Shown here: positions 1-64,000 of the stretch, piece after piece | How the letters are laid out: every line of letters begins with the position of its first letter | Position numbering within the stretch: position 1 is the stretch's first letter | NCBI RefSeq assembly: GCF_003611695.1 | Contig: NZ_RAWE01000019.1 | Location: forward strand, 1 to 64,000 | From: Corallococcus carmarthensis | Lineage (GTDB): Bacteria; Myxococcota; Myxococcia; Myxococcales; Myxococcaceae | Length of the DNA: 64,000 bases | Reading direction: 5' to 3' | Program-made: the position numbers and the translations under genes | Notes under the pieces: model-generated | The model's input: only the letters and a program-made list of their open reading frames with translations | The model's database searches: none | Told to the model about the DNA's origin: nothing

Positions 1-1515
1 GTAGAAGCCCCCGTCCCGCCCGTCCCGGTACACCCAGGCGGGCCCCAGCCCCTCGAAGTGCACGCGGTAGTAGTCCCGCTGGTACGGGGTGTCCGTCCAC
101 CACTCACCACCCAGCCGCTCCGGCCCCGCCATCGCCGTCACCCGGTGCCGCCGTCCCGCGAGCCGCGCCGCCAGCAGTTCCCCGGACGGCGCCACCTCCG
201 CCTCCAGCCGGGCCGGCTGGGCCAACAGCCGCGACGGCCGCTCCCGGGCAGCGCCCGCCTCGCGCCAGACGGTGATGGGCGGCGCGGGCTCCAGAGCCTG
301 CGCCGCTGGCGCTTGCGTGGACAGCAGGCCGCGCCGCGTCTCCGGCGGGTGGAAGGCCCGGGGCGTGTGCGCGGACTCCGGCCGGTGCACGGCCTCCAGG
401 GACGCGGCGAATAGCGCCTCTTCCCCCAACGTCGTCGCCAACCGCGACAGCACGCCCTCCAGGGCCGCGTCCCCTTCCGGCGCGTCCCCCAGCGCGAGCT
501 GCTGGCCCAGGTCCTCGTCGTGCGCGTCCACCCGCACGGCGACCTCCGCCACCGGCCGCTCCAGCCGCAGCTCCCCCAGCTGGTGCCGCGCCAGGTCCAG
601 CAGCAGCTTCGCGCGCGCCGTGGGCCGCGCCAGCAGGAGCGGCACCTGGGCTTCGCCAGTGGGATCCAGGCGCAGCACGAAGGTGAGCCGCACCGCCGCC
701 CGTTGCCGCCCGGAGAGCCGCGCGCCCAGCCGGTCCAACAGCGTCTTGAGCGCGAACTGCACGGGTTCGAAGGTGTCCGCGGGCGCGTCCAGCACCACCC
801 GGTCCTCCAGCGCCTCCTCCAGCGCCTCCGGAGTGAAGGGCGTGTCGTCCACACCCCGGCACCGCGCATGGGCCCGGGCCGCGCCCGCGCCTCCGCGCGC
901 CGTCACCGCCCCGGCAGGCAGCGCCGCCACCTCCCCCAACGTGGACAACCCCAGGACGGAGAAGGCCCGCGCCGCGGTGTCCTCCAGCGCGCTCAGTGGC
1001 AGGGGCGCCAGCGCCCGCGCACCCTGCCCCTCCGCGACCACCTCCACCCGCCGGGAGCCATGCCGCGCCAGCACCCGCGAGGTGAACGCCTCCGACGCCA
1101 CCGTCACGTGCGCCCGGTAGCCCTGCTCGCCGCAGACCTCCAGCACGCGCGCGCCCAGCTCCAGCTCGCCGCCCACCAGGTGCGCCGCGCTCGCGTCGAA
1201 CCACAGCCCCTCCGGCGCGTCGCGCTGGAAGCCCGGACACAAACCGAGCAGCGACTCCCCCAGGGCGCTCAGCGCCTGGGCCTCGTCCTTGGGCCGGTAC
1301 GGGAAGTGCCGCAGCGTGGGCTCCAGCGCCGTGGCCGCCGTCAGCGTCATCCCCGGCCGCACGCCGGCCTTCAGCGCGCGCGTGGAGGCGAAGGCCACCC
1401 GGCGCTGTCCGCGCACCTCCTCCACCAGCGCCAACGGCTGTCCCGCGAGCGCGGGCGACTCAATGACCTTGCGCTGCACCGGGAAGCGCGTGACGTGCAG
1501 GTAGCCCTTCCGCAT
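1..1515 (-). CDS. imuB: ImuB-like DNA polymerase Y-family protein (3' end cut by window)
   Basis: This gene encodes the Y-family-like partner of the ImuA/ImuB/DnaE2 mutagenic translesion system; known ImuB proteins are catalytically inactive scaffolds that bring DnaE2 to the clamp. The frame is open without a stop from the ATG at 1515 to base 1, so 505 codons are visible and the C-terminus lies outside. The N-terminus reads MRKGYLHVTRFPVQRKV, followed by a palm-like stretch with RVAFASTRALKAGVRPGMTL, which resembles the Y-family AVxYExRxxGV region. The catalytic acidic residues of active Y-polymerases are not evident. The visible end contains YYRVHFEGLGPAWVYRDG, a typical ImuB C-terminal stretch. 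It follows imuA on the same strand with a 12-bp gap, and imuA's TGA overlaps a GAGGAC ribosome-binding-like stretch, so the two are probably translated from one mRNA. A dnaE2 gene could lie beyond base 1 but is not visible. Confidence 0.82.
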   Translation of the reverse strand, partial: MRKGYLHVTRFPVQRKVIESPALAGQPLALVEEVRGQRRVAFASTRALKAGVRPGMTLTAATALEPTLRHFPYRPKDEAQALSALGESLLGLCPGFQRDAPEGLWFDASAAHLVGGELELGARVLEVCGEQGYRAHVTVASEAFTSRVLARHGSRRVEVVAEGQGARALAPLPLSALEDTAARAFSVLGLSTLGEVAALPAGAVTARGGAGAARAHARCRGVDDTPFTPEALEEALEDRVVLDAPADTFEPVQFALKTLLDRLGARLSGRQRAAVRLTFVLRLDPTGEAQVPLLLARPTARAKLLLDLARHQLGELRLERPVAEVAVRVDAHDEDLGQQLALGDAPEGDAALEGVLSRLATTLGEEALFAASLEAVHRPESAHTPRAFHPPETRRGLLSTQAPAAQALEPAPPITVWREAGAARERPSRLLAQPARLEAEVAPSGELLAARLAGRRHRVTAMAGPERLGGEWWTDTPYQRDYYRVHFEGLGPAWVYRDGRDGGFY

Positions 1516-1527
1516 GGCCCACCGTCC

Positions 1528-2391
1528 TCAGCGGCCGCCCGGCGACGGCCCGGCGAGCGCATCACCCAAGGCAGGCATGGGCGCGTCGCGGCCGGGACGC
1601 TGGCCCAGGATGCCCAGGCCGTTGCGCACGCGGTCTCCCGGGTCGCGGTAGAAGCCCGGCCCCGCGTCCCCCGGCTCCGCCACGTCCGCGTCCAGCATCC
1701 GCGCCCCGGCATCCAGCCCCACCTCCGGGTAGAGCTCCCGCCAGGGACACACGATGCGCGTCCCCACGCCACCGCCCCGGCTGCGCTCCAACTCCACGGA
1801 CCAGCCCTGGACGCCGCGGGCCTCCAGCCGCAGCCGCGCGAGCCCGTCCGCGGGAGCCTCCGGCGACGTCAGGAGCAGCACCAGCGTCCCGCCCCGCGCC
1901 GCCGCGTCCGCGAGCTTGCGCGCCTCCGACAGGGACAGCCGCTCCGGACGCCCCGGGGCGCCCACGCCGAGCGTCAGATCCAACACCACCGCCGTGAAGG
2001 CACCGCTGCGCGCGAGCTGCACGGTGGACCACACCCGCTGCGCGAAGGCCCGGGGCCGCACGACGAGCAGCCGCTCCAGGTCCACGCCCAGCGCCGCCGC
2101 GGCGGGGGGATAGAGCTCCTTCGGACCATCCACCCACGCGCACAGGCGCAGCTCCCGGTGCGCGGACGCCACCGCGCGCAGCGCCAGGCTGGTGCGCCCC
2201 GACGCCGCCTCGCCGCACAGCTCCACGGAGTGCCCCAGCGGAAGGCCGCCCTGGGGCAGCAGCGCGTCCACCGCGTCCACGCCCGTGCGCAGCACCGACA
2301 GCGCGCGACGGGGCGCCGCCTGCAGTTGGCGGATCCGTTCGCGCAGCTCCTCCACCACGCCCAACCCCGACCGCTCCACCGCCGCGCCCAT
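1528..2391 (-). CDS. imuA: ImuA/RecA-like mutasome protein
   Basis: This 287-residue protein is a RecA/SulA-like ImuA, the third member of the ImuA-ImuB-DnaE2 damage-induced mutagenesis system, in which it binds RecA and ImuB. It contains a RecA-fold core: LPQGGLPLGHSVELCGEAAS resembles the Walker-A segment, but the canonical GKT is replaced by SGRTS. A hydrophobic Walker-B-like strand (FTAVVLDLTLGVG) and a later LVLLLTSPEAP strand follow. I chose the ATG at 2391 rather than the one at 2419-2421 because AGGAGG stands about 5 bases upstream of it (GAGGAGGCGACATG read on the minus strand). It is followed at once by imuB. I could not identify a LexA box in the 5' region. The pairing with imuB makes the family call firm; the biochemical role is taken from the family. 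Confidence 0.8.
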   Translation of the reverse strand: MGAAVERSGLGVVEELRERIRQLQAAPRRALSVLRTGVDAVDALLPQGGLPLGHSVELCGEAASGRTSLALRAVASAHRELRLCAWVDGPKELYPPAAAALGVDLERLLVVRPRAFAQRVWSTVQLARSGAFTAVVLDLTLGVGAPGRPERLSLSEARKLADAAARGGTLVLLLTSPEAPADGLARLRLEARGVQGWSVELERSRGGGVGTRIVCPWRELYPEVGLDAGARMLDADVAEPGDAGPGFYRDPGDRVRNGLGILGQRPGRDAPMPALGDALAGPSPGGR

Positions 2392-2635
2392 GTCGCCTCC
2401 TCGCGTGCGCACCGCGCGCATGGGGCCAGTATCCGAAGCCGTCTGACACCCCGGCAGGCGGTATTCCGAGCGGGTGGAACCTGTCGCGTCGGGTGCTCCG
2501 CTCGACGGGAGGGGTCGGATCCGCGCGCTTCACTTTTCTTGGCACCGGACATGACAGGTCACGTGCCGGCCCACGAAAAAGGGCCCCGCGTGCTTCGCGG
2601 GGCCCTTCGGGTGAGGCGCGCGGATCAGCTCCGGG
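2392..2635. other. Intergenic region upstream of imuA
   Basis: These 244 bases hold no supportable gene. They contain the intrinsic terminator of the VWA lipoprotein gene (2576-2605) and must also hold the promoter of imuA, which reads leftward from 2391. I looked for a LexA-type operator and saw no convincing palindrome. Nothing else stands out. Confidence 0.6.
2576..2605 (-). terminator. Intrinsic terminator of the VWA lipoprotein gene
   Basis: Bases 2581-2590 and 2596-2605 form a perfect 10-bp G+C-rich stem (GGGCCCCGCG / CGCGGGGCCC) around a 5-base loop. Read on the minus strand the hairpin is followed by a run of five T (2580-2576). It lies 31 bases after the stop of the lipoprotein gene and before imuA, so it separates the two transcription units. 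Confidence 0.85.
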
Positions 2636-3853
2636 CTACCCGGCGCACAGCACCTTTACTTCGACCTTCGTGTCGCCCACGCGCCGCAGGCACGTGCCCA
2701 GGAAGAAGATGCGCGCGGGGCGGTCGCCGCTGGGGGGCTCGTAGCGGAAGTCGCCGTTGGCCGCCGTGCACGTCTGCACGGATCCGTCCGAGCGCGTGAC
2801 GTTCACCACCGCGAGCCGCGGATCCGGCAGGTTCACCACCGCCACGCTCTGCGCCACCGTGGCCAGCTCCGCGATGTCCAGCAGCGTCTGCTGGTAGCTC
2901 GGCTTGCAGATGGAATCCAGGTTCGCCTTGGTCACGTCGAACGCCTGCGCCATGGCGCTCTGCCGGTAGCCGGGCCCGTAGGACGTCGGGCAGTCGACGT
3001 TGCGCACGTAGGTGGTGCTGCCCACCGTCTCCGTCGTCAGCTCCGCCCGCTTGTCCGTCAGCGCCACCGGCCCGATGGTCGCCCACAGCACCTCGCGCGA
3101 CGCCCCCCGGCCATCCCGCAAGGACTGGAACGCCTGGTAGTACTCCGACACCGGGGTCAGCTGATCCCCCTGGGCGGTGCACGAATCCACGGACGTGTCC
3201 TGCCCCAGCGCCACCGGGGGCGGGCGCTGCTCGGAGCTGCAGTCCTCCTCGTCCGACACCACCACCACCAGCAGGCGGGCGTCGTCCCGCAGGAAGCCTC
3301 CGTTGCCCCCTTCCGCCAGCGGCTGCGTGGCCAGGGGGGAGGCGACCGCCAGCCGCACCGCCTCGAAGGGCGCCTCCTGGCCGCTGCCGGACGTCCCCTG
3401 ATCCACCAGGCGCTGGAACTTGGGCAGCAGCTGCGGATCCGAGCTCTCGATGAAGCGCTCGGCGGTGGGCTGGTTTGACTCGTCCCGCACCGGTTGCAGC
3501 TTCCCCTCTTGATCCGGGAAGGAGCGGAGCACCTCCCCTCCGTCCGGGAAGCGCTGGCGCTGGTACACGGAGGTGGTGATGACCCCCACGCGGAAGTCCT
3601 GGATCACGCCGCTGCCCGCCTTCAGCGCGGTCAGGAAGGCGGGCAGCTCCGTCGCGATGCCCAGCTGCTCCTCCCGCATGGATCCGGAGTTGTCGATGAC
3701 GAAGAGGATGTCCGTCTTCTGGGGGGCCACCACCGGCGGCGTCGCCTGGCAGGCCTCGGGAACGGTGGAGCCTTCGTCGTCCACGGGAGAGTGGCAGCCG
3801 AGCGCCAGGAGCGCGGACAGCGACATCAGGTGGGCGCAGGTGTGGAGCTTCAC
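2636..3853 (-). CDS. von Willebrand factor A-domain lipoprotein
   Basis: This 405-residue protein is probably a surface or periplasmic lipoprotein. The N-terminus has a short signal with the lipobox ALGC, which places the acylated cysteine at residue 20. A VWA domain follows: the strand ILFVIDNSGSM supplies the DxSxS MIDAS motif for a divalent cation, and later segments (DFRVGVITTS, LLVVVVSDEEDC) match VWA strands. Several cysteines in the second half suggest disulfides. I took the GTG at 3853 because GGAGG lies 5 bases upstream of it. It is divergent from lon and ends before a strong terminator, so it is monocistronic. Myxobacteria carry many such VWA lipoproteins of unknown role; the ligand is not predictable. 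Confidence 0.8.
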   Translation of the reverse strand: MKLHTCAHLMSLSALLALGCHSPVDDEGSTVPEACQATPPVVAPQKTDILFVIDNSGSMREEQLGIATELPAFLTALKAGSGVIQDFRVGVITTSVYQRQRFPDGGEVLRSFPDQEGKLQPVRDESNQPTAERFIESSDPQLLPKFQRLVDQGTSGSGQEAPFEAVRLAVASPLATQPLAEGGNGGFLRDDARLLVVVVSDEEDCSSEQRPPPVALGQDTSVDSCTAQGDQLTPVSEYYQAFQSLRDGRGASREVLWATIGPVALTDKRAELTTETVGSTTYVRNVDCPTSYGPGYRQSAMAQAFDVTKANLDSICKPSYQQTLLDIAELATVAQSVAVVNLPDPRLAVVNVTRSDGSVQTCTAANGDFRYEPPSGDRPARIFFLGTCLRRVGDTKVEVKVLCAG

Positions 3854-4123
3854 ATCGGCCTCCAGTGCGGGGGCGCGCGCTCGCGCACCGCATCAAGCGT
3901 GAGAGGGGGCAAGCATGCCCCACCCCTTCGCCGGACGCGAGACTTCTAGGCCGTTACAAGGAGGAGCGTCGTACAGCCGACGAGGCACGGAAATAACGCA
4001 CATCGCGTTTGCCATGTCCGGTTTGGTTGTTACGTTGGTTCATCCGTCGCAGAAAACAACCGGATGGTTCACCGGCCCGGCCGCTTGCTGACCGGGTTCA
4101 AGCAAGGAAGAGGCCGAACTCCC
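3854..4123. promoter_or_regulatory. Divergent promoter region between VWA lipoprotein gene and lon
   Basis: No gene is present in these 270 bases. The right part (about 3985-4065) is noticeably poorer in G+C than its surroundings and should hold the lon promoter. It contains an inverted repeat GGTTGTT (4025-4031) / AACAACC (4055-4061) and, interleaved with it, CATCCG / CGGATG. A ribosome-binding stretch AAGGAAGAGG lies at about 4103-4112. I did not assign -35/-10 boxes because none was convincing. Confidence 0.45.
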
Positions 4124-6583
4124 ATGTCTGACGAGAAGAAGAAGGGCACCGCGGCCAGCGCCATGCCCACCGCGATGGCCCCTCCGGGGCTCATCAACAA
4201 GGAAGACATCCCGCAGGTGCTGCCCATCCTGCCGCTGCGCAACAGTGTCTTCTTCCCCGGTGGTGTGCTGCCCCTGGCCGTCGGCCGCCAGAAGACGATC
4301 GCGCTGATCAAGGACGCCGTCCGCGACGACCAGGTCATCGGTGTCGTGACGCAGCGCCGCGCCGAGGAAGAGGATCCGGGCGCGTCCGACCTGTACACGA
4401 TGGGCACCGTCGCCCGCATCGTGAAGCTGCTGAAGATGGGCGAGGACAACTACTCGCTGGTGGTCCAGGGCCTCGCGCGCTTCCGCGTGATGGAGCTGGT
4501 GCAGGAAGCCCCCTACCTCAAGGCCCGCGTCGACGCGGTGGAGGACAAGACCTCCTCCGAAAACGTCGAGGTGGAGGCCCTGGGCATCAACCTGAAGAAG
4601 CTGGCGCGCGAGGTCATCGAGCTGATGCCCGAGCTGCCGGCCGCCGCCACGGAGCTGGTGGAGAGCATCACGCACCCGGGCCACCTGGCGGACCTCATCG
4701 CCGCCAACGTGGACGTGCCCATCGAGGAGAAGCAGGCCGTGCTGGAGACGGTCGACCTCAAGGCGCGCATGAAGCTCGTCCTGGAGCTGCTCAACCGCAA
4801 GCGCGAGATCCTCAAGCTCTCCAACAAGATCGACTCCGCCGTGAAGGGCGAGATGTCGAAGACCCAGCGCGAGTACTACCTGCGCCAGCAGCTCAAGGCG
4901 ATCAAGGAAGAGCTCGGCGAGATGGGCGAGGAAGAGGAAGAGCTCGACGAGCTCCAGGAGCGCCTGAAGAAGGCCGCCCTGCCTCCTGAGGTGGAGAAGG
5001 TCGCCCAGAAGGAGCTCAACCGCCTGAAGACGATTCCGGCGGCCTCCAGCGAGTACACCGTCGCGCGCACCTACCTGGATTGGATCGCGGACCTGCCGTG
5101 GTCGAAGATCAGCGAGGACAACCTCGACATCGAGAACGCGCGCCAGCAGCTGGACAAGGATCACTTCGGCATCAAGAAGGTGAAGAAGCGCATCCTGGAG
5201 TACCTGGCCGTCCGCAAGCTGAAGAACGACATGCGCGGGCCCATCCTGTGCCTCGTCGGTCCCCCGGGCGTCGGCAAGACGTCGCTGGGCCAGAGCGTGG
5301 CGAAGGCCACCGGCCGCAAGTTCGTGCGCCTCAGCTTGGGCGGCGTGCGTGACGAGGCCGAGATCCGTGGCCACCGCCGCACCTACGTGGGCGCGCTGCC
5401 GGGCCGCTTCATCCAGAGCATGAAGAAGGCCGGGACGAAGAACCCGGTCATGATGCTGGACGAAATCGACAAGCTGGGCGCGGACTTCCGCGGCGACCCG
5501 AGCGCGGCGCTGCTGGAGGTGCTGGACCCGGAGCAGAACAGCACGTTCAGCGACCACTACCTGGACGTGGCGTTCGACCTGTCGAAAGTCATGTTCGTCG
5601 CCACGGCGAACCAGCTGGATCCCATCCCCGGGCCGCTCCGCGACCGCATGGAGATCATCGAGCTGACGGGCTACACGTTCGAGGAGAAGCAGGCCATCGC
5701 CCGCATCCACCTCGTGCCGAAGCAGCTCAAGGAGCACGGCCTCAACGGGGACCACATCGAGGTGCAGGACGACGCGCTGCTCATCCTGACCACGTCGTAC
5801 ACCCGCGAGGCGGGCGTGCGTAACCTGGAGCGCCGCATCGCGGACATCTGCCGCGCGGTGGCGGTGGAAGTGGCCGGTGGCAAGCTGGACAAGCAGACCA
5901 TCAACTCCGAGCGCGTGAAGGAGATCCTCGGGCCCGAGATGTTCTACTCGGAGGTCGCGGAGCGCACGGAGGTTCCCGGTGTGGCGACGGGCCTCGCGTG
6001 GACCGCGGCGGGTGGCGACCTGCTCTTCATCGAAGCGACCAAGATGGCGGGCAAGGGTGGCATGACCCTGACCGGCCAGTTGGGCGACGTGATGAAGGAG
6101 TCCGCCACGGCGGCGCTGAGCTACCTGCGCAGCAAGGCGGAGGCGCTCGGCATCCCGTCCAACTTCCTGGAGAAGACGGACCTGCACCTGCACTTCCCCG
6201 CGGGCTCCATCCCCAAGGATGGTCCTTCGGCCGGCGTCACCATCCTCACCGCGCTCACCAGCCTGCTGACGGGCATCCGGGTGCGGCACGACACGGCGAT
6301 GACGGGCGAGGCCACGCTGCGTGGCCTGGTGCTGCCGGTGGGCGGCATCAAGGAGAAGGTCCTGGCGGCGCACCGCGCGGGCATCAAGCGCGTCATCCTG
6401 CCGGAGCGTTGCCGCAAGGACCTCATCGACGTGCCGGATCAGGCGAAGAACGAGCTGGAGTTCATCTTCGCCACGCACATGGACGAGGTCCTCAAGGCCG
6501 CGCTGGAGACGTCTCCGTTCAAGGAGGGGGCCGCGATTCCGGCCACCACCACGGACACGCCCCCGGCGGAAGTCCGGGCGTAA
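4124..6583 (+). CDS. lon: ATP-dependent Lon protease (LonD/BsgA-like)
   Basis: This gene encodes an 819-residue LonA-type cytosolic AAA+ protease that unfolds and degrades damaged and regulatory proteins. The N-terminal substrate-binding LAN domain starts at LPILPLRNSVFFPG. The Walker A motif GPPGVGKT is at 379-386, Walker B is MMLDEID, and the catalytic dyad is Ser702 (in DGPSAG) with Lys745. The 43-residue spacing equals the S679-K722 spacing of E. coli Lon. I used the ATG at 4124, which follows an AAGGAAGAGG ribosome-binding stretch, and not the in-frame start 60 bases earlier. M. xanthus has two Lon proteins, LonV (vegetative) and LonD/BsgA (needed for fruiting-body development). The N-terminus MSDEKKKGTAASAMPTAM and the C-terminal EVRA match what I remember of LonD; this paralogue assignment is from memory. 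Confidence 0.95.
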   Translation: MSDEKKKGTAASAMPTAMAPPGLINKEDIPQVLPILPLRNSVFFPGGVLPLAVGRQKTIALIKDAVRDDQVIGVVTQRRAEEEDPGASDLYTMGTVARIVKLLKMGEDNYSLVVQGLARFRVMELVQEAPYLKARVDAVEDKTSSENVEVEALGINLKKLAREVIELMPELPAAATELVESITHPGHLADLIAANVDVPIEEKQAVLETVDLKARMKLVLELLNRKREILKLSNKIDSAVKGEMSKTQREYYLRQQLKAIKEELGEMGEEEEELDELQERLKKAALPPEVEKVAQKELNRLKTIPAASSEYTVARTYLDWIADLPWSKISEDNLDIENARQQLDKDHFGIKKVKKRILEYLAVRKLKNDMRGPILCLVGPPGVGKTSLGQSVAKATGRKFVRLSLGGVRDEAEIRGHRRTYVGALPGRFIQSMKKAGTKNPVMMLDEIDKLGADFRGDPSAALLEVLDPEQNSTFSDHYLDVAFDLSKVMFVATANQLDPIPGPLRDRMEIIELTGYTFEEKQAIARIHLVPKQLKEHGLNGDHIEVQDDALLILTTSYTREAGVRNLERRIADICRAVAVEVAGGKLDKQTINSERVKEILGPEMFYSEVAERTEVPGVATGLAWTAAGGDLLFIEATKMAGKGGMTLTGQLGDVMKESATAALSYLRSKAEALGIPSNFLEKTDLHLHFPAGSIPKDGPSAGVTILTALTSLLTGIRVRHDTAMTGEATLRGLVLPVGGIKEKVLAAHRAGIKRVILPERCRKDLIDVPDQAKNELEFIFATHMDEVLKAALETSPFKEGAAIPATTTDTPPAEVRA

Positions 6584-6619
6584 GGCTCGGCTTCAGCTCC
6601 TGATGTGAAGCAGTGACGC

Positions 6620-6656
6620 GGGCAGGTTCCTTCACGGGGACCTGCCCGTTGTCTTT
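6620..6656 (+). terminator. Probable intrinsic terminator of lon
   Basis: Bases 6620-6630 (GGGCAGGTTCC) pair with 6637-6647 (GGGACCTGCCC) in an 11-bp stem with one G-U pair and the loop TTCACG. A modest T-rich stretch (GTTGTCTTT) follows. It lies 36 bases after the lon stop, in the convergent gap before the P450 gene. Confidence 0.65.
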
Positions 6657-6687
6657 GCGGGGGCGGGTCCCCTGCCCTGCTTTTCGT

Positions 6688-7893
6688 TCAGTGCGGGTGC
6701 AGCACGAGCGGCAGCGTGGCGGGCCCGCGCACCACCAGCGTGCGGTGCCACGTCATGGGCTCCGGGCCGGCCTGCAGGTGGCGGAAGGTGTCCAGCAGCG
6801 CCTCCAGGGCCAGCCGTCCCTCCATGCGCGCCAGCTGCGCGCCCAGGCAGAAGTGGACGCCGTGGCCGAAGGGCAGGTTCTGCGGGACGGGGCGGGACAG
6901 GTTGAAGCGGTCGCCATCCGGAAAGTGCGCGTCGTCATGCGCGGCGGAGCCCAGCAGCACCAGCACGGGAGCGCCCTTGGGCAGGCTCACCCCGCCCACC
7001 TCCACCGCCTCCGTGGTGAGGCGCGGCGCGGCCTGGGCGGGCGGCTCGTAGCGCAGCACCTCCTCGATGAAGGCGGGGATGCGCGAGCGGTCCGCGCGCA
7101 GCTGGGCCCAGATCTCCGGATGCTCCCTGAGCACGACGAGCGACGCGCCCAACAGGTGCACCACCGTCTCGATGCCGCCCACCAGCAGCAGGGCCATGAA
7201 GGCGATGAGCTCGTCCTTCGACAGGGCCTCGCCGTCCACGCGGGCTTGTTGAAGCTCGCTGACCAGGTCCGTGCCGGGCGTGCGGGCTCGGGCGTCCAGC
7301 ACCTCGCCGAAGTACTGGCGCAGCTCCGCCACCGCGTCGCGGGCCCTCTGCTTGCGGTCCTCCTCCTCCGGCCGGACGGTGGTGACGCCGCCGGTGATGA
7401 GGTCCGCCCACTGCTTCAGCCGCGTGGTGCGCGAGGGGTCCAGGCCCAGCAGGTCGCTGATGACGGCGGCGGGGATGCGCAGGGCGTACGGGGGCATCAG
7501 GTCCACCGGGACGCCCCGGGGCAGCTCCGCCACCGCCTGCCGGCAGATGTCGCGCACGCGGGGCTCCAGGCGGGCCATGGCCGCCGCGCCGAACGCCTTC
7601 TGCACCAGCACCCGCAGGCGGCCATGCTGGGGCGGGTCCAGGGTGAGCATGGATTCGGAGAAGGGATTGCCGCCCAGCCACGGCGGGTTGGTGGCCACGC
7701 GGAAGCCCTGCGAGGAGAAGCGCTGGGGGTCCTTGAGGACGCGCAGCACGTCTTCATGGCGCGACACGGCCCACATGCCACCGGGCTCCACCTGACACAC
7801 GGGGGCCTCGCGGCGCATGCGGGCGTAGGTGGGATAGGGGTTGGCCTTCACTTCCGGCGACAGGAGGTTGAAGCGCTCGCGCATGCTGGGCAT
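6688..7893 (-). CDS. Bacterial class I cytochrome P450
   Basis: This is a soluble P450 monooxygenase of about 401 residues that would need separate ferredoxin and reductase partners. The heme-ligand loop FGHGVHFCLGAQLAR has its cysteine at about residue 349. The K-helix ExxR is seen in FIEEVLRYEPP, and the I-helix reads LLLVGGIETVVHLLG, with the usual acid-Thr pair as Glu-Thr rather than Asp-Thr. I used the ATG at 7893 (MPSMRERFNLL). A longer TTG-initiated version to 7971 would run into the start of the divergent reductase gene. The substrate is unknown. It is 4 kb downstream of the NRPS, behind three unrelated genes, so a role in tailoring that peptide is possible but unsupported. Confidence 0.88.
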   Translation of the reverse strand: MPSMRERFNLLSPEVKANPYPTYARMRREAPVCQVEPGGMWAVSRHEDVLRVLKDPQRFSSQGFRVATNPPWLGGNPFSESMLTLDPPQHGRLRVLVQKAFGAAAMARLEPRVRDICRQAVAELPRGVPVDLMPPYALRIPAAVISDLLGLDPSRTTRLKQWADLITGGVTTVRPEEEDRKQRARDAVAELRQYFGEVLDARARTPGTDLVSELQQARVDGEALSKDELIAFMALLLVGGIETVVHLLGASLVVLREHPEIWAQLRADRSRIPAFIEEVLRYEPPAQAAPRLTTEAVEVGGVSLPKGAPVLVLLGSAAHDDAHFPDGDRFNLSRPVPQNLPFGHGVHFCLGAQLARMEGRLALEALLDTFRHLQAGPEPMTWHRTLVVRGPATLPLVLHPH

Positions 7894-7970
7894 ACGCAAG
7901 CTGCGAACGAAGCTGGCACCACCAGACGCCCCGGCACCTTGAGGTGCCTGCCACGCGAAGGAGCGGACCA

Positions 7971-8951
7971 ATGAAGTACGCCAACCTGGGTCACACGGGC
8001 CTGCGGGTCTCCCGCATCTGCCTGGGCTGCATGAGCTACGGCACTCCGAAGTGGCGCCCGTGGGTGCTGGATGAAGAAGCCGCGCAGCCCTTCTTCCGCC
8101 GCGCGGTGGAGCTGGGCGTCACCTTCTTCGACACCGCGAACATGTACTCGGACGGGGTCAGCGAGGAGGTGACGGGCCGCGCGCTGCGCAAGTACGCGAA
8201 GCTGGACGAGGTGGTGCTGGCGACGAAGGTCTACTTCCCCACGGGCAGCGGCCAGAACGAGCGCGGCCTGTCGCGCAAGGCCATCACGCAAGCGTGCGAG
8301 GCGAGCCTCAAGCGGCTGGGCGTGGACACCATCGACCTGTACCAGATCCACCGGATGGACCCGAACACGCCCATCGAGGAGACGCTGTCCGCGTTGGATC
8401 AGCTCGTGCGCCAGGGCAAGGTGCGCTACCTGGGCGCGAGCTCCGCGTACGCATGGCAGTTCATGCGCGCGCTGAGCGTGTCCGAGCGCAACGGCTGGGC
8501 GCGCTTCGTGTCCATGCAGAACCACTACAACCTCGTCTATCGCGAGGAGGAGCGGGAGATGCTGCCCCTCTGCGAGGCGGAGGGAGTGGGCGTCATCCCC
8601 TGGTCGCCGCTGGCGCGGGGACTGCTCGCGGGCTCGCGCAAGTCGCTGGACGACAAGGAGTCCACGACGCGCGCGGGCTCCGACACGCTGTCGCCGGTGC
8701 TCTACAACCAGCCCGGGGACTGGGACGTGGTGGAGGCGGTGAAGCAGGTGGCGGAAGCGCGCAAGGCCCCGCCCGCGCAGGTGTCCCTGGCGTGGCTGCT
8801 GTCCAAGCCCGTGGTCACCGCGCCCATCATCGGCGCGACGAAGCCCGAGCACCTGGAGGACGCGGTGAAGGCCGTGAACCTCAAGCTCACGCCGGAAGAG
8901 GTGAAGGCGCTGGAGGCCCCCTACAAGCCGCACGCGGTGCGCGGCCTGTAG
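7971..8951 (+). CDS. Aldo/keto reductase
   Basis: This 326-residue NADPH-dependent oxidoreductase has the (beta/alpha)8 AKR fold. The catalytic tetrad is visible: Asp54 and Tyr59 in FFDTANMYSDG, Lys86 in LATKV, and His127 in YQIHRMD. The C-terminal cofactor-binding segment is PIIGATKPEHLEDA. It resembles the YakC/Tas-like group of AKRs with a KYANLGHTGLRVSRICLG N-terminus. The ATG at 7971 follows AAGGAG (about 7959-7964) and fits the family start. It is divergent from the P450 gene, with 77 bases between the start codons. Redox tailoring or aldehyde detoxification are both possible; the substrate cannot be read from the sequence. Confidence 0.9.
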   Translation: MKYANLGHTGLRVSRICLGCMSYGTPKWRPWVLDEEAAQPFFRRAVELGVTFFDTANMYSDGVSEEVTGRALRKYAKLDEVVLATKVYFPTGSGQNERGLSRKAITQACEASLKRLGVDTIDLYQIHRMDPNTPIEETLSALDQLVRQGKVRYLGASSAYAWQFMRALSVSERNGWARFVSMQNHYNLVYREEEREMLPLCEAEGVGVIPWSPLARGLLAGSRKSLDDKESTTRAGSDTLSPVLYNQPGDWDVVEAVKQVAEARKAPPAQVSLAWLLSKPVVTAPIIGATKPEHLEDAVKAVNLKLTPEEVKALEAPYKPHAVRGL

Positions 8952-8973
8952 GCCCTGAAGCGGTGGACGCGCC

Positions 8974-9942
8974 TCAGGGCTCCTTCACGAGCGCGTCCAC
9001 CTTCTTCTCCAGGGGCTTCACGTCCTCGAAGAACGAATCCACTGAGTGCGCCGGGGCCACGCGCAGCACCGGCGGCAGCAGCGACCGGGGGAACTCCAGC
9101 GACTCGCTGAAGGGCTCGTTGCCCAGAAGCTCCGACACGTTCGTCAGCACCAGCACACCCACCGACGCGATGACGAGCCCGCGCACCACGCGCTTCGCGC
9201 TCCAACGCGTCACGTAGCGCAGGTGCCAGTAGATGCCCCACCCCACCAGCCCCAGCACGGCCAGCATGCGCACGAAGCCCAACCCCGCGCCCAGCGAGAA
9301 GCTGAAGCTCAGGAGCGAGAACAGCGGCGGCGCCACCGCGAAGCCCAGCAGCAGCAGCGCGCCAATGGTGGCGTGCACGCGGAAGTAGAAGCTGCGCCGC
9401 GCGATGCGGCTCGCCAGCGACCAGCCCCCCGCCCACAGGAGCGCCAGTCCCAGAGGCAGCACGCTGGACAACAACAGGTCGCCCCAGTCCGTCTTCTGGA
9501 ACTGGGTCACCCGCTCGGAGATGAAGGACATGGCGACCAACGCCTGCATGGCCAGCGCGAAGGCCCGGGGGCGCTCGAAGAAGCGCTCGCGCGGCGAGGC
9601 GGCCGCTTCGTTGACGACGGTGTCCTCCACCACGAAGGAGCGCGGCCGGAAGCGCAGCACCGTGTCCCCCACCGACACGCGCGTGTCCGGGGTGAGCACC
9701 AGCTCCTTCACCGCCACCCAGGGCTCCACGCTGAACGTGCCGTTCACGCTGCCCACGTCGCGCAGCACCACCGCGCCGTCCTCGCGCCGCTCCAGGCGCA
9801 GGTGTTCGGCGGAGACCTTCGGGTCGTCCAGGATGATGTCGTTGGCGTAGCCGCGCCCCACCGTCACCGGCAGCGTGTCCAGCCGGTGGCGTGACTGGAC
9901 GGCGTCCCCTTCCAGCACCTCCAGGAAGATCACTTCGTCCAC
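8974..9942 (-). CDS. FHA-domain multi-pass membrane protein
   Basis: This protein of 322 residues has an N-terminal forkhead-associated domain, a phosphothreonine-peptide reader, at about residues 20-95. It carries the canonical elements VGRGYAND, SAEH and VNGTF. The rest, from about residue 130, contains roughly five hydrophobic segments (for example LLLSSVLPLGLALLWAGGW and ATIGALLLLGFAVAPPLF), so the FHA domain should face the cytoplasm. A short charged tail follows (VDALVKEP). Its start overlaps the end of the upstream serine protease gene by 13 bases, so the two are translationally coupled. Genes encoding FHA proteins are often found with Ser/Thr kinases in myxobacteria, but no kinase gene is adjacent here. 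Function unknown beyond the domain. Confidence 0.82.
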   Translation of the reverse strand: MDEVIFLEVLEGDAVQSRHRLDTLPVTVGRGYANDIILDDPKVSAEHLRLERREDGAVVLRDVGSVNGTFSVEPWVAVKELVLTPDTRVSVGDTVLRFRPRSFVVEDTVVNEAAASPRERFFERPRAFALAMQALVAMSFISERVTQFQKTDWGDLLLSSVLPLGLALLWAGGWSLASRIARRSFYFRVHATIGALLLLGFAVAPPLFSLLSFSFSLGAGLGFVRMLAVLGLVGWGIYWHLRYVTRWSAKRVVRGLVIASVGVLVLTNVSELLGNEPFSESLEFPRSLLPPVLRVAPAHSVDSFFEDVKPLEKKVDALVKEP

Positions 9943-11279
9943 GACAGACCCTCCAGGTAGCGGCGCGCCAGCTTGCGTGCGTTGTCCGCGGAGAAGCCGC
10001 CCAGCGTGAGGCTGGTGTCCACGCCGTGCGTGGAAGCGTTCAGCGTGGCCGCGCGCAGCACCAGGTCATAGAGGCCCGGGAAGCGGCGGTAGGCGCGCAG
10101 GCAGAGCGCGGCGCGCACCGTGAGGCCATTCACGTTCACGAACTCCGACTTGCAGCGGAAGTTGGTGACGTCCTCGCGCGTGGCGGCCACCGCGTCCGGA
10201 TCCTGCGAGAAGAGCGTGCTGTAGAGCGCGGAGAAGCGCATCGCGCCCAGCTTCTGGCTTTCGACGTGCTGGTGCAGGTAGGCCACCACACCCGTGCGGT
10301 GGCTGGAGGACAGGAAGATGTCCTCCTCGGAGGAGCACTGGTAGCTCGTCACCGTGTAGGGCGTCTCCGGATCATGCGGCGTGTCGCCCCAGCACTTGAG
10401 GAACGGGCTCCAGCGGCCGGGGACGCGGTACTCGCCCAGCGCCTGCTTCGGCAGGTCCGTGGCCATCAGCCGGTCGGTGATGCGCTGCTGGTTGGCCAGC
10501 AACTGCTCCTGCACGGACGTCATCAGCGCGGCCGGGTCCGGCGGCGCTTCCTGTTGCAGCGCCCGGTCCAGCAACGTCCGCGCGCGGGCCACCGGCACGA
10601 GGAAGCCCACCTGGTTGCCCATGGTGGCCACGTTGACGCCCACCACGCCACCCTCGCCGCTGAGCGTGGGCCCACCGCTCATGCCGGGGTTGATGGCGCC
10701 GGTGAAGTGCACGCGCTCGTAGAGGGCATCGCGCACCAGGCCGTTGTAGGTGCCCTCCACGATGGTGGTGCCCAGGTCGCGCGGGTTGCCCATGGCGAAC
10801 AGGCGCGTGCCCTGCGGGGGTTCGTGCTCCTCCAGCTTGAAGTAGTCGCTGACGGGCGCATCCATCTGGATGACGGCCAGGTCGCTCGCCACGTCCACCG
10901 CGAGCAGGCGCACCGGCACCGTCGCGTCGCCCCGGTCCAGCTCCGCAGTGTAGTCCTCCGGGTGGAGCACCAGGTCGGAGACGACGTGGTAGTTCGTGAG
11001 GGCATGGCCCTTCGCGCTCACGAAGAACGCGGAGCCGATGGAGGACTTCGTTCCGGAGCGGCGCTCGATGATGCGCACCTGCGCGACGCGGCCCTGGATG
11101 CGGCGGAACAGTTCATGCGTGGCCGGGGGCAGCGAGGCCACCGGCAGGGGCGGCACCACCGCGTCCGCGACGCCAGCGTCCGGCGCCGGAAGGACGACCG
11201 GCGGGGCTGGGGACGCCGAAGGCTCCGGAGGGACCACGGGCCCCTGCGCGAGCACGGCGACAAGGAGGAGGGAGAACAT
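9930..11279 (-). CDS. Exported trypsin-like (S1C/DegP-type) serine protease
   Basis: This protein of 449 residues begins with a short signal (MFSLLLVAVLAQG) followed by a Pro/Ala-rich linker to about residue 45. The protease core shows the chymotrypsin-fold triad: His98 in TNYHVV, Asp133 in SDLAVI, and Ser201 in NPGMSGGP. No PDZ domain is evident. In its place is a C-terminal region of about 200 residues with four cysteines or more (KCWGDT, YQCSSEED, FRCKSEF, ALCLRAY), probably disulfide-bonded outside the cytoplasm. I preferred the ATG at 11279 over a TTG at 11291. The gene overlaps the FHA membrane protein gene by 13 bases and follows the 222-residue membrane protein gene by 66 bases, so the three form one unit. 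Confidence 0.82.
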   Translation of the reverse strand: MFSLLLVAVLAQGPVVPPEPSASPAPPVVLPAPDAGVADAVVPPLPVASLPPATHELFRRIQGRVAQVRIIERRSGTKSSIGSAFFVSAKGHALTNYHVVSDLVLHPEDYTAELDRGDATVPVRLLAVDVASDLAVIQMDAPVSDYFKLEEHEPPQGTRLFAMGNPRDLGTTIVEGTYNGLVRDALYERVHFTGAINPGMSGGPTLSGEGGVVGVNVATMGNQVGFLVPVARARTLLDRALQQEAPPDPAALMTSVQEQLLANQQRITDRLMATDLPKQALGEYRVPGRWSPFLKCWGDTPHDPETPYTVTSYQCSSEEDIFLSSSHRTGVVAYLHQHVESQKLGAMRFSALYSTLFSQDPDAVAATREDVTNFRCKSEFVNVNGLTVRAALCLRAYRRFPGLYDLVLRAATLNASTHGVDTSLTLGGFSADNARKLARRYLEGLSWTK

Positions 11280-11345
11280 GGGCGGCGGCAACGTATCCCA
11301 CCGCGAGCTCCACCGGGGGACGCTGTCGCCCTCTGTTGAGAGGGA

Positions 11346-12014
11346 CTACGAAGCGGCCGGCCCCTCCCCCTGCCTGCGGCGGCGCCAGGCCGCGTAGGAC
11401 ACCAGCAGGGCTCCGGCCAGGGTGCCCGCCAGCGCCCCCGCGAGCCGCCGGGACAGGACGCCCGTCACCGGGGCCTCCATGCGGAAGGTCTCCAGCGAGG
11501 CGCGCACCCCGGGGGCCAGGGCATCCCAGCGGGCGGCGGGCGCGCTGACCGTCACCACGGCGTGGCGGCCTTCGGAGGCCAGCCCCGTCACCAGCACCGT
11601 GCGCACCTGCCCTGCCTCACGCAGCGTGCCCAGCACCTCCACCCGGGGCACCGGCCCGCCCACCCGGTCCACCCGCTCCGGTGTGAGCGCCACGCCCAGC
11701 TCCCGCTGGAAGTGCTGGACCACGGCGGTGGAGAACGCGTCGCGCTCGGATGGGCTGGCGGAGAAGCCCCCGTCCACCACGGCGATGAGGAACGTGGCCG
11801 CGTCGGCCCCCTCCCCGTCCGCCAGCGCCGCGGACAGGCCGCGCGTGCGCATGGAGTCCTCCGACACCGCGCCCACGTGCGAGCCGGTGTAGCGCTCCCA
11901 ACGCGTCATCCGGAACGCGTCCGGCGGACGGAAGCTGTAGCCATCCCGCCGCAGCTCCGTTCCGAGCGCGCCGGACAGCGACAACCAGACACCGGTGAGG
12001 ACGGGCAGGAGCAC
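11346..12014 (-). CDS. Exported protein with C-terminal membrane anchor, unknown function
   Basis: This 222-residue protein is not one I recognise. It has an N-terminal signal-like segment (MLLPVLTGVWLSLSGALG), a globular middle and one C-terminal transmembrane segment (RLAGALAGTLAGALLVSYAAW) followed by a basic RRRRQ tail. The topology is therefore an extracytoplasmic domain tethered at its C-terminus. The start is GTG at 12014. It begins 54 bases after the NRPS stop codon, on the same strand, and 66 bases before the serine protease gene. A shared transcript with the NRPS is possible from spacing alone, but nothing in the protein links it to peptide synthesis. Confidence 0.7.
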   Translation of the reverse strand: MLLPVLTGVWLSLSGALGTELRRDGYSFRPPDAFRMTRWERYTGSHVGAVSEDSMRTRGLSAALADGEGADAATFLIAVVDGGFSASPSERDAFSTAVVQHFQRELGVALTPERVDRVGGPVPRVEVLGTLREAGQVRTVLVTGLASEGRHAVVTVSAPAARWDALAPGVRASLETFRMEAPVTGVLSRRLAGALAGTLAGALLVSYAAWRRRRQGEGPAAS

Positions 12015-12068
12015 GGGCCCCGAGGATAACCCCGAAGCCCGCGCCGTGCCCGCGCCCCTGCCCCGCCG

Positions 12069-15000
12069 CTACCCGATCTTCTTCTTCTGGTCGTCCACCG
12101 GCGCCGTCCAGGACGCGATGCGGGACTGGAGCTCCCGCGCCACGTTCGTGATGAGCGGCTTGCGCATCATCGTCATGTGCGTGCCCGGCATGTCCACGAC
12201 CTCCACGCCGCCGGTGACCAGCTCCTCCCAGCCGTGGCTCTCACGCGTGTCCGGCCGCTGGCTGGCGCGCAGCAACACGAGCTTCCCGTCGTGCGGCTTC
12301 GCTTCGTACTGCGTGAAGGCGCGCGAGGTGGCCTCGAACACCCGGTACAGGTTGCGCACGCGATCCACGCCCACTTCGGCGATCTGCGTGTCCGCCTGGC
12401 TGCCCAGTTCGTAGAAGTAGTCCACGCGCTCCGGCTGCGTCATGCCGGAGATGCGCTCGCGCAGCTCCATGGGATCGCCTCCGGTGGTGGCCGCCAGCAT
12501 CATGGTGAGCTCGGACGTGAGCATCTCCTCCAGCACGCGTGCCGGCGCCTTGTCCGGCACCATGTGCTGCACGGTGTACGCGTCGATGCTCGCCAGCAGC
12601 GCCACCTCTTCGCCCTGCGCGCGCAGCTGCCGCGCCATCTCGAAGCCGATGATGCCGCCCAGCGACCAGCCCGCCATGTGGTAGGGCCCGTGCGGCTGCA
12701 CCTCGCGCATGGCCGCCAGGTACAGCGCGGCCATCTCCGCCACGGTGCCCAGGGGCTCCTCGCCCTCGGTGCCCCGGGCCTGCAGGCCGTAGCACGGCTG
12801 ATCCGCGTCCAGCTCGCGCGCCAGGTCCACGTAGCAGAGGACGCCACCGCCCGCCGGGTGGATGCAGAACAGCGGCGGCTTCGTGCCCTCCGGCTTCAGC
12901 GCCACCAGCGGCGACCACGCGCGCGCCTCCTGATCCAGGAGCGCGGACAGCTGCTCCACCGTCGACGCCTGGAACAGCGACGCCAGGGGCAGGCTGCGGC
13001 CGGTGAGCTGCTGGATGCGGCCCATCAACTGCACCGCCAGCATGGAGTGGCCGCCCAGGTCGAAGAAGTCGTCGCGGATGCCAATGGGCGACACCCCCAG
13101 CGTCTCCTCCCAGATGCGGACCAGTTGCAATTGCAGCGGCGTACGCGCCACCACCAGCGCGGCGGCCTCCGCGCGCGTGGTGTCCGGCGCGGGCAGCGCG
13201 CGGCGGTCCACCTTGCCGTTGGACGTGAGCGGCAGCGACTCCAGCGGCACGAACGCGGACGGCACCATGTACTCCGGCAGCGTGCGCCGCAGTTGCTCGC
13301 GCAGCTCCTGGGCTCCCGCCACGGTCTGGCCCGGCGCGCCCACCAGGTACGCCACCAGGCGCTTGTCGCCTGGCACGTCCTCGCGCACCAGCACCACGGC
13401 CTCGCGCACGCTCGGATGCGAGAGCAGGCCCGCTTCGATTTCGCCCAGCTCGATGCGGAAGCCGCGCACCTTCACCTGGAAGTCCGCACGGCCCAGGTAC
13501 TCCAGCGTGCCGTTGGGACGCCACCGCGCCAGGTCTCCGGAGCGGTAGAGCCGCGCCCCGGGCCGCGTGCTGAACGGATCCGGGAGGAAGCGCTGCGCGG
13601 TGAGCTCCGGCCGGCCCAGGTAGCCGCGGCCCAGGCCCTCGCCGCCCACGTACATCTCCCCCGTGACGCCCGGAGGTACCGGCTGGCCGTGCGCATCCAG
13701 CACGTACACCTGGAGGTCCGGGATCGGCACGCCCACTTCGCTGCCGCGCCCGGCTTCCGCGTCCGCCGCCTTGAGCGCGCGGTAGGTCACGTGCACGGTC
13801 GTCTCAGTGATGCCGTACATGTTGACGAGCACCGGCGCATTGTCGGCGTGCCGCGCGTACCAAGGCCGCAGGCTGCCGAACTCCAGGGCCTCGCCGCCGA
13901 ACACCACCGTGCGCAGGGACAGGCCCTCGTGGTCGCCCGTGCGCTCCTCGTGCTGGATGAGCTGACGGAAGGCGGACGGCGTCTGGTTGAGCACGGTGAC
14001 GCCCTCGCGCTTGAGCAGCGCGTGGAAGTCCGCGGGCGTGCGGCTGACCTCGTAGGGCACCACCACCAGCTTGCCGCCGTACAAGAGCGCGCCCCACATC
14101 TCCCAGACGGAGAAGTCGAACGCGTACGAGTGGAACAGCGTCCACACGTCCTTCGCGCCGAAGTCGAACCAGTGCTTCGTGCCGTCGAAGAGGCGCACCA
14201 CCTGGGCGTGTTCGATCTGCGCGCCCTTGGGCCGGCCCGTGGATCCGGACGTGTAGATGACGTACGCCAGGTGATGCGGCGCCACGCCGCTGTCCGGCGT
14301 CGTGGTGGGCGCGGAGGCCCACGCGGAGGCATCCGAGTCCAGGCACAGGCGCTTCGCCGCGCCCGACGGCACCACGTCCAGCAGGTGCTGCTGGGTGAGC
14401 ACCACCGGCACGCGCGCGTCCTCCACCATGAACTCCAGGCGCTCACGCGGGTACGCCGGATCCATGGGCAGGTACGCGCCGCCGGCCTTGAGGATGGCCA
14501 GCAGGCCCACCATCAGCTCCAGCGAGCGCTCCACCGCGAGCCCCACCAGGACCTCCGGTCCCACGCCCAGCGAGCGCAGGTGGTGCGCCAGCTGGTTCGC
14601 CCGCGTGTCCAGCTCGCGGTACGTGAGGCGCAGTCCGTCGTAGGTGACCGCGACGGCGTCCGGGGTGCGTGCGGCCTGCGCCTCGAACAGCGTGTGCAGG
14701 CACGCCTCCACCGGGAAGCGGGCGTTGGCGTCGTTCCAGCCCGCCACCACCTGCTTGCGATCCTCCGGCGTGAGCAGCGGCAGTTGGTGCAGGCGCGCAT
14801 CCGGGTTGGCCGCGATGCCCTCCAGCAACACGCCCAGGTGCCGGGCGATCCGCTCGGCGGTGCTCGCGTCGAACAGGTCGGTGTTGTACTCGATCCCGCC
14901 CTCCAGGCCGTTCGCCGTCTCCCCAAGGCCGAGCGCCAGGTCGAACTTCGCGGTGCGGTGCTCCACCTCCACGCCTTCCAGGGTGAGGCCGGGCAGCGTG

Positions 15001-18000
15001 ACCGCCCCCTCCGGCGCGTTCTGCAGCGTCATGGACACCTGGAACAGCGGCGTACGGCTGGTGTCGCGCGTGGGCGCCAGCTCCTCCACCAGCTTCTCGA
15101 ACGGCAGCTCCTGGTGCGCGTACGCGCCCAGTGTCGTCTCCCTCACGCGGCCCAGCAGCTCGCGGAACGTGGGGTCGCCGTCCAGCTTCGTGCGCAGCAC
15201 CAGCGTGTTGACGAAGAAGCCGATGAGGCCCTCCGTCTCCGCGCGCTGCCGGCCCGCGATGGGCGTGCCCACGCTCACGTCGTCCTGTCCGGAGTAGCGC
15301 GACAGCAGCGTCTGCCACGCGGCCAGGAGGACCATGAAGGGCGTGGTGCCCTCCTTGAGCGCCAGGGTCTTCAGCGCTTCCGTCAACGCCGCGCCCAGCT
15401 TCACCGGGACGCTGGCGCCGTGCGACGTCTGCACCGCAGGACGCGGACGGTCCGTGGGCAGCTCCAGCGCGGCAGGCGCACCGGACAGCTGCTGCTTCCA
15501 GTAACCGATCTGCTTCTCCAGCACCTCACCCTGGAGCCAGCCGCGCTGCCAGCCCGCGTAGTCCGCGTACTGCACCGGTAGCTCCGGCAACGACGGCGCG
15601 CCGCCGGAGGCGAAGGCCTTGTAGGACGCGATCATCTCGCGCACCAGCACGCCCATGGACCAGCCGTCGGAGACGATGTGGTGCATGACGAGCAGGAGGA
15701 TGTGCTCCTCCTCGTCCAGCTTGAGCAGCTTCACGCGCAAGAGCGGGCCGGTGGCCAGCTGGAACGGGTGCCCCGCTTCTTCGTCCGCGAGCCGGCGGGC
15801 CTCGTCATGGCGCTCCGGCTCCGCGATGTCGGAGAGGTCCACCACCGGGAGCGGCAGCGACACCGCCGGGTGGATGACCTGCGCGGCCTGTCCGTTCTCC
15901 AGGTGGAACGACGTGCGCAGCGATTCGTGCCGCCGCACCAGCTCCGTGAAGCTCTGCTCCAGCGCCGTCACGTCCAGCGAGCCCTTCAGGCGAAGGACCA
16001 TGGGCACGTTGTAGGCCGGGCTGGACTCATCCAACTGGTGCAGGAACCACAGACGCTGCTGCGCGAACGACAGCGGCAGGCGGCCCTCGCGAGGCAGCGG
16101 CACGATGGCGGGCGCCTGGGTGCCCGCGCCGGCCTGGAGCGCCTGGTCGATGATCACCGACAGCTTCTGCACCGTCGGAGCGTTGAAGACGTCCCGCAGC
16201 TGGAGGTCGATCCGGAAGATGCTCCGGACGCGCGACAGCACCTGCGTGGCCAAGAGCGAGTGGCCACCCAGTTCGAAGAAGTCGTCCGTCGCCCCCACGC
16301 GCTCCACGCGCAACAGCTCGCTCCAGGCTCCGGCGAGCAGCTCCTCCGTGGGCGTGCGCGGCGCGATGAACGCATCGGCTTCCGAGCGCTCGTCACTGGG
16401 GACGGGCAGCGCCTTGCGGTCCACCTTGCCGTTGGACGTCACCGGCAGCGCTTCCAGCACCACGAAGGCCGACGGCACCATGTACTCCGGCAGCGTGCGC
16501 TCCAGGTGCTCACGCAGCCCCTGACGCTCCAGCGACTCCACGTCTCCCGCGACGTACGCCACCAGCCGCTTGTCTCCCGCCACGTCCTCGCGCACGACGA
16601 CGACGGCCTCGCGCACGCCGTAGGCGCCCATGAGGGCCGACTCAATCTCCCCCAGCTCGATGCGGTAGCCACGCACCTTCACCTGGTGGTCGACGCGGCC
16701 CAGGTACTCCAGCGTGCCGTCGGCGCGCCAGCGTGCCAGGTCTCCGGAGCGGTACAGCCGTGCCCCACCGTCCGTGCTGAAGCCGTCCGGGATGAACTTC
16801 TCCGCCGTGAGTTCCGGCCGTCCCAGGTAGCCGCGGCCCACCTGCACGCCGCCGATGTACAGCTCACCCGGCACGCCCACCGGCACCACTTGCAGGTGCG
16901 CATCCAGCACGTACATCCGCGTGTTGGGCAAAGGCTTGCCGATGCGCACCGCGCCCGCGCCCGAATCCTCCGGGGCCACGACGTGCACCGAGCAACCCAC
17001 CACCGTCTCCGTCGGGCCGTACTCGTTGATGAGCCGCGTGCCCGGCGCATGCTTGCGCCAGAAGGCCAGCTCCTCCGAGAAGAGCGCTTCGCCGCCGATG
17101 ACGAAGGCGCCCGTGCGCCCCGCCGCCGCGTCCGCGCCCAGCAGGTCTGACAGCAGCCGCAAGTGGCTGGGCGTCAGCTTCACGAGGCTGAAGCCCGTGC
17201 CCTCACGCAGCACGTCGCCCAGGCCTTCCACTCCTCGCGCCTCGGACACCATCACCACGCCACGCCCGGCCACCAGCGGCGCCAGCATGCTGGTGACGGT
17301 CAGGTCGAACGCGAGCGACGAGTGCACCGGCGCACCCGCTCCCGAGTCGAGCCCGTACGCCGACAAGCACCACGTCAGGTAGTTGGACACGCCCCGGTGC
17401 TCAATCGCCACGCCCTTGGGCTTGCCCGTGCTGCCCGACGTGTAGATGACGTAGGCCAGGTTGCCCGCGCCCACCGCCGTCACGGGCGCGTCTTCGCGCT
17501 CGCGGGAGATGCTGCGCTTCCAGTCGCCATCCAGGCTGATGAGCTGCTGGGTGGTGACGGGCAACTCATCCGCCAGCGAGTCCTGGGTAAGCACCACCGG
17601 CACCTGCGTGTCCTCCAGCATGAAGGACAGGCGGTCCAGCGGGTACTTCGGGTCGAGCGGCACGTACGCGCCGCCGGCCTTGAGCACGCCCATCACGGCG
17701 ATGACCATCTCCAGCGAGCGCTCCAGGCACAGGGCGACCTTCACCTCGGGCCCCACGCCCAACCGGCGCAGGTGGTGCGCCAGTTGGTTGGCCTTCGCGT
17801 CCAGCTGCCGGTACGTCAGTTGCTCACCCTCGAAGGTCGCGGCAATCGCGTCCGGAGTGCGTGCCACCTGCGCCTCGAAGCGCTGGTGGATGCAGGCATC
17901 GCGCGGGAAGTCGGCCTGCGTGTCGTTCCACGTGTTCAACAACAGCTGGCGCTCATCGGCCGGGAGCAGCGGCAGGCGCTGGATGGGGGCGTCCGGCGAA

Positions 18001-21000
18001 GCCGCCGCGCCCTCCAACAGCACCTTCAGGTGCGAAACCATCCGCTCGGCGGTGGTCGCGTCGAACAGGTCGGTGTTGTACTCCATTGCTCCACGCAGCT
18101 CGCCGCCGTCCTCGGTCAACGTCATCTTGAGCTCGAACTGGGCCGTGCGGTGCTCCAGCGGCACGGCGCGCAGCGTGAGCCCCGGCGCCTTCAGCTCCGA
18201 CACTGGCGCGTTCTGGAACGACAGCATCACCTGGAACAGCGGCGAACGGCTGGTGTCGCGCGTGGGCGCCAGCTCCTCCACCAGCTTCTCGAACGGGACC
18301 TCCTGGTGCGCGTACGCGCCCAGCGTCGTCTCGCGCACCCGCGCCAGCAGCTCGCGGAAGCTCGGGTTGCCACCCAGCTTCGCGCGCAGCACCAGCGTGT
18401 TGACGAAGAAGCCGATGAGGCCCTCCGTCTCCGTCTGGCCACGGCCTGCGATCGGCGTGCCCACGCTCACGTCGTCCTGCCCGGAGTAGCGCGCCAGCAG
18501 CACCTGCCAGGCCGCCAGCAGCACCATGAAGGGCGTCGCGCCCTCCTTCCGCGCCAGGGCCTTCAACGACTCCGTCAGCTCCTGGCCCAGCTTCACCGGC
18601 ACGCTGGAGCCCCGGTAGGTCTGCACCGCTGGACGCGGCCGGTCCGTGGGCAGCTCCAACGCGGCGGACGCGCCAGACAGCTGCTGCTTCCAGTACGTCA
18701 TCTGCTGGGCCAGCACATCACCCCGCAGCCAGCCGCGCTGCCAGCTCGCGTAGTCCGCGTACTGCACAGGCAGCTCCGGCAGCGACGGCGTGCGGCCCGT
18801 GGCGAACGCCTCGTAGAAGGCCGCCATCTCCCGCACCAGCACGCCCATGGACCAACCGTCCGAGACGATGTGATGCATCGTCGCGAGCAGCACGTGCTGC
18901 TCCGCTTCCAGCTTGAGCACCTTCACGCGCAACAGCGGACCCGTGTCGAGCCGGAACGGCCGCTGGGCCTCTTCATTGGCCTGCCGCGAAGCCTCGGCCT
19001 CGCGCTGGGCCTCGGGCAGACCGGACAGGTCCATCATGCCCAGCAGGAACGGCGCCGCGGGATGGACGACCTGGGCCGGCTGGCCTTCCTTCGTCGGGAA
19101 GGTGGTGCGCAGCGATTCGTGCCGGCGCACCAGCTCCGTGAACGCCTGCTCCAACGCCGCCACATCCAGCGCTCCCTCCAGCCGGATGGAGAGCGGGATG
19201 TTGTAGAAGGCGCTGTCCGGTTCCAGCTGGTTGAGGAACCACAAGCGCTGCTGCGCGAACGACAGCGGCATCCGCTCCTCGCGGGCCAGCGCCACGAGCG
19301 GCGGCGCCTGCACGCCCATCCCTTCCGCCACCAGCGCGTCCACGCGCCGCGCGAGCTCCGCGACGCTGGGCGCCTCGAAGAGCATGCGCACCGGCAACTC
19401 CACGCCGAACGTCTCGCGGATGCGCGAAGCCACCTGCGTGGCCAGCAGTGAGTGCCCGCCCAACTCGAAGAAGTTGTCGCGCACCCCCACCCGCTCCACG
19501 CCCAGGACCTCCGTCCAGACCGTGACCAGCAGCTCCTCCGTCGGAGTGCTCGGGGCCACGATCTCCACTTCGCTGCGCTCCGCGCGGGACTCGGTCGGCG
19601 CGGGCAGCGCCTTGCGGTCCACCTTGCCCGCGGGCGTCATCGGCAGCGCGTCCAGCACCACGAAGGCCGACGGCACCATGTACTCCGGCACCTCGCCCTT
19701 CAGGTGTTGCCGCAGCTCGCTTGCATCCAGCGAGCCCTCCTCCGCCGCCACCACGTAGGCCACCAGGCGCTTGTCGCCCGGCACGTCCTCGCGCACCACC
19801 ACCGCCGCCTCACGCACCTCCGCGTGGTGCAGCAGCACCGACTCCACCTCACCCAGTTCGATGCGGAAGCCGCGCACCTTCACCTGGTGATCGATGCGGC
19901 CCAGGTACTCCAGCTCGCCCGTGGCCAGCCAGCGCACGCGGTCTCCCGTGCGGTACAGCCGCGCTCCCGGCTCCGCGCTGAACGGGTTCGGCAGGAACCG
20001 CTCCGCCGTCAGCTCCGGCCGGCCCTGGTAGCCCCGTGCCAGGCCCACGCCCGCCACGTACAGCTCCCCCGCGACGCCGGGCGGCACCGGGCCGAGCGTG
20101 TCGTCCAGCACGTACACGCGCACGTTCGCCCAGGGGCGGCCAATCGTCAGCCGCTCCGGATCCACGCCCTCGTGCGTGAGCGTCGCGCACACCGTCGCTT
20201 CCGTGGGGCCGTAGGCGTTGAGCATCAAGCGCCCCTCGCCCCACTTGCGCGCCAGCTCCACGCTCAGCGCCTCGCCCGCGGACACCACGCTGCGCAGCCC
20301 GTCCAGCCCTTCGGTGCCCAGGCGCGACAGCACGGACGGCGTCAACGTCACGGCCGTGATGCGCTGCTCCTGGAGCAGCGTGCGCAGCGGTTCGTCCGGC
20401 AGCAGCCGGTCGCGCGGCGCGAGCACCAGCGTCGCGCCCGCCACCAGCGTGCCGAACACCTCCGCGACGCACGCGTCGAAGCTGGACGCCGCGTACTGCA
20501 ACACGCGGGAGCCCGGCGCGTAGCGGTGCACCTGGCCCGCTTGGAGCGCCGTGTTCACGAGACCCTGGTGCTGCAACAGCGTGCCCTTGGGACGGCCCGT
20601 GCTGCCCGACGTGTAGATGACGTAGGCCAGGTTGCCGGCGGCCACGCTCGTGGCCGGTGCCTCCTCCGGCATCCGTTCGATGCTGTCCCAGTCCGCGTCG
20701 ATCTGGATGAGCAGCCGGCCCCCGGTGGGCAGCGTGTCCACCAGCGACTCCTGGGTGACGAGCACCGGCGCGCCCGAGTCCGCGAGCATGTAGTCCAGGC
20801 GGTCGATGGGGTACGCCGGATCCAACGGCACGAAGGCGCCCCCGGCCTTGAGGATGCCGAGCATGCCCACCACGAGCTCCAGCGAGCGCTCCACGCAGAG
20901 CGCCACGCGCACCTCGGGCCCGACGTAGCGGCGGCGCAGGTGATGCGCCAGCTGGTTCGCCTTCGCGTCCAGCTCCGCGTACGTCAGCGACTGGTCCTCG

Positions 21001-24000
21001 TACACCACCGCGACCGCGTCCGGGGTCTGCTCGGCGTGCGCCGCGACGAGCTGCTGGATGCAGGCGTCGCGCGGGAAGTCGGCCCGCGTGTCGTTCCACG
21101 CCACCAGCACCTGGTGCCGTTCCTGCTCGGACATCATGGGCAGGGCCCGCACCGGCTGGCCCACGTTCGCGACGATGCCTTCCAGCAGCATCACGAAGCG
21201 CTGCACCATGCGTTCGGCCGTCGCGTGCGAGAACAGGTCGGAGTTGTACGCGAGCCGGCCCAGGAAGCCTTCGGCCGCGTCCACCAGCGACAGGGCCAGG
21301 TCGAACTTCGCCGTGCGCGACTCCACCTCGTAGGTCCGGAGCGTCAGGCCCGGCAGCGACACCTGCGCGGACAGCTCCTCCGCCTCCAGCACGAACCACA
21401 CCTGGAAGAGCGGAGAGCGGCTGGTGTCGCGCACCGGCTGCAGCTCCTCCACCAGCTTCTCGAACGGCACGTCCTGGTGCGAATGCGCGCCAAGCACCGT
21501 CTCCCGCGCCTGCGTCAGCACGTCGCGGAAGGTGGCGTCCGCGGGCAGCTTCGCGCGCAGCACCATGGTGTTGATGAAGAAGCCGATGAGGGCTTCCGTC
21601 TCCGCCCGGCCACGGCCCGACACGGGAGAGCCGACGGTGAGGTCGTCCTGGCCCGCGTGGCGAGACAGCAGCACCTGCCATGCCGCCAGCAGCAGCATGA
21701 ACGGCGTCACGCCCTCTTCACGGCAGAGGTCCTTGAGCGAACGGGACAGGGAGTCGGGGATCTTCACCGTCACGCCGCCGCCCGAGTACGTCATCACCGC
21801 GGGGCGCGGGAAGTCCGTGGGCAGCTCCAGCGCGGCGGGCGCGCCGGAGAGCTGCTGCCGCCAGTAGTCCACGTGCTTGCCCATGACGTCGCTGCGCAGC
21901 CAGTCGCGCTGCCAGCCGGCGTAGTCCGCGTACTGCACGGTCAGCTCCGGCAACGGCGACGCCCTGCCCTCGCGGTAGGCCGCGTAGAGCGTGGCGATCT
22001 CCCGCACCAGCAGGCCCATGGACCAGCCGTCGGTGATGATGTGGTGCAGCGACAGCAGGAGCACGTGCTCCGTGTCCGACATCCGGAGGACCAGGGCGCG
22101 CATCAGCGGCCCGGTGTCCAGGCGGAAGCCGCGGTTCATCTCCAGGTCGGTGAGGCGCTTCGCCTCGGCCTCGCGGTCGGCGTCGGACAGGCCGCGCAGG
22201 TCCACGACCTGGAGCGACGCGGGCGCGGGCGCGTGGATGCGCTGCACCGCCTGGCCACCTTCGGCGTGGAAGGTGGTGCGCAGCGATTCATGCCGGCGCA
22301 CCAGCTCCGTGAACGCCTGCTCCAGCACCTCGATGTCGAGCGCGCCGTCCAGCCGGACCGGCAGCACGATGTTGTAGAGGGCGCTGTCCGGTTCCATCTG
22401 GTGCAGGAACCACAGGCGCTGCTGGGCCAGCCCCAGCGGCAGCTGGCCGTCACGCGGCAGCGGCACGATGGGAGACGTGCTGACGCCCGCTCCGGCGCGG
22501 AGGGCGTCGTCGACGAGGACGGCCAGCTTCTCCACCGTCGGAGCGTTGAAGACGTCACGCAGCTGGAGGTCGACGTTGAAGAGGCTCCGGACGCGCGACA
22601 GCACCTGCGTGGCCAAGAGCGAGTGGCCACCCAGCTCGAAGAAGTCGTCCGTCGCCCCCACGCGCTCCACGCGCAGCAGCTCGCTCCATGCACCCGCGAG
22701 CAGCTCCTCCGTGGGCGTGCGCGGCGCGATGAACGCATCGGCTTCCGCGCGCTCGTCGCTGGGAACGGGCAGCGCCTTGCGGTCCACCTTGCCGTTGGAC
22801 GTCACCGGCAGCGCTTCCAGCACCACGAAGGCCGACGGCACCATGTACTCCGGCAGCGTGCGCTCCAGGTGCTCACGCAGCCCCTGACGCTCCAGCGACT
22901 CCACGTCTCCCGCGACGTACGCCACCAGCCGCTTGTCTCCCGCCACGTCCTCGCGCACGACGACGACGGCCTCGCGCACGCCGTAGGCGCCCATGAGGGC
23001 CGACTCAATCTCCCCCAGCTCGATGCGGTAGCCACGCACCTTCACCTGGTGGTCGACGCGGCCCAGGTACTCCAGCGTGCCGTCGGCGCGCCAGCGTGCC
23101 AGGTCTCCGGAGCGGTACAGCCGTGCCCCACCGTCCGTGCTGAAGCCGTCCGGGATGAACTTCTCCGCCGTGAGTTCCGGCCGTCCCAGGTAGCCGCGGC
23201 CCACCTGCACGCCGCCGATGTACAGCTCACCCGGCACGCCCACCGGCACCACTTGCAGGTGCGCATCCAGCACGTACATCCGCGTGTTGGGCAAAGGCTT
23301 GCCGATGCGCACCGCGCCCGCGCCCGAGTCTTCCGGGGCCACGACGTGCACCGAGCAACCCACCACCGTCTCCGTCGGGCCGTACTCGTTGATGAGCCGC
23401 GTGCCCGGCGCATGCTTGCGCCAGAAGGCCAGCTCCTCCGCGAAGAGCGCCTCGCCGCCGATGACGAAGGCGCCCGTGCGCCCCGCCGCCGCGTCCGCTC
23501 CCAGCAGGTCCGACAGCAGCCGCAGGTGGCTGGGCGTCAGCTTCACGAGGCTGAAGCCCGTGCCCTCACGCAGCACGTCGCCCAGGCCTTCCACGCCCCG
23601 GGCCTCGGACACCATCACCACGCCACGCCCGGCCACCAGCGGCGCCAGCATGCTGGTGACGGTCAGGTCGAACGCGAGCGACGAGTGCACCGGCGCACCC
23701 GCTCCCGAGTCGAGCCCGTACGCCGACAAGCACCACGTCAGGTAGTTGGACACTCCCCGGTGCTCAATCGCCACGCCCTTGGGCTTGCCCGTGCTGCCAG
23801 ACGTGTAGATGACGTACGCCAGGTTGCCCGCGCCCACCGCCGTCACGGGCGCGTCCTCACGCTCGCGGGAGATGCTGCGCTTCCAGTCGCCATCCAGGCT
23901 GATGAGCTGCTGGGTGGTGACGGGCAGCTCATCCGCCAGCGAGTCCTGGGTCAGCACCACCGGCACCTGCGTGTCCTCCAGCATGAAGGACAGGCGGTCC

Positions 24001-27000
24001 AGCGGGTACTTCGGGTCGAGCGGCACGTAGGCGCCACCGGCCTTGAGGACACCCATCACGGCGATGACCATCTCCAGCGAGCGCTCCAGGCACAGGGCCA
24101 CCTTCACCTCGGGCCCCACGCCCAGCCGGCGCAGGTGGTGCGCCAGCTGGTTCGCCTTGGCATCCAGCTGCCGGTACGTCAGCTGCTCACCCTCGAAGGT
24201 CGCGGCAATCGCGTCCGGCGTGCGCGCCACCTGCGCCTCGAAGCGCTGGTGGATGCACGCGTCGCGCGGGAAGTCGGCCCGCGTGTCATTCCATGTCGTC
24301 AGCAGCAGCTGACGCTCTTCGGCCGGCAGCAGCGGCAGGCGCTGGATGGGTGCGTCCGGTGAAGCCGCCACGCCCTCCAACAGCACGCCCAGGTGCGCGA
24401 GCATCCGCTCGGCGGTGGTCGCGTCGAACAGGTCGGAGTTGTACTCCATCGCTCCGCGCAGCTCGCCGTCGACTTCCGAGTGCGTCATGTTCAGATCGAA
24501 CTGGGCGGTACGGTGCTCCAGCGGCATGGCGCGCAGCGTGAGCCCCGGCGCCTTCAGCTCCGGCACCGGCGCGTTGCGGTGCGACAGCAGCACCTGGAAC
24601 AGCGGCGTGCGGCTGGTATCGCGCGTGGGCGCCAGCTCCTCCACCAGCTTCTCGAACGGCACTTCCTGGTGCGCGTACGCGCCCAGCGTCGTCTCGCGCA
24701 CCTGCGCCAGCAGCTCGCGGAACGTGGGGTTGCCACCCAGCTTCGCGCGCAGCACCAGCGTGTTGACGAAGAAGCCGATGAGGCCCTCCGTCTCCGTCCG
24801 GCCACGACCCGCGATGGGCGTGCCGACGCTCACGTCGTCCTGGCCGGAGTAGCGCGCCAGCAGCACCTGCCAGGCCGTCAGCAGCACCATGAAGGGCGTC
24901 GCGCCCTCCTTCAAGGCCAGGGCCTTGAGCGCATCCGTCGCGTGCTTGCCCATCCGGAACTGGATGCTGGCGCCCCGGTACGTCTGCACCGCCGGACGCG
25001 GCCGGTCCGTGGGCAGCTCCAGCGCGGCGGGGGCGCCAGACAGCTGCTGCTTCCAGTACGCGAGCTGACGCGCGAGCACGTCGCCCTGCAACCAATCCCG
25101 CTGCCAGCCCGCGTAGTCCGCGTACTGCACCGGCAGCTCCGGCAGGGCCGGCGTGCGGCCCGTGGCGAACGCCTCGTAGAGGGCCGCCATCTCCCGCACC
25201 AACACCCCCAGCGACCAGCCGTCCGAGACGATGTGGTGCATCGTCGCGAGCATCACGTGCTGTTCCGCGGCCAGCTTGAACAGCTTCACGCGCAGCAGCG
25301 GACCCGTGTCGAGCCGGAACGGCCGCTGGGCTTCTTCATTGGCCTGTCGCGAAGCCTCGGCCTCACGCTGGGCCTCGGGCACTCCGGACAGGTCCACCTT
25401 CGTCAGCGAGAACGGCGCCGCGGGATGGACGACCTGCGCGGGCTGCCCCTCTCGCGTGGAGAAGGTGGTGCGCAGCGATTCGTGCCGGCGCACCAGCTCC
25501 GTGAACGCCTGCTCCAACGCCGCCACGTCCAGCGTTCCGTCCAGCCGGACGGACAACGGCATGTTGTAGAAGGCGCTGTCCGGTTCCAGCTGGTTGAGGA
25601 ACCACAAGCGCTGCTGCGCGAACGACAGCGGCATCCGCTCCGCCCGGGTCAGCGCCACGAGCGGCGGTGCCTGCACGCCCCGCCCCTGCGCCACCAGCAC
25701 GTCCACGCGCCGCGCGAGCTCCGCGACGCTGGGCGCCTCGAAGAGCATGCGCAGCGGCAGCTCCACGCTGAAGGCCTCGCGGATGCGCGAAGCCACCTGC
25801 ATGGCCAGCAGCGAGTGACCACCCAACTCGAAGAAGTTGTCGTGCACCCCCACCCGATCCACGCCGAGCAACCGCGACCACAGGGCCGCCAGCAGCTCTT
25901 CCGTCGGCGTGCGCGGCTCCACGTACGCCTGACGCGCGTCCGCGGCGTCCTGCTCCGGCGCGGGCAGCGCGCGGCGATCCACCTTGCCGTTGGACGTCAG
26001 CGGCAGGGCCGCCAGCATCACGAAGGCGGACGGCACCATGTAGTCCGGCAGCCGCGCCTTCAGGCCCTGGCGCAGCGCGCCCGCCTCCAGCGTGTGGCCG
26101 GGCACCGCGACGACGTACGCCACCAGACGCTTGTCGCCGGGCACGTCCTCGCGCGCCAGCACGACGGCCTCGGCCATGCCGGGCAGTCCGCTCAGCGCCG
26201 CTTCGATCTCCGGCAGCTCGATGCGGTAGCCGCGCACCTTCACCTGGAAGTCGACGCGGCCCAGGAACTCCAGCGCTCCGTCGTCCAGGTAGCGCACGCG
26301 ATCACCCGTGCGGTACACGCGCGCGCCGGGCTCCGGGCTGAACGGATCCTCCAGGAAGCGCTCCGCCGTGAGGACCGGCTGATCCAGGTAGCCCCGGGCC
26401 ACGCCCGCGCCGCCAATGAACAGCTCGCCCGGCGTGCCGATGGGCAGCGGCTGCATCGCCGCGTCCAGCACGTACATGCGCGCGTTGGGCAACGGCCGGC
26501 CCAGCGGCACGGAGGCCGTGGTGGAGAGCTGCGTGCCCCGCTCCACCTTCCACGTCAGCACGCCCACCGTCGTCTCGGTGGGGCCGTAGTGGTTGAACAC
26601 CTCCAGGCCGGGCACGAGCGCGTGCACGCGGGCGATGAGCGCGGGGTCGGACGCCTCGCCGCCCAGCACCAGCCGCTTGCGCGGCAACACGCGCTCGGGC
26701 GACTGCGACGACAGGAGCGCCGTGAGGTGCGAGGGAACGATCTTCAGGCAGTCCACCGCGTGGCGCTGGAAGTAGTCGCCGAGCGCGGCCGGATCCGTGG
26801 CCCGTTCCTTGGAGATGAGGTGCAGCGTCCCGCCGCCGCTCAGCGTCGGGAACACGGCGGTGTGGCCCAGGTCCGCGGCCAGCGTGGATACGGACGCGAA
26901 GCTCGCCGCCGGGGGTAGCTCCAGCCGGCGCGTCACGCCCTCCACGTAGTGGTTGAGCTGCCGGTGTTCCACCGCCACGCCCTTGGGCCGGCCCGTGGAA

Positions 27001-30000
27001 CCAGACGTGAAGATGACGTAGGCCAGCGAGCCCGCGTCGCCCAGGCGCTTCGGGTTGTCATCACGCTCACGCGACAGCAGCGCGGCGTCGGAGTCCAGGC
27101 ACACGTGTCCCCTGGAGGCGTCCGCCACGTGCGCGGCGAGCGAGGCCTGGGTGACGACGAGTGAAGCCCGCGCGTCCTCCAGCACCGTGCGCAGGCGCTC
27201 CGCCGGGTGCGACGGATCCAGCGGCACGTACGCGCCGCTGGCCTTGAGGATGCCCAGCATGCCGACGATGGCGTCCGGGGTGCGCTCGGTGAGCAGGCCC
27301 ACGCGCACGTCCGGGCCCACGCCGCGCGCGCGCAGCCAGTGCGCGAGCTGGTTGGCCCTGCGGTTCAGCTCCCCGTAGGTGAGCTGGCCGTCGTCGCAGA
27401 CCACCGCCACCGCGTCCGGCGTGCGGGCCGCATGGACGGCGAAGTGCTCATGCACGCAGGTGTCGCCCGCGGGCGCCGCGTCCGTGGCGTTCCACTCCAC
27501 CAGCAGCTTCTGGCGCTCCACGTCCGGCAAGAGCCGCGCGTGCTCGTGACGCGCGTGCGGGTTGGCGGCGATCGCTTCGAGGGCGCGGAAGTAGTAGCCC
27601 GCCAGCGCCTCCGTCTGATCCGCGTCGCGCTGCGTGCCGTTGGTGCGCAGCACGAGCATCAGCGCGCCGGTGTCCGGCCGCTGGAGGAACAGCGTGCTCA
27701 GCGGCAGCTCCATCCACGCGGTGGACGGCGTCTCCTCCAGGAGGCGCACGCCTTCGAGCTGCGACAGTCCTCCGGCCACGTGGAAGTGGACGAAGTTGAA
27801 GATCGTCTCGAACAACCGCTGGCCGCCCAGCTGCTGCTGCATCCGGCCCATGGGGTAGCGGCGGTGCGGCCAGATGTCGCCATCCGCCTTCGCCACCTGG
27901 CGCACCAGGTCCAGCCACGTGCCGTCCTCCAGCGTCACCGGGAACGGGATGCTGTTGAGGAACAGGCCCACCATGCGCTCACTGTCGGCCGTCTCCGGAC
28001 GGCCGTTGGCGACCACGCCCGTCACCACCGAGCGCTGTCCTTCCATGAGCGCGCGCACGCGCAGGTGCGCCGCCAGCAACACGGTCTTGAGCGGCACGTT
28101 GGCCGCCTGCGCCACGCGCAGCAGTCCTTGCTGGAGCGCGGCGGGCACGTCCTGCTGCCGCATGCTCAGCACCGGCTCCTGGCCCGCGGGCAGCGGCGCG
28201 CGGGGCGCCGGACGGTCCACTTCCGCCAGACGCGACTTCCAGAACCGCTCGCCCTCGCCGGAGGTGAGCGACTGGTGCTCCAGCGCGACGAACTGACGGT
28301 AGGTGACCGCCAGCGGCGCCGCCCCCGGGGCCGGCGTGCCGCGCAGCAGGTTGACGTAGCCGCGGAACAGCTCCGACAGCAGCGTCGCGAGGCTCCAGCC
28401 ATCCAGGATGGCGTGGTGGAAGATGAGCGAGAACTGGAGCGTCTTCTCCGTGCGGCGGTAGATCGCGAAGCGCAGCAGCGGCGCGCGGCTCCACTCGAAC
28501 GGACGGCAGCGGTCCGCTTCCACGAGCCGGGCCAGCAGCGCGTCCTGCTCCGAGGCGGGCACGTGGCGCACGTCGTGGATGACGAGCGGCACCTGGGCCT
28601 CGCGGTGCACCAGCTGCAACGGCTGCTCGTAACCGGTGAGGTTGAACGAGGTGCGCAGGATGGAGTGACGGCGTGCCAGCTCGGCCAGCAGCTGGTGCAT
28701 CTTCGCCTCATCCAGCGCCATCTCCAGGTGGTAACTGGTGGCGTCGTGGTACATGCCCGACGCCTGGTCCAGCTCGCTCTGGAAGAGCATGCCGGCCTGA
28801 AGCACGGCCACCGGGTACGCATCCTCCACGTCCGCGGGCAGGCGCGCGCGGTCCGCGTCGGACAGCAGGCTGAAGGGCTCCGAGCCCGGGACGGCCTGCG
28901 CCGCCGCCTTCGACGGCGCCGCGTGCACCAGGTTGCCGAGCGCGCGGATGGTGGGCTGACGCAGCAGCTCCACCATGGGCAGATCCAACCCGCGCTCGCG
29001 CAGCTTCGCGATGAGCTGGATGCTGCGGATGGAGTCACCGCCCAGGTCGTAGAAGCTGTCGTCGATGCCGACGCGCTCCACGCCCAGCACGTCCGCCCAC
29101 ACCTCGCACAGCGCGGTCTCCTCCGCGGTGCGGGGCGCGGCGTACGCGGTGGACATCTGCGGACGCTCGCTGCCGGGCACGGGCAACGCGCGGCGGTCCA
29201 CCTTGCCGTTGGGCGTAAGCGGCAGCGCGTCCAGCGCCATCAGCGCCGTGGGCACCATGTACGCGGGCAGCTTGTCGTGCAGGAATGCACGCATCGTGTC
29301 CACGCCCAGCGGCTCCGCGCCCTCTTCCGTGACGACGTAGGCCACCAGGGCCTTCTCGCCCGCGACCTCCTGCACGGCCACGGTGACGTCCCGCACGGAC
29401 GCGTGTCCGCGCAGCACGGTTTCAATCTCTCCCGGCTCAATGCGGAAGCCGCGCACCTTCACCTGCTGATCGATGCGGCCCAGGAACTCCAGGGCGCCGT
29501 CCGCGCGGAAGCGGACCTGGTCGCCGGTGCGGTACAGCCGCGCGCCCGGGACCTGGCTGAACGGATCCGGGATGAACTTCTCCGCCGTGAGCTCCGGCTG
29601 GTTCAGGTAGCCGTGCGCCAGGCCGTCGCCGCCCGCGAACAGCTCGCCGGGGGCGCCCAGGGGCACGGGCTCCAGGGACGCGTTGAGCACGTGCACGCGC
29701 GTGCCGTTGATGGGGCGGCCGATGGGCACGGAGATGCCCAGCGCGCCAGCGCCCTCCACCGGGTAGCACGCGGTGAACGTCGTGTTCTCCGTGGGGCCGT
29801 AGCCGTTGATGACGCGGCAGCCCGGCAGCTGCTCCAGCACGCGCAGCACGTGCGCGGGGGACAGCACGTCACCGCCCGCCAGCAGCTGGCGCACGGGCCG
29901 CAGGCCCTCCAGGTTCCCGTCCACCATCTGGTGGAACAGACCCGCGGTGAGCCACAGGGTGCTCACGCCCTCGCGGGTGATGACCTCCCCCAGTTCATCC

Positions 30001-33000
30001 AGGGTGGGTGCGCGCGGCGGGAATACGGCGAGCTTCGCGCCGTTGAGCATCGCGCCCCACAGCTCGAAGGTGGACGCGTCGAACGCGAGCGGCGCCAGCT
30101 GGAGGAACACGTCCCGCGGCGTCAGGCTCACCCACTCCGGGCCGCACACCAGGCGCACCACGGCGCGATGGGGCACGGACACGCCCTTGGGCCGGCCCGT
30201 GGAGCCGGAGGTGTAGAGGACGTACAGCTCATCCTCGCTGCCCGGGGCGGTGTCGAGGTTCACGTCCGGGCGCTTCGCGAGCGCGGCCGCGTCGTCATCC
30301 AGGCAGACCACCTGGAGCCACTGCGCGGGCAGCTCATCCGCGAGCGCGGAGACGCTGACGAGCGCGGACAGGCCCGCGTCCTCGATGAGCAGCGAGAGGC
30401 GCTCCGTGGGGAAGCTGGGGTCGAGCGGCACGTACGCACCGCCCGCCTTGACGATGCCCAGCACCGCCACGACGAGATCCAGCGACCGTTCCAGGGACAC
30501 GCCCACGCGCTTGCCGGGCCTGACGCCCAGGGCACGCAGGTGGTGCGCGAGCTGGTTGGCGCGCGCGTTGAGCTGGCTCGCGGTGAGCGTTTCACCCTCG
30601 AAGCTCACGGCCACCGCGTCCGGAGCGCGGGCCACCTGCGCTTCGAAGACGCGCGACACGGGCTGGCCGTGCGGGTACGTCCGGGCGCGGTCGTTCCACG
30701 CGGCGAGCGTGTTGCGCTCATCTGGCGTGAGCAGCGGCAGCGTTCCGATGCGGCGCTCGGGGTCGTCCACGACGGCGCGCAGCAGCGTCTCGAAGTGGGC
30801 GAACAGGCGCTCCACCGACGTGCGGTCGAGCACGTCCGTGTTGTGCTCCACCGTGACGGTGAGCCCGCCCTGCCACGGGAAGACGACGACGAGCAGGTCC
30901 CACTTCGCGGTCCCGTTCGTCTCCGCGTCCAGCAGGCTCAGCTCCAGGCCCGGCAGCTGGAGCGCCGGCAGCGGCGCGTTCTCCAGCACGAACTTCACGT
31001 TGAAGAGCTGCCCGCCCGGCTCGCGCGGCGGCTTGAGCGCCTGCACCAGCGTGCCAAAGGGCAGGTCCTGGTGTTCGTAGGCGTCCAGCGTCCCCTTGCG
31101 CACGCGGTCCAGCAGCGCGCGGAACGACAGGTCGCCCGTCACCTGCGTGCGCAGGACGAGCTGGTTGGTGAAGAAGCCGACCAGGGACTCCAGCTCCTCG
31201 CGGGCGCGGTTCGCGATGTCCGTGCCCACGACGATGTCGTCCTGGCCGGTGCGTCGGTGCAGGAGCGCGTCGAAGGCGGCGAGCAGCACCATGAACAGCG
31301 TGGCGCCCTCCCCGCGTCCCAGCGCTTCGATGCGGGACGTGAGGTCCGGGGACAGGTGGAAGCGGCGGCTGTCACCGTGGAAGCGATCCCCGGCGGGACG
31401 CGGCGCATCCGTGCGCAGCGAGATGCGAGGCGCGCCGGCCAGCTGCTGCTTCCACCAGGCGATCTGCTGCTCCAGCACGTCACCGCTCAGCCAGTCGCGG
31501 TGCCAGAGGGTGTAGTCCGCGTACTGCACGGGCAGCGCGGGCAGCGGCGAGGGCTCGCCCTTCAGGAACGCGGTGTAGAGCGCCTGGAGCTCGTGCATGA
31601 AGACGCCCACGGCCCAGCCATCCACCACGATGTGGTGCTGGACGAGGCACAGGACGTGCTCGCGCGCGTTCAGCCGCAGGAGCTGGGCGCGCAGGAGCGG
31701 GCCATTCACGAGATCGAAGGGCCGCGCGGCCTCTCCGTTCAAACGCTTCCGGGCCTCGGCCTCCGCCTGTTCGGCGGGCAGCGCGGCCAGGTCCACCAGG
31801 GGCAGCACGAACGGCTGCACCGGCAGGACGACCTGCACGGGCGCGCCGGATGCGTCCTGACGGAAGACGGTGCGCAGCGCTTCGTGGCGCCGGACGATCT
31901 CCTCCAGGCCACGGCGGAGCACTTCGACGTCCAGGTCGCCGCTCAAGCGGGCCGCGCTGGGCACGTTGTAGATGGGCGTGCCCGGCGTGAGCTGCTCGAA
32001 GAGCCAGAGGCGTTCCTGGTCGAACGACAGCGGCAGCGCGCCGTCGCGGGACGCGGGCTTGAGCGGCGGGGTCTTGAACTTCCGCTCGGCGCCGGTGGCC
32101 TCGTCCACGCGGGCGGCCAGGGCGGCCACCGTCGGGGACTCGAAGAGCGCGCGCAGGGGCAGCTCCACCTGGAACTCGCCGCGCAGGCGCGACACGAGCT
32201 GGGTGGCCATCAGCGAGTGGCCGCCCAGTTCGAAGAACGAATCCTCCGCGCCCACGCGCTCCACGGTGAGCACGCGCGCGAAGAGGGCCGCCACGCGGAC
32301 CTCCGTCGGGGTGCGCGGGGCCACGTAGGCGTCGGGACGCGTGAGCGCGCCCGTGGGAGCCGGCAGGGCCTTGCGGTCCACCTTGCCGGCGGGCGTCATC
32401 GGCAGTGCGCCCAGCACCACGAAGGCCGACGGCACCATGTACTCCGGCACGCCGTCCTTCAGGTGCTTGCGCAGCGAGGCCGCGTCCACCGTCCGCTCCG
32501 GGTGCGGCACGACGTAGCCAACGAGGCGCTTGTCGCCCGGCACGTCCTCGCGCACCACGACCGCCGCCTCACGCACGTCCGCGTGGTGCAGCAGCACGGC
32601 CTCGATCTCCCCCAACTCGATGCGGAAGCCACGCACCTTCACCTGGTGGTCGATGCGGCCCAGGTACTCCAGCTCGCCGTCCGCCAGCCAGCGCACGCGG
32701 TCGCCGGTGCGGTACAGCCGCGCGCCGGGCTCCTGGCTGAACGGGTTGGGGACGAACTTCTCCGCCGTCATGTCCGGCCGGCCCTGGTAGCCGCGCGCGA
32801 GGCCTTCACCCGCGACGTACAGCTCACCGGCCACGCCCACGGGCACCGGCTGGTGCAAGGCATCCAGCACGTACACGCGCACGTTCGCCAGCGGCTTGCC
32901 GATGGTCAGGCGCTCCGCCCGGACCCCGCCGTGCGTGAGCGTCGCGCAGACCGTGGTCTCGGTGGGGCCGTACGCGTTGATCAGCGTCCTCCCCTGCCCC

Positions 33001-36000
33001 CACTTGCGCGCCATCTCCACTGGCAGCGCCTCGCCCGCGGAGACGATGGTGGACAGGCCGTCCAGCCCTTCGGTGCCCAGCTGCGCGAGCACCGACGGCG
33101 TCAGCGTCACGGTGGTGATGCGCTGCGACTTCAGCAGCGTGCGCAGCGGCTCATCCGGCAGCAGCCGGTCGCGCGACGAAAGCACCAGCGTGGCCCCGGA
33201 CACGAGCGTGCTGAACACCTCCCACACGCTGGCGTCGAAGCTGGACGCCGCGTACTGCAACACGCGGCGGCCCGTTCCCAGGCCCTTCGCCGCGGCGGCC
33301 TGCCGGGCGGTGTTGTTGAGGCCGCGGTGCGGCAGGAGCGTGCCCTTGGGGCGGCCCGTGCTGCCCGACGTGTAGATGACGTACGCCAGGGTGTCGGCGT
33401 TGGCGCCGGAAGCCGGAGCGGTGTCCGGCAGCGTCTGGAGGTGCGCCGCCTCCAGGTCCATGCGCACCACGCGCAGGCCCTCGGAGGGCAGCTGCTTGCT
33501 CAGCGAGTCCTGCGTCACCAGCACGGGCGCGCCGCTGTCCTCCAGCATGAAGGACAGGCGCTCACGCGGGTAGGACGGATCCAACGGCACGAAGGCGCCA
33601 CCGGCCTTCTGGATGCCGAGCATCGCCACCGCCAGGTCCAGCGAACGCTCCACGCAGAGCGCCACGCGCACCTCGGGCCCGACGCCCAGCGTGCGCAGGT
33701 GGTGCGCCAGCTGGTTCGCGCGTGCATCCAGCTGCGCGTACGTCAGCGAGGAGTCCTCGAACACCAGCGCTTCCGCGCCCGGCGCGCGACGCACCTGGGC
33801 CTCGAAGAGCGCCGGGAACGTCACGTCGCCCGCGACCTCACCGCGCGTGTCGTTCCACGCCACCAGCACCTGGTGACGCTCCTGGGCACCCATCAGCGCG
33901 AGGTCGGACAGCTTCGCCGAGGGGCGCGCCGCCACGGACTCCAGCAGCACCCGCAGGTGCTCCATCATCCGCCGCGCCGTCGCCGCGGCGAACAGGTCGG
34001 TGTTGTACTCCAGCGTCCCTTCCAGCCCGCCCGCCGTCTCCGTCAGCGACAGCGTGAGGTCGAACTTCGCCGTCTTCGACTCCACCTCGTACGGCGACAG
34101 CTCCACGCCCGACAGCTTCAGGTGCGGCAGCACGTCCTGCTGCAACGCGAACATCACCTGGAACAGCGGCGCATGGCTCAGGCTGCGCTGCGGCTGGAGT
34201 TCCTCCACCAGCTTCTCGAACGGCACATCCTGGTGCGCGTACGCGCCCAGCGTCGTCTCGCGCACCTGCTTGAGGACCTGCTGGAAGCTCGGGTTGCCCG
34301 AAAGCTTCGTGCGCAGCACCAGCGTGTTGACGAAGAAGCCGATCAGGCCCTCCGTCTCCGCCTGCGTCCGGCCCGCGATGGGCGAGCCCACCGTCACGTC
34401 CTCCTGCCCCGAGTAGCGCGCCAGCAGCACCTGGAACGACGCCAGCAAGAGCATGTACGGCGTGACGCCTTCCTGCTTCGCCAACGCATTCAGCGTGCGG
34501 CTCAGGTCCGCGCCCAGCTTCACCGGCACCGTCGCGCCCCGGTACGTCTGCACCGCCGGACGCGCGAAGTCCGTCGGCAGCTCCAGCACCGCGGGGGCAC
34601 CCGCCAGCTGCTGCTTCCAGTAGCCGACCTGCTTCTCCAGCACTCCGCCCAGCAGCCACTCCCGCTGCCACTGCGCGAAGTCCGCGTACTGCACCGCCAA
34701 CTCCGGCAACGGGGACTGCTGATTGCGGACCTGGGCCTCGTAGAGCGCGGCGACTTCCCGCACGAGGACGCCCATGGACCAGCCGTCGGAGACGATGTGG
34801 TGCATCGTCACCAGCAGCACGTGCTTCGTCTCACCCAGCTTCAGCAGCCGGGCGCGCATCAACGGGCCGGTGCTCAGATCGAACGGGCGCGCGGCTTCTT
34901 CATCCGCCAACCGCCGCGCTTCCAGCTCCTGTGCACCGGAGAGTTCCACCACCGGCAACTCGAAGGCCTTCGCCGGGTGGATGACCTGCACTGCCTGACC
35001 GTTCTCATCGCGGAAGGTCGTGCGCAGCGCTTCATGCCGGCGGACGATCTCTTCCAGGGCTCGCCGCATGGCTTCCACATGCAGCGCGCCCTCCAGCTTC
35101 ACGCCGCCCGCCACGTTGTAGAAGGCGCTGCCCTGCTCCAGCTGATCGAGGAACCACAGACGCTGCTGCGCGAACGACAGCGACTGCGTGGCATTCCGGG
35201 GCCTCGGCGTGATCGCCGGAGCCTTGGACGCATCACGGCCCGAAATGGCCGAGTCCACGGACGCGGCCAGCGTCGCCACCGAGGGTGACTCGAAGAGCGA
35301 CCGCAGCGGGACCTCGACGCCGAAGGCCGTGCGAAGCCGGGTGACCAACTGCATCGCCAGCAGCGAGTGACCGCCCAGCTCGAAGAACGAATCCTCCGCG
35401 CCCACCCGCTCCATGCGCAGCAGCTGCGCGAAGAGCGTCGCGACCTGCTCTTCCGTCGCCGTGCGCGGTGCCACGTACTGGTTCTGCGACGACTGGGCTT
35501 CCGGAACCGGCAGCGCCTTGCGGTCCACCTTCCCGTTCGGATTCAGAGGCAGTGCGTTCAGCACCACGAACGCCGACGGAACCATGTACTCCGGCAGCCG
35601 CGACTTCAGGCCCTTGCGCAGCTCCGCCACGTCCAGAGACGCGCCCGCCACGTACGCCACCAAGCGCCTGTCGCCGGGCACGTCCTCACGCACCACCACC
35701 ACGGACTCGCGCACACCGGCCTGCGAGGACAGCACCGACTCCACTTCACCCAGCTCGATGCGGAAGCCGCGCACCTTCACCTGGAAGTCGATGCGGCCGA
35801 AGTACTCCAGCTCGCCATTCGCCAACCAGCGCACGCGGTCGCCCGTGCGATACATCCGCTCGCCGGGATCCTGGCTGAAGGGATTGGGGATGAACTTCTC
35901 CGCCGTCAGCGACGGCTTGGCCAGGTAACCTCGAGAGAGGCCCGCACCCGCGATGTACAGTTCGCCCGGCACGCCCTGCGGCACCGGACGCAGCCATGCA

Positions 36001-39000
36001 TCCAGCACGTACCCGCGCGAGCCCGTCAGGAGACGGCCCACCGTCGGCTCCCGCGCCGCGCCTTTCTCCACTCGCAAGTACGTCGAATACGTCGTGTCTT
36101 CCGTCGGGCCGTAGAAGTTGTAGACGGCCTCCACGTTCTTCAGTCCGTACACCGCCTGCGCCAGCCGGTTCAGCAACGGCTCACCGGCGAGGTTCACCGT
36201 ACGCACCGTCTCCGGCACGCCCTGGCTGCGCAGCAACTCCGCCATCGCGGAGGGCACCGTGTTCACCAGCGTCACCCGCCTCGCGTCCTTCAGCGCCGGC
36301 AACGCCAGCGCGTTCTCCGCGACGATGACGGCACCACCGACGCTCAGCGGCGCGAAGACTTCAAACACCGAGATGTCGAAGTTCAGCGACGTCGACGCCA
36401 GCATGCCCGACAGCTGCTGCGGCGTGAAAAACGCCGTCGCCCAGTGCAGGAATGCCACCACGCTGCGCTGCTCGATGGCCACGCCCTTCGGACGGCCCGT
36501 CGAACCCGACGTGTACAGCACGTACGCCAGGTTCCTTACGCCCGTGCGCGGATCGACGCGCGAAGCAGGATGCCTGGCGATGGTCTCCCAATCCGTATCC
36601 AGGAACACGTTGCGCGCCGAGTGCTCGGGCAGCACGCCCAGCAGCTTCTGCTGCGTCAGCACCACCGGCGCCTGCGCGTCCTCCAGCATCCAGCCCAGAC
36701 GGTCACGCGGGTACGCCGGGTCCAGCGGCACGTAGGCGCCACCCGCCTTCAGCACACCCAGCAGCGCCACCACCATGCGCGCGGAACGCTCCAGGCTCAC
36801 GCCCACCAGCGTGTCCGGGCCCACGCCCATTCCACGCAGGTGATGCGCCAGCTGATTCGCCTGCGCCTCCAGCTGCGCGTACGTCAGCACCTGCCCATCG
36901 AAGTACACTGCGGGGGCATCCGGCGTGCGCGCCGCCTGCGCCTCGAAGAGCGCCTGCATCGTCCCGCGCACCGGGCTCGCCAGGTCCGTCCCCGACACGT
37001 CCTTCAGCAGCGTCTGCTTCTCCTGCGCTCCCATCAGCGACAGGTCGAACACCTTCGCCATGGGCCGCACCGCCACGGACTCCAGCAGCACGCGCAGGTG
37101 CTCCGTCATCCGCCGCGCCGTCGCCGCCGTGAACAGGTCGGTGTTGTACTCCAGCGTTCCTTCCAGCCCGCCCGCGGTCTCCGTGAGGAAGAGCGTCAGG
37201 TCGAACTTCGCCGTCTTGGACTCCACCTCGTACGGCGACAGCTCCACACCCGACAGCTGCAGGTGAGGCAGCACGTCCTGCTGCAGCGCGAACATCACCT
37301 GGAACAGCGGCGCATGGCTCAGACTGCGCTGAGGCTGGAGTTCCTCCACCAGCTTCTCGAACGGCACGTCCTGGTGTGCGTACGCGCCCAGCGTCGTCTC
37401 GCGCACCTGCTTGAGGACCTGCTGGAAGCTCGGGTTGCCCGAAAGCTTCGTGCGCAGCACCAGCGTGTTGACGAAGAAGCCGATGAGGCCCTCCGTCTCC
37501 GCCTGCGTCCGGCCCGCGATGGGCGAGCCCACCGAGATGTCGTCCTGGCCGCTGTAGCGCGCCAGCAGCACCTGGAACGCAGTCAGGAGCAACTGGTACG
37601 GCGTCACGCCTTCCTGCTTCGCCAGCGCGTTCAACGTGCGGCTCAACTCCGCACCCAGCTTCACCGGCACCGTCGCGCCCCGGTACGTCTGCACCGCCGG
37701 ACGCGCGAAGTCCGTCGGCAGCTCCAGCACCGCGGGGGCTCCGGCCAACTGCTGCTTCCAGTAACCGACCTGCTTCTCCAGCACCCCGCCCAGCAGCCAC
37801 TCCCGCTGCCACTGCGCGAAGTCCGCGTACTGCACCGCCAGCTCCGGCAGCGGCACGGTGCGGCCCTGCGAGTGCGCCTCATAGAGCGCGGCCATCTCGC
37901 GCACGAGCACGCCCATGGACCAGCCGTCGGAGACGATGTGGTGCATCGTCACCAGCAGCACGTGCTTCGCTTCACCCAGCTTCAGCAGCTTCGTGCGGAA
38001 GAGCGGACCCGCACCCAGATCGAACGGACGCACGGCCTCTTCATCCACGCACCGCCGCGCCTCCGCCTCGCGTGCCGCTTCGGCCAAGGTGGACAGGTCC
38101 ACCACGGGCAGGTCCATCCGGCTCGCGGCGTGGATGATCTGCGCCGCCTGACCGTTGTCCTCACGGAACGTCGTGCGCAGCGACTCGTGCCGCGCGACGA
38201 TCTCCTGGAGCGTCAGCCGCAGGGCTTCCACGTGCAGCGCGCCCTCCAGTTGCACCGCACCCGGCACGTTGTAGAGCGCGCTGCCCTGCTCCAGCCGGTC
38301 CAGGAACCACAGGCGCTGCTGCGCGAACGACAGCGGCAGCACGCCTTCACGCGAAACCCGCTTCAGCGGCGGCAGGTTCGCGGCTGCCGTCTGCTTCCCG
38401 TCGATGAACGCCGCGAGCGACGCCACCGTGCTCAGCTCGAAGAGCGAACGCAGCGGGACCTCGACGCCGACGGCGGCGCGCAACCGGGAGACCAGCTGCA
38501 TCGCCAGCAGCGAGTGACCGCCCAGCTCGAAGAACGAATCCTCCGCCCCCACCCGCTCCATGCGCAGCAGCTGCGCGAAGAGCGTGGCTACCTGCTCTTC
38601 CGTCGCCGTGCGCGGCGCCACGTACTGGCCCTGCGCGGACTGGCCTTCCGGCACCGGCAGTGCCTTGCGGTCCACCTTCCCGTTCGGCGTCAGCGGCAGT
38701 GCGTCCAGCACCACGAAGGCCGACGGCACCATGTACTCCGGCAGCCGCTGCTTCAGCCCCTTGCGCAGCTCCGCCGCGTCCAGAGACGCGCCCGCCACGT
38801 ACGCCACCAGCCGCTTGTCGCCGGGCACGTCCTCACGCACCACCACCACCGACTCGCGCACGCCCGCCTGCGAGGCCAGCGCCGATTCCACTTCGCCCAG
38901 CTCGATGCGGAAGCCACGCACCTTCACCTGGAAGTCGATGCGGCCCAGGTACTCCAACTCTCCCGTCGCCAGCCACCGCACGCGGTCACCGGTGCGGTAC

Positions 39001-42000
39001 ATCCGCGCGCCCGGCTGCACCGAGTACGGGTTCGGCACGAAGCGCTCCGCCGTCAGCGACGGCTTGGCCAGGTAGCCGCGCGCGAGGCCCGCGCCCGAAA
39101 GGTACAGCTCGCCCGGCACGCCCTGCGGCACCGGGCGCAGCCACGCGTCCAGCACGTACGCCCGCGAGCCCGTCAGCGGACGGCCAATCGTCGGCTCACG
39201 CCCCGCGTCCTTCTCCACGCGCGTGTACGTCGAATACGTCGTGTCTTCCGTCGGGCCGTAGAGGTTGTAGACGCCCTCCACGCTCTTCAGCCCGTACAGC
39301 GCCTGCGCCAGCCGGTTCAGCAGCGGCTCGCCCGCGAGGTTCACCGTGCGCACCGACTCCGGCACGCTCTGGCTGCGCACCAGCTCCGCCATCGCGGAGG
39401 GCACCGTGTTCACCAGCGTCACCCGGCCCGCGTCCTTCAACGTCGGCAGCGCCAGCGCGTTCTCCGCGACGATGACGGCACCGCCGCTGCTCAGCGGCGC
39501 GAAGACTTCGAAGACGGACAGGTCGAAGTTCAGCGACGTCGCCGCCAGCACGCCGGCCAGCTGCTGCGACGTGAAGGCCGCCGTCGCCCAGTGCAGGAAC
39601 GCCACCGCGCTGCGCTGCTCAATGGCCACACCCTTCGGACGGCCCGTCGAGCCCGACGTGTACAGCACGTACGCCAGGTTCCCCACGCCCGTGCGCGTCG
39701 CGACAGGCGTCGTCGGCTGACGCGCGATCAGCGCCTGGTCCGTGTCCACGCAAACGGTCTGCGCGGAATGCTCGGGCAGTACGCCCAGCAGCTTCTGCTG
39801 CGTCAGCAGCACCGACGCCTTCGCGTCCTCCAGCATCCAGCCCAGGCGCTCACGCGGGTACGCCGGATCCAACGGCACGTATGCGCCGCCCGCCTTCAGC
39901 ACGCCCAGCAGCGCCACCACCATCCGCGCCGAACGCTCCAGGCTCACGCCCACCAGCGTGTCCGGGCCCACGCCCAAGCCGCGCAGGTGGTGCGCCAGCT
40001 GGTTCGCCTGCGCCTCCAGCTGCGAGTACGTCAGCACCTGCCCGTCGAAGTGCACCGCGGGCGCGTCCGGCGTGCGCGCCACCTGCGCCTCGAAGAGCGC
40101 CTGCATCGTCCCGCTCACCGGGTCCGACAGGTCCGTCCCCGACACGTCCTTCAGCAGCGACTGCTGCTCCTGCGCTCCCATCAGCGCGAGGTCGGACAGC
40201 TTCGCGCCCGGACTCGCGACCAGCGACTCCAGCAGCACCCGCAGGTGCTCCATCATCCGCCGCGCCGTCGCCGCGGCGAACAGGTCGGTGTTGTACTCCA
40301 GCGTCCCTTCCAGCCCGCCCGCCGTCTCCGTCAGGTAGAGCGAGAGGTCGAACTTCGCCGTCTTCGAATCGACCTCGTACGGCGACAGCTCCACGCCCGG
40401 CAGGCGGAAGTGCGGCAGCACGTCCTGCTGCAACACGAACAACACCTGGAACAACGGCGCATGGCTCAGGCTGCGCTGCGGCTGCAGCTCCTCCACCAGC
40501 TTCTCGAACGGCACGTCCTGGTGCGCGTACGCACCCAGCGTCGTCTCCTTCACCTGGGCCAGCAGCGCACGAAAGCTCGGGTTGCCTTCCAGCTTCGTGC
40601 GCAGCACCAGCGTGTTGACGAAGAAGCCAATCAGGCCCTCCGTCTCCGCGCGCGTCCGGCCCGTGATGGGCGAACCGACGGAGATGTCCTCCTGCCCGGA
40701 GTAACGCCCCAGCAGCACCTGGAACGCGGCCAGCAGCAGCATGTACGGCGTGACGCCTTCCTGCTTCGCCAACGCGCCCAGCGTGCGGCTCAGGTCCGCG
40801 CCCAGCTTCACCGGCACCGTGGCGCCCCGGTACGTCTGCGCCGCTGGGCGCGCGAAGTCCGTCGGCAGCTCCAGCACCGCAGGGGCCCCGGCCAGCCGCT
40901 GCTTCCAGTAGCCGACCTGCTTCTCCAGCACCCCGCCCAGCAGCCACTCCCGCTGCCACTGCGCGAAGTCCGCGTACTGCACCCGCAGCTCCGGCAGCGG
41001 AGAGCCCCGGCCCGCACGGAACGCGTCGTAGAGCGCGGCGACCTCACGCACGAGCACGCCCATGGACCAGCCGTCGGAGACGATGTGGTGCATCGTCACC
41101 AGCAGCACGTGCTTCGCCTCACCCAGCTTCAGCAATCGCGCGCGCACCAGCGGACCCGCGCCCAGGTCGAAGGGACGCACGGCCTCTTCGTCCACGCACC
41201 GCCGCGCCTCGGCCTCGCGCGACGCCTCCGCGAAGCCCGTCAGGTCCACCACCGGAAGCTCGAAGGCCTTCGCCGGATGGATGAGCTGCACCGCCTCGCC
41301 GTTCTCCTCTCGGAACGTCGTGCGCAGCGACTCGTGCCGGCGGACGATCTCCTCCAGGCTCCGCCGCATCGCCTCCGCGTCCAGCGCGCCGTCCAGCCGC
41401 ACCGCGCCCGGGATGCTGTAGAGCGCGCTGCCCTGCTCCAGCCGGTCCAGGAACCACAGGCGCTGCTGCGCGAACGACAGCGGTTGCGTGGCACCACGCG
41501 GCCGGGGCGCGAGCACCGCCGCCTTCGGCGCCTCCTGCTTCGAGGCCGTGATGCGCTGGGCTAGATCCACCAGGCTCGGCCCCTGGAGCAGCAGCTCCAT
41601 GGGCAGCGCCACGCCCAGCCCCTTCTCCACGGCGTGCGCCAGCTCCACCGCGCTCAGCGAATCCAGGCCGTACCGCGTGATGGGCTCACGCACGTCCACC
41701 GTCTTCGCGGGCATCCGCAGCTGCTCCGCCACGCGCTCCACCAGCCACGCCAGCGTGGACCGCACGGGCGCCGACACTTCGCCACCCGCGGACCCGGCGG
41801 GGGCTTCGGTGGGAGAAGGCGAGGTGGTGGACTTCCCCGGCTCCGGATCAGGCTCCGGGCCGTCGAATCCCGGCTCGCGCCACACCAGCACCGTGCGCAG
41901 CTCGTCCGCGAGGAACCCCGCCTTGCACGCGTGCCGCTGGATCTTCCCACTGGAGGTCTTCGGGATGCTGCCCGGCTCGATCAGCGCCACGGCGTGCACC

Positions 42001-43655
42001 TGCACCTCGTGCCGCTCGGCCACGCGCTGGCGGATCTCCTTGACCGCCGCCTCCGCCATGTCCACCTGCTTGCGGAGGTTGCCCGCCTTGCGCAGGTCGA
42101 TCTCCTGCACCAGCACCAGGCGCTCCTCGCCCGCCACCTCCAACGACACCGCCGCGACACAACCGGCCCGCAGCGCCGGGTGGCTCTCCTCCACCGTCAG
42201 CTCGATGTCGTGCGGATAGTGGTTGCGGCCGCGGATGATAATCAGGTCCTTGGACCGGCCGGTGACGAACAGCTCCCCGTCCCGCAGGAAACCCAGATCC
42301 CCGGTGCGCAGGAACGGCCCCGCGTCACTGCCCGCGAGCCGCGCCTGGAAGGCATCCTGCGTCGCCTCCGCCTTGTTCCAGTACCCCAGCGCCACGCTGG
42401 GACCGTCCACCCAGATCTCCCCCACCCGGGAGGGCGCGCACTCCTCGCGCGTCTGGGGATCCACGATGACCACGCGATGCCCCGGCCGCTCCACGCCGCA
42501 GCCCACCAGCAGGCGCGCGTCCGGCTTCGCCGCCTCCACCTCCACGGCCTGACGCTGCTCCAGCGACGGCACATCCACCGCCAGCATGACCGGCGCCGCC
42601 GCCGCCTTTCCTCCCGAGACGAGCAGCGTCGCTTCCGCCAGCCCGTAGCAGGGATAGAAGGACTCGCGCCGGAAGCCGTGCGGCTTGAACGTGGCCACGA
42701 ACCGGTCCAGCGTCGCCGGGCGGATGGGCTCCGCGCCGCTGAAGGCCAACCGCCACGAGCTCAGGTCCAGCGACTGCCGCTCCTCCTCGGAGATGCGGCG
42801 CACGCACAGGTCGAACGCGAAGTTGGGCCCGCCGCTGACGGTGGCCTTGAGGCGGCTGATGGTCTCCAGCCACACCCGGGGCTGCTTGAGCATGGTGAGC
42901 GGCGACATCAACGCCACGGGAGACGCCACGTACAGCGGCGTGAGGATGCCGCCAATCAAGCCCATGTCGTGGTACGGCGGCAGCCAGATCACGGTCGAGT
43001 CGCCCGGGCCGAACTCGAAGGCGTCCGAGATCAGCGCCAGGTTGTGCGTCAGGTTGCCGTGGCTCAGCATCACGCCCTTGGGCGAGCCCGTGGACCCCGA
43101 CGTGTACTGGAGGAACGCCAGCGTGGACGCGTTCACGTCCGGCGGCGTCCAGTCCGCTTCCAAACCCGCGGCGATCTCGTCCGTCGCCACCCAGTGCAGC
43201 GAGCGCAGATCCGGCGCCTGCTCGAAGACGAACTCCGTCATGCTCAGGATGCCGGACGTGGTGAGCACCACCGTCGCGTTCGCGTCCTGGATGATCGCCC
43301 GCAGGCGCGGCAGCGTCCGCTCCAGCCGCATCGGATCCGGCGGGTACGCCGGCACCGCGACGAGCCCCGCGTAGAGGCACCCGAAGAACCCCGCCACGTA
43401 CTCCAGGCCGGGCGGGTACAGCAGCATCACGCGCTCGCCCGGCTTCGCCACCGCGCGCAGCGCCACCGCGATCCGCCGCGCCCTTGCGTCCAGCCCCGCG
43501 TAACTCAGCGTCCCGTCGTCCTGCCCCGCATCATCCAGGAAGGTGTACAGCGGCTGTTCGGACAGGACATCGGCCCGGTTCCGCAGAATTTCGACGAGGG
43601 TGGAATGCGAAGGCGTCAGCTCAACGGAACGGGAACGCGACAAGGAAGAACCCAT
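12069..43655 (-). CDS. Giant lipopeptide NRPS: FAAL-ACP-(C-A-T)x9-TE
   Basis: One uninterrupted frame encodes about 10,528 residues (roughly 1.1 MDa). It builds a fatty-acylated nonapeptide. Order: fatty-acyl-AMP ligase (1-600), ACP (Ser666), nine condensation-adenylation-carrier modules, thioesterase (Ser10331). The carrier serines, at 1715, 2764, 3814, 4875, 5948, 7012, 8069, 9133 and 10204, are all in frame, so no frameshift splits the gene. No epimerization, methylation or cyclization domain is visible. I took ATG 43655 (MGSSLSRSRS) as the start because the extra 33 codons from the ATG at 43754 do not look like a FAAL N-terminus; neither has a clear ribosome-binding site. By pocket residues the product should be acyl-Ala(?)-X-Phe-Val-Asp-Asn-aromatic-Asn-Thr. 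A CmlA-type hydroxylase gene is divergent from it. It depends on a phosphopantetheinyl transferase, and perhaps an MbtH protein, encoded elsewhere. Confidence 0.97.
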   Translation of the reverse strand: MGSSLSRSRSVELTPSHSTLVEILRNRADVLSEQPLYTFLDDAGQDDGTLSYAGLDARARRIAVALRAVAKPGERVMLLYPPGLEYVAGFFGCLYAGLVAVPAYPPDPMRLERTLPRLRAIIQDANATVVLTTSGILSMTEFVFEQAPDLRSLHWVATDEIAAGLEADWTPPDVNASTLAFLQYTSGSTGSPKGVMLSHGNLTHNLALISDAFEFGPGDSTVIWLPPYHDMGLIGGILTPLYVASPVALMSPLTMLKQPRVWLETISRLKATVSGGPNFAFDLCVRRISEEERQSLDLSSWRLAFSGAEPIRPATLDRFVATFKPHGFRRESFYPCYGLAEATLLVSGGKAAAAPVMLAVDVPSLEQRQAVEVEAAKPDARLLVGCGVERPGHRVVIVDPQTREECAPSRVGEIWVDGPSVALGYWNKAEATQDAFQARLAGSDAGPFLRTGDLGFLRDGELFVTGRSKDLIIIRGRNHYPHDIELTVEESHPALRAGCVAAVSLEVAGEERLVLVQEIDLRKAGNLRKQVDMAEAAVKEIRQRVAERHEVQVHAVALIEPGSIPKTSSGKIQRHACKAGFLADELRTVLVWREPGFDGPEPDPEPGKSTTSPSPTEAPAGSAGGEVSAPVRSTLAWLVERVAEQLRMPAKTVDVREPITRYGLDSLSAVELAHAVEKGLGVALPMELLLQGPSLVDLAQRITASKQEAPKAAVLAPRPRGATQPLSFAQQRLWFLDRLEQGSALYSIPGAVRLDGALDAEAMRRSLEEIVRRHESLRTTFREENGEAVQLIHPAKAFELPVVDLTGFAEASREAEARRCVDEEAVRPFDLGAGPLVRARLLKLGEAKHVLLVTMHHIVSDGWSMGVLVREVAALYDAFRAGRGSPLPELRVQYADFAQWQREWLLGGVLEKQVGYWKQRLAGAPAVLELPTDFARPAAQTYRGATVPVKLGADLSRTLGALAKQEGVTPYMLLLAAFQVLLGRYSGQEDISVGSPITGRTRAETEGLIGFFVNTLVLRTKLEGNPSFRALLAQVKETTLGAYAHQDVPFEKLVEELQPQRSLSHAPLFQVLFVLQQDVLPHFRLPGVELSPYEVDSKTAKFDLSLYLTETAGGLEGTLEYNTDLFAAATARRMMEHLRVLLESLVASPGAKLSDLALMGAQEQQSLLKDVSGTDLSDPVSGTMQALFEAQVARTPDAPAVHFDGQVLTYSQLEAQANQLAHHLRGLGVGPDTLVGVSLERSARMVVALLGVLKAGGAYVPLDPAYPRERLGWMLEDAKASVLLTQQKLLGVLPEHSAQTVCVDTDQALIARQPTTPVATRTGVGNLAYVLYTSGSTGRPKGVAIEQRSAVAFLHWATAAFTSQQLAGVLAATSLNFDLSVFEVFAPLSSGGAVIVAENALALPTLKDAGRVTLVNTVPSAMAELVRSQSVPESVRTVNLAGEPLLNRLAQALYGLKSVEGVYNLYGPTEDTTYSTYTRVEKDAGREPTIGRPLTGSRAYVLDAWLRPVPQGVPGELYLSGAGLARGYLAKPSLTAERFVPNPYSVQPGARMYRTGDRVRWLATGELEYLGRIDFQVKVRGFRIELGEVESALASQAGVRESVVVVREDVPGDKRLVAYVAGASLDAAELRKGLKQRLPEYMVPSAFVVLDALPLTPNGKVDRKALPVPEGQSAQGQYVAPRTATEEQVATLFAQLLRMERVGAEDSFFELGGHSLLAMQLVSRLRAAVGVEVPLRSLFELSTVASLAAFIDGKQTAAANLPPLKRVSREGVLPLSFAQQRLWFLDRLEQGSALYNVPGAVQLEGALHVEALRLTLQEIVARHESLRTTFREDNGQAAQIIHAASRMDLPVVDLSTLAEAAREAEARRCVDEEAVRPFDLGAGPLFRTKLLKLGEAKHVLLVTMHHIVSDGWSMGVLVREMAALYEAHSQGRTVPLPELAVQYADFAQWQREWLLGGVLEKQVGYWKQQLAGAPAVLELPTDFARPAVQTYRGATVPVKLGAELSRTLNALAKQEGVTPYQLLLTAFQVLLARYSGQDDISVGSPIAGRTQAETEGLIGFFVNTLVLRTKLSGNPSFQQVLKQVRETTLGAYAHQDVPFEKLVEELQPQRSLSHAPLFQVMFALQQDVLPHLQLSGVELSPYEVESKTAKFDLTLFLTETAGGLEGTLEYNTDLFTAATARRMTEHLRVLLESVAVRPMAKVFDLSLMGAQEKQTLLKDVSGTDLASPVRGTMQALFEAQAARTPDAPAVYFDGQVLTYAQLEAQANQLAHHLRGMGVGPDTLVGVSLERSARMVVALLGVLKAGGAYVPLDPAYPRDRLGWMLEDAQAPVVLTQQKLLGVLPEHSARNVFLDTDWETIARHPASRVDPRTGVRNLAYVLYTSGSTGRPKGVAIEQRSVVAFLHWATAFFTPQQLSGMLASTSLNFDISVFEVFAPLSVGGAVIVAENALALPALKDARRVTLVNTVPSAMAELLRSQGVPETVRTVNLAGEPLLNRLAQAVYGLKNVEAVYNFYGPTEDTTYSTYLRVEKGAAREPTVGRLLTGSRGYVLDAWLRPVPQGVPGELYIAGAGLSRGYLAKPSLTAEKFIPNPFSQDPGERMYRTGDRVRWLANGELEYFGRIDFQVKVRGFRIELGEVESVLSSQAGVRESVVVVREDVPGDRRLVAYVAGASLDVAELRKGLKSRLPEYMVPSAFVVLNALPLNPNGKVDRKALPVPEAQSSQNQYVAPRTATEEQVATLFAQLLRMERVGAEDSFFELGGHSLLAMQLVTRLRTAFGVEVPLRSLFESPSVATLAASVDSAISGRDASKAPAITPRPRNATQSLSFAQQRLWFLDQLEQGSAFYNVAGGVKLEGALHVEAMRRALEEIVRRHEALRTTFRDENGQAVQVIHPAKAFELPVVELSGAQELEARRLADEEAARPFDLSTGPLMRARLLKLGETKHVLLVTMHHIVSDGWSMGVLVREVAALYEAQVRNQQSPLPELAVQYADFAQWQREWLLGGVLEKQVGYWKQQLAGAPAVLELPTDFARPAVQTYRGATVPVKLGADLSRTLNALAKQEGVTPYMLLLASFQVLLARYSGQEDVTVGSPIAGRTQAETEGLIGFFVNTLVLRTKLSGNPSFQQVLKQVRETTLGAYAHQDVPFEKLVEELQPQRSLSHAPLFQVMFALQQDVLPHLKLSGVELSPYEVESKTAKFDLTLSLTETAGGLEGTLEYNTDLFAAATARRMMEHLRVLLESVAARPSAKLSDLALMGAQERHQVLVAWNDTRGEVAGDVTFPALFEAQVRRAPGAEALVFEDSSLTYAQLDARANQLAHHLRTLGVGPEVRVALCVERSLDLAVAMLGIQKAGGAFVPLDPSYPRERLSFMLEDSGAPVLVTQDSLSKQLPSEGLRVVRMDLEAAHLQTLPDTAPASGANADTLAYVIYTSGSTGRPKGTLLPHRGLNNTARQAAAAKGLGTGRRVLQYAASSFDASVWEVFSTLVSGATLVLSSRDRLLPDEPLRTLLKSQRITTVTLTPSVLAQLGTEGLDGLSTIVSAGEALPVEMARKWGQGRTLINAYGPTETTVCATLTHGGVRAERLTIGKPLANVRVYVLDALHQPVPVGVAGELYVAGEGLARGYQGRPDMTAEKFVPNPFSQEPGARLYRTGDRVRWLADGELEYLGRIDHQVKVRGFRIELGEIEAVLLHHADVREAAVVVREDVPGDKRLVGYVVPHPERTVDAASLRKHLKDGVPEYMVPSAFVVLGALPMTPAGKVDRKALPAPTGALTRPDAYVAPRTPTEVRVAALFARVLTVERVGAEDSFFELGGHSLMATQLVSRLRGEFQVELPLRALFESPTVAALAARVDEATGAERKFKTPPLKPASRDGALPLSFDQERLWLFEQLTPGTPIYNVPSAARLSGDLDVEVLRRGLEEIVRRHEALRTVFRQDASGAPVQVVLPVQPFVLPLVDLAALPAEQAEAEARKRLNGEAARPFDLVNGPLLRAQLLRLNAREHVLCLVQHHIVVDGWAVGVFMHELQALYTAFLKGEPSPLPALPVQYADYTLWHRDWLSGDVLEQQIAWWKQQLAGAPRISLRTDAPRPAGDRFHGDSRRFHLSPDLTSRIEALGRGEGATLFMVLLAAFDALLHRRTGQDDIVVGTDIANRAREELESLVGFFTNQLVLRTQVTGDLSFRALLDRVRKGTLDAYEHQDLPFGTLVQALKPPREPGGQLFNVKFVLENAPLPALQLPGLELSLLDAETNGTAKWDLLVVVFPWQGGLTVTVEHNTDVLDRTSVERLFAHFETLLRAVVDDPERRIGTLPLLTPDERNTLAAWNDRARTYPHGQPVSRVFEAQVARAPDAVAVSFEGETLTASQLNARANQLAHHLRALGVRPGKRVGVSLERSLDLVVAVLGIVKAGGAYVPLDPSFPTERLSLLIEDAGLSALVSVSALADELPAQWLQVVCLDDDAAALAKRPDVNLDTAPGSEDELYVLYTSGSTGRPKGVSVPHRAVVRLVCGPEWVSLTPRDVFLQLAPLAFDASTFELWGAMLNGAKLAVFPPRAPTLDELGEVITREGVSTLWLTAGLFHQMVDGNLEGLRPVRQLLAGGDVLSPAHVLRVLEQLPGCRVINGYGPTENTTFTACYPVEGAGALGISVPIGRPINGTRVHVLNASLEPVPLGAPGELFAGGDGLAHGYLNQPELTAEKFIPDPFSQVPGARLYRTGDQVRFRADGALEFLGRIDQQVKVRGFRIEPGEIETVLRGHASVRDVTVAVQEVAGEKALVAYVVTEEGAEPLGVDTMRAFLHDKLPAYMVPTALMALDALPLTPNGKVDRRALPVPGSERPQMSTAYAAPRTAEETALCEVWADVLGVERVGIDDSFYDLGGDSIRSIQLIAKLRERGLDLPMVELLRQPTIRALGNLVHAAPSKAAAQAVPGSEPFSLLSDADRARLPADVEDAYPVAVLQAGMLFQSELDQASGMYHDATSYHLEMALDEAKMHQLLAELARRHSILRTSFNLTGYEQPLQLVHREAQVPLVIHDVRHVPASEQDALLARLVEADRCRPFEWSRAPLLRFAIYRRTEKTLQFSLIFHHAILDGWSLATLLSELFRGYVNLLRGTPAPGAAPLAVTYRQFVALEHQSLTSGEGERFWKSRLAEVDRPAPRAPLPAGQEPVLSMRQQDVPAALQQGLLRVAQAANVPLKTVLLAAHLRVRALMEGQRSVVTGVVANGRPETADSERMVGLFLNSIPFPVTLEDGTWLDLVRQVAKADGDIWPHRRYPMGRMQQQLGGQRLFETIFNFVHFHVAGGLSQLEGVRLLEETPSTAWMELPLSTLFLQRPDTGALMLVLRTNGTQRDADQTEALAGYYFRALEAIAANPHARHEHARLLPDVERQKLLVEWNATDAAPAGDTCVHEHFAVHAARTPDAVAVVCDDGQLTYGELNRRANQLAHWLRARGVGPDVRVGLLTERTPDAIVGMLGILKASGAYVPLDPSHPAERLRTVLEDARASLVVTQASLAAHVADASRGHVCLDSDAALLSRERDDNPKRLGDAGSLAYVIFTSGSTGRPKGVAVEHRQLNHYVEGVTRRLELPPAASFASVSTLAADLGHTAVFPTLSGGGTLHLISKERATDPAALGDYFQRHAVDCLKIVPSHLTALLSSQSPERVLPRKRLVLGGEASDPALIARVHALVPGLEVFNHYGPTETTVGVLTWKVERGTQLSTTASVPLGRPLPNARMYVLDAAMQPLPIGTPGELFIGGAGVARGYLDQPVLTAERFLEDPFSPEPGARVYRTGDRVRYLDDGALEFLGRVDFQVKVRGYRIELPEIEAALSGLPGMAEAVVLAREDVPGDKRLVAYVVAVPGHTLEAGALRQGLKARLPDYMVPSAFVMLAALPLTSNGKVDRRALPAPEQDAADARQAYVEPRTPTEELLAALWSRLLGVDRVGVHDNFFELGGHSLLAMQVASRIREAFSVELPLRMLFEAPSVAELARRVDVLVAQGRGVQAPPLVALTRAERMPLSFAQQRLWFLNQLEPDSAFYNMPLSVRLDGTLDVAALEQAFTELVRRHESLRTTFSTREGQPAQVVHPAAPFSLTKVDLSGVPEAQREAEASRQANEEAQRPFRLDTGPLLRVKLFKLAAEQHVMLATMHHIVSDGWSLGVLVREMAALYEAFATGRTPALPELPVQYADYAGWQRDWLQGDVLARQLAYWKQQLSGAPAALELPTDRPRPAVQTYRGASIQFRMGKHATDALKALALKEGATPFMVLLTAWQVLLARYSGQDDVSVGTPIAGRGRTETEGLIGFFVNTLVLRAKLGGNPTFRELLAQVRETTLGAYAHQEVPFEKLVEELAPTRDTSRTPLFQVLLSHRNAPVPELKAPGLTLRAMPLEHRTAQFDLNMTHSEVDGELRGAMEYNSDLFDATTAERMLAHLGVLLEGVAASPDAPIQRLPLLPAEERQLLLTTWNDTRADFPRDACIHQRFEAQVARTPDAIAATFEGEQLTYRQLDAKANQLAHHLRRLGVGPEVKVALCLERSLEMVIAVMGVLKAGGAYVPLDPKYPLDRLSFMLEDTQVPVVLTQDSLADELPVTTQQLISLDGDWKRSISREREDAPVTAVGAGNLAYVIYTSGSTGKPKGVAIEHRGVSNYLTWCLSAYGLDSGAGAPVHSSLAFDLTVTSMLAPLVAGRGVVMVSEARGVEGLGDVLREGTGFSLVKLTPSHLRLLSDLLGADAAAGRTGAFVIGGEALFAEELAFWRKHAPGTRLINEYGPTETVVGCSVHVVAPEDSGAGAVRIGKPLPNTRMYVLDAHLQVVPVGVPGELYIGGVQVGRGYLGRPELTAEKFIPDGFSTDGGARLYRSGDLARWRADGTLEYLGRVDHQVKVRGYRIELGEIESALMGAYGVREAVVVVREDVAGDKRLVAYVAGDVESLERQGLREHLERTLPEYMVPSAFVVLEALPVTSNGKVDRKALPVPSDERAEADAFIAPRTPTEELLAGAWSELLRVERVGATDDFFELGGHSLLATQVLSRVRSLFNVDLQLRDVFNAPTVEKLAVLVDDALRAGAGVSTSPIVPLPRDGQLPLGLAQQRLWFLHQMEPDSALYNIVLPVRLDGALDIEVLEQAFTELVRRHESLRTTFHAEGGQAVQRIHAPAPASLQVVDLRGLSDADREAEAKRLTDLEMNRGFRLDTGPLMRALVLRMSDTEHVLLLSLHHIITDGWSMGLLVREIATLYAAYREGRASPLPELTVQYADYAGWQRDWLRSDVMGKHVDYWRQQLSGAPAALELPTDFPRPAVMTYSGGGVTVKIPDSLSRSLKDLCREEGVTPFMLLLAAWQVLLSRHAGQDDLTVGSPVSGRGRAETEALIGFFINTMVLRAKLPADATFRDVLTQARETVLGAHSHQDVPFEKLVEELQPVRDTSRSPLFQVWFVLEAEELSAQVSLPGLTLRTYEVESRTAKFDLALSLVDAAEGFLGRLAYNSDLFSHATAERMVQRFVMLLEGIVANVGQPVRALPMMSEQERHQVLVAWNDTRADFPRDACIQQLVAAHAEQTPDAVAVVYEDQSLTYAELDAKANQLAHHLRRRYVGPEVRVALCVERSLELVVGMLGILKAGGAFVPLDPAYPIDRLDYMLADSGAPVLVTQESLVDTLPTGGRLLIQIDADWDSIERMPEEAPATSVAAGNLAYVIYTSGSTGRPKGTLLQHQGLVNTALQAGQVHRYAPGSRVLQYAASSFDACVAEVFGTLVAGATLVLAPRDRLLPDEPLRTLLQEQRITAVTLTPSVLSRLGTEGLDGLRSVVSAGEALSVELARKWGEGRLMLNAYGPTEATVCATLTHEGVDPERLTIGRPWANVRVYVLDDTLGPVPPGVAGELYVAGVGLARGYQGRPELTAERFLPNPFSAEPGARLYRTGDRVRWLATGELEYLGRIDHQVKVRGFRIELGEVESVLLHHAEVREAAVVVREDVPGDKRLVAYVVAAEEGSLDASELRQHLKGEVPEYMVPSAFVVLDALPMTPAGKVDRKALPAPTESRAERSEVEIVAPSTPTEELLVTVWTEVLGVERVGVRDNFFELGGHSLLATQVASRIRETFGVELPVRMLFEAPSVAELARRVDALVAEGMGVQAPPLVALAREERMPLSFAQQRLWFLNQLEPDSAFYNIPLSIRLEGALDVAALEQAFTELVRRHESLRTTFPTKEGQPAQVVHPAAPFLLGMMDLSGLPEAQREAEASRQANEEAQRPFRLDTGPLLRVKVLKLEAEQHVLLATMHHIVSDGWSMGVLVREMAAFYEAFATGRTPSLPELPVQYADYASWQRGWLRGDVLAQQMTYWKQQLSGASAALELPTDRPRPAVQTYRGSSVPVKLGQELTESLKALARKEGATPFMVLLAAWQVLLARYSGQDDVSVGTPIAGRGQTETEGLIGFFVNTLVLRAKLGGNPSFRELLARVRETTLGAYAHQEVPFEKLVEELAPTRDTSRSPLFQVMLSFQNAPVSELKAPGLTLRAVPLEHRTAQFELKMTLTEDGGELRGAMEYNTDLFDATTAERMVSHLKVLLEGAAASPDAPIQRLPLLPADERQLLLNTWNDTQADFPRDACIHQRFEAQVARTPDAIAATFEGEQLTYRQLDAKANQLAHHLRRLGVGPEVKVALCLERSLEMVIAVMGVLKAGGAYVPLDPKYPLDRLSFMLEDTQVPVVLTQDSLADELPVTTQQLISLDGDWKRSISREREDAPVTAVGAGNLAYVIYTSGSTGKPKGVAIEHRGVSNYLTWCLSAYGLDSGAGAPVHSSLAFDLTVTSMLAPLVAGRGVVMVSEARGVEGLGDVLREGTGFSLVKLTPSHLRLLSDLLGADAAAGRTGAFVIGGEALFSEELAFWRKHAPGTRLINEYGPTETVVGCSVHVVAPEDSGAGAVRIGKPLPNTRMYVLDAHLQVVPVGVPGELYIGGVQVGRGYLGRPELTAEKFIPDGFSTDGGARLYRSGDLARWRADGTLEYLGRVDHQVKVRGYRIELGEIESALMGAYGVREAVVVVREDVAGDKRLVAYVAGDVESLERQGLREHLERTLPEYMVPSAFVVLEALPVTSNGKVDRKALPVPSDERSEADAFIAPRTPTEELLAGAWSELLRVERVGATDDFFELGGHSLLATQVLSRVRSIFRIDLQLRDVFNAPTVQKLSVIIDQALQAGAGTQAPAIVPLPREGRLPLSFAQQRLWFLHQLDESSPAYNVPMVLRLKGSLDVTALEQSFTELVRRHESLRTSFHLENGQAAQVIHPAVSLPLPVVDLSDIAEPERHDEARRLADEEAGHPFQLATGPLLRVKLLKLDEEEHILLLVMHHIVSDGWSMGVLVREMIASYKAFASGGAPSLPELPVQYADYAGWQRGWLQGEVLEKQIGYWKQQLSGAPAALELPTDRPRPAVQTSHGASVPVKLGAALTEALKTLALKEGTTPFMVLLAAWQTLLSRYSGQDDVSVGTPIAGRQRAETEGLIGFFVNTLVLRTKLDGDPTFRELLGRVRETTLGAYAHQELPFEKLVEELAPTRDTSRTPLFQVSMTLQNAPEGAVTLPGLTLEGVEVEHRTAKFDLALGLGETANGLEGGIEYNTDLFDASTAERIARHLGVLLEGIAANPDARLHQLPLLTPEDRKQVVAGWNDANARFPVEACLHTLFEAQAARTPDAVAVTYDGLRLTYRELDTRANQLAHHLRSLGVGPEVLVGLAVERSLELMVGLLAILKAGGAYLPMDPAYPRERLEFMVEDARVPVVLTQQHLLDVVPSGAAKRLCLDSDASAWASAPTTTPDSGVAPHHLAYVIYTSGSTGRPKGAQIEHAQVVRLFDGTKHWFDFGAKDVWTLFHSYAFDFSVWEMWGALLYGGKLVVVPYEVSRTPADFHALLKREGVTVLNQTPSAFRQLIQHEERTGDHEGLSLRTVVFGGEALEFGSLRPWYARHADNAPVLVNMYGITETTVHVTYRALKAADAEAGRGSEVGVPIPDLQVYVLDAHGQPVPPGVTGEMYVGGEGLGRGYLGRPELTAQRFLPDPFSTRPGARLYRSGDLARWRPNGTLEYLGRADFQVKVRGFRIELGEIEAGLLSHPSVREAVVLVREDVPGDKRLVAYLVGAPGQTVAGAQELREQLRRTLPEYMVPSAFVPLESLPLTSNGKVDRRALPAPDTTRAEAAALVVARTPLQLQLVRIWEETLGVSPIGIRDDFFDLGGHSMLAVQLMGRIQQLTGRSLPLASLFQASTVEQLSALLDQEARAWSPLVALKPEGTKPPLFCIHPAGGGVLCYVDLARELDADQPCYGLQARGTEGEEPLGTVAEMAALYLAAMREVQPHGPYHMAGWSLGGIIGFEMARQLRAQGEEVALLASIDAYTVQHMVPDKAPARVLEEMLTSELTMMLAATTGGDPMELRERISGMTQPERVDYFYELGSQADTQIAEVGVDRVRNLYRVFEATSRAFTQYEAKPHDGKLVLLRASQRPDTRESHGWEELVTGGVEVVDMPGTHMTMMRKPLITNVARELQSRIASWTAPVDDQKKKIG
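12072..12905 (-). other. NRPS C-terminal type I thioesterase domain
   Basis: The last 270 or so residues are an alpha/beta-hydrolase thioesterase that releases the peptide by hydrolysis or cyclization. The N-terminal strand is PLFCIHPAGGG. The nucleophile elbow is GWSLGG with Ser10331 (codon 12665-12663), and the terminal catalytic histidine is in PGTHMTMM (about 12190-12166). Whether it hydrolyses or cyclizes cannot be read from sequence; the side chains of Thr, or of a beta-hydroxylated residue, could act as nucleophile. Confidence 0.88.
12920..16090 (-). other. NRPS module 9 (C9-A9-T9), predicted Thr
   Basis: C9 has HHIVSDGW (about 15685-15658). A9 has FDFSVWEMW, LNQTPSAF, VVFGGEA and NMYGITETTVHV, giving D-F-W-N-V-G-M-V-H-K, the threonine pattern. 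T9 (LGGHSMLAVQL) carries Ser10204. Confidence 0.75.
16145..19280 (-). other. NRPS module 8 (C8-A8-T8), predicted Asn
   Basis: C8 has HHIVSDGW (about 18877-18850) and resembles C6. The A8 pocket is D-L-T-K-V-G-E-V-G-K, the same as A6. Over A and the linker only two residue differences were noticed (Ala/Ser in GGEALF-x-EEL and in SDER-x-EAD). T8 carries Ser9133. Confidence 0.7.
16180..17900 (-). repeat. Near-identical NRPS repeat, copy B (A8 domain)
   Basis: This stretch of about 1.7 kb, covering most of A8 and its carrier linker, matches 22543-24263 almost base for base at a constant offset of 6,363 bases (exactly 2,121 codons). Silent differences are rare inside it and become frequent just outside, for example in the A8/C8 linker near 17930. 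Limits are by eye. Confidence 0.85.
19330..22450 (-). other. NRPS module 7 (C7-A7-T7), predicted aromatic (Trp/Phe)
   Basis: C7 starts PLGLAQQRLWFLHQM and has HHIITDGW (about 22046-22019). A7 is a paralogue of A3, but the pocket is D-A-A-T-V-A-A-V-C-K: the tryptophan at position 239 is alanine (FDACVAEVF). This enlarges the pocket floor, so a bulkier aromatic such as Trp is plausible. T7 carries Ser8069. Confidence 0.6.
22500..25645 (-). other. NRPS module 6 (C6-A6-T6), predicted Asn
   Basis: C6 has HHIVSDGW at about 25239-25213. A6 has FDLTVTSML, VKLTPSHL, VIGGEA and NEYGPTETVVG, giving D-L-T-K-V-G-E-V-G-K, the asparagine-type pattern. T6 carries Ser7012. The A domain is nearly identical to that of module 8. 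Confidence 0.7.
22543..24263 (-). repeat. Near-identical NRPS repeat, copy A (A6 domain)
   Basis: This is the partner of 16180-17900, two modules upstream in the protein. Both copies specify the same predicted residue (Asn). The constant in-frame offset means the intervening C7-A7-T7-C8 unit kept its length. Limits are by eye. Confidence 0.85.
25690..28900 (-). other. NRPS module 5 (C5-A5-T5), predicted Asp
   Basis: C5 is of a different lineage: it starts FSLLSDADRARLPADVEDAY and its active site is HHAILDGW (about 28420-28393). A5 has AADLGHTAVF and LKIVPSHL, giving D-L-T-K-V-G-H-V-G-K, the aspartate pattern. T5 carries Ser5948. Confidence 0.72.
28920..32050 (-). other. NRPS module 4 (C4-A4-T4), predicted Val
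   Basis: C4 begins PLSFDQERLWLFEQL and has HHIVVDGWAVG (about 31637-31611), differing from C1-C3. The A4 pocket reads D-A-F-W-L-G-G-T-F-K, the valine pattern. T4 has LGGDSIRSIQL with Ser4875, unlike the LGGHS of all other carriers in the protein. LGGDS normally precedes epimerization domains, yet none follows here. Confidence 0.72.
32085..35190 (-). other. NRPS module 3 (C3-A3-T3), predicted Phe
   Basis: C3 is nearly identical to C2 over about 800 bases. A3 contains FDASVWEVF, TLTPS, VSAGEA and NAYGPTETTVCA, giving the pocket D-A-W-T-V-A-A-V-C-K, the classic phenylalanine pattern of GrsA/TycA-type domains. T3 carries Ser3814. Confidence 0.75.
34000..34800 (-). repeat. Near-identical NRPS repeat, copy B (C3 domain)
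   Basis: Most of the C3 coding region matches 37141-37941 at an offset of 3,141 bases (1,047 codons, one module). Long stretches near 34240-34360 differ by only a few bases. Limits are by eye. Confidence 0.75.
35250..38345 (-). other. NRPS module 2 (C2-A2-T2), small residue uncertain
   Basis: C2 has HHIVSDGW at about 37943-37918. The A2 pocket reads D-I-F-N-N-A-F-T-Y-K, differing from A1 only by L-to-I at position 236 and L-to-F at position 322. A1 and A2 are close paralogues, but the F at 322 narrows the pocket, so the substrate may differ (Ala, Gly or another small residue). T2 carries Ser2764. Confidence 0.5.
37141..37941 (-). repeat. Near-identical NRPS repeat, copy A (C2 domain)
   Basis: This is the partner of 34000-34800, one module upstream in the protein. 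It is less uniform than the A6/A8 pair, with scattered silent changes. Confidence 0.75.
38390..41500 (-). other. NRPS module 1 (C1-A1-T1), predicted Ala-like
   Basis: C1 (from PLSFAQQRLWFL, active site HHIVSDGW at about 41090-41067) couples the fatty acyl group to residue 1. A1 has core YTSGSTGRPKG (about 39670-39628). Pocket residues aligned to GrsA PheA read D-L-F-N-N-A-L-T-Y-K, a code I associate with Ala in myxobacterial or pseudomonad saframycin-type systems; this is from memory. T1 carries Ser1715. Confidence 0.6.
41540..43655 (-). other. NRPS loading module: fatty-acyl-AMP ligase + ACP
   Basis: Residues 1 to about 600 form a fatty-acyl-AMP ligase, which activates a fatty acid with ATP and passes it to the adjacent carrier without forming acyl-CoA. 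The ATP loop YTSGSTGSPKG is at about 43110-43075. The FAAL-type GRNHYPHDIE segment, after TGRSKDLIII, is at about 42250-42197. The carrier (about 41770-41540) has GLDSLSAVEL with the phosphopantetheine Ser666. This arrangement starts a lipopeptide. Chain length cannot be predicted. Confidence 0.9.
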
Positions 43656-43966
43656 CAGGAAAGCCGGAGCGCACCGCAAGGGTTTCAGTGGGCCGACTTG
43701 CCGTGCCCCACACGGGTACTCCGTGTAGGTGACACAGGCGCCCTTGCAATGCATCCGGGGGGAGCGGAACTCGATACGAGAATACCACTACGAATGGGTT
43801 CTACCGAACTTGAACAAATTGCTCGAATCGCTCAAATTCGCCTGTCAGCTCTGCTTCCTGGTCTTCAGCACGCGCCCCGTCCTGCCTTGACTCCGCGAGT
43901 TCCATTCTCGGGACCGCTTGGGGTTCTGTCCGGGTTGGGGTGCCTCCCCGATTGCACGTACCCGCC
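43656..43966. promoter_or_regulatory. Divergent promoter region between NRPS and CmlA-like gene
   Basis: These 311 bases hold no convincing gene. Bases about 43765-43845 form an island distinctly richer in A+T than the rest of the window, with TTGAACAAATT (43810-43820) and a second CAAATT near 43833. It must serve leftward transcription of the 31.6-kb NRPS gene and rightward transcription of the hydroxylase gene. I could not fix -35/-10 boxes. The NRPS frame stays open to 43754, so part of this gap could be coding if translation starts there. Confidence 0.5.
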
Positions 43967-45568
43967 ATGACCGCTCCTCTGTATCGCCTCGCGGACGCCA
44001 CCCTCGTTGAACCGCTGGTCCAGGACTTCCAGGCCTGGTGGATGACGGTGGCGCCCATGCCCGCGAGCCTGCATCTGCAGGCCTATCTGCTGCCGCTGCT
44101 GAAGGCCTACCTGCAGACGCCGGACTTCCACGCGAAGGCGGCGAAGGATCCCGCGCTCAGCGGCAGCTCGTTCGTGGGCATCGCGCCCGAGCGCGCGGAC
44201 GAGGTGCGGGCGCTCATGCAGCGGATCACCGCCGAGCAGGACGACCGCATCAAGCTGGCGGAGGCGTTCGACGAGTTCCAGACGCAGCTGCTGGCGGAGG
44301 CGAAGGGCCAGTCCCTGGAGCCGCTGTACGCGCGGCTGCCGGAGCCGCTCAAGGGCGTGGTGGAGCTGGTGTACGACTACGTGAACCGCCCGTCGATGCG
44401 CGTGCACGAAGGCCTGCTGTACCGCGGGCGGCTCCACAAGACGGACCTCCAGTCGATGCGGATCCGCCGGCTGAAGGCGGACTCGGAGCGGGACTCGCTG
44501 CTCACCACGCCGCGCCTGCGCGAGCCGGGGCAGCTGGACTGGAAGGTGCCGTTCCACGACGAGCGCCTGGACAAGCTGTTCAGCCTGGACCTGGAGCCCC
44601 GGCCGCTGGAGTGGATCCGCGACGTGCTGGGCGACGCGGTGAAGTCCGACGCGGACCTGATGCCCCTGCTCACGGAGGCGCCGCAGACCGTTTCCGACAC
44701 CTGGAACGGGCCGGGGCCGCGCATCCGCTACGTGGGCCACGCGTGCGTGCTGGTGGAGTGGAAGGGCACGTCCATCCTCGTCGACGCGGTGGTGCCGGTG
44801 CGGCCGGAGAAGATGGGGCCGCTGGAGCGCATGTCCTTCGCGGACCTGCCCCGCCGCATCGACTACGTGCTCATCACCCACAGCCACCCGGATCACCTGG
44901 ACATCGAAACGCTGCTGCGCCTGCGCCACCGCGTCGGCACGCTGATGGTGCCGCGCTCCAGCGGCGCCCTGGCGGGTGACTACTCACCGCGGCTGTTGGG
45001 CAAGGCGCTGGGCTACCGCAACGTGCTGGAGCCCTACTTCTACGAATCCCTGCCACTGCCGGACGGAGAGATCATCGCCGCGCCGTTCATGGGCGAGCAC
45101 GGCGACGTGGCCCACGCCAAGACGGCGTGGATCATCCGCACGGGCGAAGAGCGCGTGTTCTTCTCCGCCGACTCCATGTGCGTGGATGAGACGACGTACC
45201 GCGACCTGCGCAACACGGTGGGCCCGCTGCACACGGTCTTCATGAACACGGAGATCGAAGGCGCGCCGCACACGTGGATGATGGAGGGCTTCTTCCCCAA
45301 GAAGCGCGACCGCAAGCTGGAGAAGAACCGCCGGTGCCGCGGCAGCAACTCCACGGAGGGCCTGCGCCTGCTGGAGCTCGTGGGCGCGAAGCGGCTCTTC
45401 AACTACGCCATGGGCCTGGAGCCCTGGATGGAGCACATCATCGGGCCCGCCGCCACGCCGGAGACGCCCCGCATGAAGGAGTCCGATCTGCTCCTCGCCA
45501 CCGCCCGCGAGCGCGGCCTCCAGGCCGAGCGGCTCCAGGGCGCGCAGCAGGTCCACCTCAAGGGCTGA
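43967..45568 (+). CDS. CmlA-type di-iron beta-hydroxylase acting on carrier-bound amino acid
   Basis: This protein of 533 residues has a metallo-beta-lactamase-fold C-terminal half and a long N-terminal domain, the layout of CmlA, the non-heme di-iron oxygenase that beta-hydroxylates an NRPS-bound amino acid in chloramphenicol synthesis (532 residues, as I recall). With the ATG at 43967, THSHPDH puts His305, His307, Asp309 and His310 exactly at the CmlA ligand positions I remember. Glu377 (in GEHGD) is the CmlA-specific ligand that replaces a lactamase histidine, and an Asp (402, in FSADSMC) matches the bridging Asp. This agreement also supports the chosen start. It is divergent from the giant NRPS gene across 311 bases, so the likely substrate is an aminoacyl residue on one of that enzyme's carriers, perhaps the Phe or other aromatic one. 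Electron donors are not encoded nearby. Confidence 0.85.
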   Translation: MTAPLYRLADATLVEPLVQDFQAWWMTVAPMPASLHLQAYLLPLLKAYLQTPDFHAKAAKDPALSGSSFVGIAPERADEVRALMQRITAEQDDRIKLAEAFDEFQTQLLAEAKGQSLEPLYARLPEPLKGVVELVYDYVNRPSMRVHEGLLYRGRLHKTDLQSMRIRRLKADSERDSLLTTPRLREPGQLDWKVPFHDERLDKLFSLDLEPRPLEWIRDVLGDAVKSDADLMPLLTEAPQTVSDTWNGPGPRIRYVGHACVLVEWKGTSILVDAVVPVRPEKMGPLERMSFADLPRRIDYVLITHSHPDHLDIETLLRLRHRVGTLMVPRSSGALAGDYSPRLLGKALGYRNVLEPYFYESLPLPDGEIIAAPFMGEHGDVAHAKTAWIIRTGEERVFFSADSMCVDETTYRDLRNTVGPLHTVFMNTEIEGAPHTWMMEGFFPKKRDRKLEKNRRCRGSNSTEGLRLLELVGAKRLFNYAMGLEPWMEHIIGPAATPETPRMKESDLLLATARERGLQAERLQGAQQVHLKG

Positions 45569-45582
45569 CGCGGACCGGGCGC

Positions 45583-45601
45583 AGGGCGGCCTGGCCGCCC
45601 T
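45583..45601 (+). terminator. Weak terminator-like hairpin after the CmlA-like gene
   Basis: AGGGCGG (45583-45589) pairs with CCGCCCT (45595-45601) around a 5-base loop, 14 bases after the stop codon. The following bases (TCCCTCGTG) are only slightly T-rich, so termination here is plausible but not certain. Confidence 0.35.
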
Positions 45602-45655
45602 TCCCTCGTGTACGTGACGCTCGACGGGGCGGATCCAATCGGTATGCTCCGGAAC

Positions 45656-46663
45656 ATGAGGAATCCCCGGAAAGAAACCCTCGCGTTCATCGTGGTCACG
45701 CTCGCGGTGAGCTGGGCGATGGCCACGCTCTTTCTGGTGGGCGGAGAGAAGTCTCCGTGGCTGATGCGCTGGATGATGTGCGTGCCCGGCATCGTGGGGC
45801 TCGGGTGCTCGTGGTTCTTCCGCCGCGAGCCTCCGTCCGCGGTGGGCTTCGCGTTCCCCGGCTGGAAGTGGTGGTTCGTGGGGCTGGCGCTGCCGCTGGC
45901 GTACGGCGCCGTGATCACCCCGCTGGCCTACGCGATCCGGTTCGTGACCGGGGACGCGGCGTTCATCCAGTACCAGCCCCAGCTGCTCAAGGGGCCGTTC
46001 GGGGTCACGGGCCTGGCGACGGTGCCGGTGATGATCCTCTTCTTCTGGGCGCTGACGGTGACGTGGTGGCTGGCCGCGGCGTCCGTGCGCTGGCGCTGGG
46101 TGGAGAAGCTGGGCGCGAAGCTGCCCGAGCGCTGGCGGTGGCTGCGGTTCGGACTGGCGGCGCTGGTGTGGTGGCCCGTCGTCGGCTTTGGCGTCCCCAG
46201 CGAGCTGGGTGAAGAGGTGGGTTGGCGCGGGACGCTGGTGCGCTGGTGGATGCACCGCCCGGGCGTGGCCGCGGCCATCACCATGCCGGTGTGGGCCGCC
46301 TTCCACCTGCCCCTCATCTTCTCCTCCACGCAGCGCGGTCACGTGGCGCAGAACGTGACGTTCCTCCTGTCCATCGCCGTGGCCGCGGTGGTGTTCGCGC
46401 AGCTCTACATGGCGTCGCGCTCCATCTGGCCGCCCGCGCTCTTCCACATCAGCTGGAACCTCATCAACCCGCTCCTCTTCGGCAGCGTCTACAACGGGCG
46501 GCCGGGGCTCTTCGGCGGTCAGGTCTGGGTCTTCAACGGCGAGGGCGTCTTCGGCATGGTGCTCAACGGACTGGTCGCCGCATGGCTCTTCCGCCACTGG
46601 CGGCGCAGCGCCCGGAACGCGGAGCGCGCCGTGATGCCGGAGCCCGCCGCCACGCCCGCCTGA
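45656..46663 (+). CDS. CPBP-family (CAAX-like) intramembrane metalloprotease
   Basis: This multi-pass membrane protein of about 335 residues belongs to the CPBP family, relatives of the Rce1 CAAX protease. The family motifs are visible: EExxxR as GEEVGWRG, FHLPL in the next conserved helix, and FHISWN in the last. Helices include FIVVTLAVSWAMATLFLV near the N-terminus and VPVMILFFWALTVTWWLA. I chose the ATG at 45656 (MRNPRKETLAF), which leaves a short charged head before the first helix; ATG 45644 is an alternative. Bacterial CPBP proteins take part in peptide maturation or self-immunity, but this one may simply be a neighbour of the CmlA-like gene, 87 bases downstream of it. Confidence 0.82.
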   Translation: MRNPRKETLAFIVVTLAVSWAMATLFLVGGEKSPWLMRWMMCVPGIVGLGCSWFFRREPPSAVGFAFPGWKWWFVGLALPLAYGAVITPLAYAIRFVTGDAAFIQYQPQLLKGPFGVTGLATVPVMILFFWALTVTWWLAAASVRWRWVEKLGAKLPERWRWLRFGLAALVWWPVVGFGVPSELGEEVGWRGTLVRWWMHRPGVAAAITMPVWAAFHLPLIFSSTQRGHVAQNVTFLLSIAVAAVVFAQLYMASRSIWPPALFHISWNLINPLLFGSVYNGRPGLFGGQVWVFNGEGVFGMVLNGLVAAWLFRHWRRSARNAERAVMPEPAATPA

Positions 46664-46739
46664 GGCCTTGCGGCCCGCCGAGCGCAGGCTTTTCCGAATG
46701 TGACATCCCGGGTGGGCTCCAGTTACTCTCGCGCGCGAG

Positions 46740-47219
46740 ATGACTCCTGCCGTCAGGGCCGACATGGAAGCACGTGCCGACCGCGCCCTGCGCCGGGGTG
46801 AGCTGGCGGAAGCGTTCGAGCTGTTCGAGCACCTGCTCGCCGCCTTTCCGCGCGAGGAAGCGCTGGCCGTCAAGCTGGCCCACCTGCGCGACAGCCTCCA
46901 GCCGGAGGAGCTCCAGCTCCTGAAGAACCGCGTGCGGGAGCCCCAGCGCCTCCCGCTGGGCCCCGTGTCGCCCATGCAGGAGGGCGAGCGCCTCTTCCAC
47001 CTGGGCGACTACGTGGGCGCCGCCGCCGCGTACCGCCGGGCACTGCAGGAGCGCCCCGGCAACGAGCTGGTGCTGGAGCGGCTGGAGGAGCTGTACCGGA
47101 TGGCCCGCGAGATGCCCGTGCAGTCCCCCACGGACCGGGCCCTTCCCGCGCAGAAGGAGGACCGGCTCCAGGCCCTCCTGGACCGGCTGGCCTCCCGGCG
47201 TCGCCTCAAGCGCGACTGA
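46740..47219 (+). CDS. Small TPR-like protein
   Basis: This 159-residue soluble protein consists mainly of amphipathic helices. Two tetratricopeptide-like hairpins are visible: RALRRGELAEAFELFEHLLA at about residues 15-35, and EGERLFHLGDYVGAAAAYRR at about 81-100, followed by ALQERPGN. The tail is basic (RLASRRRLKRD). No signal peptide or enzymatic motif is present, so a scaffold role is likely. It lies 76 bases after the CPBP gene and 154 bases before the phosphofructokinase gene, on the same strand. I do not recognise a specific family. Confidence 0.68.
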   Translation: MTPAVRADMEARADRALRRGELAEAFELFEHLLAAFPREEALAVKLAHLRDSLQPEELQLLKNRVREPQRLPLGPVSPMQEGERLFHLGDYVGAAAAYRRALQERPGNELVLERLEELYRMAREMPVQSPTDRALPAQKEDRLQALLDRLASRRRLKRD

Positions 47220-47373
47220 GGGGTCGCCCCCGCGTCCTTGCGAGCGCGGATCCGACGTCACCGCTGATTCGTGCGTTGCGCCCCCCTGGGGTGGCACCTA
47301 CAATCCGCACCGACGTTGCTGTCATAGTGTCGCCCGTTCCCACTGACACCCGCGTCCGACTTTCTTCGCTCCT

Positions 47374-48471
47374 ATGGCCCGACCTCTTCGACTCGGCGTC
47401 CTCACCGGTGGTGGTGACTGCCCGGGACTCAATGCGCTCATCCGTGGCCTCGTCCGTCGGGGCGTGCACGAGTTCGGCCATTCGTTCGTGGGCATCGAGA
47501 ACGGCTACATGGGGCTGGTGGAGCCGGAGCTCGTCCGCCCGCTCGGGGTGGAGGACACGCGCGGCATCCTGCCCAAGGGCGGCACCATCCTGGGCACGTC
47601 CAACAAGGCGAACCCGTTCTCCTACCCGGTGCGTGAGGCTTCCGGCTGGGTGGACAAGGACGTGTCGGATGGCGTCCTGCGCCGCTGCGAGGAGCTGCGG
47701 CTGGACGGGCTGGTGGCCATTGGCGGGGATGGCACGCTGTCCATCGCGCACCAGCTGGCGGGCAAGGGACTGAAGGTCGTCGGGTGTCCGAAGACCATCG
47801 ACAACGACCTGTCGGGCACGGATCAGACGTTCGGGTTCGACACCGCGCGGCTCATCGTCACGGAGGCGCTGGACCGGCTGCACTCCACGGCGGAGTCGCA
47901 TGACCGCGTGATGGTGCTGGAGGTCATGGGCCGCCACGCGGGCTTCCTCACGCTGGACAGCGGCATCGCGGGCGGCGCGGACGTCATCCTCATCCCGGAG
48001 ATTCCCTACCGCGTGGAGTCCGTGCTGGAGACGCTGAGGCGCCGGGCCACGCGGCGGCGCAGCTTCTCCATCATCGCCATCTCCGAAGGCGCGTATCCGG
48101 AAGGGGGCGCGCTGTCCGTGCTGGCGCAGGCCGCGGACATCCCGGGCCGGGGCGTGGTGCGGCTGGGCGGCTCCGGCAAGGTGTGCGCGGACCTGCTCGC
48201 GAGCCACATCGAGGCGGAGATCCGGGTCACGGTGCTGGGCCACCTGCAGCGCGGCGGCAGCCCCAGCGCGGCGGACCGGCTTCTGGCCACGCGCTATGGG
48301 TGCAAGGTGCTGGACCTGGTGCGGGACGGCCAGTGGGGCCACATGGTGGCGCTCAGGAACAACGACATCATCGCCGTGCCGTTGAGCGAGTCTCGCAAGG
48401 AGCGACGGGTGGACGTCCAGGGAGACCTGGTGCGGTTCGCGCGGAGCATGGGCATCGGGTTCGGGGATTGA
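47374..48471 (+). CDS. pfkA: 6-phosphofructokinase
   Basis: This 365-residue cytosolic enzyme phosphorylates fructose 6-phosphate to fructose 1,6-bisphosphate, the committed step of glycolysis. The N-terminal nucleotide loop is LTGGGDCPGLN. GGDGT (residues 117-121) has Gly, not Asp, at the position that separates ATP- from pyrophosphate-dependent enzymes, which predicts ATP use. Catalytic PKTIDNDL, the sugar-phosphate segment MGRHAGF and the RGG of LGHLQRGGSP are all present. PKTIDND, with Lys instead of the E. coli Gly, places it in the mixed clade that also holds pyrophosphate enzymes. The next gene, 21 bases downstream, is a Pkn4-like kinase. In M. xanthus Pfk is phosphorylated and activated by Pkn4 from the same operon, so the same control is likely here. 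Confidence 0.93.
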   Translation: MARPLRLGVLTGGGDCPGLNALIRGLVRRGVHEFGHSFVGIENGYMGLVEPELVRPLGVEDTRGILPKGGTILGTSNKANPFSYPVREASGWVDKDVSDGVLRRCEELRLDGLVAIGGDGTLSIAHQLAGKGLKVVGCPKTIDNDLSGTDQTFGFDTARLIVTEALDRLHSTAESHDRVMVLEVMGRHAGFLTLDSGIAGGADVILIPEIPYRVESVLETLRRRATRRRSFSIIAISEGAYPEGGALSVLAQAADIPGRGVVRLGGSGKVCADLLASHIEAEIRVTVLGHLQRGGSPSAADRLLATRYGCKVLDLVRDGQWGHMVALRNNDIIAVPLSESRKERRVDVQGDLVRFARSMGIGFGD

Positions 48472-48492
48472 GGGGAGTGCGCCGCTAACGCC

Positions 48493-50487
48493 ATGTCGCT
48501 CGTCGGCCGCCATATCGGTCGCTATCGCATCCTGGAGGAGCTGGGCTCCGGGGGCATGAGCGTCGTGTACAAGGGCCTGGACACGGCCCTGGACCGCGAG
48601 GTCGCGGTCAAGGTGCTGCACCCGCACCTGGCCGGCAAGGACGAGTCGCGCCGCCGGCTCGCGCGCGAGGCCCGCGCGGTGGCCAAGCTGCACCACCCCA
48701 ACATCCTGGAGGTGTTCGACTTCTCCTCGGCGGAGGCGCACGACGCCTTCATCGTCACCGAGTACATCCGCGGCCGGACGCTCAAGACGTACCTGGATGA
48801 AGGCCCGCTGGAGCCGCCGGAGCTGGCGGCGATGATCATCCACGAGCTGGCGGCGGCGCTGGCGCACGCGCACGAGGCGGGCGTCATCCACCGCGACCTG
48901 AAGCCGGAGAACGTCATGGTGCGCGAGGACGGGGTCCTCAAGCTCATGGACTTCGGCATCGCGCGGCTGCTGGACATCGAGGACCGGATGACGGTGACGG
49001 GCGCGCTGGTGGGTTCGCCCGCGCACATGTCCCCGGAGATCATCGAAGGCCTGGAGGCCGGACCGGAGGCGGACGTCTTCAGCCTGGGGATCATGTTCTA
49101 CGCGCTGATGACGGGCCGGCTGCCGTTCACCGCGTCGAACACCACCGCGACGCTGAAGCGCATCCTGGACGGAGCCTACGAGGACCCGCGCCGCCGCGTG
49201 CCCGCGCTGTCGGACGAGCTGGCGGAGATCTGCGCGACGTGCCTCCAGCGCGACCCCGCGCGGCGCTATCCCAACGCGGGGAAGCTGCGCGACGCGCTGG
49301 CGGATGCGCTCGCGGGGCTGGGCTTCTCGCGCGTGGGCGAGGAGCTGATTTCGTTCTTCGCGGATCCGCCGTCGTACCAGCGGCTCGCGCGCCAGCGCAT
49401 CGTCGCGGCGCTGCTGGAGCGCGGGGAGCGGCAGCTCGCGGAGAAGCGGACGCCGCGCGCGCTGGCGTGCCTCAACCATGTGCTCGCGCTGGACGCGACG
49501 AACGAGCGGGCGTTGGGGTTGCTCAAGACCATCCAGCGTCAGCAGCGGCAGCGCACGTGGCGCAGGCGCGGCATCCGCGCAGGCATTGGAGCGGGCGTGG
49601 CGCTCGCGCTGGGGTTGGGCGGCTGGCAGCTGTACCGGATGAACGCGAGCGCGCCCGAGACGCCGAAGGAGGAAGCAACGGCTCCGAGCGCCGGGGGCCC
49701 CGGCACGAAGGCCGCGAACGGTCCGAGCGGGCTCCCCACGGGTTCACCTCCTCCGGCGGATACCGCTGCGTCCAACGGCGCGCAGGACACGGGCGATGTG
49801 CCGGCCACTCCCAACGGCGCACAGGCCACGAACCCCTCGGGCACGCCCAACGGCCCGCGCCCCACTGGCGCGCAGGGCACGGGCGGCACCGGCACGGGCA
49901 CGCCCGGCCGCGACGCTCTCATTCCTCCCGAAACCAACCCGCGCCTCCCCTCCTCCCCGGATCGCGCGGCGCGCCCCACGGTGGTCGCCAGCCTCGACGC
50001 GCAGGACGACTCCAAGCACGCGCGCAACGGCCGGCTCCCGGTGTCCATCCTCGTGCGCCCCTACGGCTCCATCCGTGTGGACGACGGCCCCGCCGGCACG
50101 CAGCAGCTCTCGCAGCACGACGTGCACCTGTCTCCGGGCCCGCACACCATCACCGTCTCCTGCGGCTACTGCGAGGACGCCACGGAGACCATCGACGTGA
50201 AGCCGGACGGCGAGAACGTGTTCCGCCTGCGCGCCCTGCTGAGGTCCTCGCAGCTCGCGCTGGACTACCAGCCGCCGGACGCCACCGTGCGCGTGGGCGA
50301 CGTGGAGCGCACCGCGCACGACAGCCTCCAGCACCCCTTCGACGTCCGCTCGCCCCGGGGACCCGCCAGCTTCCAGCACCGCGTGGAGGTGGAGATCTCC
50401 TCCCCCGGCTACAAGACCGAGAAGCGCGTCGTCCTGCTGGAGCCCGGCAAGCCCACCACCCTGCGCGGGAACCTGGCGCCCGAATGA
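48493..50487 (+). CDS. pkn4: Membrane Ser/Thr protein kinase, Pkn4-like
   Basis: This 664-residue protein has an N-terminal Hanks-type kinase domain (residues about 10-275): glycine loop LGSGGMSVVYKG, lysine in VAVKVL, catalytic HRDLKPEN at about 133, DFG and an APE-like SPE (GSPAHMSPE). A linker follows, then one transmembrane segment (GIRAGIGAGVALALGLGGW, about 360-380), a Pro/Gly/Thr-rich stretch and an extracytoplasmic C-terminal domain with PEGA-like beta repeats (LVRPYGSIRVDDGPAG). Direct linkage to pfk matches the M. xanthus pfk-pkn4 operon, where the kinase activates phosphofructokinase during glycogen use in development. Its stop overlaps the next start in ATGA. The orthology is inferred from domain layout and position. 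Confidence 0.85.
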   Translation: MSLVGRHIGRYRILEELGSGGMSVVYKGLDTALDREVAVKVLHPHLAGKDESRRRLAREARAVAKLHHPNILEVFDFSSAEAHDAFIVTEYIRGRTLKTYLDEGPLEPPELAAMIIHELAAALAHAHEAGVIHRDLKPENVMVREDGVLKLMDFGIARLLDIEDRMTVTGALVGSPAHMSPEIIEGLEAGPEADVFSLGIMFYALMTGRLPFTASNTTATLKRILDGAYEDPRRRVPALSDELAEICATCLQRDPARRYPNAGKLRDALADALAGLGFSRVGEELISFFADPPSYQRLARQRIVAALLERGERQLAEKRTPRALACLNHVLALDATNERALGLLKTIQRQQRQRTWRRRGIRAGIGAGVALALGLGGWQLYRMNASAPETPKEEATAPSAGGPGTKAANGPSGLPTGSPPPADTAASNGAQDTGDVPATPNGAQATNPSGTPNGPRPTGAQGTGGTGTGTPGRDALIPPETNPRLPSSPDRAARPTVVASLDAQDDSKHARNGRLPVSILVRPYGSIRVDDGPAGTQQLSQHDVHLSPGPHTITVSCGYCEDATETIDVKPDGENVFRLRALLRSSQLALDYQPPDATVRVGDVERTAHDSLQHPFDVRSPRGPASFQHRVEVEISSPGYKTEKRVVLLEPGKPTTLRGNLAPE

Positions 50488-51482
50488 GCCGAGGCCCGCT
50501 GCTGCTCATCGCGCTGTTCGCCCTGGCCCTGCTCGGCCCGGCGTCCGTGCGCGCCCAGGTACCCAACGGCGCGGATCCGGAGGTCGCCGCCCTGCGCTCG
50601 TCCTTCGAATACGGCAAGTACGCCGAGGTGCTGGAGCGCGCCGGTCAGCGCATCGACCGCGGTGACCTGCCCGAAGAGGACCTCGTGGAGCTGCACAAGC
50701 TCGCGGGCCTGTCCGCCTTCAACCTCAACAAGACGGACGAAGCCGAACGCCACCTGCGCGCCGTGCTCCGGCTGGACCCCGACTTCAGCCTGGACCCCTT
50801 CGTCGTCCCGCCCCCGGCCGTCGCCTACTTCGAGGACCTCAAGAACCAGATGTCCGGCGAGCGCGATTTCCTCCGCCAGGAACAGCGCCTGCGCGTGGAG
50901 CGCGAGAAGGCCGAACAGGAGCGCCGGGAACAGGAGCGCGTCGCCCTGGAGACGCAGCGCCGCCGCGCGGAGGAGCTGGCCCGCCAGGTCACCGTGCGCA
51001 CCGTGGAGAAGCGCAACTTCCTGGTCAACTTCGTCCCCTTCGGCGCCGGCCAGTTCCAGCAGGGCCGCAACGGCATGGGCATCGCCTTCGCGGCCACCGA
51101 AGGCGCCATGGCCATCACCAGCATCATCGCGTTCTTCGCGTACGACTCGCTCTTCGAGCAGCGGTTCGTGAACCTGGACAACGTGCTGGACGAGGACGGC
51201 CGCGCGTCCATCCCGGTGCGCTACATCCCCACGGACCGCGCCCGGCAGGCGGACACCTGGCAGCTGCTCAAGCTCGCGTCCGCGACCGGCTTCTACACCG
51301 TCTACACCCTGGGCGTGGTGGACGCCGTCTACCACCACGAGGACCAGGTGGTGACCAGCACCACCGTGGAGTCCCGCCCCGAACCGAAGCCCTCTCCTTC
51401 CGTCTCCCAGGCCGCGCCGCCGCGCGTGCGGCTGTACTCCACCCGTGGTGGGCTGGGCGCCGGCTTCTCCCTGACGTTCTAG
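50484..51482 (+). CDS. Exported TPR/coiled-coil membrane protein
   Basis: This 332-residue protein begins with a signal peptide (MSRGPLLLIALFALALLG, probable cleavage after SVRA). Residues about 30-110 hold TPR-like helices (FNLNKTDEAERHLRAVLRLD), and then a highly charged coiled coil of R/E repeats (about 125-175). A hydrophobic region (MAITSIIAFFAYDSLF and GFYTVYTLGVVDAVYH) follows, so it is probably anchored in a membrane from the periplasmic side. The ATG at 50484 overlaps the pkn4 stop by 4 bases, which strongly suggests translational coupling. It may assemble with the outer part of Pkn4. No named family is recognised. Confidence 0.78.
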   Translation: MSRGPLLLIALFALALLGPASVRAQVPNGADPEVAALRSSFEYGKYAEVLERAGQRIDRGDLPEEDLVELHKLAGLSAFNLNKTDEAERHLRAVLRLDPDFSLDPFVVPPPAVAYFEDLKNQMSGERDFLRQEQRLRVEREKAEQERREQERVALETQRRRAEELARQVTVRTVEKRNFLVNFVPFGAGQFQQGRNGMGIAFAATEGAMAITSIIAFFAYDSLFEQRFVNLDNVLDEDGRASIPVRYIPTDRARQADTWQLLKLASATGFYTVYTLGVVDAVYHHEDQVVTSTTVESRPEPKPSPSVSQAAPPRVRLYSTRGGLGAGFSLTF

Positions 51483-51505
51483 CCCCAGAAACCCAAAGTC
51501 CGCCC

Positions 51506-53404
<1,899 letters not shown>

Positions 53405-53426
53405 GGTTCCCGTAGGTAGCCACGCC

Positions 53427-54011
53427 ATGCACCGTCACGCGCCGCGACAGTCCCGGGGCATCCTCCAGCCGCTCGTGGCGGCCCTGGGGCTCGCGGCGCT
53501 CGCGGCGGGTTCCGGGTGCCTCATCCCGCAGGATGAGGCGCTGCTGGAGAGCGTGCCCCAGTTCAGGAACCGGCCGCCGCGCATCCTGGAGGAACAGGTG
53601 GAGCCCTCCGAGCGCATCCTGCGCGCCTTCGGCGTGGGCAGCTGCACCCAGGACTTCAACGTGGTGGTGGAGGACCTGGACGTGGACGACCGCATCACCG
53701 TGGAGTGGTACGTGGACTACAACCCGTCCAACCCCACGGGCTTCTACCGGCAGATCGTCCTCGCCAACACCGGCCAGCCCCGGCGTGATGACCGCGGCAC
53801 GCTGCGCATGGACCTGCGCTCGGCCAACAATCCGCTGTCGCCTCCGGGCATCCACCTGGTGGAGGCGCTGGTCACCGACCGGCACCTCACCAACCGCCAG
53901 CCGGATCCGCCGGAGGAGGTGTTCCTCGCGGACGGCGGCGTGGTGAAGAACCCGGGCTTCGTCACCTCGTACTCGTGGGTGGTGAACACGGTGCCGGGGG
54001 ACTGCCAGTGA
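53427..54011 (+). CDS. Lipoprotein of unknown function
   Basis: This 194-residue protein has a long basic head (MHRHAPRQSRG), a hydrophobic stretch (LQPLVAALGLAALAAG) and a lipobox GSGC at about residues 28-31. The mature part is beta-rich and includes two further cysteines (GSCTQD near the middle and GDC at the C-terminus) that may pair. It lies 22 bases after the sigma-54 activator gene, and its TGA overlaps the next GTG start by 3 bases. I do not recognise the family. Confidence 0.72.
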   Translation: MHRHAPRQSRGILQPLVAALGLAALAAGSGCLIPQDEALLESVPQFRNRPPRILEEQVEPSERILRAFGVGSCTQDFNVVVEDLDVDDRITVEWYVDYNPSNPTGFYRQIVLANTGQPRRDDRGTLRMDLRSANNPLSPPGIHLVEALVTDRHLTNRQPDPPEEVFLADGGVVKNPGFVTSYSWVVNTVPGDCQ

Positions 54012-55645
54012 GGCGCGCGCTCCGGGCCCTGGCGCTGGCGCTCGGGCTGACCGGGGCCGGGTGCGGCTTCCTCGATGAGGAGCCTCCGCCGGAGCAGCTG
54101 GTGTGCCGCTCCGACGCGGAGTGCGCCTCCGGCCAGGTGTGCTTCGTGGACGGCTGCGGCAACCCCGGCGGCGACATCGTCGTGGAGGTGCAGCCCCTGC
54201 CCAAGGCGGGCCTGCTCGCGCAGGACTTCCCGGTGGACCGGCTGCGGGCGGAGCAGAACCTGGAGCTGTTCAGCCCCGTGCGCCTGCGGGGTGAGGTATC
54301 GCGCGGCACCGCCACCACGGCGGACGGCGGCACGCAGGCCCTCCCCTACCGCGCGCCCATCCACCTGCTGGCCACGGGCGAAAGCCGCCTCATCCCGGGC
54401 GTCGCGCGGCGCTATGAGACGACGCTCGCCCCGGACAACGGCGCGTGGGTGCTGCCCGTGGGCAGCGGCGACTACACGGTGACGCTCACGCCGCTGGACA
54501 CCGCCTTGCCGCCGCTGTCGCGCAGCGCCTCCGTGGATCCGGCCACGGGCGGCATGGTGACGTTCGACCTGCCCACGGCCTCGCGCGTGGTGATGCTGAC
54601 GGGGACGCTGGTGCTCCAGGGCTCGCGGCGGGTGGACGCGGACATGGAGGTGCAGGCGCTGGATGAATCGCTGCGCCCGCTGTCCCAACGCGCCCGCGTG
54701 GCCCGCGACACGGGCGCGTTCCAGCTGGCCCTGGGCCCGGAGGACGCCGCGCGCGACACGGTGCTGCTGCGCGCGACGCCCGTGAACGCCGGGGACCTGC
54801 TGCCCTGGAAGACCTTCGTGGTGGAGCCATCCGCGTCCCATGCCTCCCCGCTGGAGTTGGGCGACCCCGGCGCGGCCGTGCGGGTGGAGGGCCGCGTGCT
54901 GGAGATGGATGGCCAGACGCCCCTGGCTGACGCGCGTGTGTCGATCCAGGGACGCGTGGCCGGCGGCGGCACGTTCCAGGGCGTGCCGGTGATGACGGAC
55001 GCGCAGGGGCGCTTCCAGCTCATGTCCCTGCCCGGCCTCGCGGAGTCCCCGCTCACGCTGGTCATCGTCCCACCGCCCCGCTCGTCCTCGCGCCTGACGC
55101 TCCAGCCGGTGACGGTCGCGGCGGAGGACACGGCGTTGCCGGACGTGACGTGCCAGGCGCGCATGGTGGTGGCTGGCAGCGTGAAGAACCCGGAGGGCAC
55201 CGGCCCCGCGTCGGGCGTGCGCATCGTGGCGGAGCCCGTGGGCGCGTTGACGGGCTGGCCGCAGCCGCCCCTGGGCTTCGAGTCTCCCCTGACCACCAAT
55301 AGCGAGGGCAGCTTCTCGCTGGCCCTGGATCCGGGTGAGTACCGGCTGGACTTCCTGCCCGGGGAGAACCTGCCGCGCGTCAGCCGCTTCGTCACCGTGC
55401 CGGCCAGTGCCTCCAGCTCGGACACGCTGCTCCTGGCCGCCTTCACCCTGTCGCGGGGCCGTTCGCTGAGCGGCCGCATCACCCTGCCCCCGGATCCGGC
55501 CGTGGCGCCGGACGGCATCGCGGCGAACGCGTCCGTGCGCTTCTTCCGCGTGGTGACGGTGGCGGGACGGCCGGAGTCGCTGCTGCTCGCGCAGACGGTG
55601 TCCGACAGCACGGGGCGCTACTCCACCGTGCTGCCCACGCGCTGA
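54008..55645 (+). CDS. Lipoprotein with carboxypeptidase-regulatory-like beta repeats
   Basis: This protein of 545 residues starts at a GTG inside the overlap GTGA with the preceding gene. The signal (RRALRALALALGLTGAGC) has lipobox GAGC at residues 16-19. A Cys-rich segment typical of myxobacterial surface lipoproteins follows (CRSDAECASGQVCFVDGCG). The remainder is a series of transthyretin/CarboxypepD_reg-like beta sandwiches, recognisable by VRVEGRVLEMDGQTPLADAR, MTDAQGRFQLMSLPG and TNSEGSFSLALDPGEYRL. It is probably a structural or adhesion protein at the cell surface. It is the last gene of the rightward run that starts at pfk, and is convergent with the next gene 10 bases away. Confidence 0.75.
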   Translation: MRRALRALALALGLTGAGCGFLDEEPPPEQLVCRSDAECASGQVCFVDGCGNPGGDIVVEVQPLPKAGLLAQDFPVDRLRAEQNLELFSPVRLRGEVSRGTATTADGGTQALPYRAPIHLLATGESRLIPGVARRYETTLAPDNGAWVLPVGSGDYTVTLTPLDTALPPLSRSASVDPATGGMVTFDLPTASRVVMLTGTLVLQGSRRVDADMEVQALDESLRPLSQRARVARDTGAFQLALGPEDAARDTVLLRATPVNAGDLLPWKTFVVEPSASHASPLELGDPGAAVRVEGRVLEMDGQTPLADARVSIQGRVAGGGTFQGVPVMTDAQGRFQLMSLPGLAESPLTLVIVPPPRSSSRLTLQPVTVAAEDTALPDVTCQARMVVAGSVKNPEGTGPASGVRIVAEPVGALTGWPQPPLGFESPLTTNSEGSFSLALDPGEYRLDFLPGENLPRVSRFVTVPASASSSDTLLLAAFTLSRGRSLSGRITLPPDPAVAPDGIAANASVRFFRVVTVAGRPESLLLAQTVSDSTGRYSTVLPTR

Positions 55646-55655
55646 GCGCGGCCTG

Positions 55656-56165
55656 CTACCGGCCGCTGTCCTTGCGGCGCGCGGTGTCGAAGGCGGCGTG
55701 CAGCGCGTCCACCGCGCCGCCCACCTCACCCGCGTACTGCACCGCGTGGATGGTGTAGAGGTCCTGCACCCGCGTGAGGTGGCGGTACACCGTGCGCAGC
55801 TCCACGCGCGCGGGGTCCCTCGACTCCAGGGCGCACTCGGATTCGGACTTGCGCACGCGCGTCAGCCAGTCCGTGCGGAAGCGCATCCATTCCAGGTCCA
55901 CCTTGCGGGCGGGAAGGACGTGCACGAGCTTTTCGCGCTCGGCCTCCAGGTCCTTCCAGTGCCCGTCCGCGGCGTCCAGGCATTCGCGGACGGTGAGCGG
56001 TGGAGTCACGGCCGGGGGCCGCTCGGGCGTCATCGCCGCGACGGAGTGCCCCACGTTCCAGATCATCCACAGCGAGAACAACGTGGCCAGCGTGATGTGG
56101 ACCCCATAGGCAGCGCCACGGTAGCGGCGGAAGCGGGGGTCTTTCCGGGGGTCGGGAGCGGACAC
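55656..56165 (-). CDS. Single-pass membrane protein of unknown function
   Basis: This 169-residue protein has a short basic cytoplasmic head (SAPDPRKDPRFRRYRG), one transmembrane helix (VHITLATLFSLWMIWNVGHSV, about residues 22-42) and a helical domain outside with a few charged repeats (DLEAEREKLVHVLPARKVDLE) and two cysteines (ECL, ECAL). I recognise no family. It lies 99 bases after the TPR membrane protein gene on the same strand; the two may be co-transcribed. Confidence 0.65.
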   Translation of the reverse strand: MSAPDPRKDPRFRRYRGAAYGVHITLATLFSLWMIWNVGHSVAAMTPERPPAVTPPLTVRECLDAADGHWKDLEAEREKLVHVLPARKVDLEWMRFRTDWLTRVRKSESECALESRDPARVELRTVYRHLTRVQDLYTIHAVQYAGEVGGAVDALHAAFDTARRKDSGR

Positions 56166-56264
56166 GGGGCCCAGGTCTTACGACCCTGGACCCCGGGTGG
56201 CAATCCTTCCCTTACGCACCGTCCGGAAGCGCAAACCTCCGGACGGCGGCGGGGCTCCGGGGAA

Positions 56265-57245
56265 CTACTGGCCCGCGGGGGCCACCGTCTGCGCGGCCGG
56301 GGCGGCCTGGGGCGCGGCGGCCGGGGCGGCGGGCAGCGCGGCGTCGGCGCCACCGGAGGCGGCGCGCTTGGCGGAGCTCAGGCGGCCGCGGAACTGCGAC
56401 AGGTACTGGGTGGCCGGGTACGTGGCCAGCGCGTCGCGCACCGTGTCCGCCGCCTTATCGAACGCGCCCGTCTCCTGGTACGACTGGGCGAGCAGCAGCA
56501 TGGCGTAGTCGCGCGTCTTGGACTTCTTGTCGCCTTCCACGAAGCGGGCCAGCAGCGGCACGGCCTTGTCGTGCTGACGCAGTTGGTTGTAGGCGGTGCC
56601 CAGGAAGAAGGACGCGTCCAGCGCGTCGGCCTCCGGCGGGTTCATGGCCAGGAAGCGCGACAGGTCCTCCACCACGGCGGACATCTCGTTCTTGCGGAAG
56701 GCGATCTTCCCGCGCTCGAAGGCGGCGTCGCCCGTCTCGCGGCGCAGGATGGCGGCGCGGTCGTTGAGGGCCTGGCGCTCCAGCGAGGACAGCTTCTGCG
56801 TGTCCAGCTTCACCAGCGCGTCGATGCCCTTGAGGCGCTCGTCGCCCGGCAGCGTGGTCATCATCTTGTAGACCTCACCCGCGGCGCGCTGGGCCGTCAG
56901 GTGCGAGGTGCTGTCCGCGCGCTGCTTCTCCAGCTGCGCGGAGAGGTCCGACACCTGCTTCTCCAGCCGCTCGCGCTCGTTGGTGTTGCTGGAGCTGCGT
57001 GCGCCGTTCACCAGCACCGCGCCACCGACCGCCAGCACCGCGAAGAGCGCGTAGGCCACCGCCGAGGAGATCCACTGCCGCTTCTGGAAGTCCTCGTGGC
57101 GCTTGCCCACCGCCTTCACCTCCGCATGGAGGTTCTTCAGCAGGTTGTCCGTCTTGATGACGAGGTTGCGCGACTCGATGACCTCTCGGCGGAGCTCGGA
57201 GAGCTCCTTCTCGATGTCGGTCTTCGGCTGTTCAGAGGGGGGCAT
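56265..57245 (-). CDS. Membrane-anchored coiled-coil/TPR protein
   Basis: This 326-residue protein has a helical N-terminal part with a coiled coil (TDIEKELSELRREVIESRNL), one transmembrane segment (WISSAVAYALFAVLAVGGAV, about residues 58-78), a second coiled coil (NERERLEKQVSDLSAQLEKQ) and TPR repeats (DALDASFFLGTAYNQLRQHD, AMLLLAQSYQETGAFDKAAD). The C-terminus is an Ala/Pro-rich tail. It resembles CpoB/YbgF-type envelope proteins in layout. I chose the ATG at 57245 because AGGAAG sits 6 bases upstream; the frame is open further upstream to 57362. Role unknown. Confidence 0.72.
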   Translation of the reverse strand: MPPSEQPKTDIEKELSELRREVIESRNLVIKTDNLLKNLHAEVKAVGKRHEDFQKRQWISSAVAYALFAVLAVGGAVLVNGARSSSNTNERERLEKQVSDLSAQLEKQRADSTSHLTAQRAAGEVYKMMTTLPGDERLKGIDALVKLDTQKLSSLERQALNDRAAILRRETGDAAFERGKIAFRKNEMSAVVEDLSRFLAMNPPEADALDASFFLGTAYNQLRQHDKAVPLLARFVEGDKKSKTRDYAMLLLAQSYQETGAFDKAADTVRDALATYPATQYLSQFRGRLSSAKRAASGGADAALPAAPAAAPQAAPAAQTVAPAGQ

Positions 57246-57422
57246 GGACATCTTCCTGGGACCGGAAATGACTTCGGCCGACTCACGCATGCTAGGGGAC
57301 TCCTCCGGGATGAGGGGCGGGTTCTTTTTCCGCTCCCCAACAGAGCCCCGTGGCACTGCCATTCCCCGGAGTCCGGGGCACGCGCGCGCTCGCCTGCTTT
57401 CATGTTGGAACTTTCCGCGCGA

Positions 57423-58154
57423 CTAGAACGACGTCAGCGGCCGCGACGGATCTGGCGGGAACGTATACGTCACTCCCAGCGCGAACCAATTGCCTCCGTT
57501 GCTGAAGCTGAAGGGCCCGGCCCACTTCGCCGCGTCCGGGGACTCCACGGGGCCGCGCAGGAACGTGAAGCGGTACTCGGCGGTGAGGCCCCACTTCGAG
57601 GACAGGCGGAGCGTGGCGCCAAGCGAGCCCACCCAGGCTTGAGAGACCTTCTCCTGGAGGGCCGAGCCCTCGCGCTTCGAGGAGATGACGGCCGGGCCCG
57701 TGAGCACGCCGGCGAAGGGCACCAACCCCTGCGGGCCAATGTCGAGCACGCCCTGGAAGCGAAGGCCGATGAGCACGCCGTACGCCACGGTGCTGACCTT
57801 GCGGGACACGGTGGTGCCGTCGCCGCCGGGCTCGGACAGACGCAGGTTCTGAGCGGTGCCGTACAGGTCGATGCCCACCTCCACCAGGTCCGACATCGCG
57901 TACGCGAACGTGGCCGCGCCAATGGGTGCCCCCGTGGACTCGGGCGCGCGCTCCAGGCCGGAGCCTGGCCCCTTGGCGCCGTACCAGGAGTCGTACAGCG
58001 TGCCGTTGGAGGTGAGCCGGTAGCCGGCCTGCAGGGTGATGCGGCCCACGCCGTCCAGGTTGGTGGGGGCGTTGTCGCCGCCCAGGTCGCCCTCTTCCTG
58101 AGCGAGGGCGGGCGCGGCGGCGAGGGCGAAGACGAGCGGCAGACGACGGAGCAT
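57423..58154 (-). CDS. Outer-membrane beta-barrel-like protein
   Basis: This 243-residue protein has a clear signal peptide (MLRRLPLVFALAAAPALA, cleaved before QEEG). The rest has alternating hydrophobic strands (GRITLQAGYRL, ATFAYAMSDLVEVGIDLYG, GLTAEYRFTFLRG) and ends with a strand rich in aromatic residues (NWFALGVTYTF), shortly before the C-terminus. This pattern fits a small outer-membrane barrel. The upstream in-frame codons to 58223 were not used because the signal starts at 58154. Divergent from the YCII-like gene. Confidence 0.68.
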   Translation of the reverse strand: MLRRLPLVFALAAAPALAQEEGDLGGDNAPTNLDGVGRITLQAGYRLTSNGTLYDSWYGAKGPGSGLERAPESTGAPIGAATFAYAMSDLVEVGIDLYGTAQNLRLSEPGGDGTTVSRKVSTVAYGVLIGLRFQGVLDIGPQGLVPFAGVLTGPAVISSKREGSALQEKVSQAWVGSLGATLRLSSKWGLTAEYRFTFLRGPVESPDAAKWAGPFSFSNGGNWFALGVTYTFPPDPSRPLTSF

Positions 58155-58347
58155 CAAGGCGCGGAACCCGGGGCTTTCTGCCGGCACGGGCGCACACGGC
58201 CCGGTGCTACAGGCGTGTCGCACACCGTAGCCGGGGGACCTTCCGCGTCAACTTTCCGGTTCGTTCTCCACCGTGTCGATTTCGCGCCCTAGCATTCGTC
58301 GCCCTTTTGAAACCGACGTTGAACCCGACGTTCCAGGAGACATCCCC

Positions 58348-58773
58348 ATGCGCTTCATGATGCTCGTCAAGGCGACCCAGGACAGCGAGACCGGCCGGCT
58401 TCCCTCCACGGAGGAGCTGACCCAGATGGGCAAGTACAACGAGGAGCTGGTGAAGGCCGGCATCCTGCTCGCGGGCGAGGGGCTGCACCCCAGCTCCAAG
58501 GGCGCCCGCGTGACGTTCTCCAGCAAGGGGGCCACGGTGACGGATGGCCCCTTCTCCGAGACGAAGGAGCTGGTCGCCGGCTTCTGGATCATCGAGGTGA
58601 AGTCGCGCGAGGAGGCCATCGCCTGGGCGCGCCGCATCCCCTTCCAGGACGGGGCGGTGGAGATCCGCCAGGTGGCCTCCGCGGAGGACTTCGCGCCCAG
58701 CGACCCCACGGGCGAGCTGCGCGCGAAGGAGGAGGCGCTGCGCGCGCAGGTCGAGGCGAAGGCGAAGGCCTGA
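58348..58773 (+). CDS. YCII-related (DGPF domain) protein
   Basis: This 141-residue protein belongs to the YCII/DGPF family. Members have a ferredoxin-like fold and are often annotated as DGPF-domain or PhnB-neighbour proteins; their biochemistry is poorly known. The family signature is seen in VTDGPFSETKELVAGFWII, with MRFMMLVKA at the N-terminus and IEVKSREEAIAWARRIP after it. AGGAG precedes the ATG by 8 bases. Such genes often lie beside ECF sigma factor genes, but none is adjacent here. It ends 4 bases before the convergent mutL gene. Confidence 0.85.
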   Translation: MRFMMLVKATQDSETGRLPSTEELTQMGKYNEELVKAGILLAGEGLHPSSKGARVTFSSKGATVTDGPFSETKELVAGFWIIEVKSREEAIAWARRIPFQDGAVEIRQVASAEDFAPSDPTGELRAKEEALRAQVEAKAKA

Positions 58774-58777
58774 GCCG

Positions 58778-60670
58778 TCAGCGAGCGCGCCGCTCCAGCT
58801 CCAGGAGTGGCATCTCCAGCACCACCACCGTGCCGTGCGTGCACGGGGGTGTGAAGTCCGCGCGGTCCAGCTCTCCCAGCAGCGCGCGCAGCTGCGCGTC
58901 CGTGAGCGGCGAAGAGGACGCGCGGCGAGCGGCGTGACAGGCCATCACGCGCACGGCCTCCGCGAGGCTCGTCACGTCCAGGGGAGCGCTGCGCGGGGGC
59001 AGCGCGCGCGACAGGGCCTCCAGGAGCGCGCGCGGGTCCACGCCCTCCAGGCCCGGCGGCACCGACTTGAGCGCGAGCGCCGTGCCGCCGAAGGGCTCCA
59101 CGTCCACGCCCAGCTTGAGCAGCGCCTCGCGGCCGTCCACCAGCGCCTTCACCGCCGCCAGGGACAGGTCCACCGTGGTGCCGAACAGCGACGGCGGCGG
59201 CGCCTTCGTGTCGTCGTCCAGCCGGCGCAGGTACGCGGTGAGGCGCGCGCGCTCCAGCGCGGCGTGCGGATCCAGCACCACCAGCGTGCCACCGGGGCCC
59301 TCGCACACGTGGAAGCGGCTGCCCAGGAGGCCCATGGGGCGCAGCGCCGCGAAGTAGCCTGGGGGCGGTGCTTCGTTGAGCTGCGGCTGCGCCTCGCCGA
59401 ACGCGGGCGTGCGGCCCGGCAGCAAGGGGCCCTGGAACGGACCGGGGAACGCGCTGCCCTGCGCTCCGCCGTTCGGCGAGAAGTACGACGGCGTGAGCGG
59501 GCGCGCGGGCATGGAGGCGCCCGAGCCTCCCGGGCCCGGGGCATCCATCGCGGTGGGCAGCGGCGCGCCCCAGGTGGCCTCCTGCGCGCGGGTGAGGAAG
59601 CGCTCCACGGCGTGCGCGTAGTGCGCGGCGTCGCGGGGCTGGGGGTTCGCGGCCTGTTGTTCGGGCGTGCCCAGCCACGGAGCCGCGCGCAGCACGCGCG
59701 ACAGGGCGGCGCTTATCGCGTCCTGCACGCCCCGGGCGTCCGCGAAGCGCACCTCCATCTTCTGCGGGTGCACGTTGACGTCCACCGCGCGGGGCTCCAC
59801 GTCGATGTGCAGCACCACCACCGGCTGGCGGCCCGCGGGAAGAAAGTCCTGGAACGCGCGCTGCACGGTGCTGATGAGGCCGCGGTCGCGGATGTAGCGG
59901 CGGTTGACGAAGGTGTAGAGGCCGCGCGCGTTGGGCAGCGTGTACTCCGGCGACGCGAGGTAGCCCGTGACGATGACGCCCAGCCGGCGCTCCTCCACCG
60001 GGAACAGGTGCGGGAAGGACGCGGGGCCCAGGGCCGCGGCGATGCGCTCGCGCGGGTCGTGTTCGCTGGCGGGGCTCGCGAACAGCTCGTTGCCCTCGTG
60101 CGAGGCGAAGAAGCCAACCTCCGGGTACGCGAGCGCCAGGCGCACCACGGCCTCCTCGCAGTGCTTGAGCTCGGTGGCGCCCTGGCGCATGAACTTGCGG
60201 CGCGCGGGCACGTTGTAGAAGAGGTCCTCCACGGTGATGACGGTGCCCACGCGGGGCGGCGCGTCCTCCACCACCGGCGGGCCTCCGCCCTCCACGGTGA
60301 CCTTGGTGCCTTCGTGCGCGTCCGGCTCCGCGGTGTGCAGCGTGAAGCGGGACACGGAGGCGATGGCGGGGATGGCCTCGCCCCGGAACCCCATGGAGTC
60401 GATGTGGAAGAGGTCGTCCAGCTCGCGCAGCTTGCTGGTGGCGTGGCGCTCCAGGCAGAGCGTGGCGTCCTCGCGGCTCATGCCGTGGCCGTCGTCGGAG
60501 ATGGTGATGCGGCCCACGCCGCCGCCCTCCAGCTCCACGCGCACGGTGCGCGAGCCCGCGTCGAGCGAGTTCTCGCACAGCTCCTTCACCACGGAGGCGG
60601 GTCGCTCCACCACCTCGCCGGCGGCGATCTTGTTGATGAGCACATCGCTCAGGCGCGCGATTCGGGACAT
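58778..60670 (-). CDS. mutL: DNA mismatch repair protein MutL
   Basis: This 630-residue protein links mismatch recognition by MutS to excision. The N-terminal GHKL ATPase has IAAGEVVERP, ENSLDAGS, DDGHGM and GFRGEA (all within the first 100 residues), plus the second-domain segment LFYNVPARRKF. A Pro-rich linker (about 330-420) separates the dimerization/endonuclease domain. There the metal-binding motif is LDPHAALERARL, where many endonuclease-active MutLs have DQHAxxE, followed by ACHAARRA and CTHGTVVVL in place of the usual CPHGRP. The C-terminal endonuclease signature is thus only partly kept. It is convergent with the YCII gene and divergent from the epimerase gene. Confidence 0.95.
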   Translation of the reverse strand: MSRIARLSDVLINKIAAGEVVERPASVVKELCENSLDAGSRTVRVELEGGGVGRITISDDGHGMSREDATLCLERHATSKLRELDDLFHIDSMGFRGEAIPAIASVSRFTLHTAEPDAHEGTKVTVEGGGPPVVEDAPPRVGTVITVEDLFYNVPARRKFMRQGATELKHCEEAVVRLALAYPEVGFFASHEGNELFASPASEHDPRERIAAALGPASFPHLFPVEERRLGVIVTGYLASPEYTLPNARGLYTFVNRRYIRDRGLISTVQRAFQDFLPAGRQPVVVLHIDVEPRAVDVNVHPQKMEVRFADARGVQDAISAALSRVLRAAPWLGTPEQQAANPQPRDAAHYAHAVERFLTRAQEATWGAPLPTAMDAPGPGGSGASMPARPLTPSYFSPNGGAQGSAFPGPFQGPLLPGRTPAFGEAQPQLNEAPPPGYFAALRPMGLLGSRFHVCEGPGGTLVVLDPHAALERARLTAYLRRLDDDTKAPPPSLFGTTVDLSLAAVKALVDGREALLKLGVDVEPFGGTALALKSVPPGLEGVDPRALLEALSRALPPRSAPLDVTSLAEAVRVMACHAARRASSSPLTDAQLRALLGELDRADFTPPCTHGTVVVLEMPLLELERRAR

Positions 60671-60802
60671 GGCGATCAGCCACCCTCCGCGAACTGGATG
60701 ACGTTGTCCAGAACATCACCGGCGCACTCGGCTGACATTCCCGGACGGCTGGGCTAACACCCGCCCCTGCGAATGGAAGTGATCCAAGCAGGCAAGGGCC
60801 CG

Positions 60803-61744
60803 ATGCGCATCGCGGTGACAGGCGCCAATGGAGACTACGGCAAGCTGCTCCTGCCGAGGCTGGAAGCGGACCCCGGCGTGGAGAGCATCCTCGTGCTGGA
60901 CACGAAGGAGCCCCAGGGGACCCGCAAGGTGGAGTTCCACCGCGTGGACCTCACCCGCTACGACGCGGAAGCGGAGCTGACGGACGCGCTCACCGAGCGC
61001 CCCGTGGACGCCCTCTTCCACCTGGCGTTCCTCTTCGGGCCCATCCTCAACGGCCCGCTGGCGCACGAACTGGAGGTCATTGGCACGATGAACGTGCTGA
61101 CGGCGGTGGGCCGTGCGCGGCTGCCCCGGCTGGTGGTGCCGTCGCTCACCGTGACGTACGGAGCACGGGGCAACAACCCGGCGCTCCTGCGCGAGAGTTC
61201 CCCGCTGTTCGGCTGTCCGCACAGCCGGTTCGTGAACGACAAGGTGGAGGTGGAGGGACAGGTGCGGGCGTTCCGCGAGCGGCATCCGGACACGCGCACG
61301 CTGGTGTTGCGGTTCGCGCCCCTGCTCGGCAAGAGCCTGGACAATCCGGTGACACGGTTGCTGTCGCACTCCGTGGTGCCCACGCTCCTGGGGTTCGACC
61401 CGCTCTGGCAGGCAGTGCACGAGGAGGACGCGGGCCGGGCGCTGCACCTGGCGCTGCGGGCGGACGTGGCGGGAGAGTTCAACATCGTGGGGCGCGGGGT
61501 GTTGCCCTGGTCGGGGCTCATCCGCCAGGCGGGCGCGCAACCGCTCCCCCTGCCAGGGCCGTTGTTTCGTGGAGCACTTCGCGCGCTGGGTGTTGTGGGG
61601 GCGGGCACGTTGCCGGTGGCCCTGCTCGACTACATGCATTACTCCTGGGTCGCGGACGGGGAGCGCGCGGAGTCCGCGCTCGGGTTCGTACCCGTCCACC
61701 ACGTCAGGGACGCCGCCTCGGCGCTCAGAAGGAGCCAGTCATGA
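60803..61744 (+). CDS. NAD-dependent epimerase/dehydratase (extended SDR)
   Basis: This 313-residue protein has an N-terminal Rossmann motif TGANGDYGKLLLPRL, where the third glycine of GxxGxxG is seen at NGDYG. Acidic strand ends (ILVLDTKE) suit NAD binding. The active-site region reads LVVPSLTVTYGARGNN, without a clear YxxxK, so catalytic identity is uncertain. I preferred the ATG at 60803 (MRIAVTGANG), preceded by AAGGG, over the ATG 30 bases upstream. Its TGA overlaps the ATG of the acyltransferase gene by 4 bases (ATGA), so the two are translated together and may act on the same lipid or sugar. Divergent from mutL. Confidence 0.82.
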   Translation: MRIAVTGANGDYGKLLLPRLEADPGVESILVLDTKEPQGTRKVEFHRVDLTRYDAEAELTDALTERPVDALFHLAFLFGPILNGPLAHELEVIGTMNVLTAVGRARLPRLVVPSLTVTYGARGNNPALLRESSPLFGCPHSRFVNDKVEVEGQVRAFRERHPDTRTLVLRFAPLLGKSLDNPVTRLLSHSVVPTLLGFDPLWQAVHEEDAGRALHLALRADVAGEFNIVGRGVLPWSGLIRQAGAQPLPLPGPLFRGALRALGVVGAGTLPVALLDYMHYSWVADGERAESALGFVPVHHVRDAASALRRSQS

Positions 61745-63822
61745 CCAAGGGTGTCCTCGGGAATGATCCCTTCCAGCGGGGTGCCGCGCCTCGCACAGGC
61801 GAGGTGAAGGACGCCGCGCCCGACCCGAAGGCCGCGAAGAAGGCCGCGGCCCCGAAGTCCGGCAAGGGTGCGAAGTCCGCGGGCAAGGCGAAGAGCGCCA
61901 AGGGCGGCGCTCCGAAGTCCGGCCCCCGGGCGAAGGCCCCCAAGGGTGGCAAGGGCGCGGAGGCGAAGCAGGCCGCCGCGACGCCGAAGACGCCCGCCGC
62001 CAGGGTCCACATGTTCGAGGCGCGCACGAATGGGTCCGGGAATGCGAAGCACGAGCAGGACGTGCACGCGCCCGGCGAGGAAATCTCCCCGCTGCGAGAG
62101 CCCTCTCCTCCGGGCCCCGCCTCCGAGCCCCGGCCGTCGCGGCCCCAGGTGCTCGCGGACGAGGTGCGCGGCTCGCGCCCGCAGGAGCGCAAGGTGGACC
62201 GCGCCCTGACGGAAGCCATCGCCTCGGACGCGGCGGAGGCCGCCGCGAAGACGGCCGTGGACGAGCTGTTCGAGGGACGCCGGGGTCCGGACCGAGACAT
62301 CGAGCGCGTCCTCGCGACGGAGCTCGTCGCCGAGCTGGCCGAGTCCGCCGTGCGGCAGGTCCTGGACGACGGCAACGGCAGCGCTCCCGAGCGGGAGGTC
62401 GCCACCGCCGTCGCGACCCAGGTGGCCGAGGCCACCGCGGGCGTCGCCGTGGATGAAGTCCTGGACCGCCACGCCATCAGCCCCGAGGAGCGCGCCCTGA
62501 CCTCCGCCGAGGACACCGATCTCGACGCGGACGATGAAGCGACCGACGAGGTCTGGACCGCCAACGCCTGGCAACGCGACCCGAAGGACGTGCCTCCTCC
62601 CGAAGAGCCCGAGGAGGTCTGGACCGCGGACGCGTGGAGCCGCGACCCGGGGGGCACGTCCGCGCCAGAGGGCCCCGAAGAGGAAGATGACTTCGAGAGC
62701 GGCGTGGAGCGCGTCGAAGAGAACGGCGTGTCCATCTCCGTCTCCATCATCGAGGGCGCCGCTCCGACGGACGTGGAGCCGGAGGTGGAGCTGCCCGACG
62801 AGTCCCACGACGAGCTGCCTCCCAGCCGCCGGCCCCTTTCGCTCGTGAGCGACCCTGGGGAAGCGCCCCTCGAGGAAACGCCGGAACGGGACGAGCGGGG
62901 CTACGACCGTCCGGAGGAATCCGCCCCGCCCGCGGGCTTCGCGGGCCGCGCGGTGGGCATGCTCTCCCTGGCGAAGGAGATCGCCGGTCAGGCGCTCGCG
63001 AGCGACGGCCTGGGCCGTGCCATGGGGGCCATGCACGGCCTGATGGAGGCCGTGCGCACCAGTCTGGGCACCGGCGGCGGCAGCCGGCTGGACGACTACG
63101 GCAAGGACGCGGGGCTGGTGGAGAACCTCCAGCCCGTCCTGGACTTCCTCTACGAGCAGTACTGGCGCGTCTCCGTGGAGGGCGTGGATCAGGTGCCCCG
63201 AGGCGCCGCCATCCTCGTCGCCAACCACTCCGGCGCCCTGCCCTACGACGGGCTCGTGATGTCGCAGGCGCTCCAGCGTGAACGCCCGGATCTGCTCGAG
63301 GCCCGCTGGCTCGTGGAGGATCAGGTCTTCCACGCGCCCATGCTCGGCACCCTCTTCAACCGCCTGGGCGCCGTGCGCGCCTCGCCGGAGAACGCGCTGC
63401 GGCTGCTCGATGAGCACCGGCCGCTCGTCGTCTTCCCGGAGGGCTACCAGGGCGCGAGCAAGCCGTTCGCGGAGCGCTACCGCCTCAAGCGCTTCGGCCG
63501 CGGCGGCTTCGTGAAGCTGGCGCTGCGCACCGGCGCGCCCATCGTCCCGGTGGCCATCGTCGGCGCGGAGGAGACGTCCCCGCTCCTGGGCCGCATCCCC
63601 GGGGGCTTCCTCGGGTTCCCGTCGCTGCCGCTCACCGCGCCCGGCCCGCTGCCCGCCAAGTGGACCATCCGCTTCGGCGAACCGCTGACCATGGAAGGCC
63701 TGGCGCCAGAGGCCGCGGACGACCTGGGCGAGGTGCAGCGGCTCACCGAGCGCACCCGCGAGTCCATCCAGAGCATGCTCCAGGCCCTGCTGCGGGAGCG
63801 CCGCTCCGTGTTCGCGGGCTGA
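61741..63822 (+). CDS. PlsC-type acyltransferase with long repetitive N-terminal region
   Basis: This 693-residue protein has its catalytic PlsC/LPLAT domain at about 470-680. The acyltransferase motif is NHSGALPYDG (NHx4D), followed by a glycine-rich FPEGYQG block and VPVAIVG. Such enzymes acylate lysophospholipids or related acceptors at the membrane. The first 430 residues are unusual: a Lys/Ala/Gly/Pro-rich basic head (to about residue 85, histone-H1-like in composition), three tandem helical repeats of about 33 residues (about 150-250) and a duplicated acidic motif EVWTANAWQRDP / EVWTADAWSRDP. It is translationally coupled to the epimerase-like gene. Substrate unknown. Confidence 0.82.
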   Translation: MTKGVLGNDPFQRGAAPRTGEVKDAAPDPKAAKKAAAPKSGKGAKSAGKAKSAKGGAPKSGPRAKAPKGGKGAEAKQAAATPKTPAARVHMFEARTNGSGNAKHEQDVHAPGEEISPLREPSPPGPASEPRPSRPQVLADEVRGSRPQERKVDRALTEAIASDAAEAAAKTAVDELFEGRRGPDRDIERVLATELVAELAESAVRQVLDDGNGSAPEREVATAVATQVAEATAGVAVDEVLDRHAISPEERALTSAEDTDLDADDEATDEVWTANAWQRDPKDVPPPEEPEEVWTADAWSRDPGGTSAPEGPEEEDDFESGVERVEENGVSISVSIIEGAAPTDVEPEVELPDESHDELPPSRRPLSLVSDPGEAPLEETPERDERGYDRPEESAPPAGFAGRAVGMLSLAKEIAGQALASDGLGRAMGAMHGLMEAVRTSLGTGGGSRLDDYGKDAGLVENLQPVLDFLYEQYWRVSVEGVDQVPRGAAILVANHSGALPYDGLVMSQALQRERPDLLEARWLVEDQVFHAPMLGTLFNRLGAVRASPENALRLLDEHRPLVVFPEGYQGASKPFAERYRLKRFGRGGFVKLALRTGAPIVPVAIVGAEETSPLLGRIPGGFLGFPSLPLTAPGPLPAKWTIRFGEPLTMEGLAPEAADDLGEVQRLTERTRESIQSMLQALLRERRSVFAG
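62185..62495 (+). repeat. Three tandem ~33-residue helical repeats in the acyltransferase N-terminus
   Basis: Three consecutive units read RKVDRALTEAIASDAAEAAA..., RDIERVLATELVAELAESAV... and REVATAVATQVAEATAGVAV..., each ending in a VDEL/RQVLD/DEVLD-like block followed by a loop. They are 33-35 residues each and predicted all-helical. The DNA is not identical between units, so the repeat is old. Confidence 0.65.
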
Positions 63823-63869
63823 GGTCCTTCGGGGCTCCGACGAGGCTTGGGGCGAAGTCTCCGGGGGTG

Positions 63870-64000
63870 TCAGCCGCAGACGCGGTTGCGCCCCTGGTTC
63901 TTCGCCTCGAAGAGGCGCTCGTCCGCCGCGCGCACCAGCTCCGCGGGCTCGCGGTGGTGCGGCTCCAGCGTGGCCACGCCCACCGACAGCGTGACGGGGA
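63870..64000 (-). CDS. GGDEF diguanylate cyclase, C-terminal fragment
   Basis: Only the last 43 codons are inside the window; the gene continues beyond 64000. The translated minus strand reads PVTLSVGVATLEPHHREP and then ELVRAADERLFEAKNQGRNR, ending NRVCG and a TGA at 63872-63870. This is the typical C-terminal end of a GGDEF domain (SxGxA strand and the AD.ALY.AK..GRNR helix), so the protein probably makes or binds cyclic di-GMP. The active site lies outside and activity cannot be judged. It is convergent with the acyltransferase gene. Confidence 0.8.
   Translation of the reverse strand, partial: PVTLSVGVATLEPHHREPAELVRAADERLFEAKNQGRNRVCG

Follow-up and report, generated by a model that had tools for sequence, protein, structure and literature searches.

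NRPS giants encoded by a single gene are already known. The Kolossin A synthetase of Photorhabdus is described, in an excerpt of PMC9002308, as the product of an uninterrupted NRPS gene of 49.1 kb with 15 modules, and huge NRPSs are named as the commonest huge-protein architecture in bacteria in the excerpted text of PMC11573180. In the cryopeptins of Pedobacter a CmlA/FrsH-like enzyme and modAA C domains have been proposed to account for dehydrovaline (excerpt of PMC12181424). PMC10880069, likewise available as an excerpt, describes in-line hydroxylases for dehydrovaline, carriers of the T_E type preceding DHC domains, and AmbE as a dehydrating C domain whose donor is a Glu derivative. Recombination between NRPSs, in the excerpted account of Baunach et al. 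(PMC8097286), consists mostly of swaps of A-core subdomains.

The 64,000-nucleotide stretch of Corallococcus carmarthensis DNA analysed here (the window) carries on its minus strand a single NRPS gene (12069..43655) with the order FAAL-ACP-9x(C-A-T)-TE. It resembles the FAAL-initiated single-chain lines of the same myxobacterial genus in its FAAL loading, its C-A-T modules and its size, those frames being comparable or larger, but it has no E domain, has a C5 of the DHC type and differs in module content. With the cryopeptin NRPS it shares a metallo-β-lactamase/CmlA-like enzyme, modAA-type C domains and valine; that system, as far as the excerpt of PMC12181424 describes it, differs in having two NRPS genes, a starter C domain instead of FAAL, a pentapeptide/heptapeptide product with several dehydrovalines, and a host from another phylum. 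The myxovalargin NRPS of Corallococcus coralloides 1071 belongs to the same genus and makes a product with both dehydrovaline and hydroxyvaline, the modification being assigned to MxvH, whereas the excerpted text of PMC9853869 gives it five genes (mxvA-E), E domains and release with agmatine by a terminal C domain, with no type I TE. Identity with the myxovalargin synthetase was rejected on these features, since the window has one gene, no E domain and a terminal TE. The Kolossin A synthetase is like the window line in being encoded by an uninterrupted giant gene, but is larger and makes another product (PMC9002308, excerpt). A search of open-licence PMC papers did not find the window's line in print.

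The ORF listing places the gene in a minus-strand frame at 12069..43754 that is 10,561 residues long counted from the first ATG and 10,572 codons long from stop to stop. All five orthologues share with the window protein a start of the form MG[SP]SL[SP]R, and the residues upstream of it vary in both length and sequence, so that 43655 is a better start than 43754; translation from 43655 gives 10,528 residues. The window contains no N and the NRPS translation has a terminal stop only. Orthologous frames without an internal stop are present in at least five of the 15 other genomes of the genus (G005, G007, G009, G010 and G013); counted from the shared start they code for 10,499-10,508 residues, which are 87% identical to the window protein and 94-97% identical among themselves. 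The initial annotation had described a single uninterrupted frame that was not a product of shadow frames, to be given up if independent data held a stop or frameshift. Both points are borne out by the five orthologous frames, none of which contains such a break, and a frame artefact was accordingly rejected. As judged from these sequences the assembly line is real and conserved and is not an assembly artefact, because the same uninterrupted frame occurs in five genomes of the genus, three of them (G005, G009 and G013) consisting of a single contig.

The surroundings are conserved as well. In all five orthologous loci the flanks are syntenic, over approximately 3.5-4.1 kb downstream (93-94% nucleotide identity) and approximately 3.4 kb upstream (approximately 91-92%), and in two of the five (G007 and G010) the upstream synteny extends to approximately 10-12 kb. 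The dN/dS ratio is 0.18 between G009 and G013, a sign that purifying selection maintains the gene; it is 0.32-0.35 between the window and each of the five orthologues when the replaced block described below is included. Further out in the window, an IMS (Y-family polymerase-like) frame adjoins a RecA-like frame on the minus strand (1-2421), as in mutagenesis operons of the ImuB/ImuA type. On the plus strand (48493-53404), upstream on the side of the hydroxylase gene, lie a serine/threonine kinase and a σ54 activator (GAF, with weak FHA-like matches), a pairing typical of myxobacteria.

The order of domains and the ten carriers given by the initial annotation were both recovered with Pfam and motif searches, the carriers as nine motif carriers and an ACP whose GLDSL serine was read by eye. 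The N-terminal loading domain (41886..43655, approximate limits) is predicted to be of the FAAL type from matches to PF00501 and PF23024 (DIP2-like AMP domain, 41.3 bits) that lie above the cutoff. It is followed by the ACP (41532..41744), which corresponds to the third of three PF00550 stretches within the first 3,249 residues and also matches PF23297 at residues 671-741, below the cutoff (24.0 against 27). An HHxxxDG scan finds nine C domains, and ten adenylation-type YTSG motifs correspond to the FAAL and nine A domains. The nine module carriers comprise seven LGGHSL, one LGGHSM and one LGGDSI motif. All nine C-A-T modules and the terminal TE (12126..12878; PF00975, GWSLG) are in the one frame, as in a lipopeptide NRPS of the FAAL type, and no E domain was found anywhere in the protein. 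C1 (40152..41489), C2 (37005..38348) and C3 (33867..35189) are supported by Pfam and motif; C1 did not form a separate starter clade in the C-domain tree. C4 (30705..32039), C6 (24300..25640), C7 (21108..22445), C8 (17937..19280) and C9 (14751..16088) were likewise identified by Pfam. The whole-genome Pfam search thus lists eight C domains out of nine; C5 (27546..28883) is divergent and falls outside the list, and its assignment rests on the motif, a self-made profile and dedicated searches. All of these domains are on the minus strand.

The size of the protein, which had been put forward as remarkable, proved to be ordinary. At least 21 NRPS-type frames longer than 10,572 codons, reaching 14,988, occur in 13 of 59 genomes; they were counted among the matches listed for FAAL, A or C queries, so that these counts are lower bounds. 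One of them, of 10,803 codons, is in the same genome (contig C288), in which 111 matches to the condensation-domain family were scored. Given the frequency of longer frames in the genus, the Kolossin A gene and the survey of huge proteins, the size is ordinary for the genus and by itself unimportant. What was said earlier of the frame, the carriers and the domain order thus stands, and what was said of the rarity of the size does not. Less ordinary are three features absent from that description: a dehydrating-type C5 behind a valine carrier, an adjacent CmlA-type hydroxylase and a replacement at position 6.

The specificity codes were extracted from the nine A domains and are DLFNNALTYK (A1), DIFNNAFTYK (A2), DAWTVAAVCK (A3), DAFWLGGTFK (A4; 29160..30680), DLTKVGHVGK (A5; 25851..27458), DLTKVGEVGK (A6; 22719..24278), DAATVAAVCK (A7; 19548..21086), DLTKVGEVGK (A8; 16356..17915) and DFWNVGMVHK (A9). 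We take them to specify small, small, Phe, Val, Asp, Asn, aromatic, Asn and Thr, respectively, the A4 code being read as valine. The literature search found a paper for DLTKVGHVGK only, which is given as Asp in PMC10391617 and as mostly Asp in PMC12283262; none was found for the A1 and A2 codes. Across the six genomes the codes of A1, A3, A5, A8 and A9 are identical, those of A2 and A4 deviate in a single genome each (DIFNNALTYK in G013 and DALWLGGTFK in G010), and those of A6 and A7 in the window differ from the other five. Modules 1 and 2 are close duplicates, A1 and A2 being 86.5% identical in amino-acid sequence in the window and 87-88% in two orthologues.

From known families, the FAAL would activate a fatty acid and hand it over to the ACP, and C1 would couple it to residue 1. 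The enzyme line thus probably joins one fatty acid to nine amino acids, the modules adding the residues predicted by their Stachelhaus codes and the TE releasing a linear or cyclic lipononapeptide. The valine of module 4 would sit on the LGGDSI carrier, which is of the T_E type, and C5 would remove water from 3-hydroxyvaline and couple the dehydrovaline so formed to Asp5. We consider it reasonably likely that the gene encodes a complete single-protein lipopeptide line, with a lipononapeptide product that contains dehydrovaline, formed via 3-hydroxyvaline, at position 4 and with module 6 replaced. Within this model the chances of the dehydrovaline step are judged to be about even, because close relatives of the hydroxylase stand beside lines with no C5-type domain among the matches listed and because only one of five non-orthologous Val-plus-C5 lines has a CmlA gene nearby.

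The candidate source of the hydroxyl group is encoded on the plus strand at 43940..45568, separated from the divergent NRPS gene by 284 bp (43656..43939; ORF listing and flank alignment). This 542-residue protein has the make-up of a CmlA-type non-haem diiron β-hydroxylase: a CmlA_N domain (PF18456, 287.8 bits), a metallo-β-lactamase fold and the metal motif, which is kept as HSHPDH against HNHQDH. Its best PDB matches are a non-haem diiron monooxygenase (8a90, 308.3 bits) and CmlA (284.6 bits), with 519-522 residues aligned, and its counterparts in the five orthologous loci share 92-94% identity with it. In the preferred reading it would hydroxylate the β-carbon of Val4, a target that is contested. 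Among the matches listed, the relatives of the hydroxylase are 86% identical in G011 and G003 and 56-64% identical in G022, G030 (contig C33) and G014. None of the lines beside these relatives has a C5-type domain among the matches listed, and in G003, G030 and G014 the C5-type matches are found on different contigs or at a distance of approximately 180 kb.

All six CmlA-adjacent lines, that of the window included, have aromatic modules and five have Asp modules, some of the lines ending at contig ends. Because these modules are shared, a reasonable alternative to Val4 as the target would be Asp5 or an aromatic residue: the line would be the same, the CmlA-type enzyme would act on that residue, and C5 would only condense or would use a hydroxyl set in trans. 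The substrate of CmlA itself is aromatic, which fits such a target. So does the distribution of the genes, since four of the five other listed Val-plus-C5 lines have no CmlA gene nearby; the one non-orthologous line with such a gene among the matches listed is in G030 (contig C4). In G005, G010, G012 and G002 the matches to PF18456 are at other places, two of these contigs being only 31-35 kb long. Beside the other Val-plus-C5 lines no oxygenase was found among the frames scanned, which instead contained penicillin amidases, a glycosyltransferase and an ABC transporter. However, the co-occurrence of CmlA genes with aromatic and Asp modules is weak evidence, because such modules are common in the genus also without a nearby CmlA gene. 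T4 (28947..29159, approximate limits) is moreover the one carrier of the T_E type in the line, and a CmlA-like enzyme, modAA C domains and valine come together in the proposal for the cryopeptins (excerpt of PMC12181424). On balance we regard an aromatic or Asp5 target as rather unlikely. Asp5 as a sure target was rejected, Asp modules being frequent without CmlA, and the literature search found no paper on CmlA together with hydroxyaspartate.

In G005 and G010, the penicillin-amidase genes lie immediately upstream of FAAL-NRPS genes that include a Val-plus-C5-type module (L089, 218-2761; L091, 11589-14096). They possibly encode prodrug-cleaving acylases.

C5 itself follows T4, which carries the line's single LGGDSI motif, behind the valine-code A4. 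In the C-domain tree it sits on a long branch, with support 0.99 as the sister of C domains located behind E domains. This placement and the LGGDSI carrier would also suit an ordinary DCL domain, with module 4 having lost its epimerase and Val4 being L or D and unmodified. The best PDB relatives of C5 are, however, McyA (8jbr, 327.5 bits) and AmbE (7r9x, 198.2 bits), as for a domain of the DHC/CmodAA type, and not DCL domains; the control, C4, has Txo1/Txo2 at the top (314 and 313 bits), with AmbE at 84.2 bits and McyA at 64.9 bits. The donor is a Glu derivative in AmbE-C2 and Ser in McyA, and would be Val in the window line. Among the matches listed from 59 genomes, 17 further domains that are not orthologues resemble C5 at 38-54% identity, with scores from 277 bits upwards; the next match listed scores 169.9 bits. 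These 17 C5-type domains group separately, likewise lack an E domain and have only Thr (eight), Val (five) and Ser (four) donor codes. These are donors that fit a dehydrating domain, as Ser and Thr are already hydroxylated and Val needs hydroxylation. A GGDS[ILM] carrier directly precedes the C5-type domain, with no E domain between, in 19 of 19 cases (the 17 listed, the window and G009). We therefore hold an ordinary DCL domain to be improbable, and a dual C/E domain was rejected, as HH[ILMV]xxxxGD has no match anywhere in the protein.

The active site of C5 was compared by eye with the charged residues of AmbE-C2, which were taken from the excerpt of PMC10880069. The equivalent of AmbE R1605 is Lys in C5 and in McyA and is Tyr or Phe in the other eight C domains; the four acidic AmbE residues correspond to W, E, L and L in C5, so that three of the four are not acidic. 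HHxxxDG is kept in all nine listed C5-type domains behind Val or Ser codes and is recognisable in none of the eight behind Thr codes (L077-L081 and L083-L085).

The second departure from the relatives is at module 6. In 250-residue steps, identity between the window and its orthologues drops from approximately 93% to 45-77% between residues 5751 and 8250. In 20-residue steps, the window is closer from approximately residue 5955 to 7034 (T5 to T6) to module 7/8 of the orthologues than to their own positions. This block, T5-C6-A6-T6 (22554..25913, approximate limits), resembles T7-C8-A8-T8. The A6 of the window shares 99.6% identity with its own A8 and 96% with A8 of G009, against 53% with A6 of G009, and it has an Asn code where the five orthologues have a Phe code. 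Among the matches listed from 39 genomes, C6 is closest to its own C8 (87%) and to C8 of the orthologues (85%), with the next at 70%. In the same set A7 is a mosaic, closest to A6/A7 of the orthologues (80-83%), followed by A3 of the orthologues and of the window itself (72-74%) and then by matches at 66%. As the nearest listed relatives of both C6 and A7 are modules of the same line, acquisition of module 6 from a different assembly line was rejected.

Within the window dS is 0.083 for A6/A8 and 0.208 for C6/C8, lower than the values of 0.283 (A8) and 0.317 (C8) between the window and G009. This difference suggests that the module 6 unit was copied from module 8 in the lineage of the window and that its A domain was later homogenised. 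The C-domain tree groups window C6 with C8 of G009 (support 0.745), which speaks weakly against a copy in the window's lineage. No orthologous outgroup that would polarise the swap was found, and the NRPS lines that neighbour related CmlA genes, not being orthologues, cannot serve for this purpose. Compared over 523 codons, A6 and A8 have 35 codon differences, of which 33 are synonymous and eight lie between the FDLT (A4) and NEYGPTE (A5) motifs, and collapse of the near-identical repeats, a risk raised in the initial annotation, was rejected on these differences. That an assembly error copied A8 into position 6 is very improbable: the draft assembly does consist of 530 contigs and modules 6 and 8 do share one exact tract of 563 bp, but these codon differences, the many more sites at which C6 and C8 differ and the replacement of the T5 and T6 ends as well all argue against it.

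Replacement of module 6 by a T-C-A-T unit from module 8 would have changed Phe6 of the five relatives into Asn6 in the window, and the identity profile places the edges of the exchanged unit in the carrier domains T5 and T6. As in the recombination treated in the excerpt of PMC8097286, A-domain specificity is changed inside a line; the window differs in that a whole T-C-A-T unit is involved. Its edges in T domains resemble the XUT fusion sites of PMC12668312, as excerpted. We tentatively propose that a recent one-module exchange by self-copying, together with five sister genomes whose line at this locus is otherwise alike, forms a natural pair with and without the exchange, in a line in which a CmlA and DHC pair would act on valine to give a dehydrovaline lipononapeptide.

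If these readings are correct, the locus would provide a lipopeptide line encoded by one gene, with dehydrovaline predicted in its product, in a genus where most NRPS lines have yet to be connected with a product. It would also offer a case from nature in which an entire T-C-A-T unit was replaced inside a line, relatives without the change serving as controls, and may as such be useful for the choice of fusion points in NRPS engineering.
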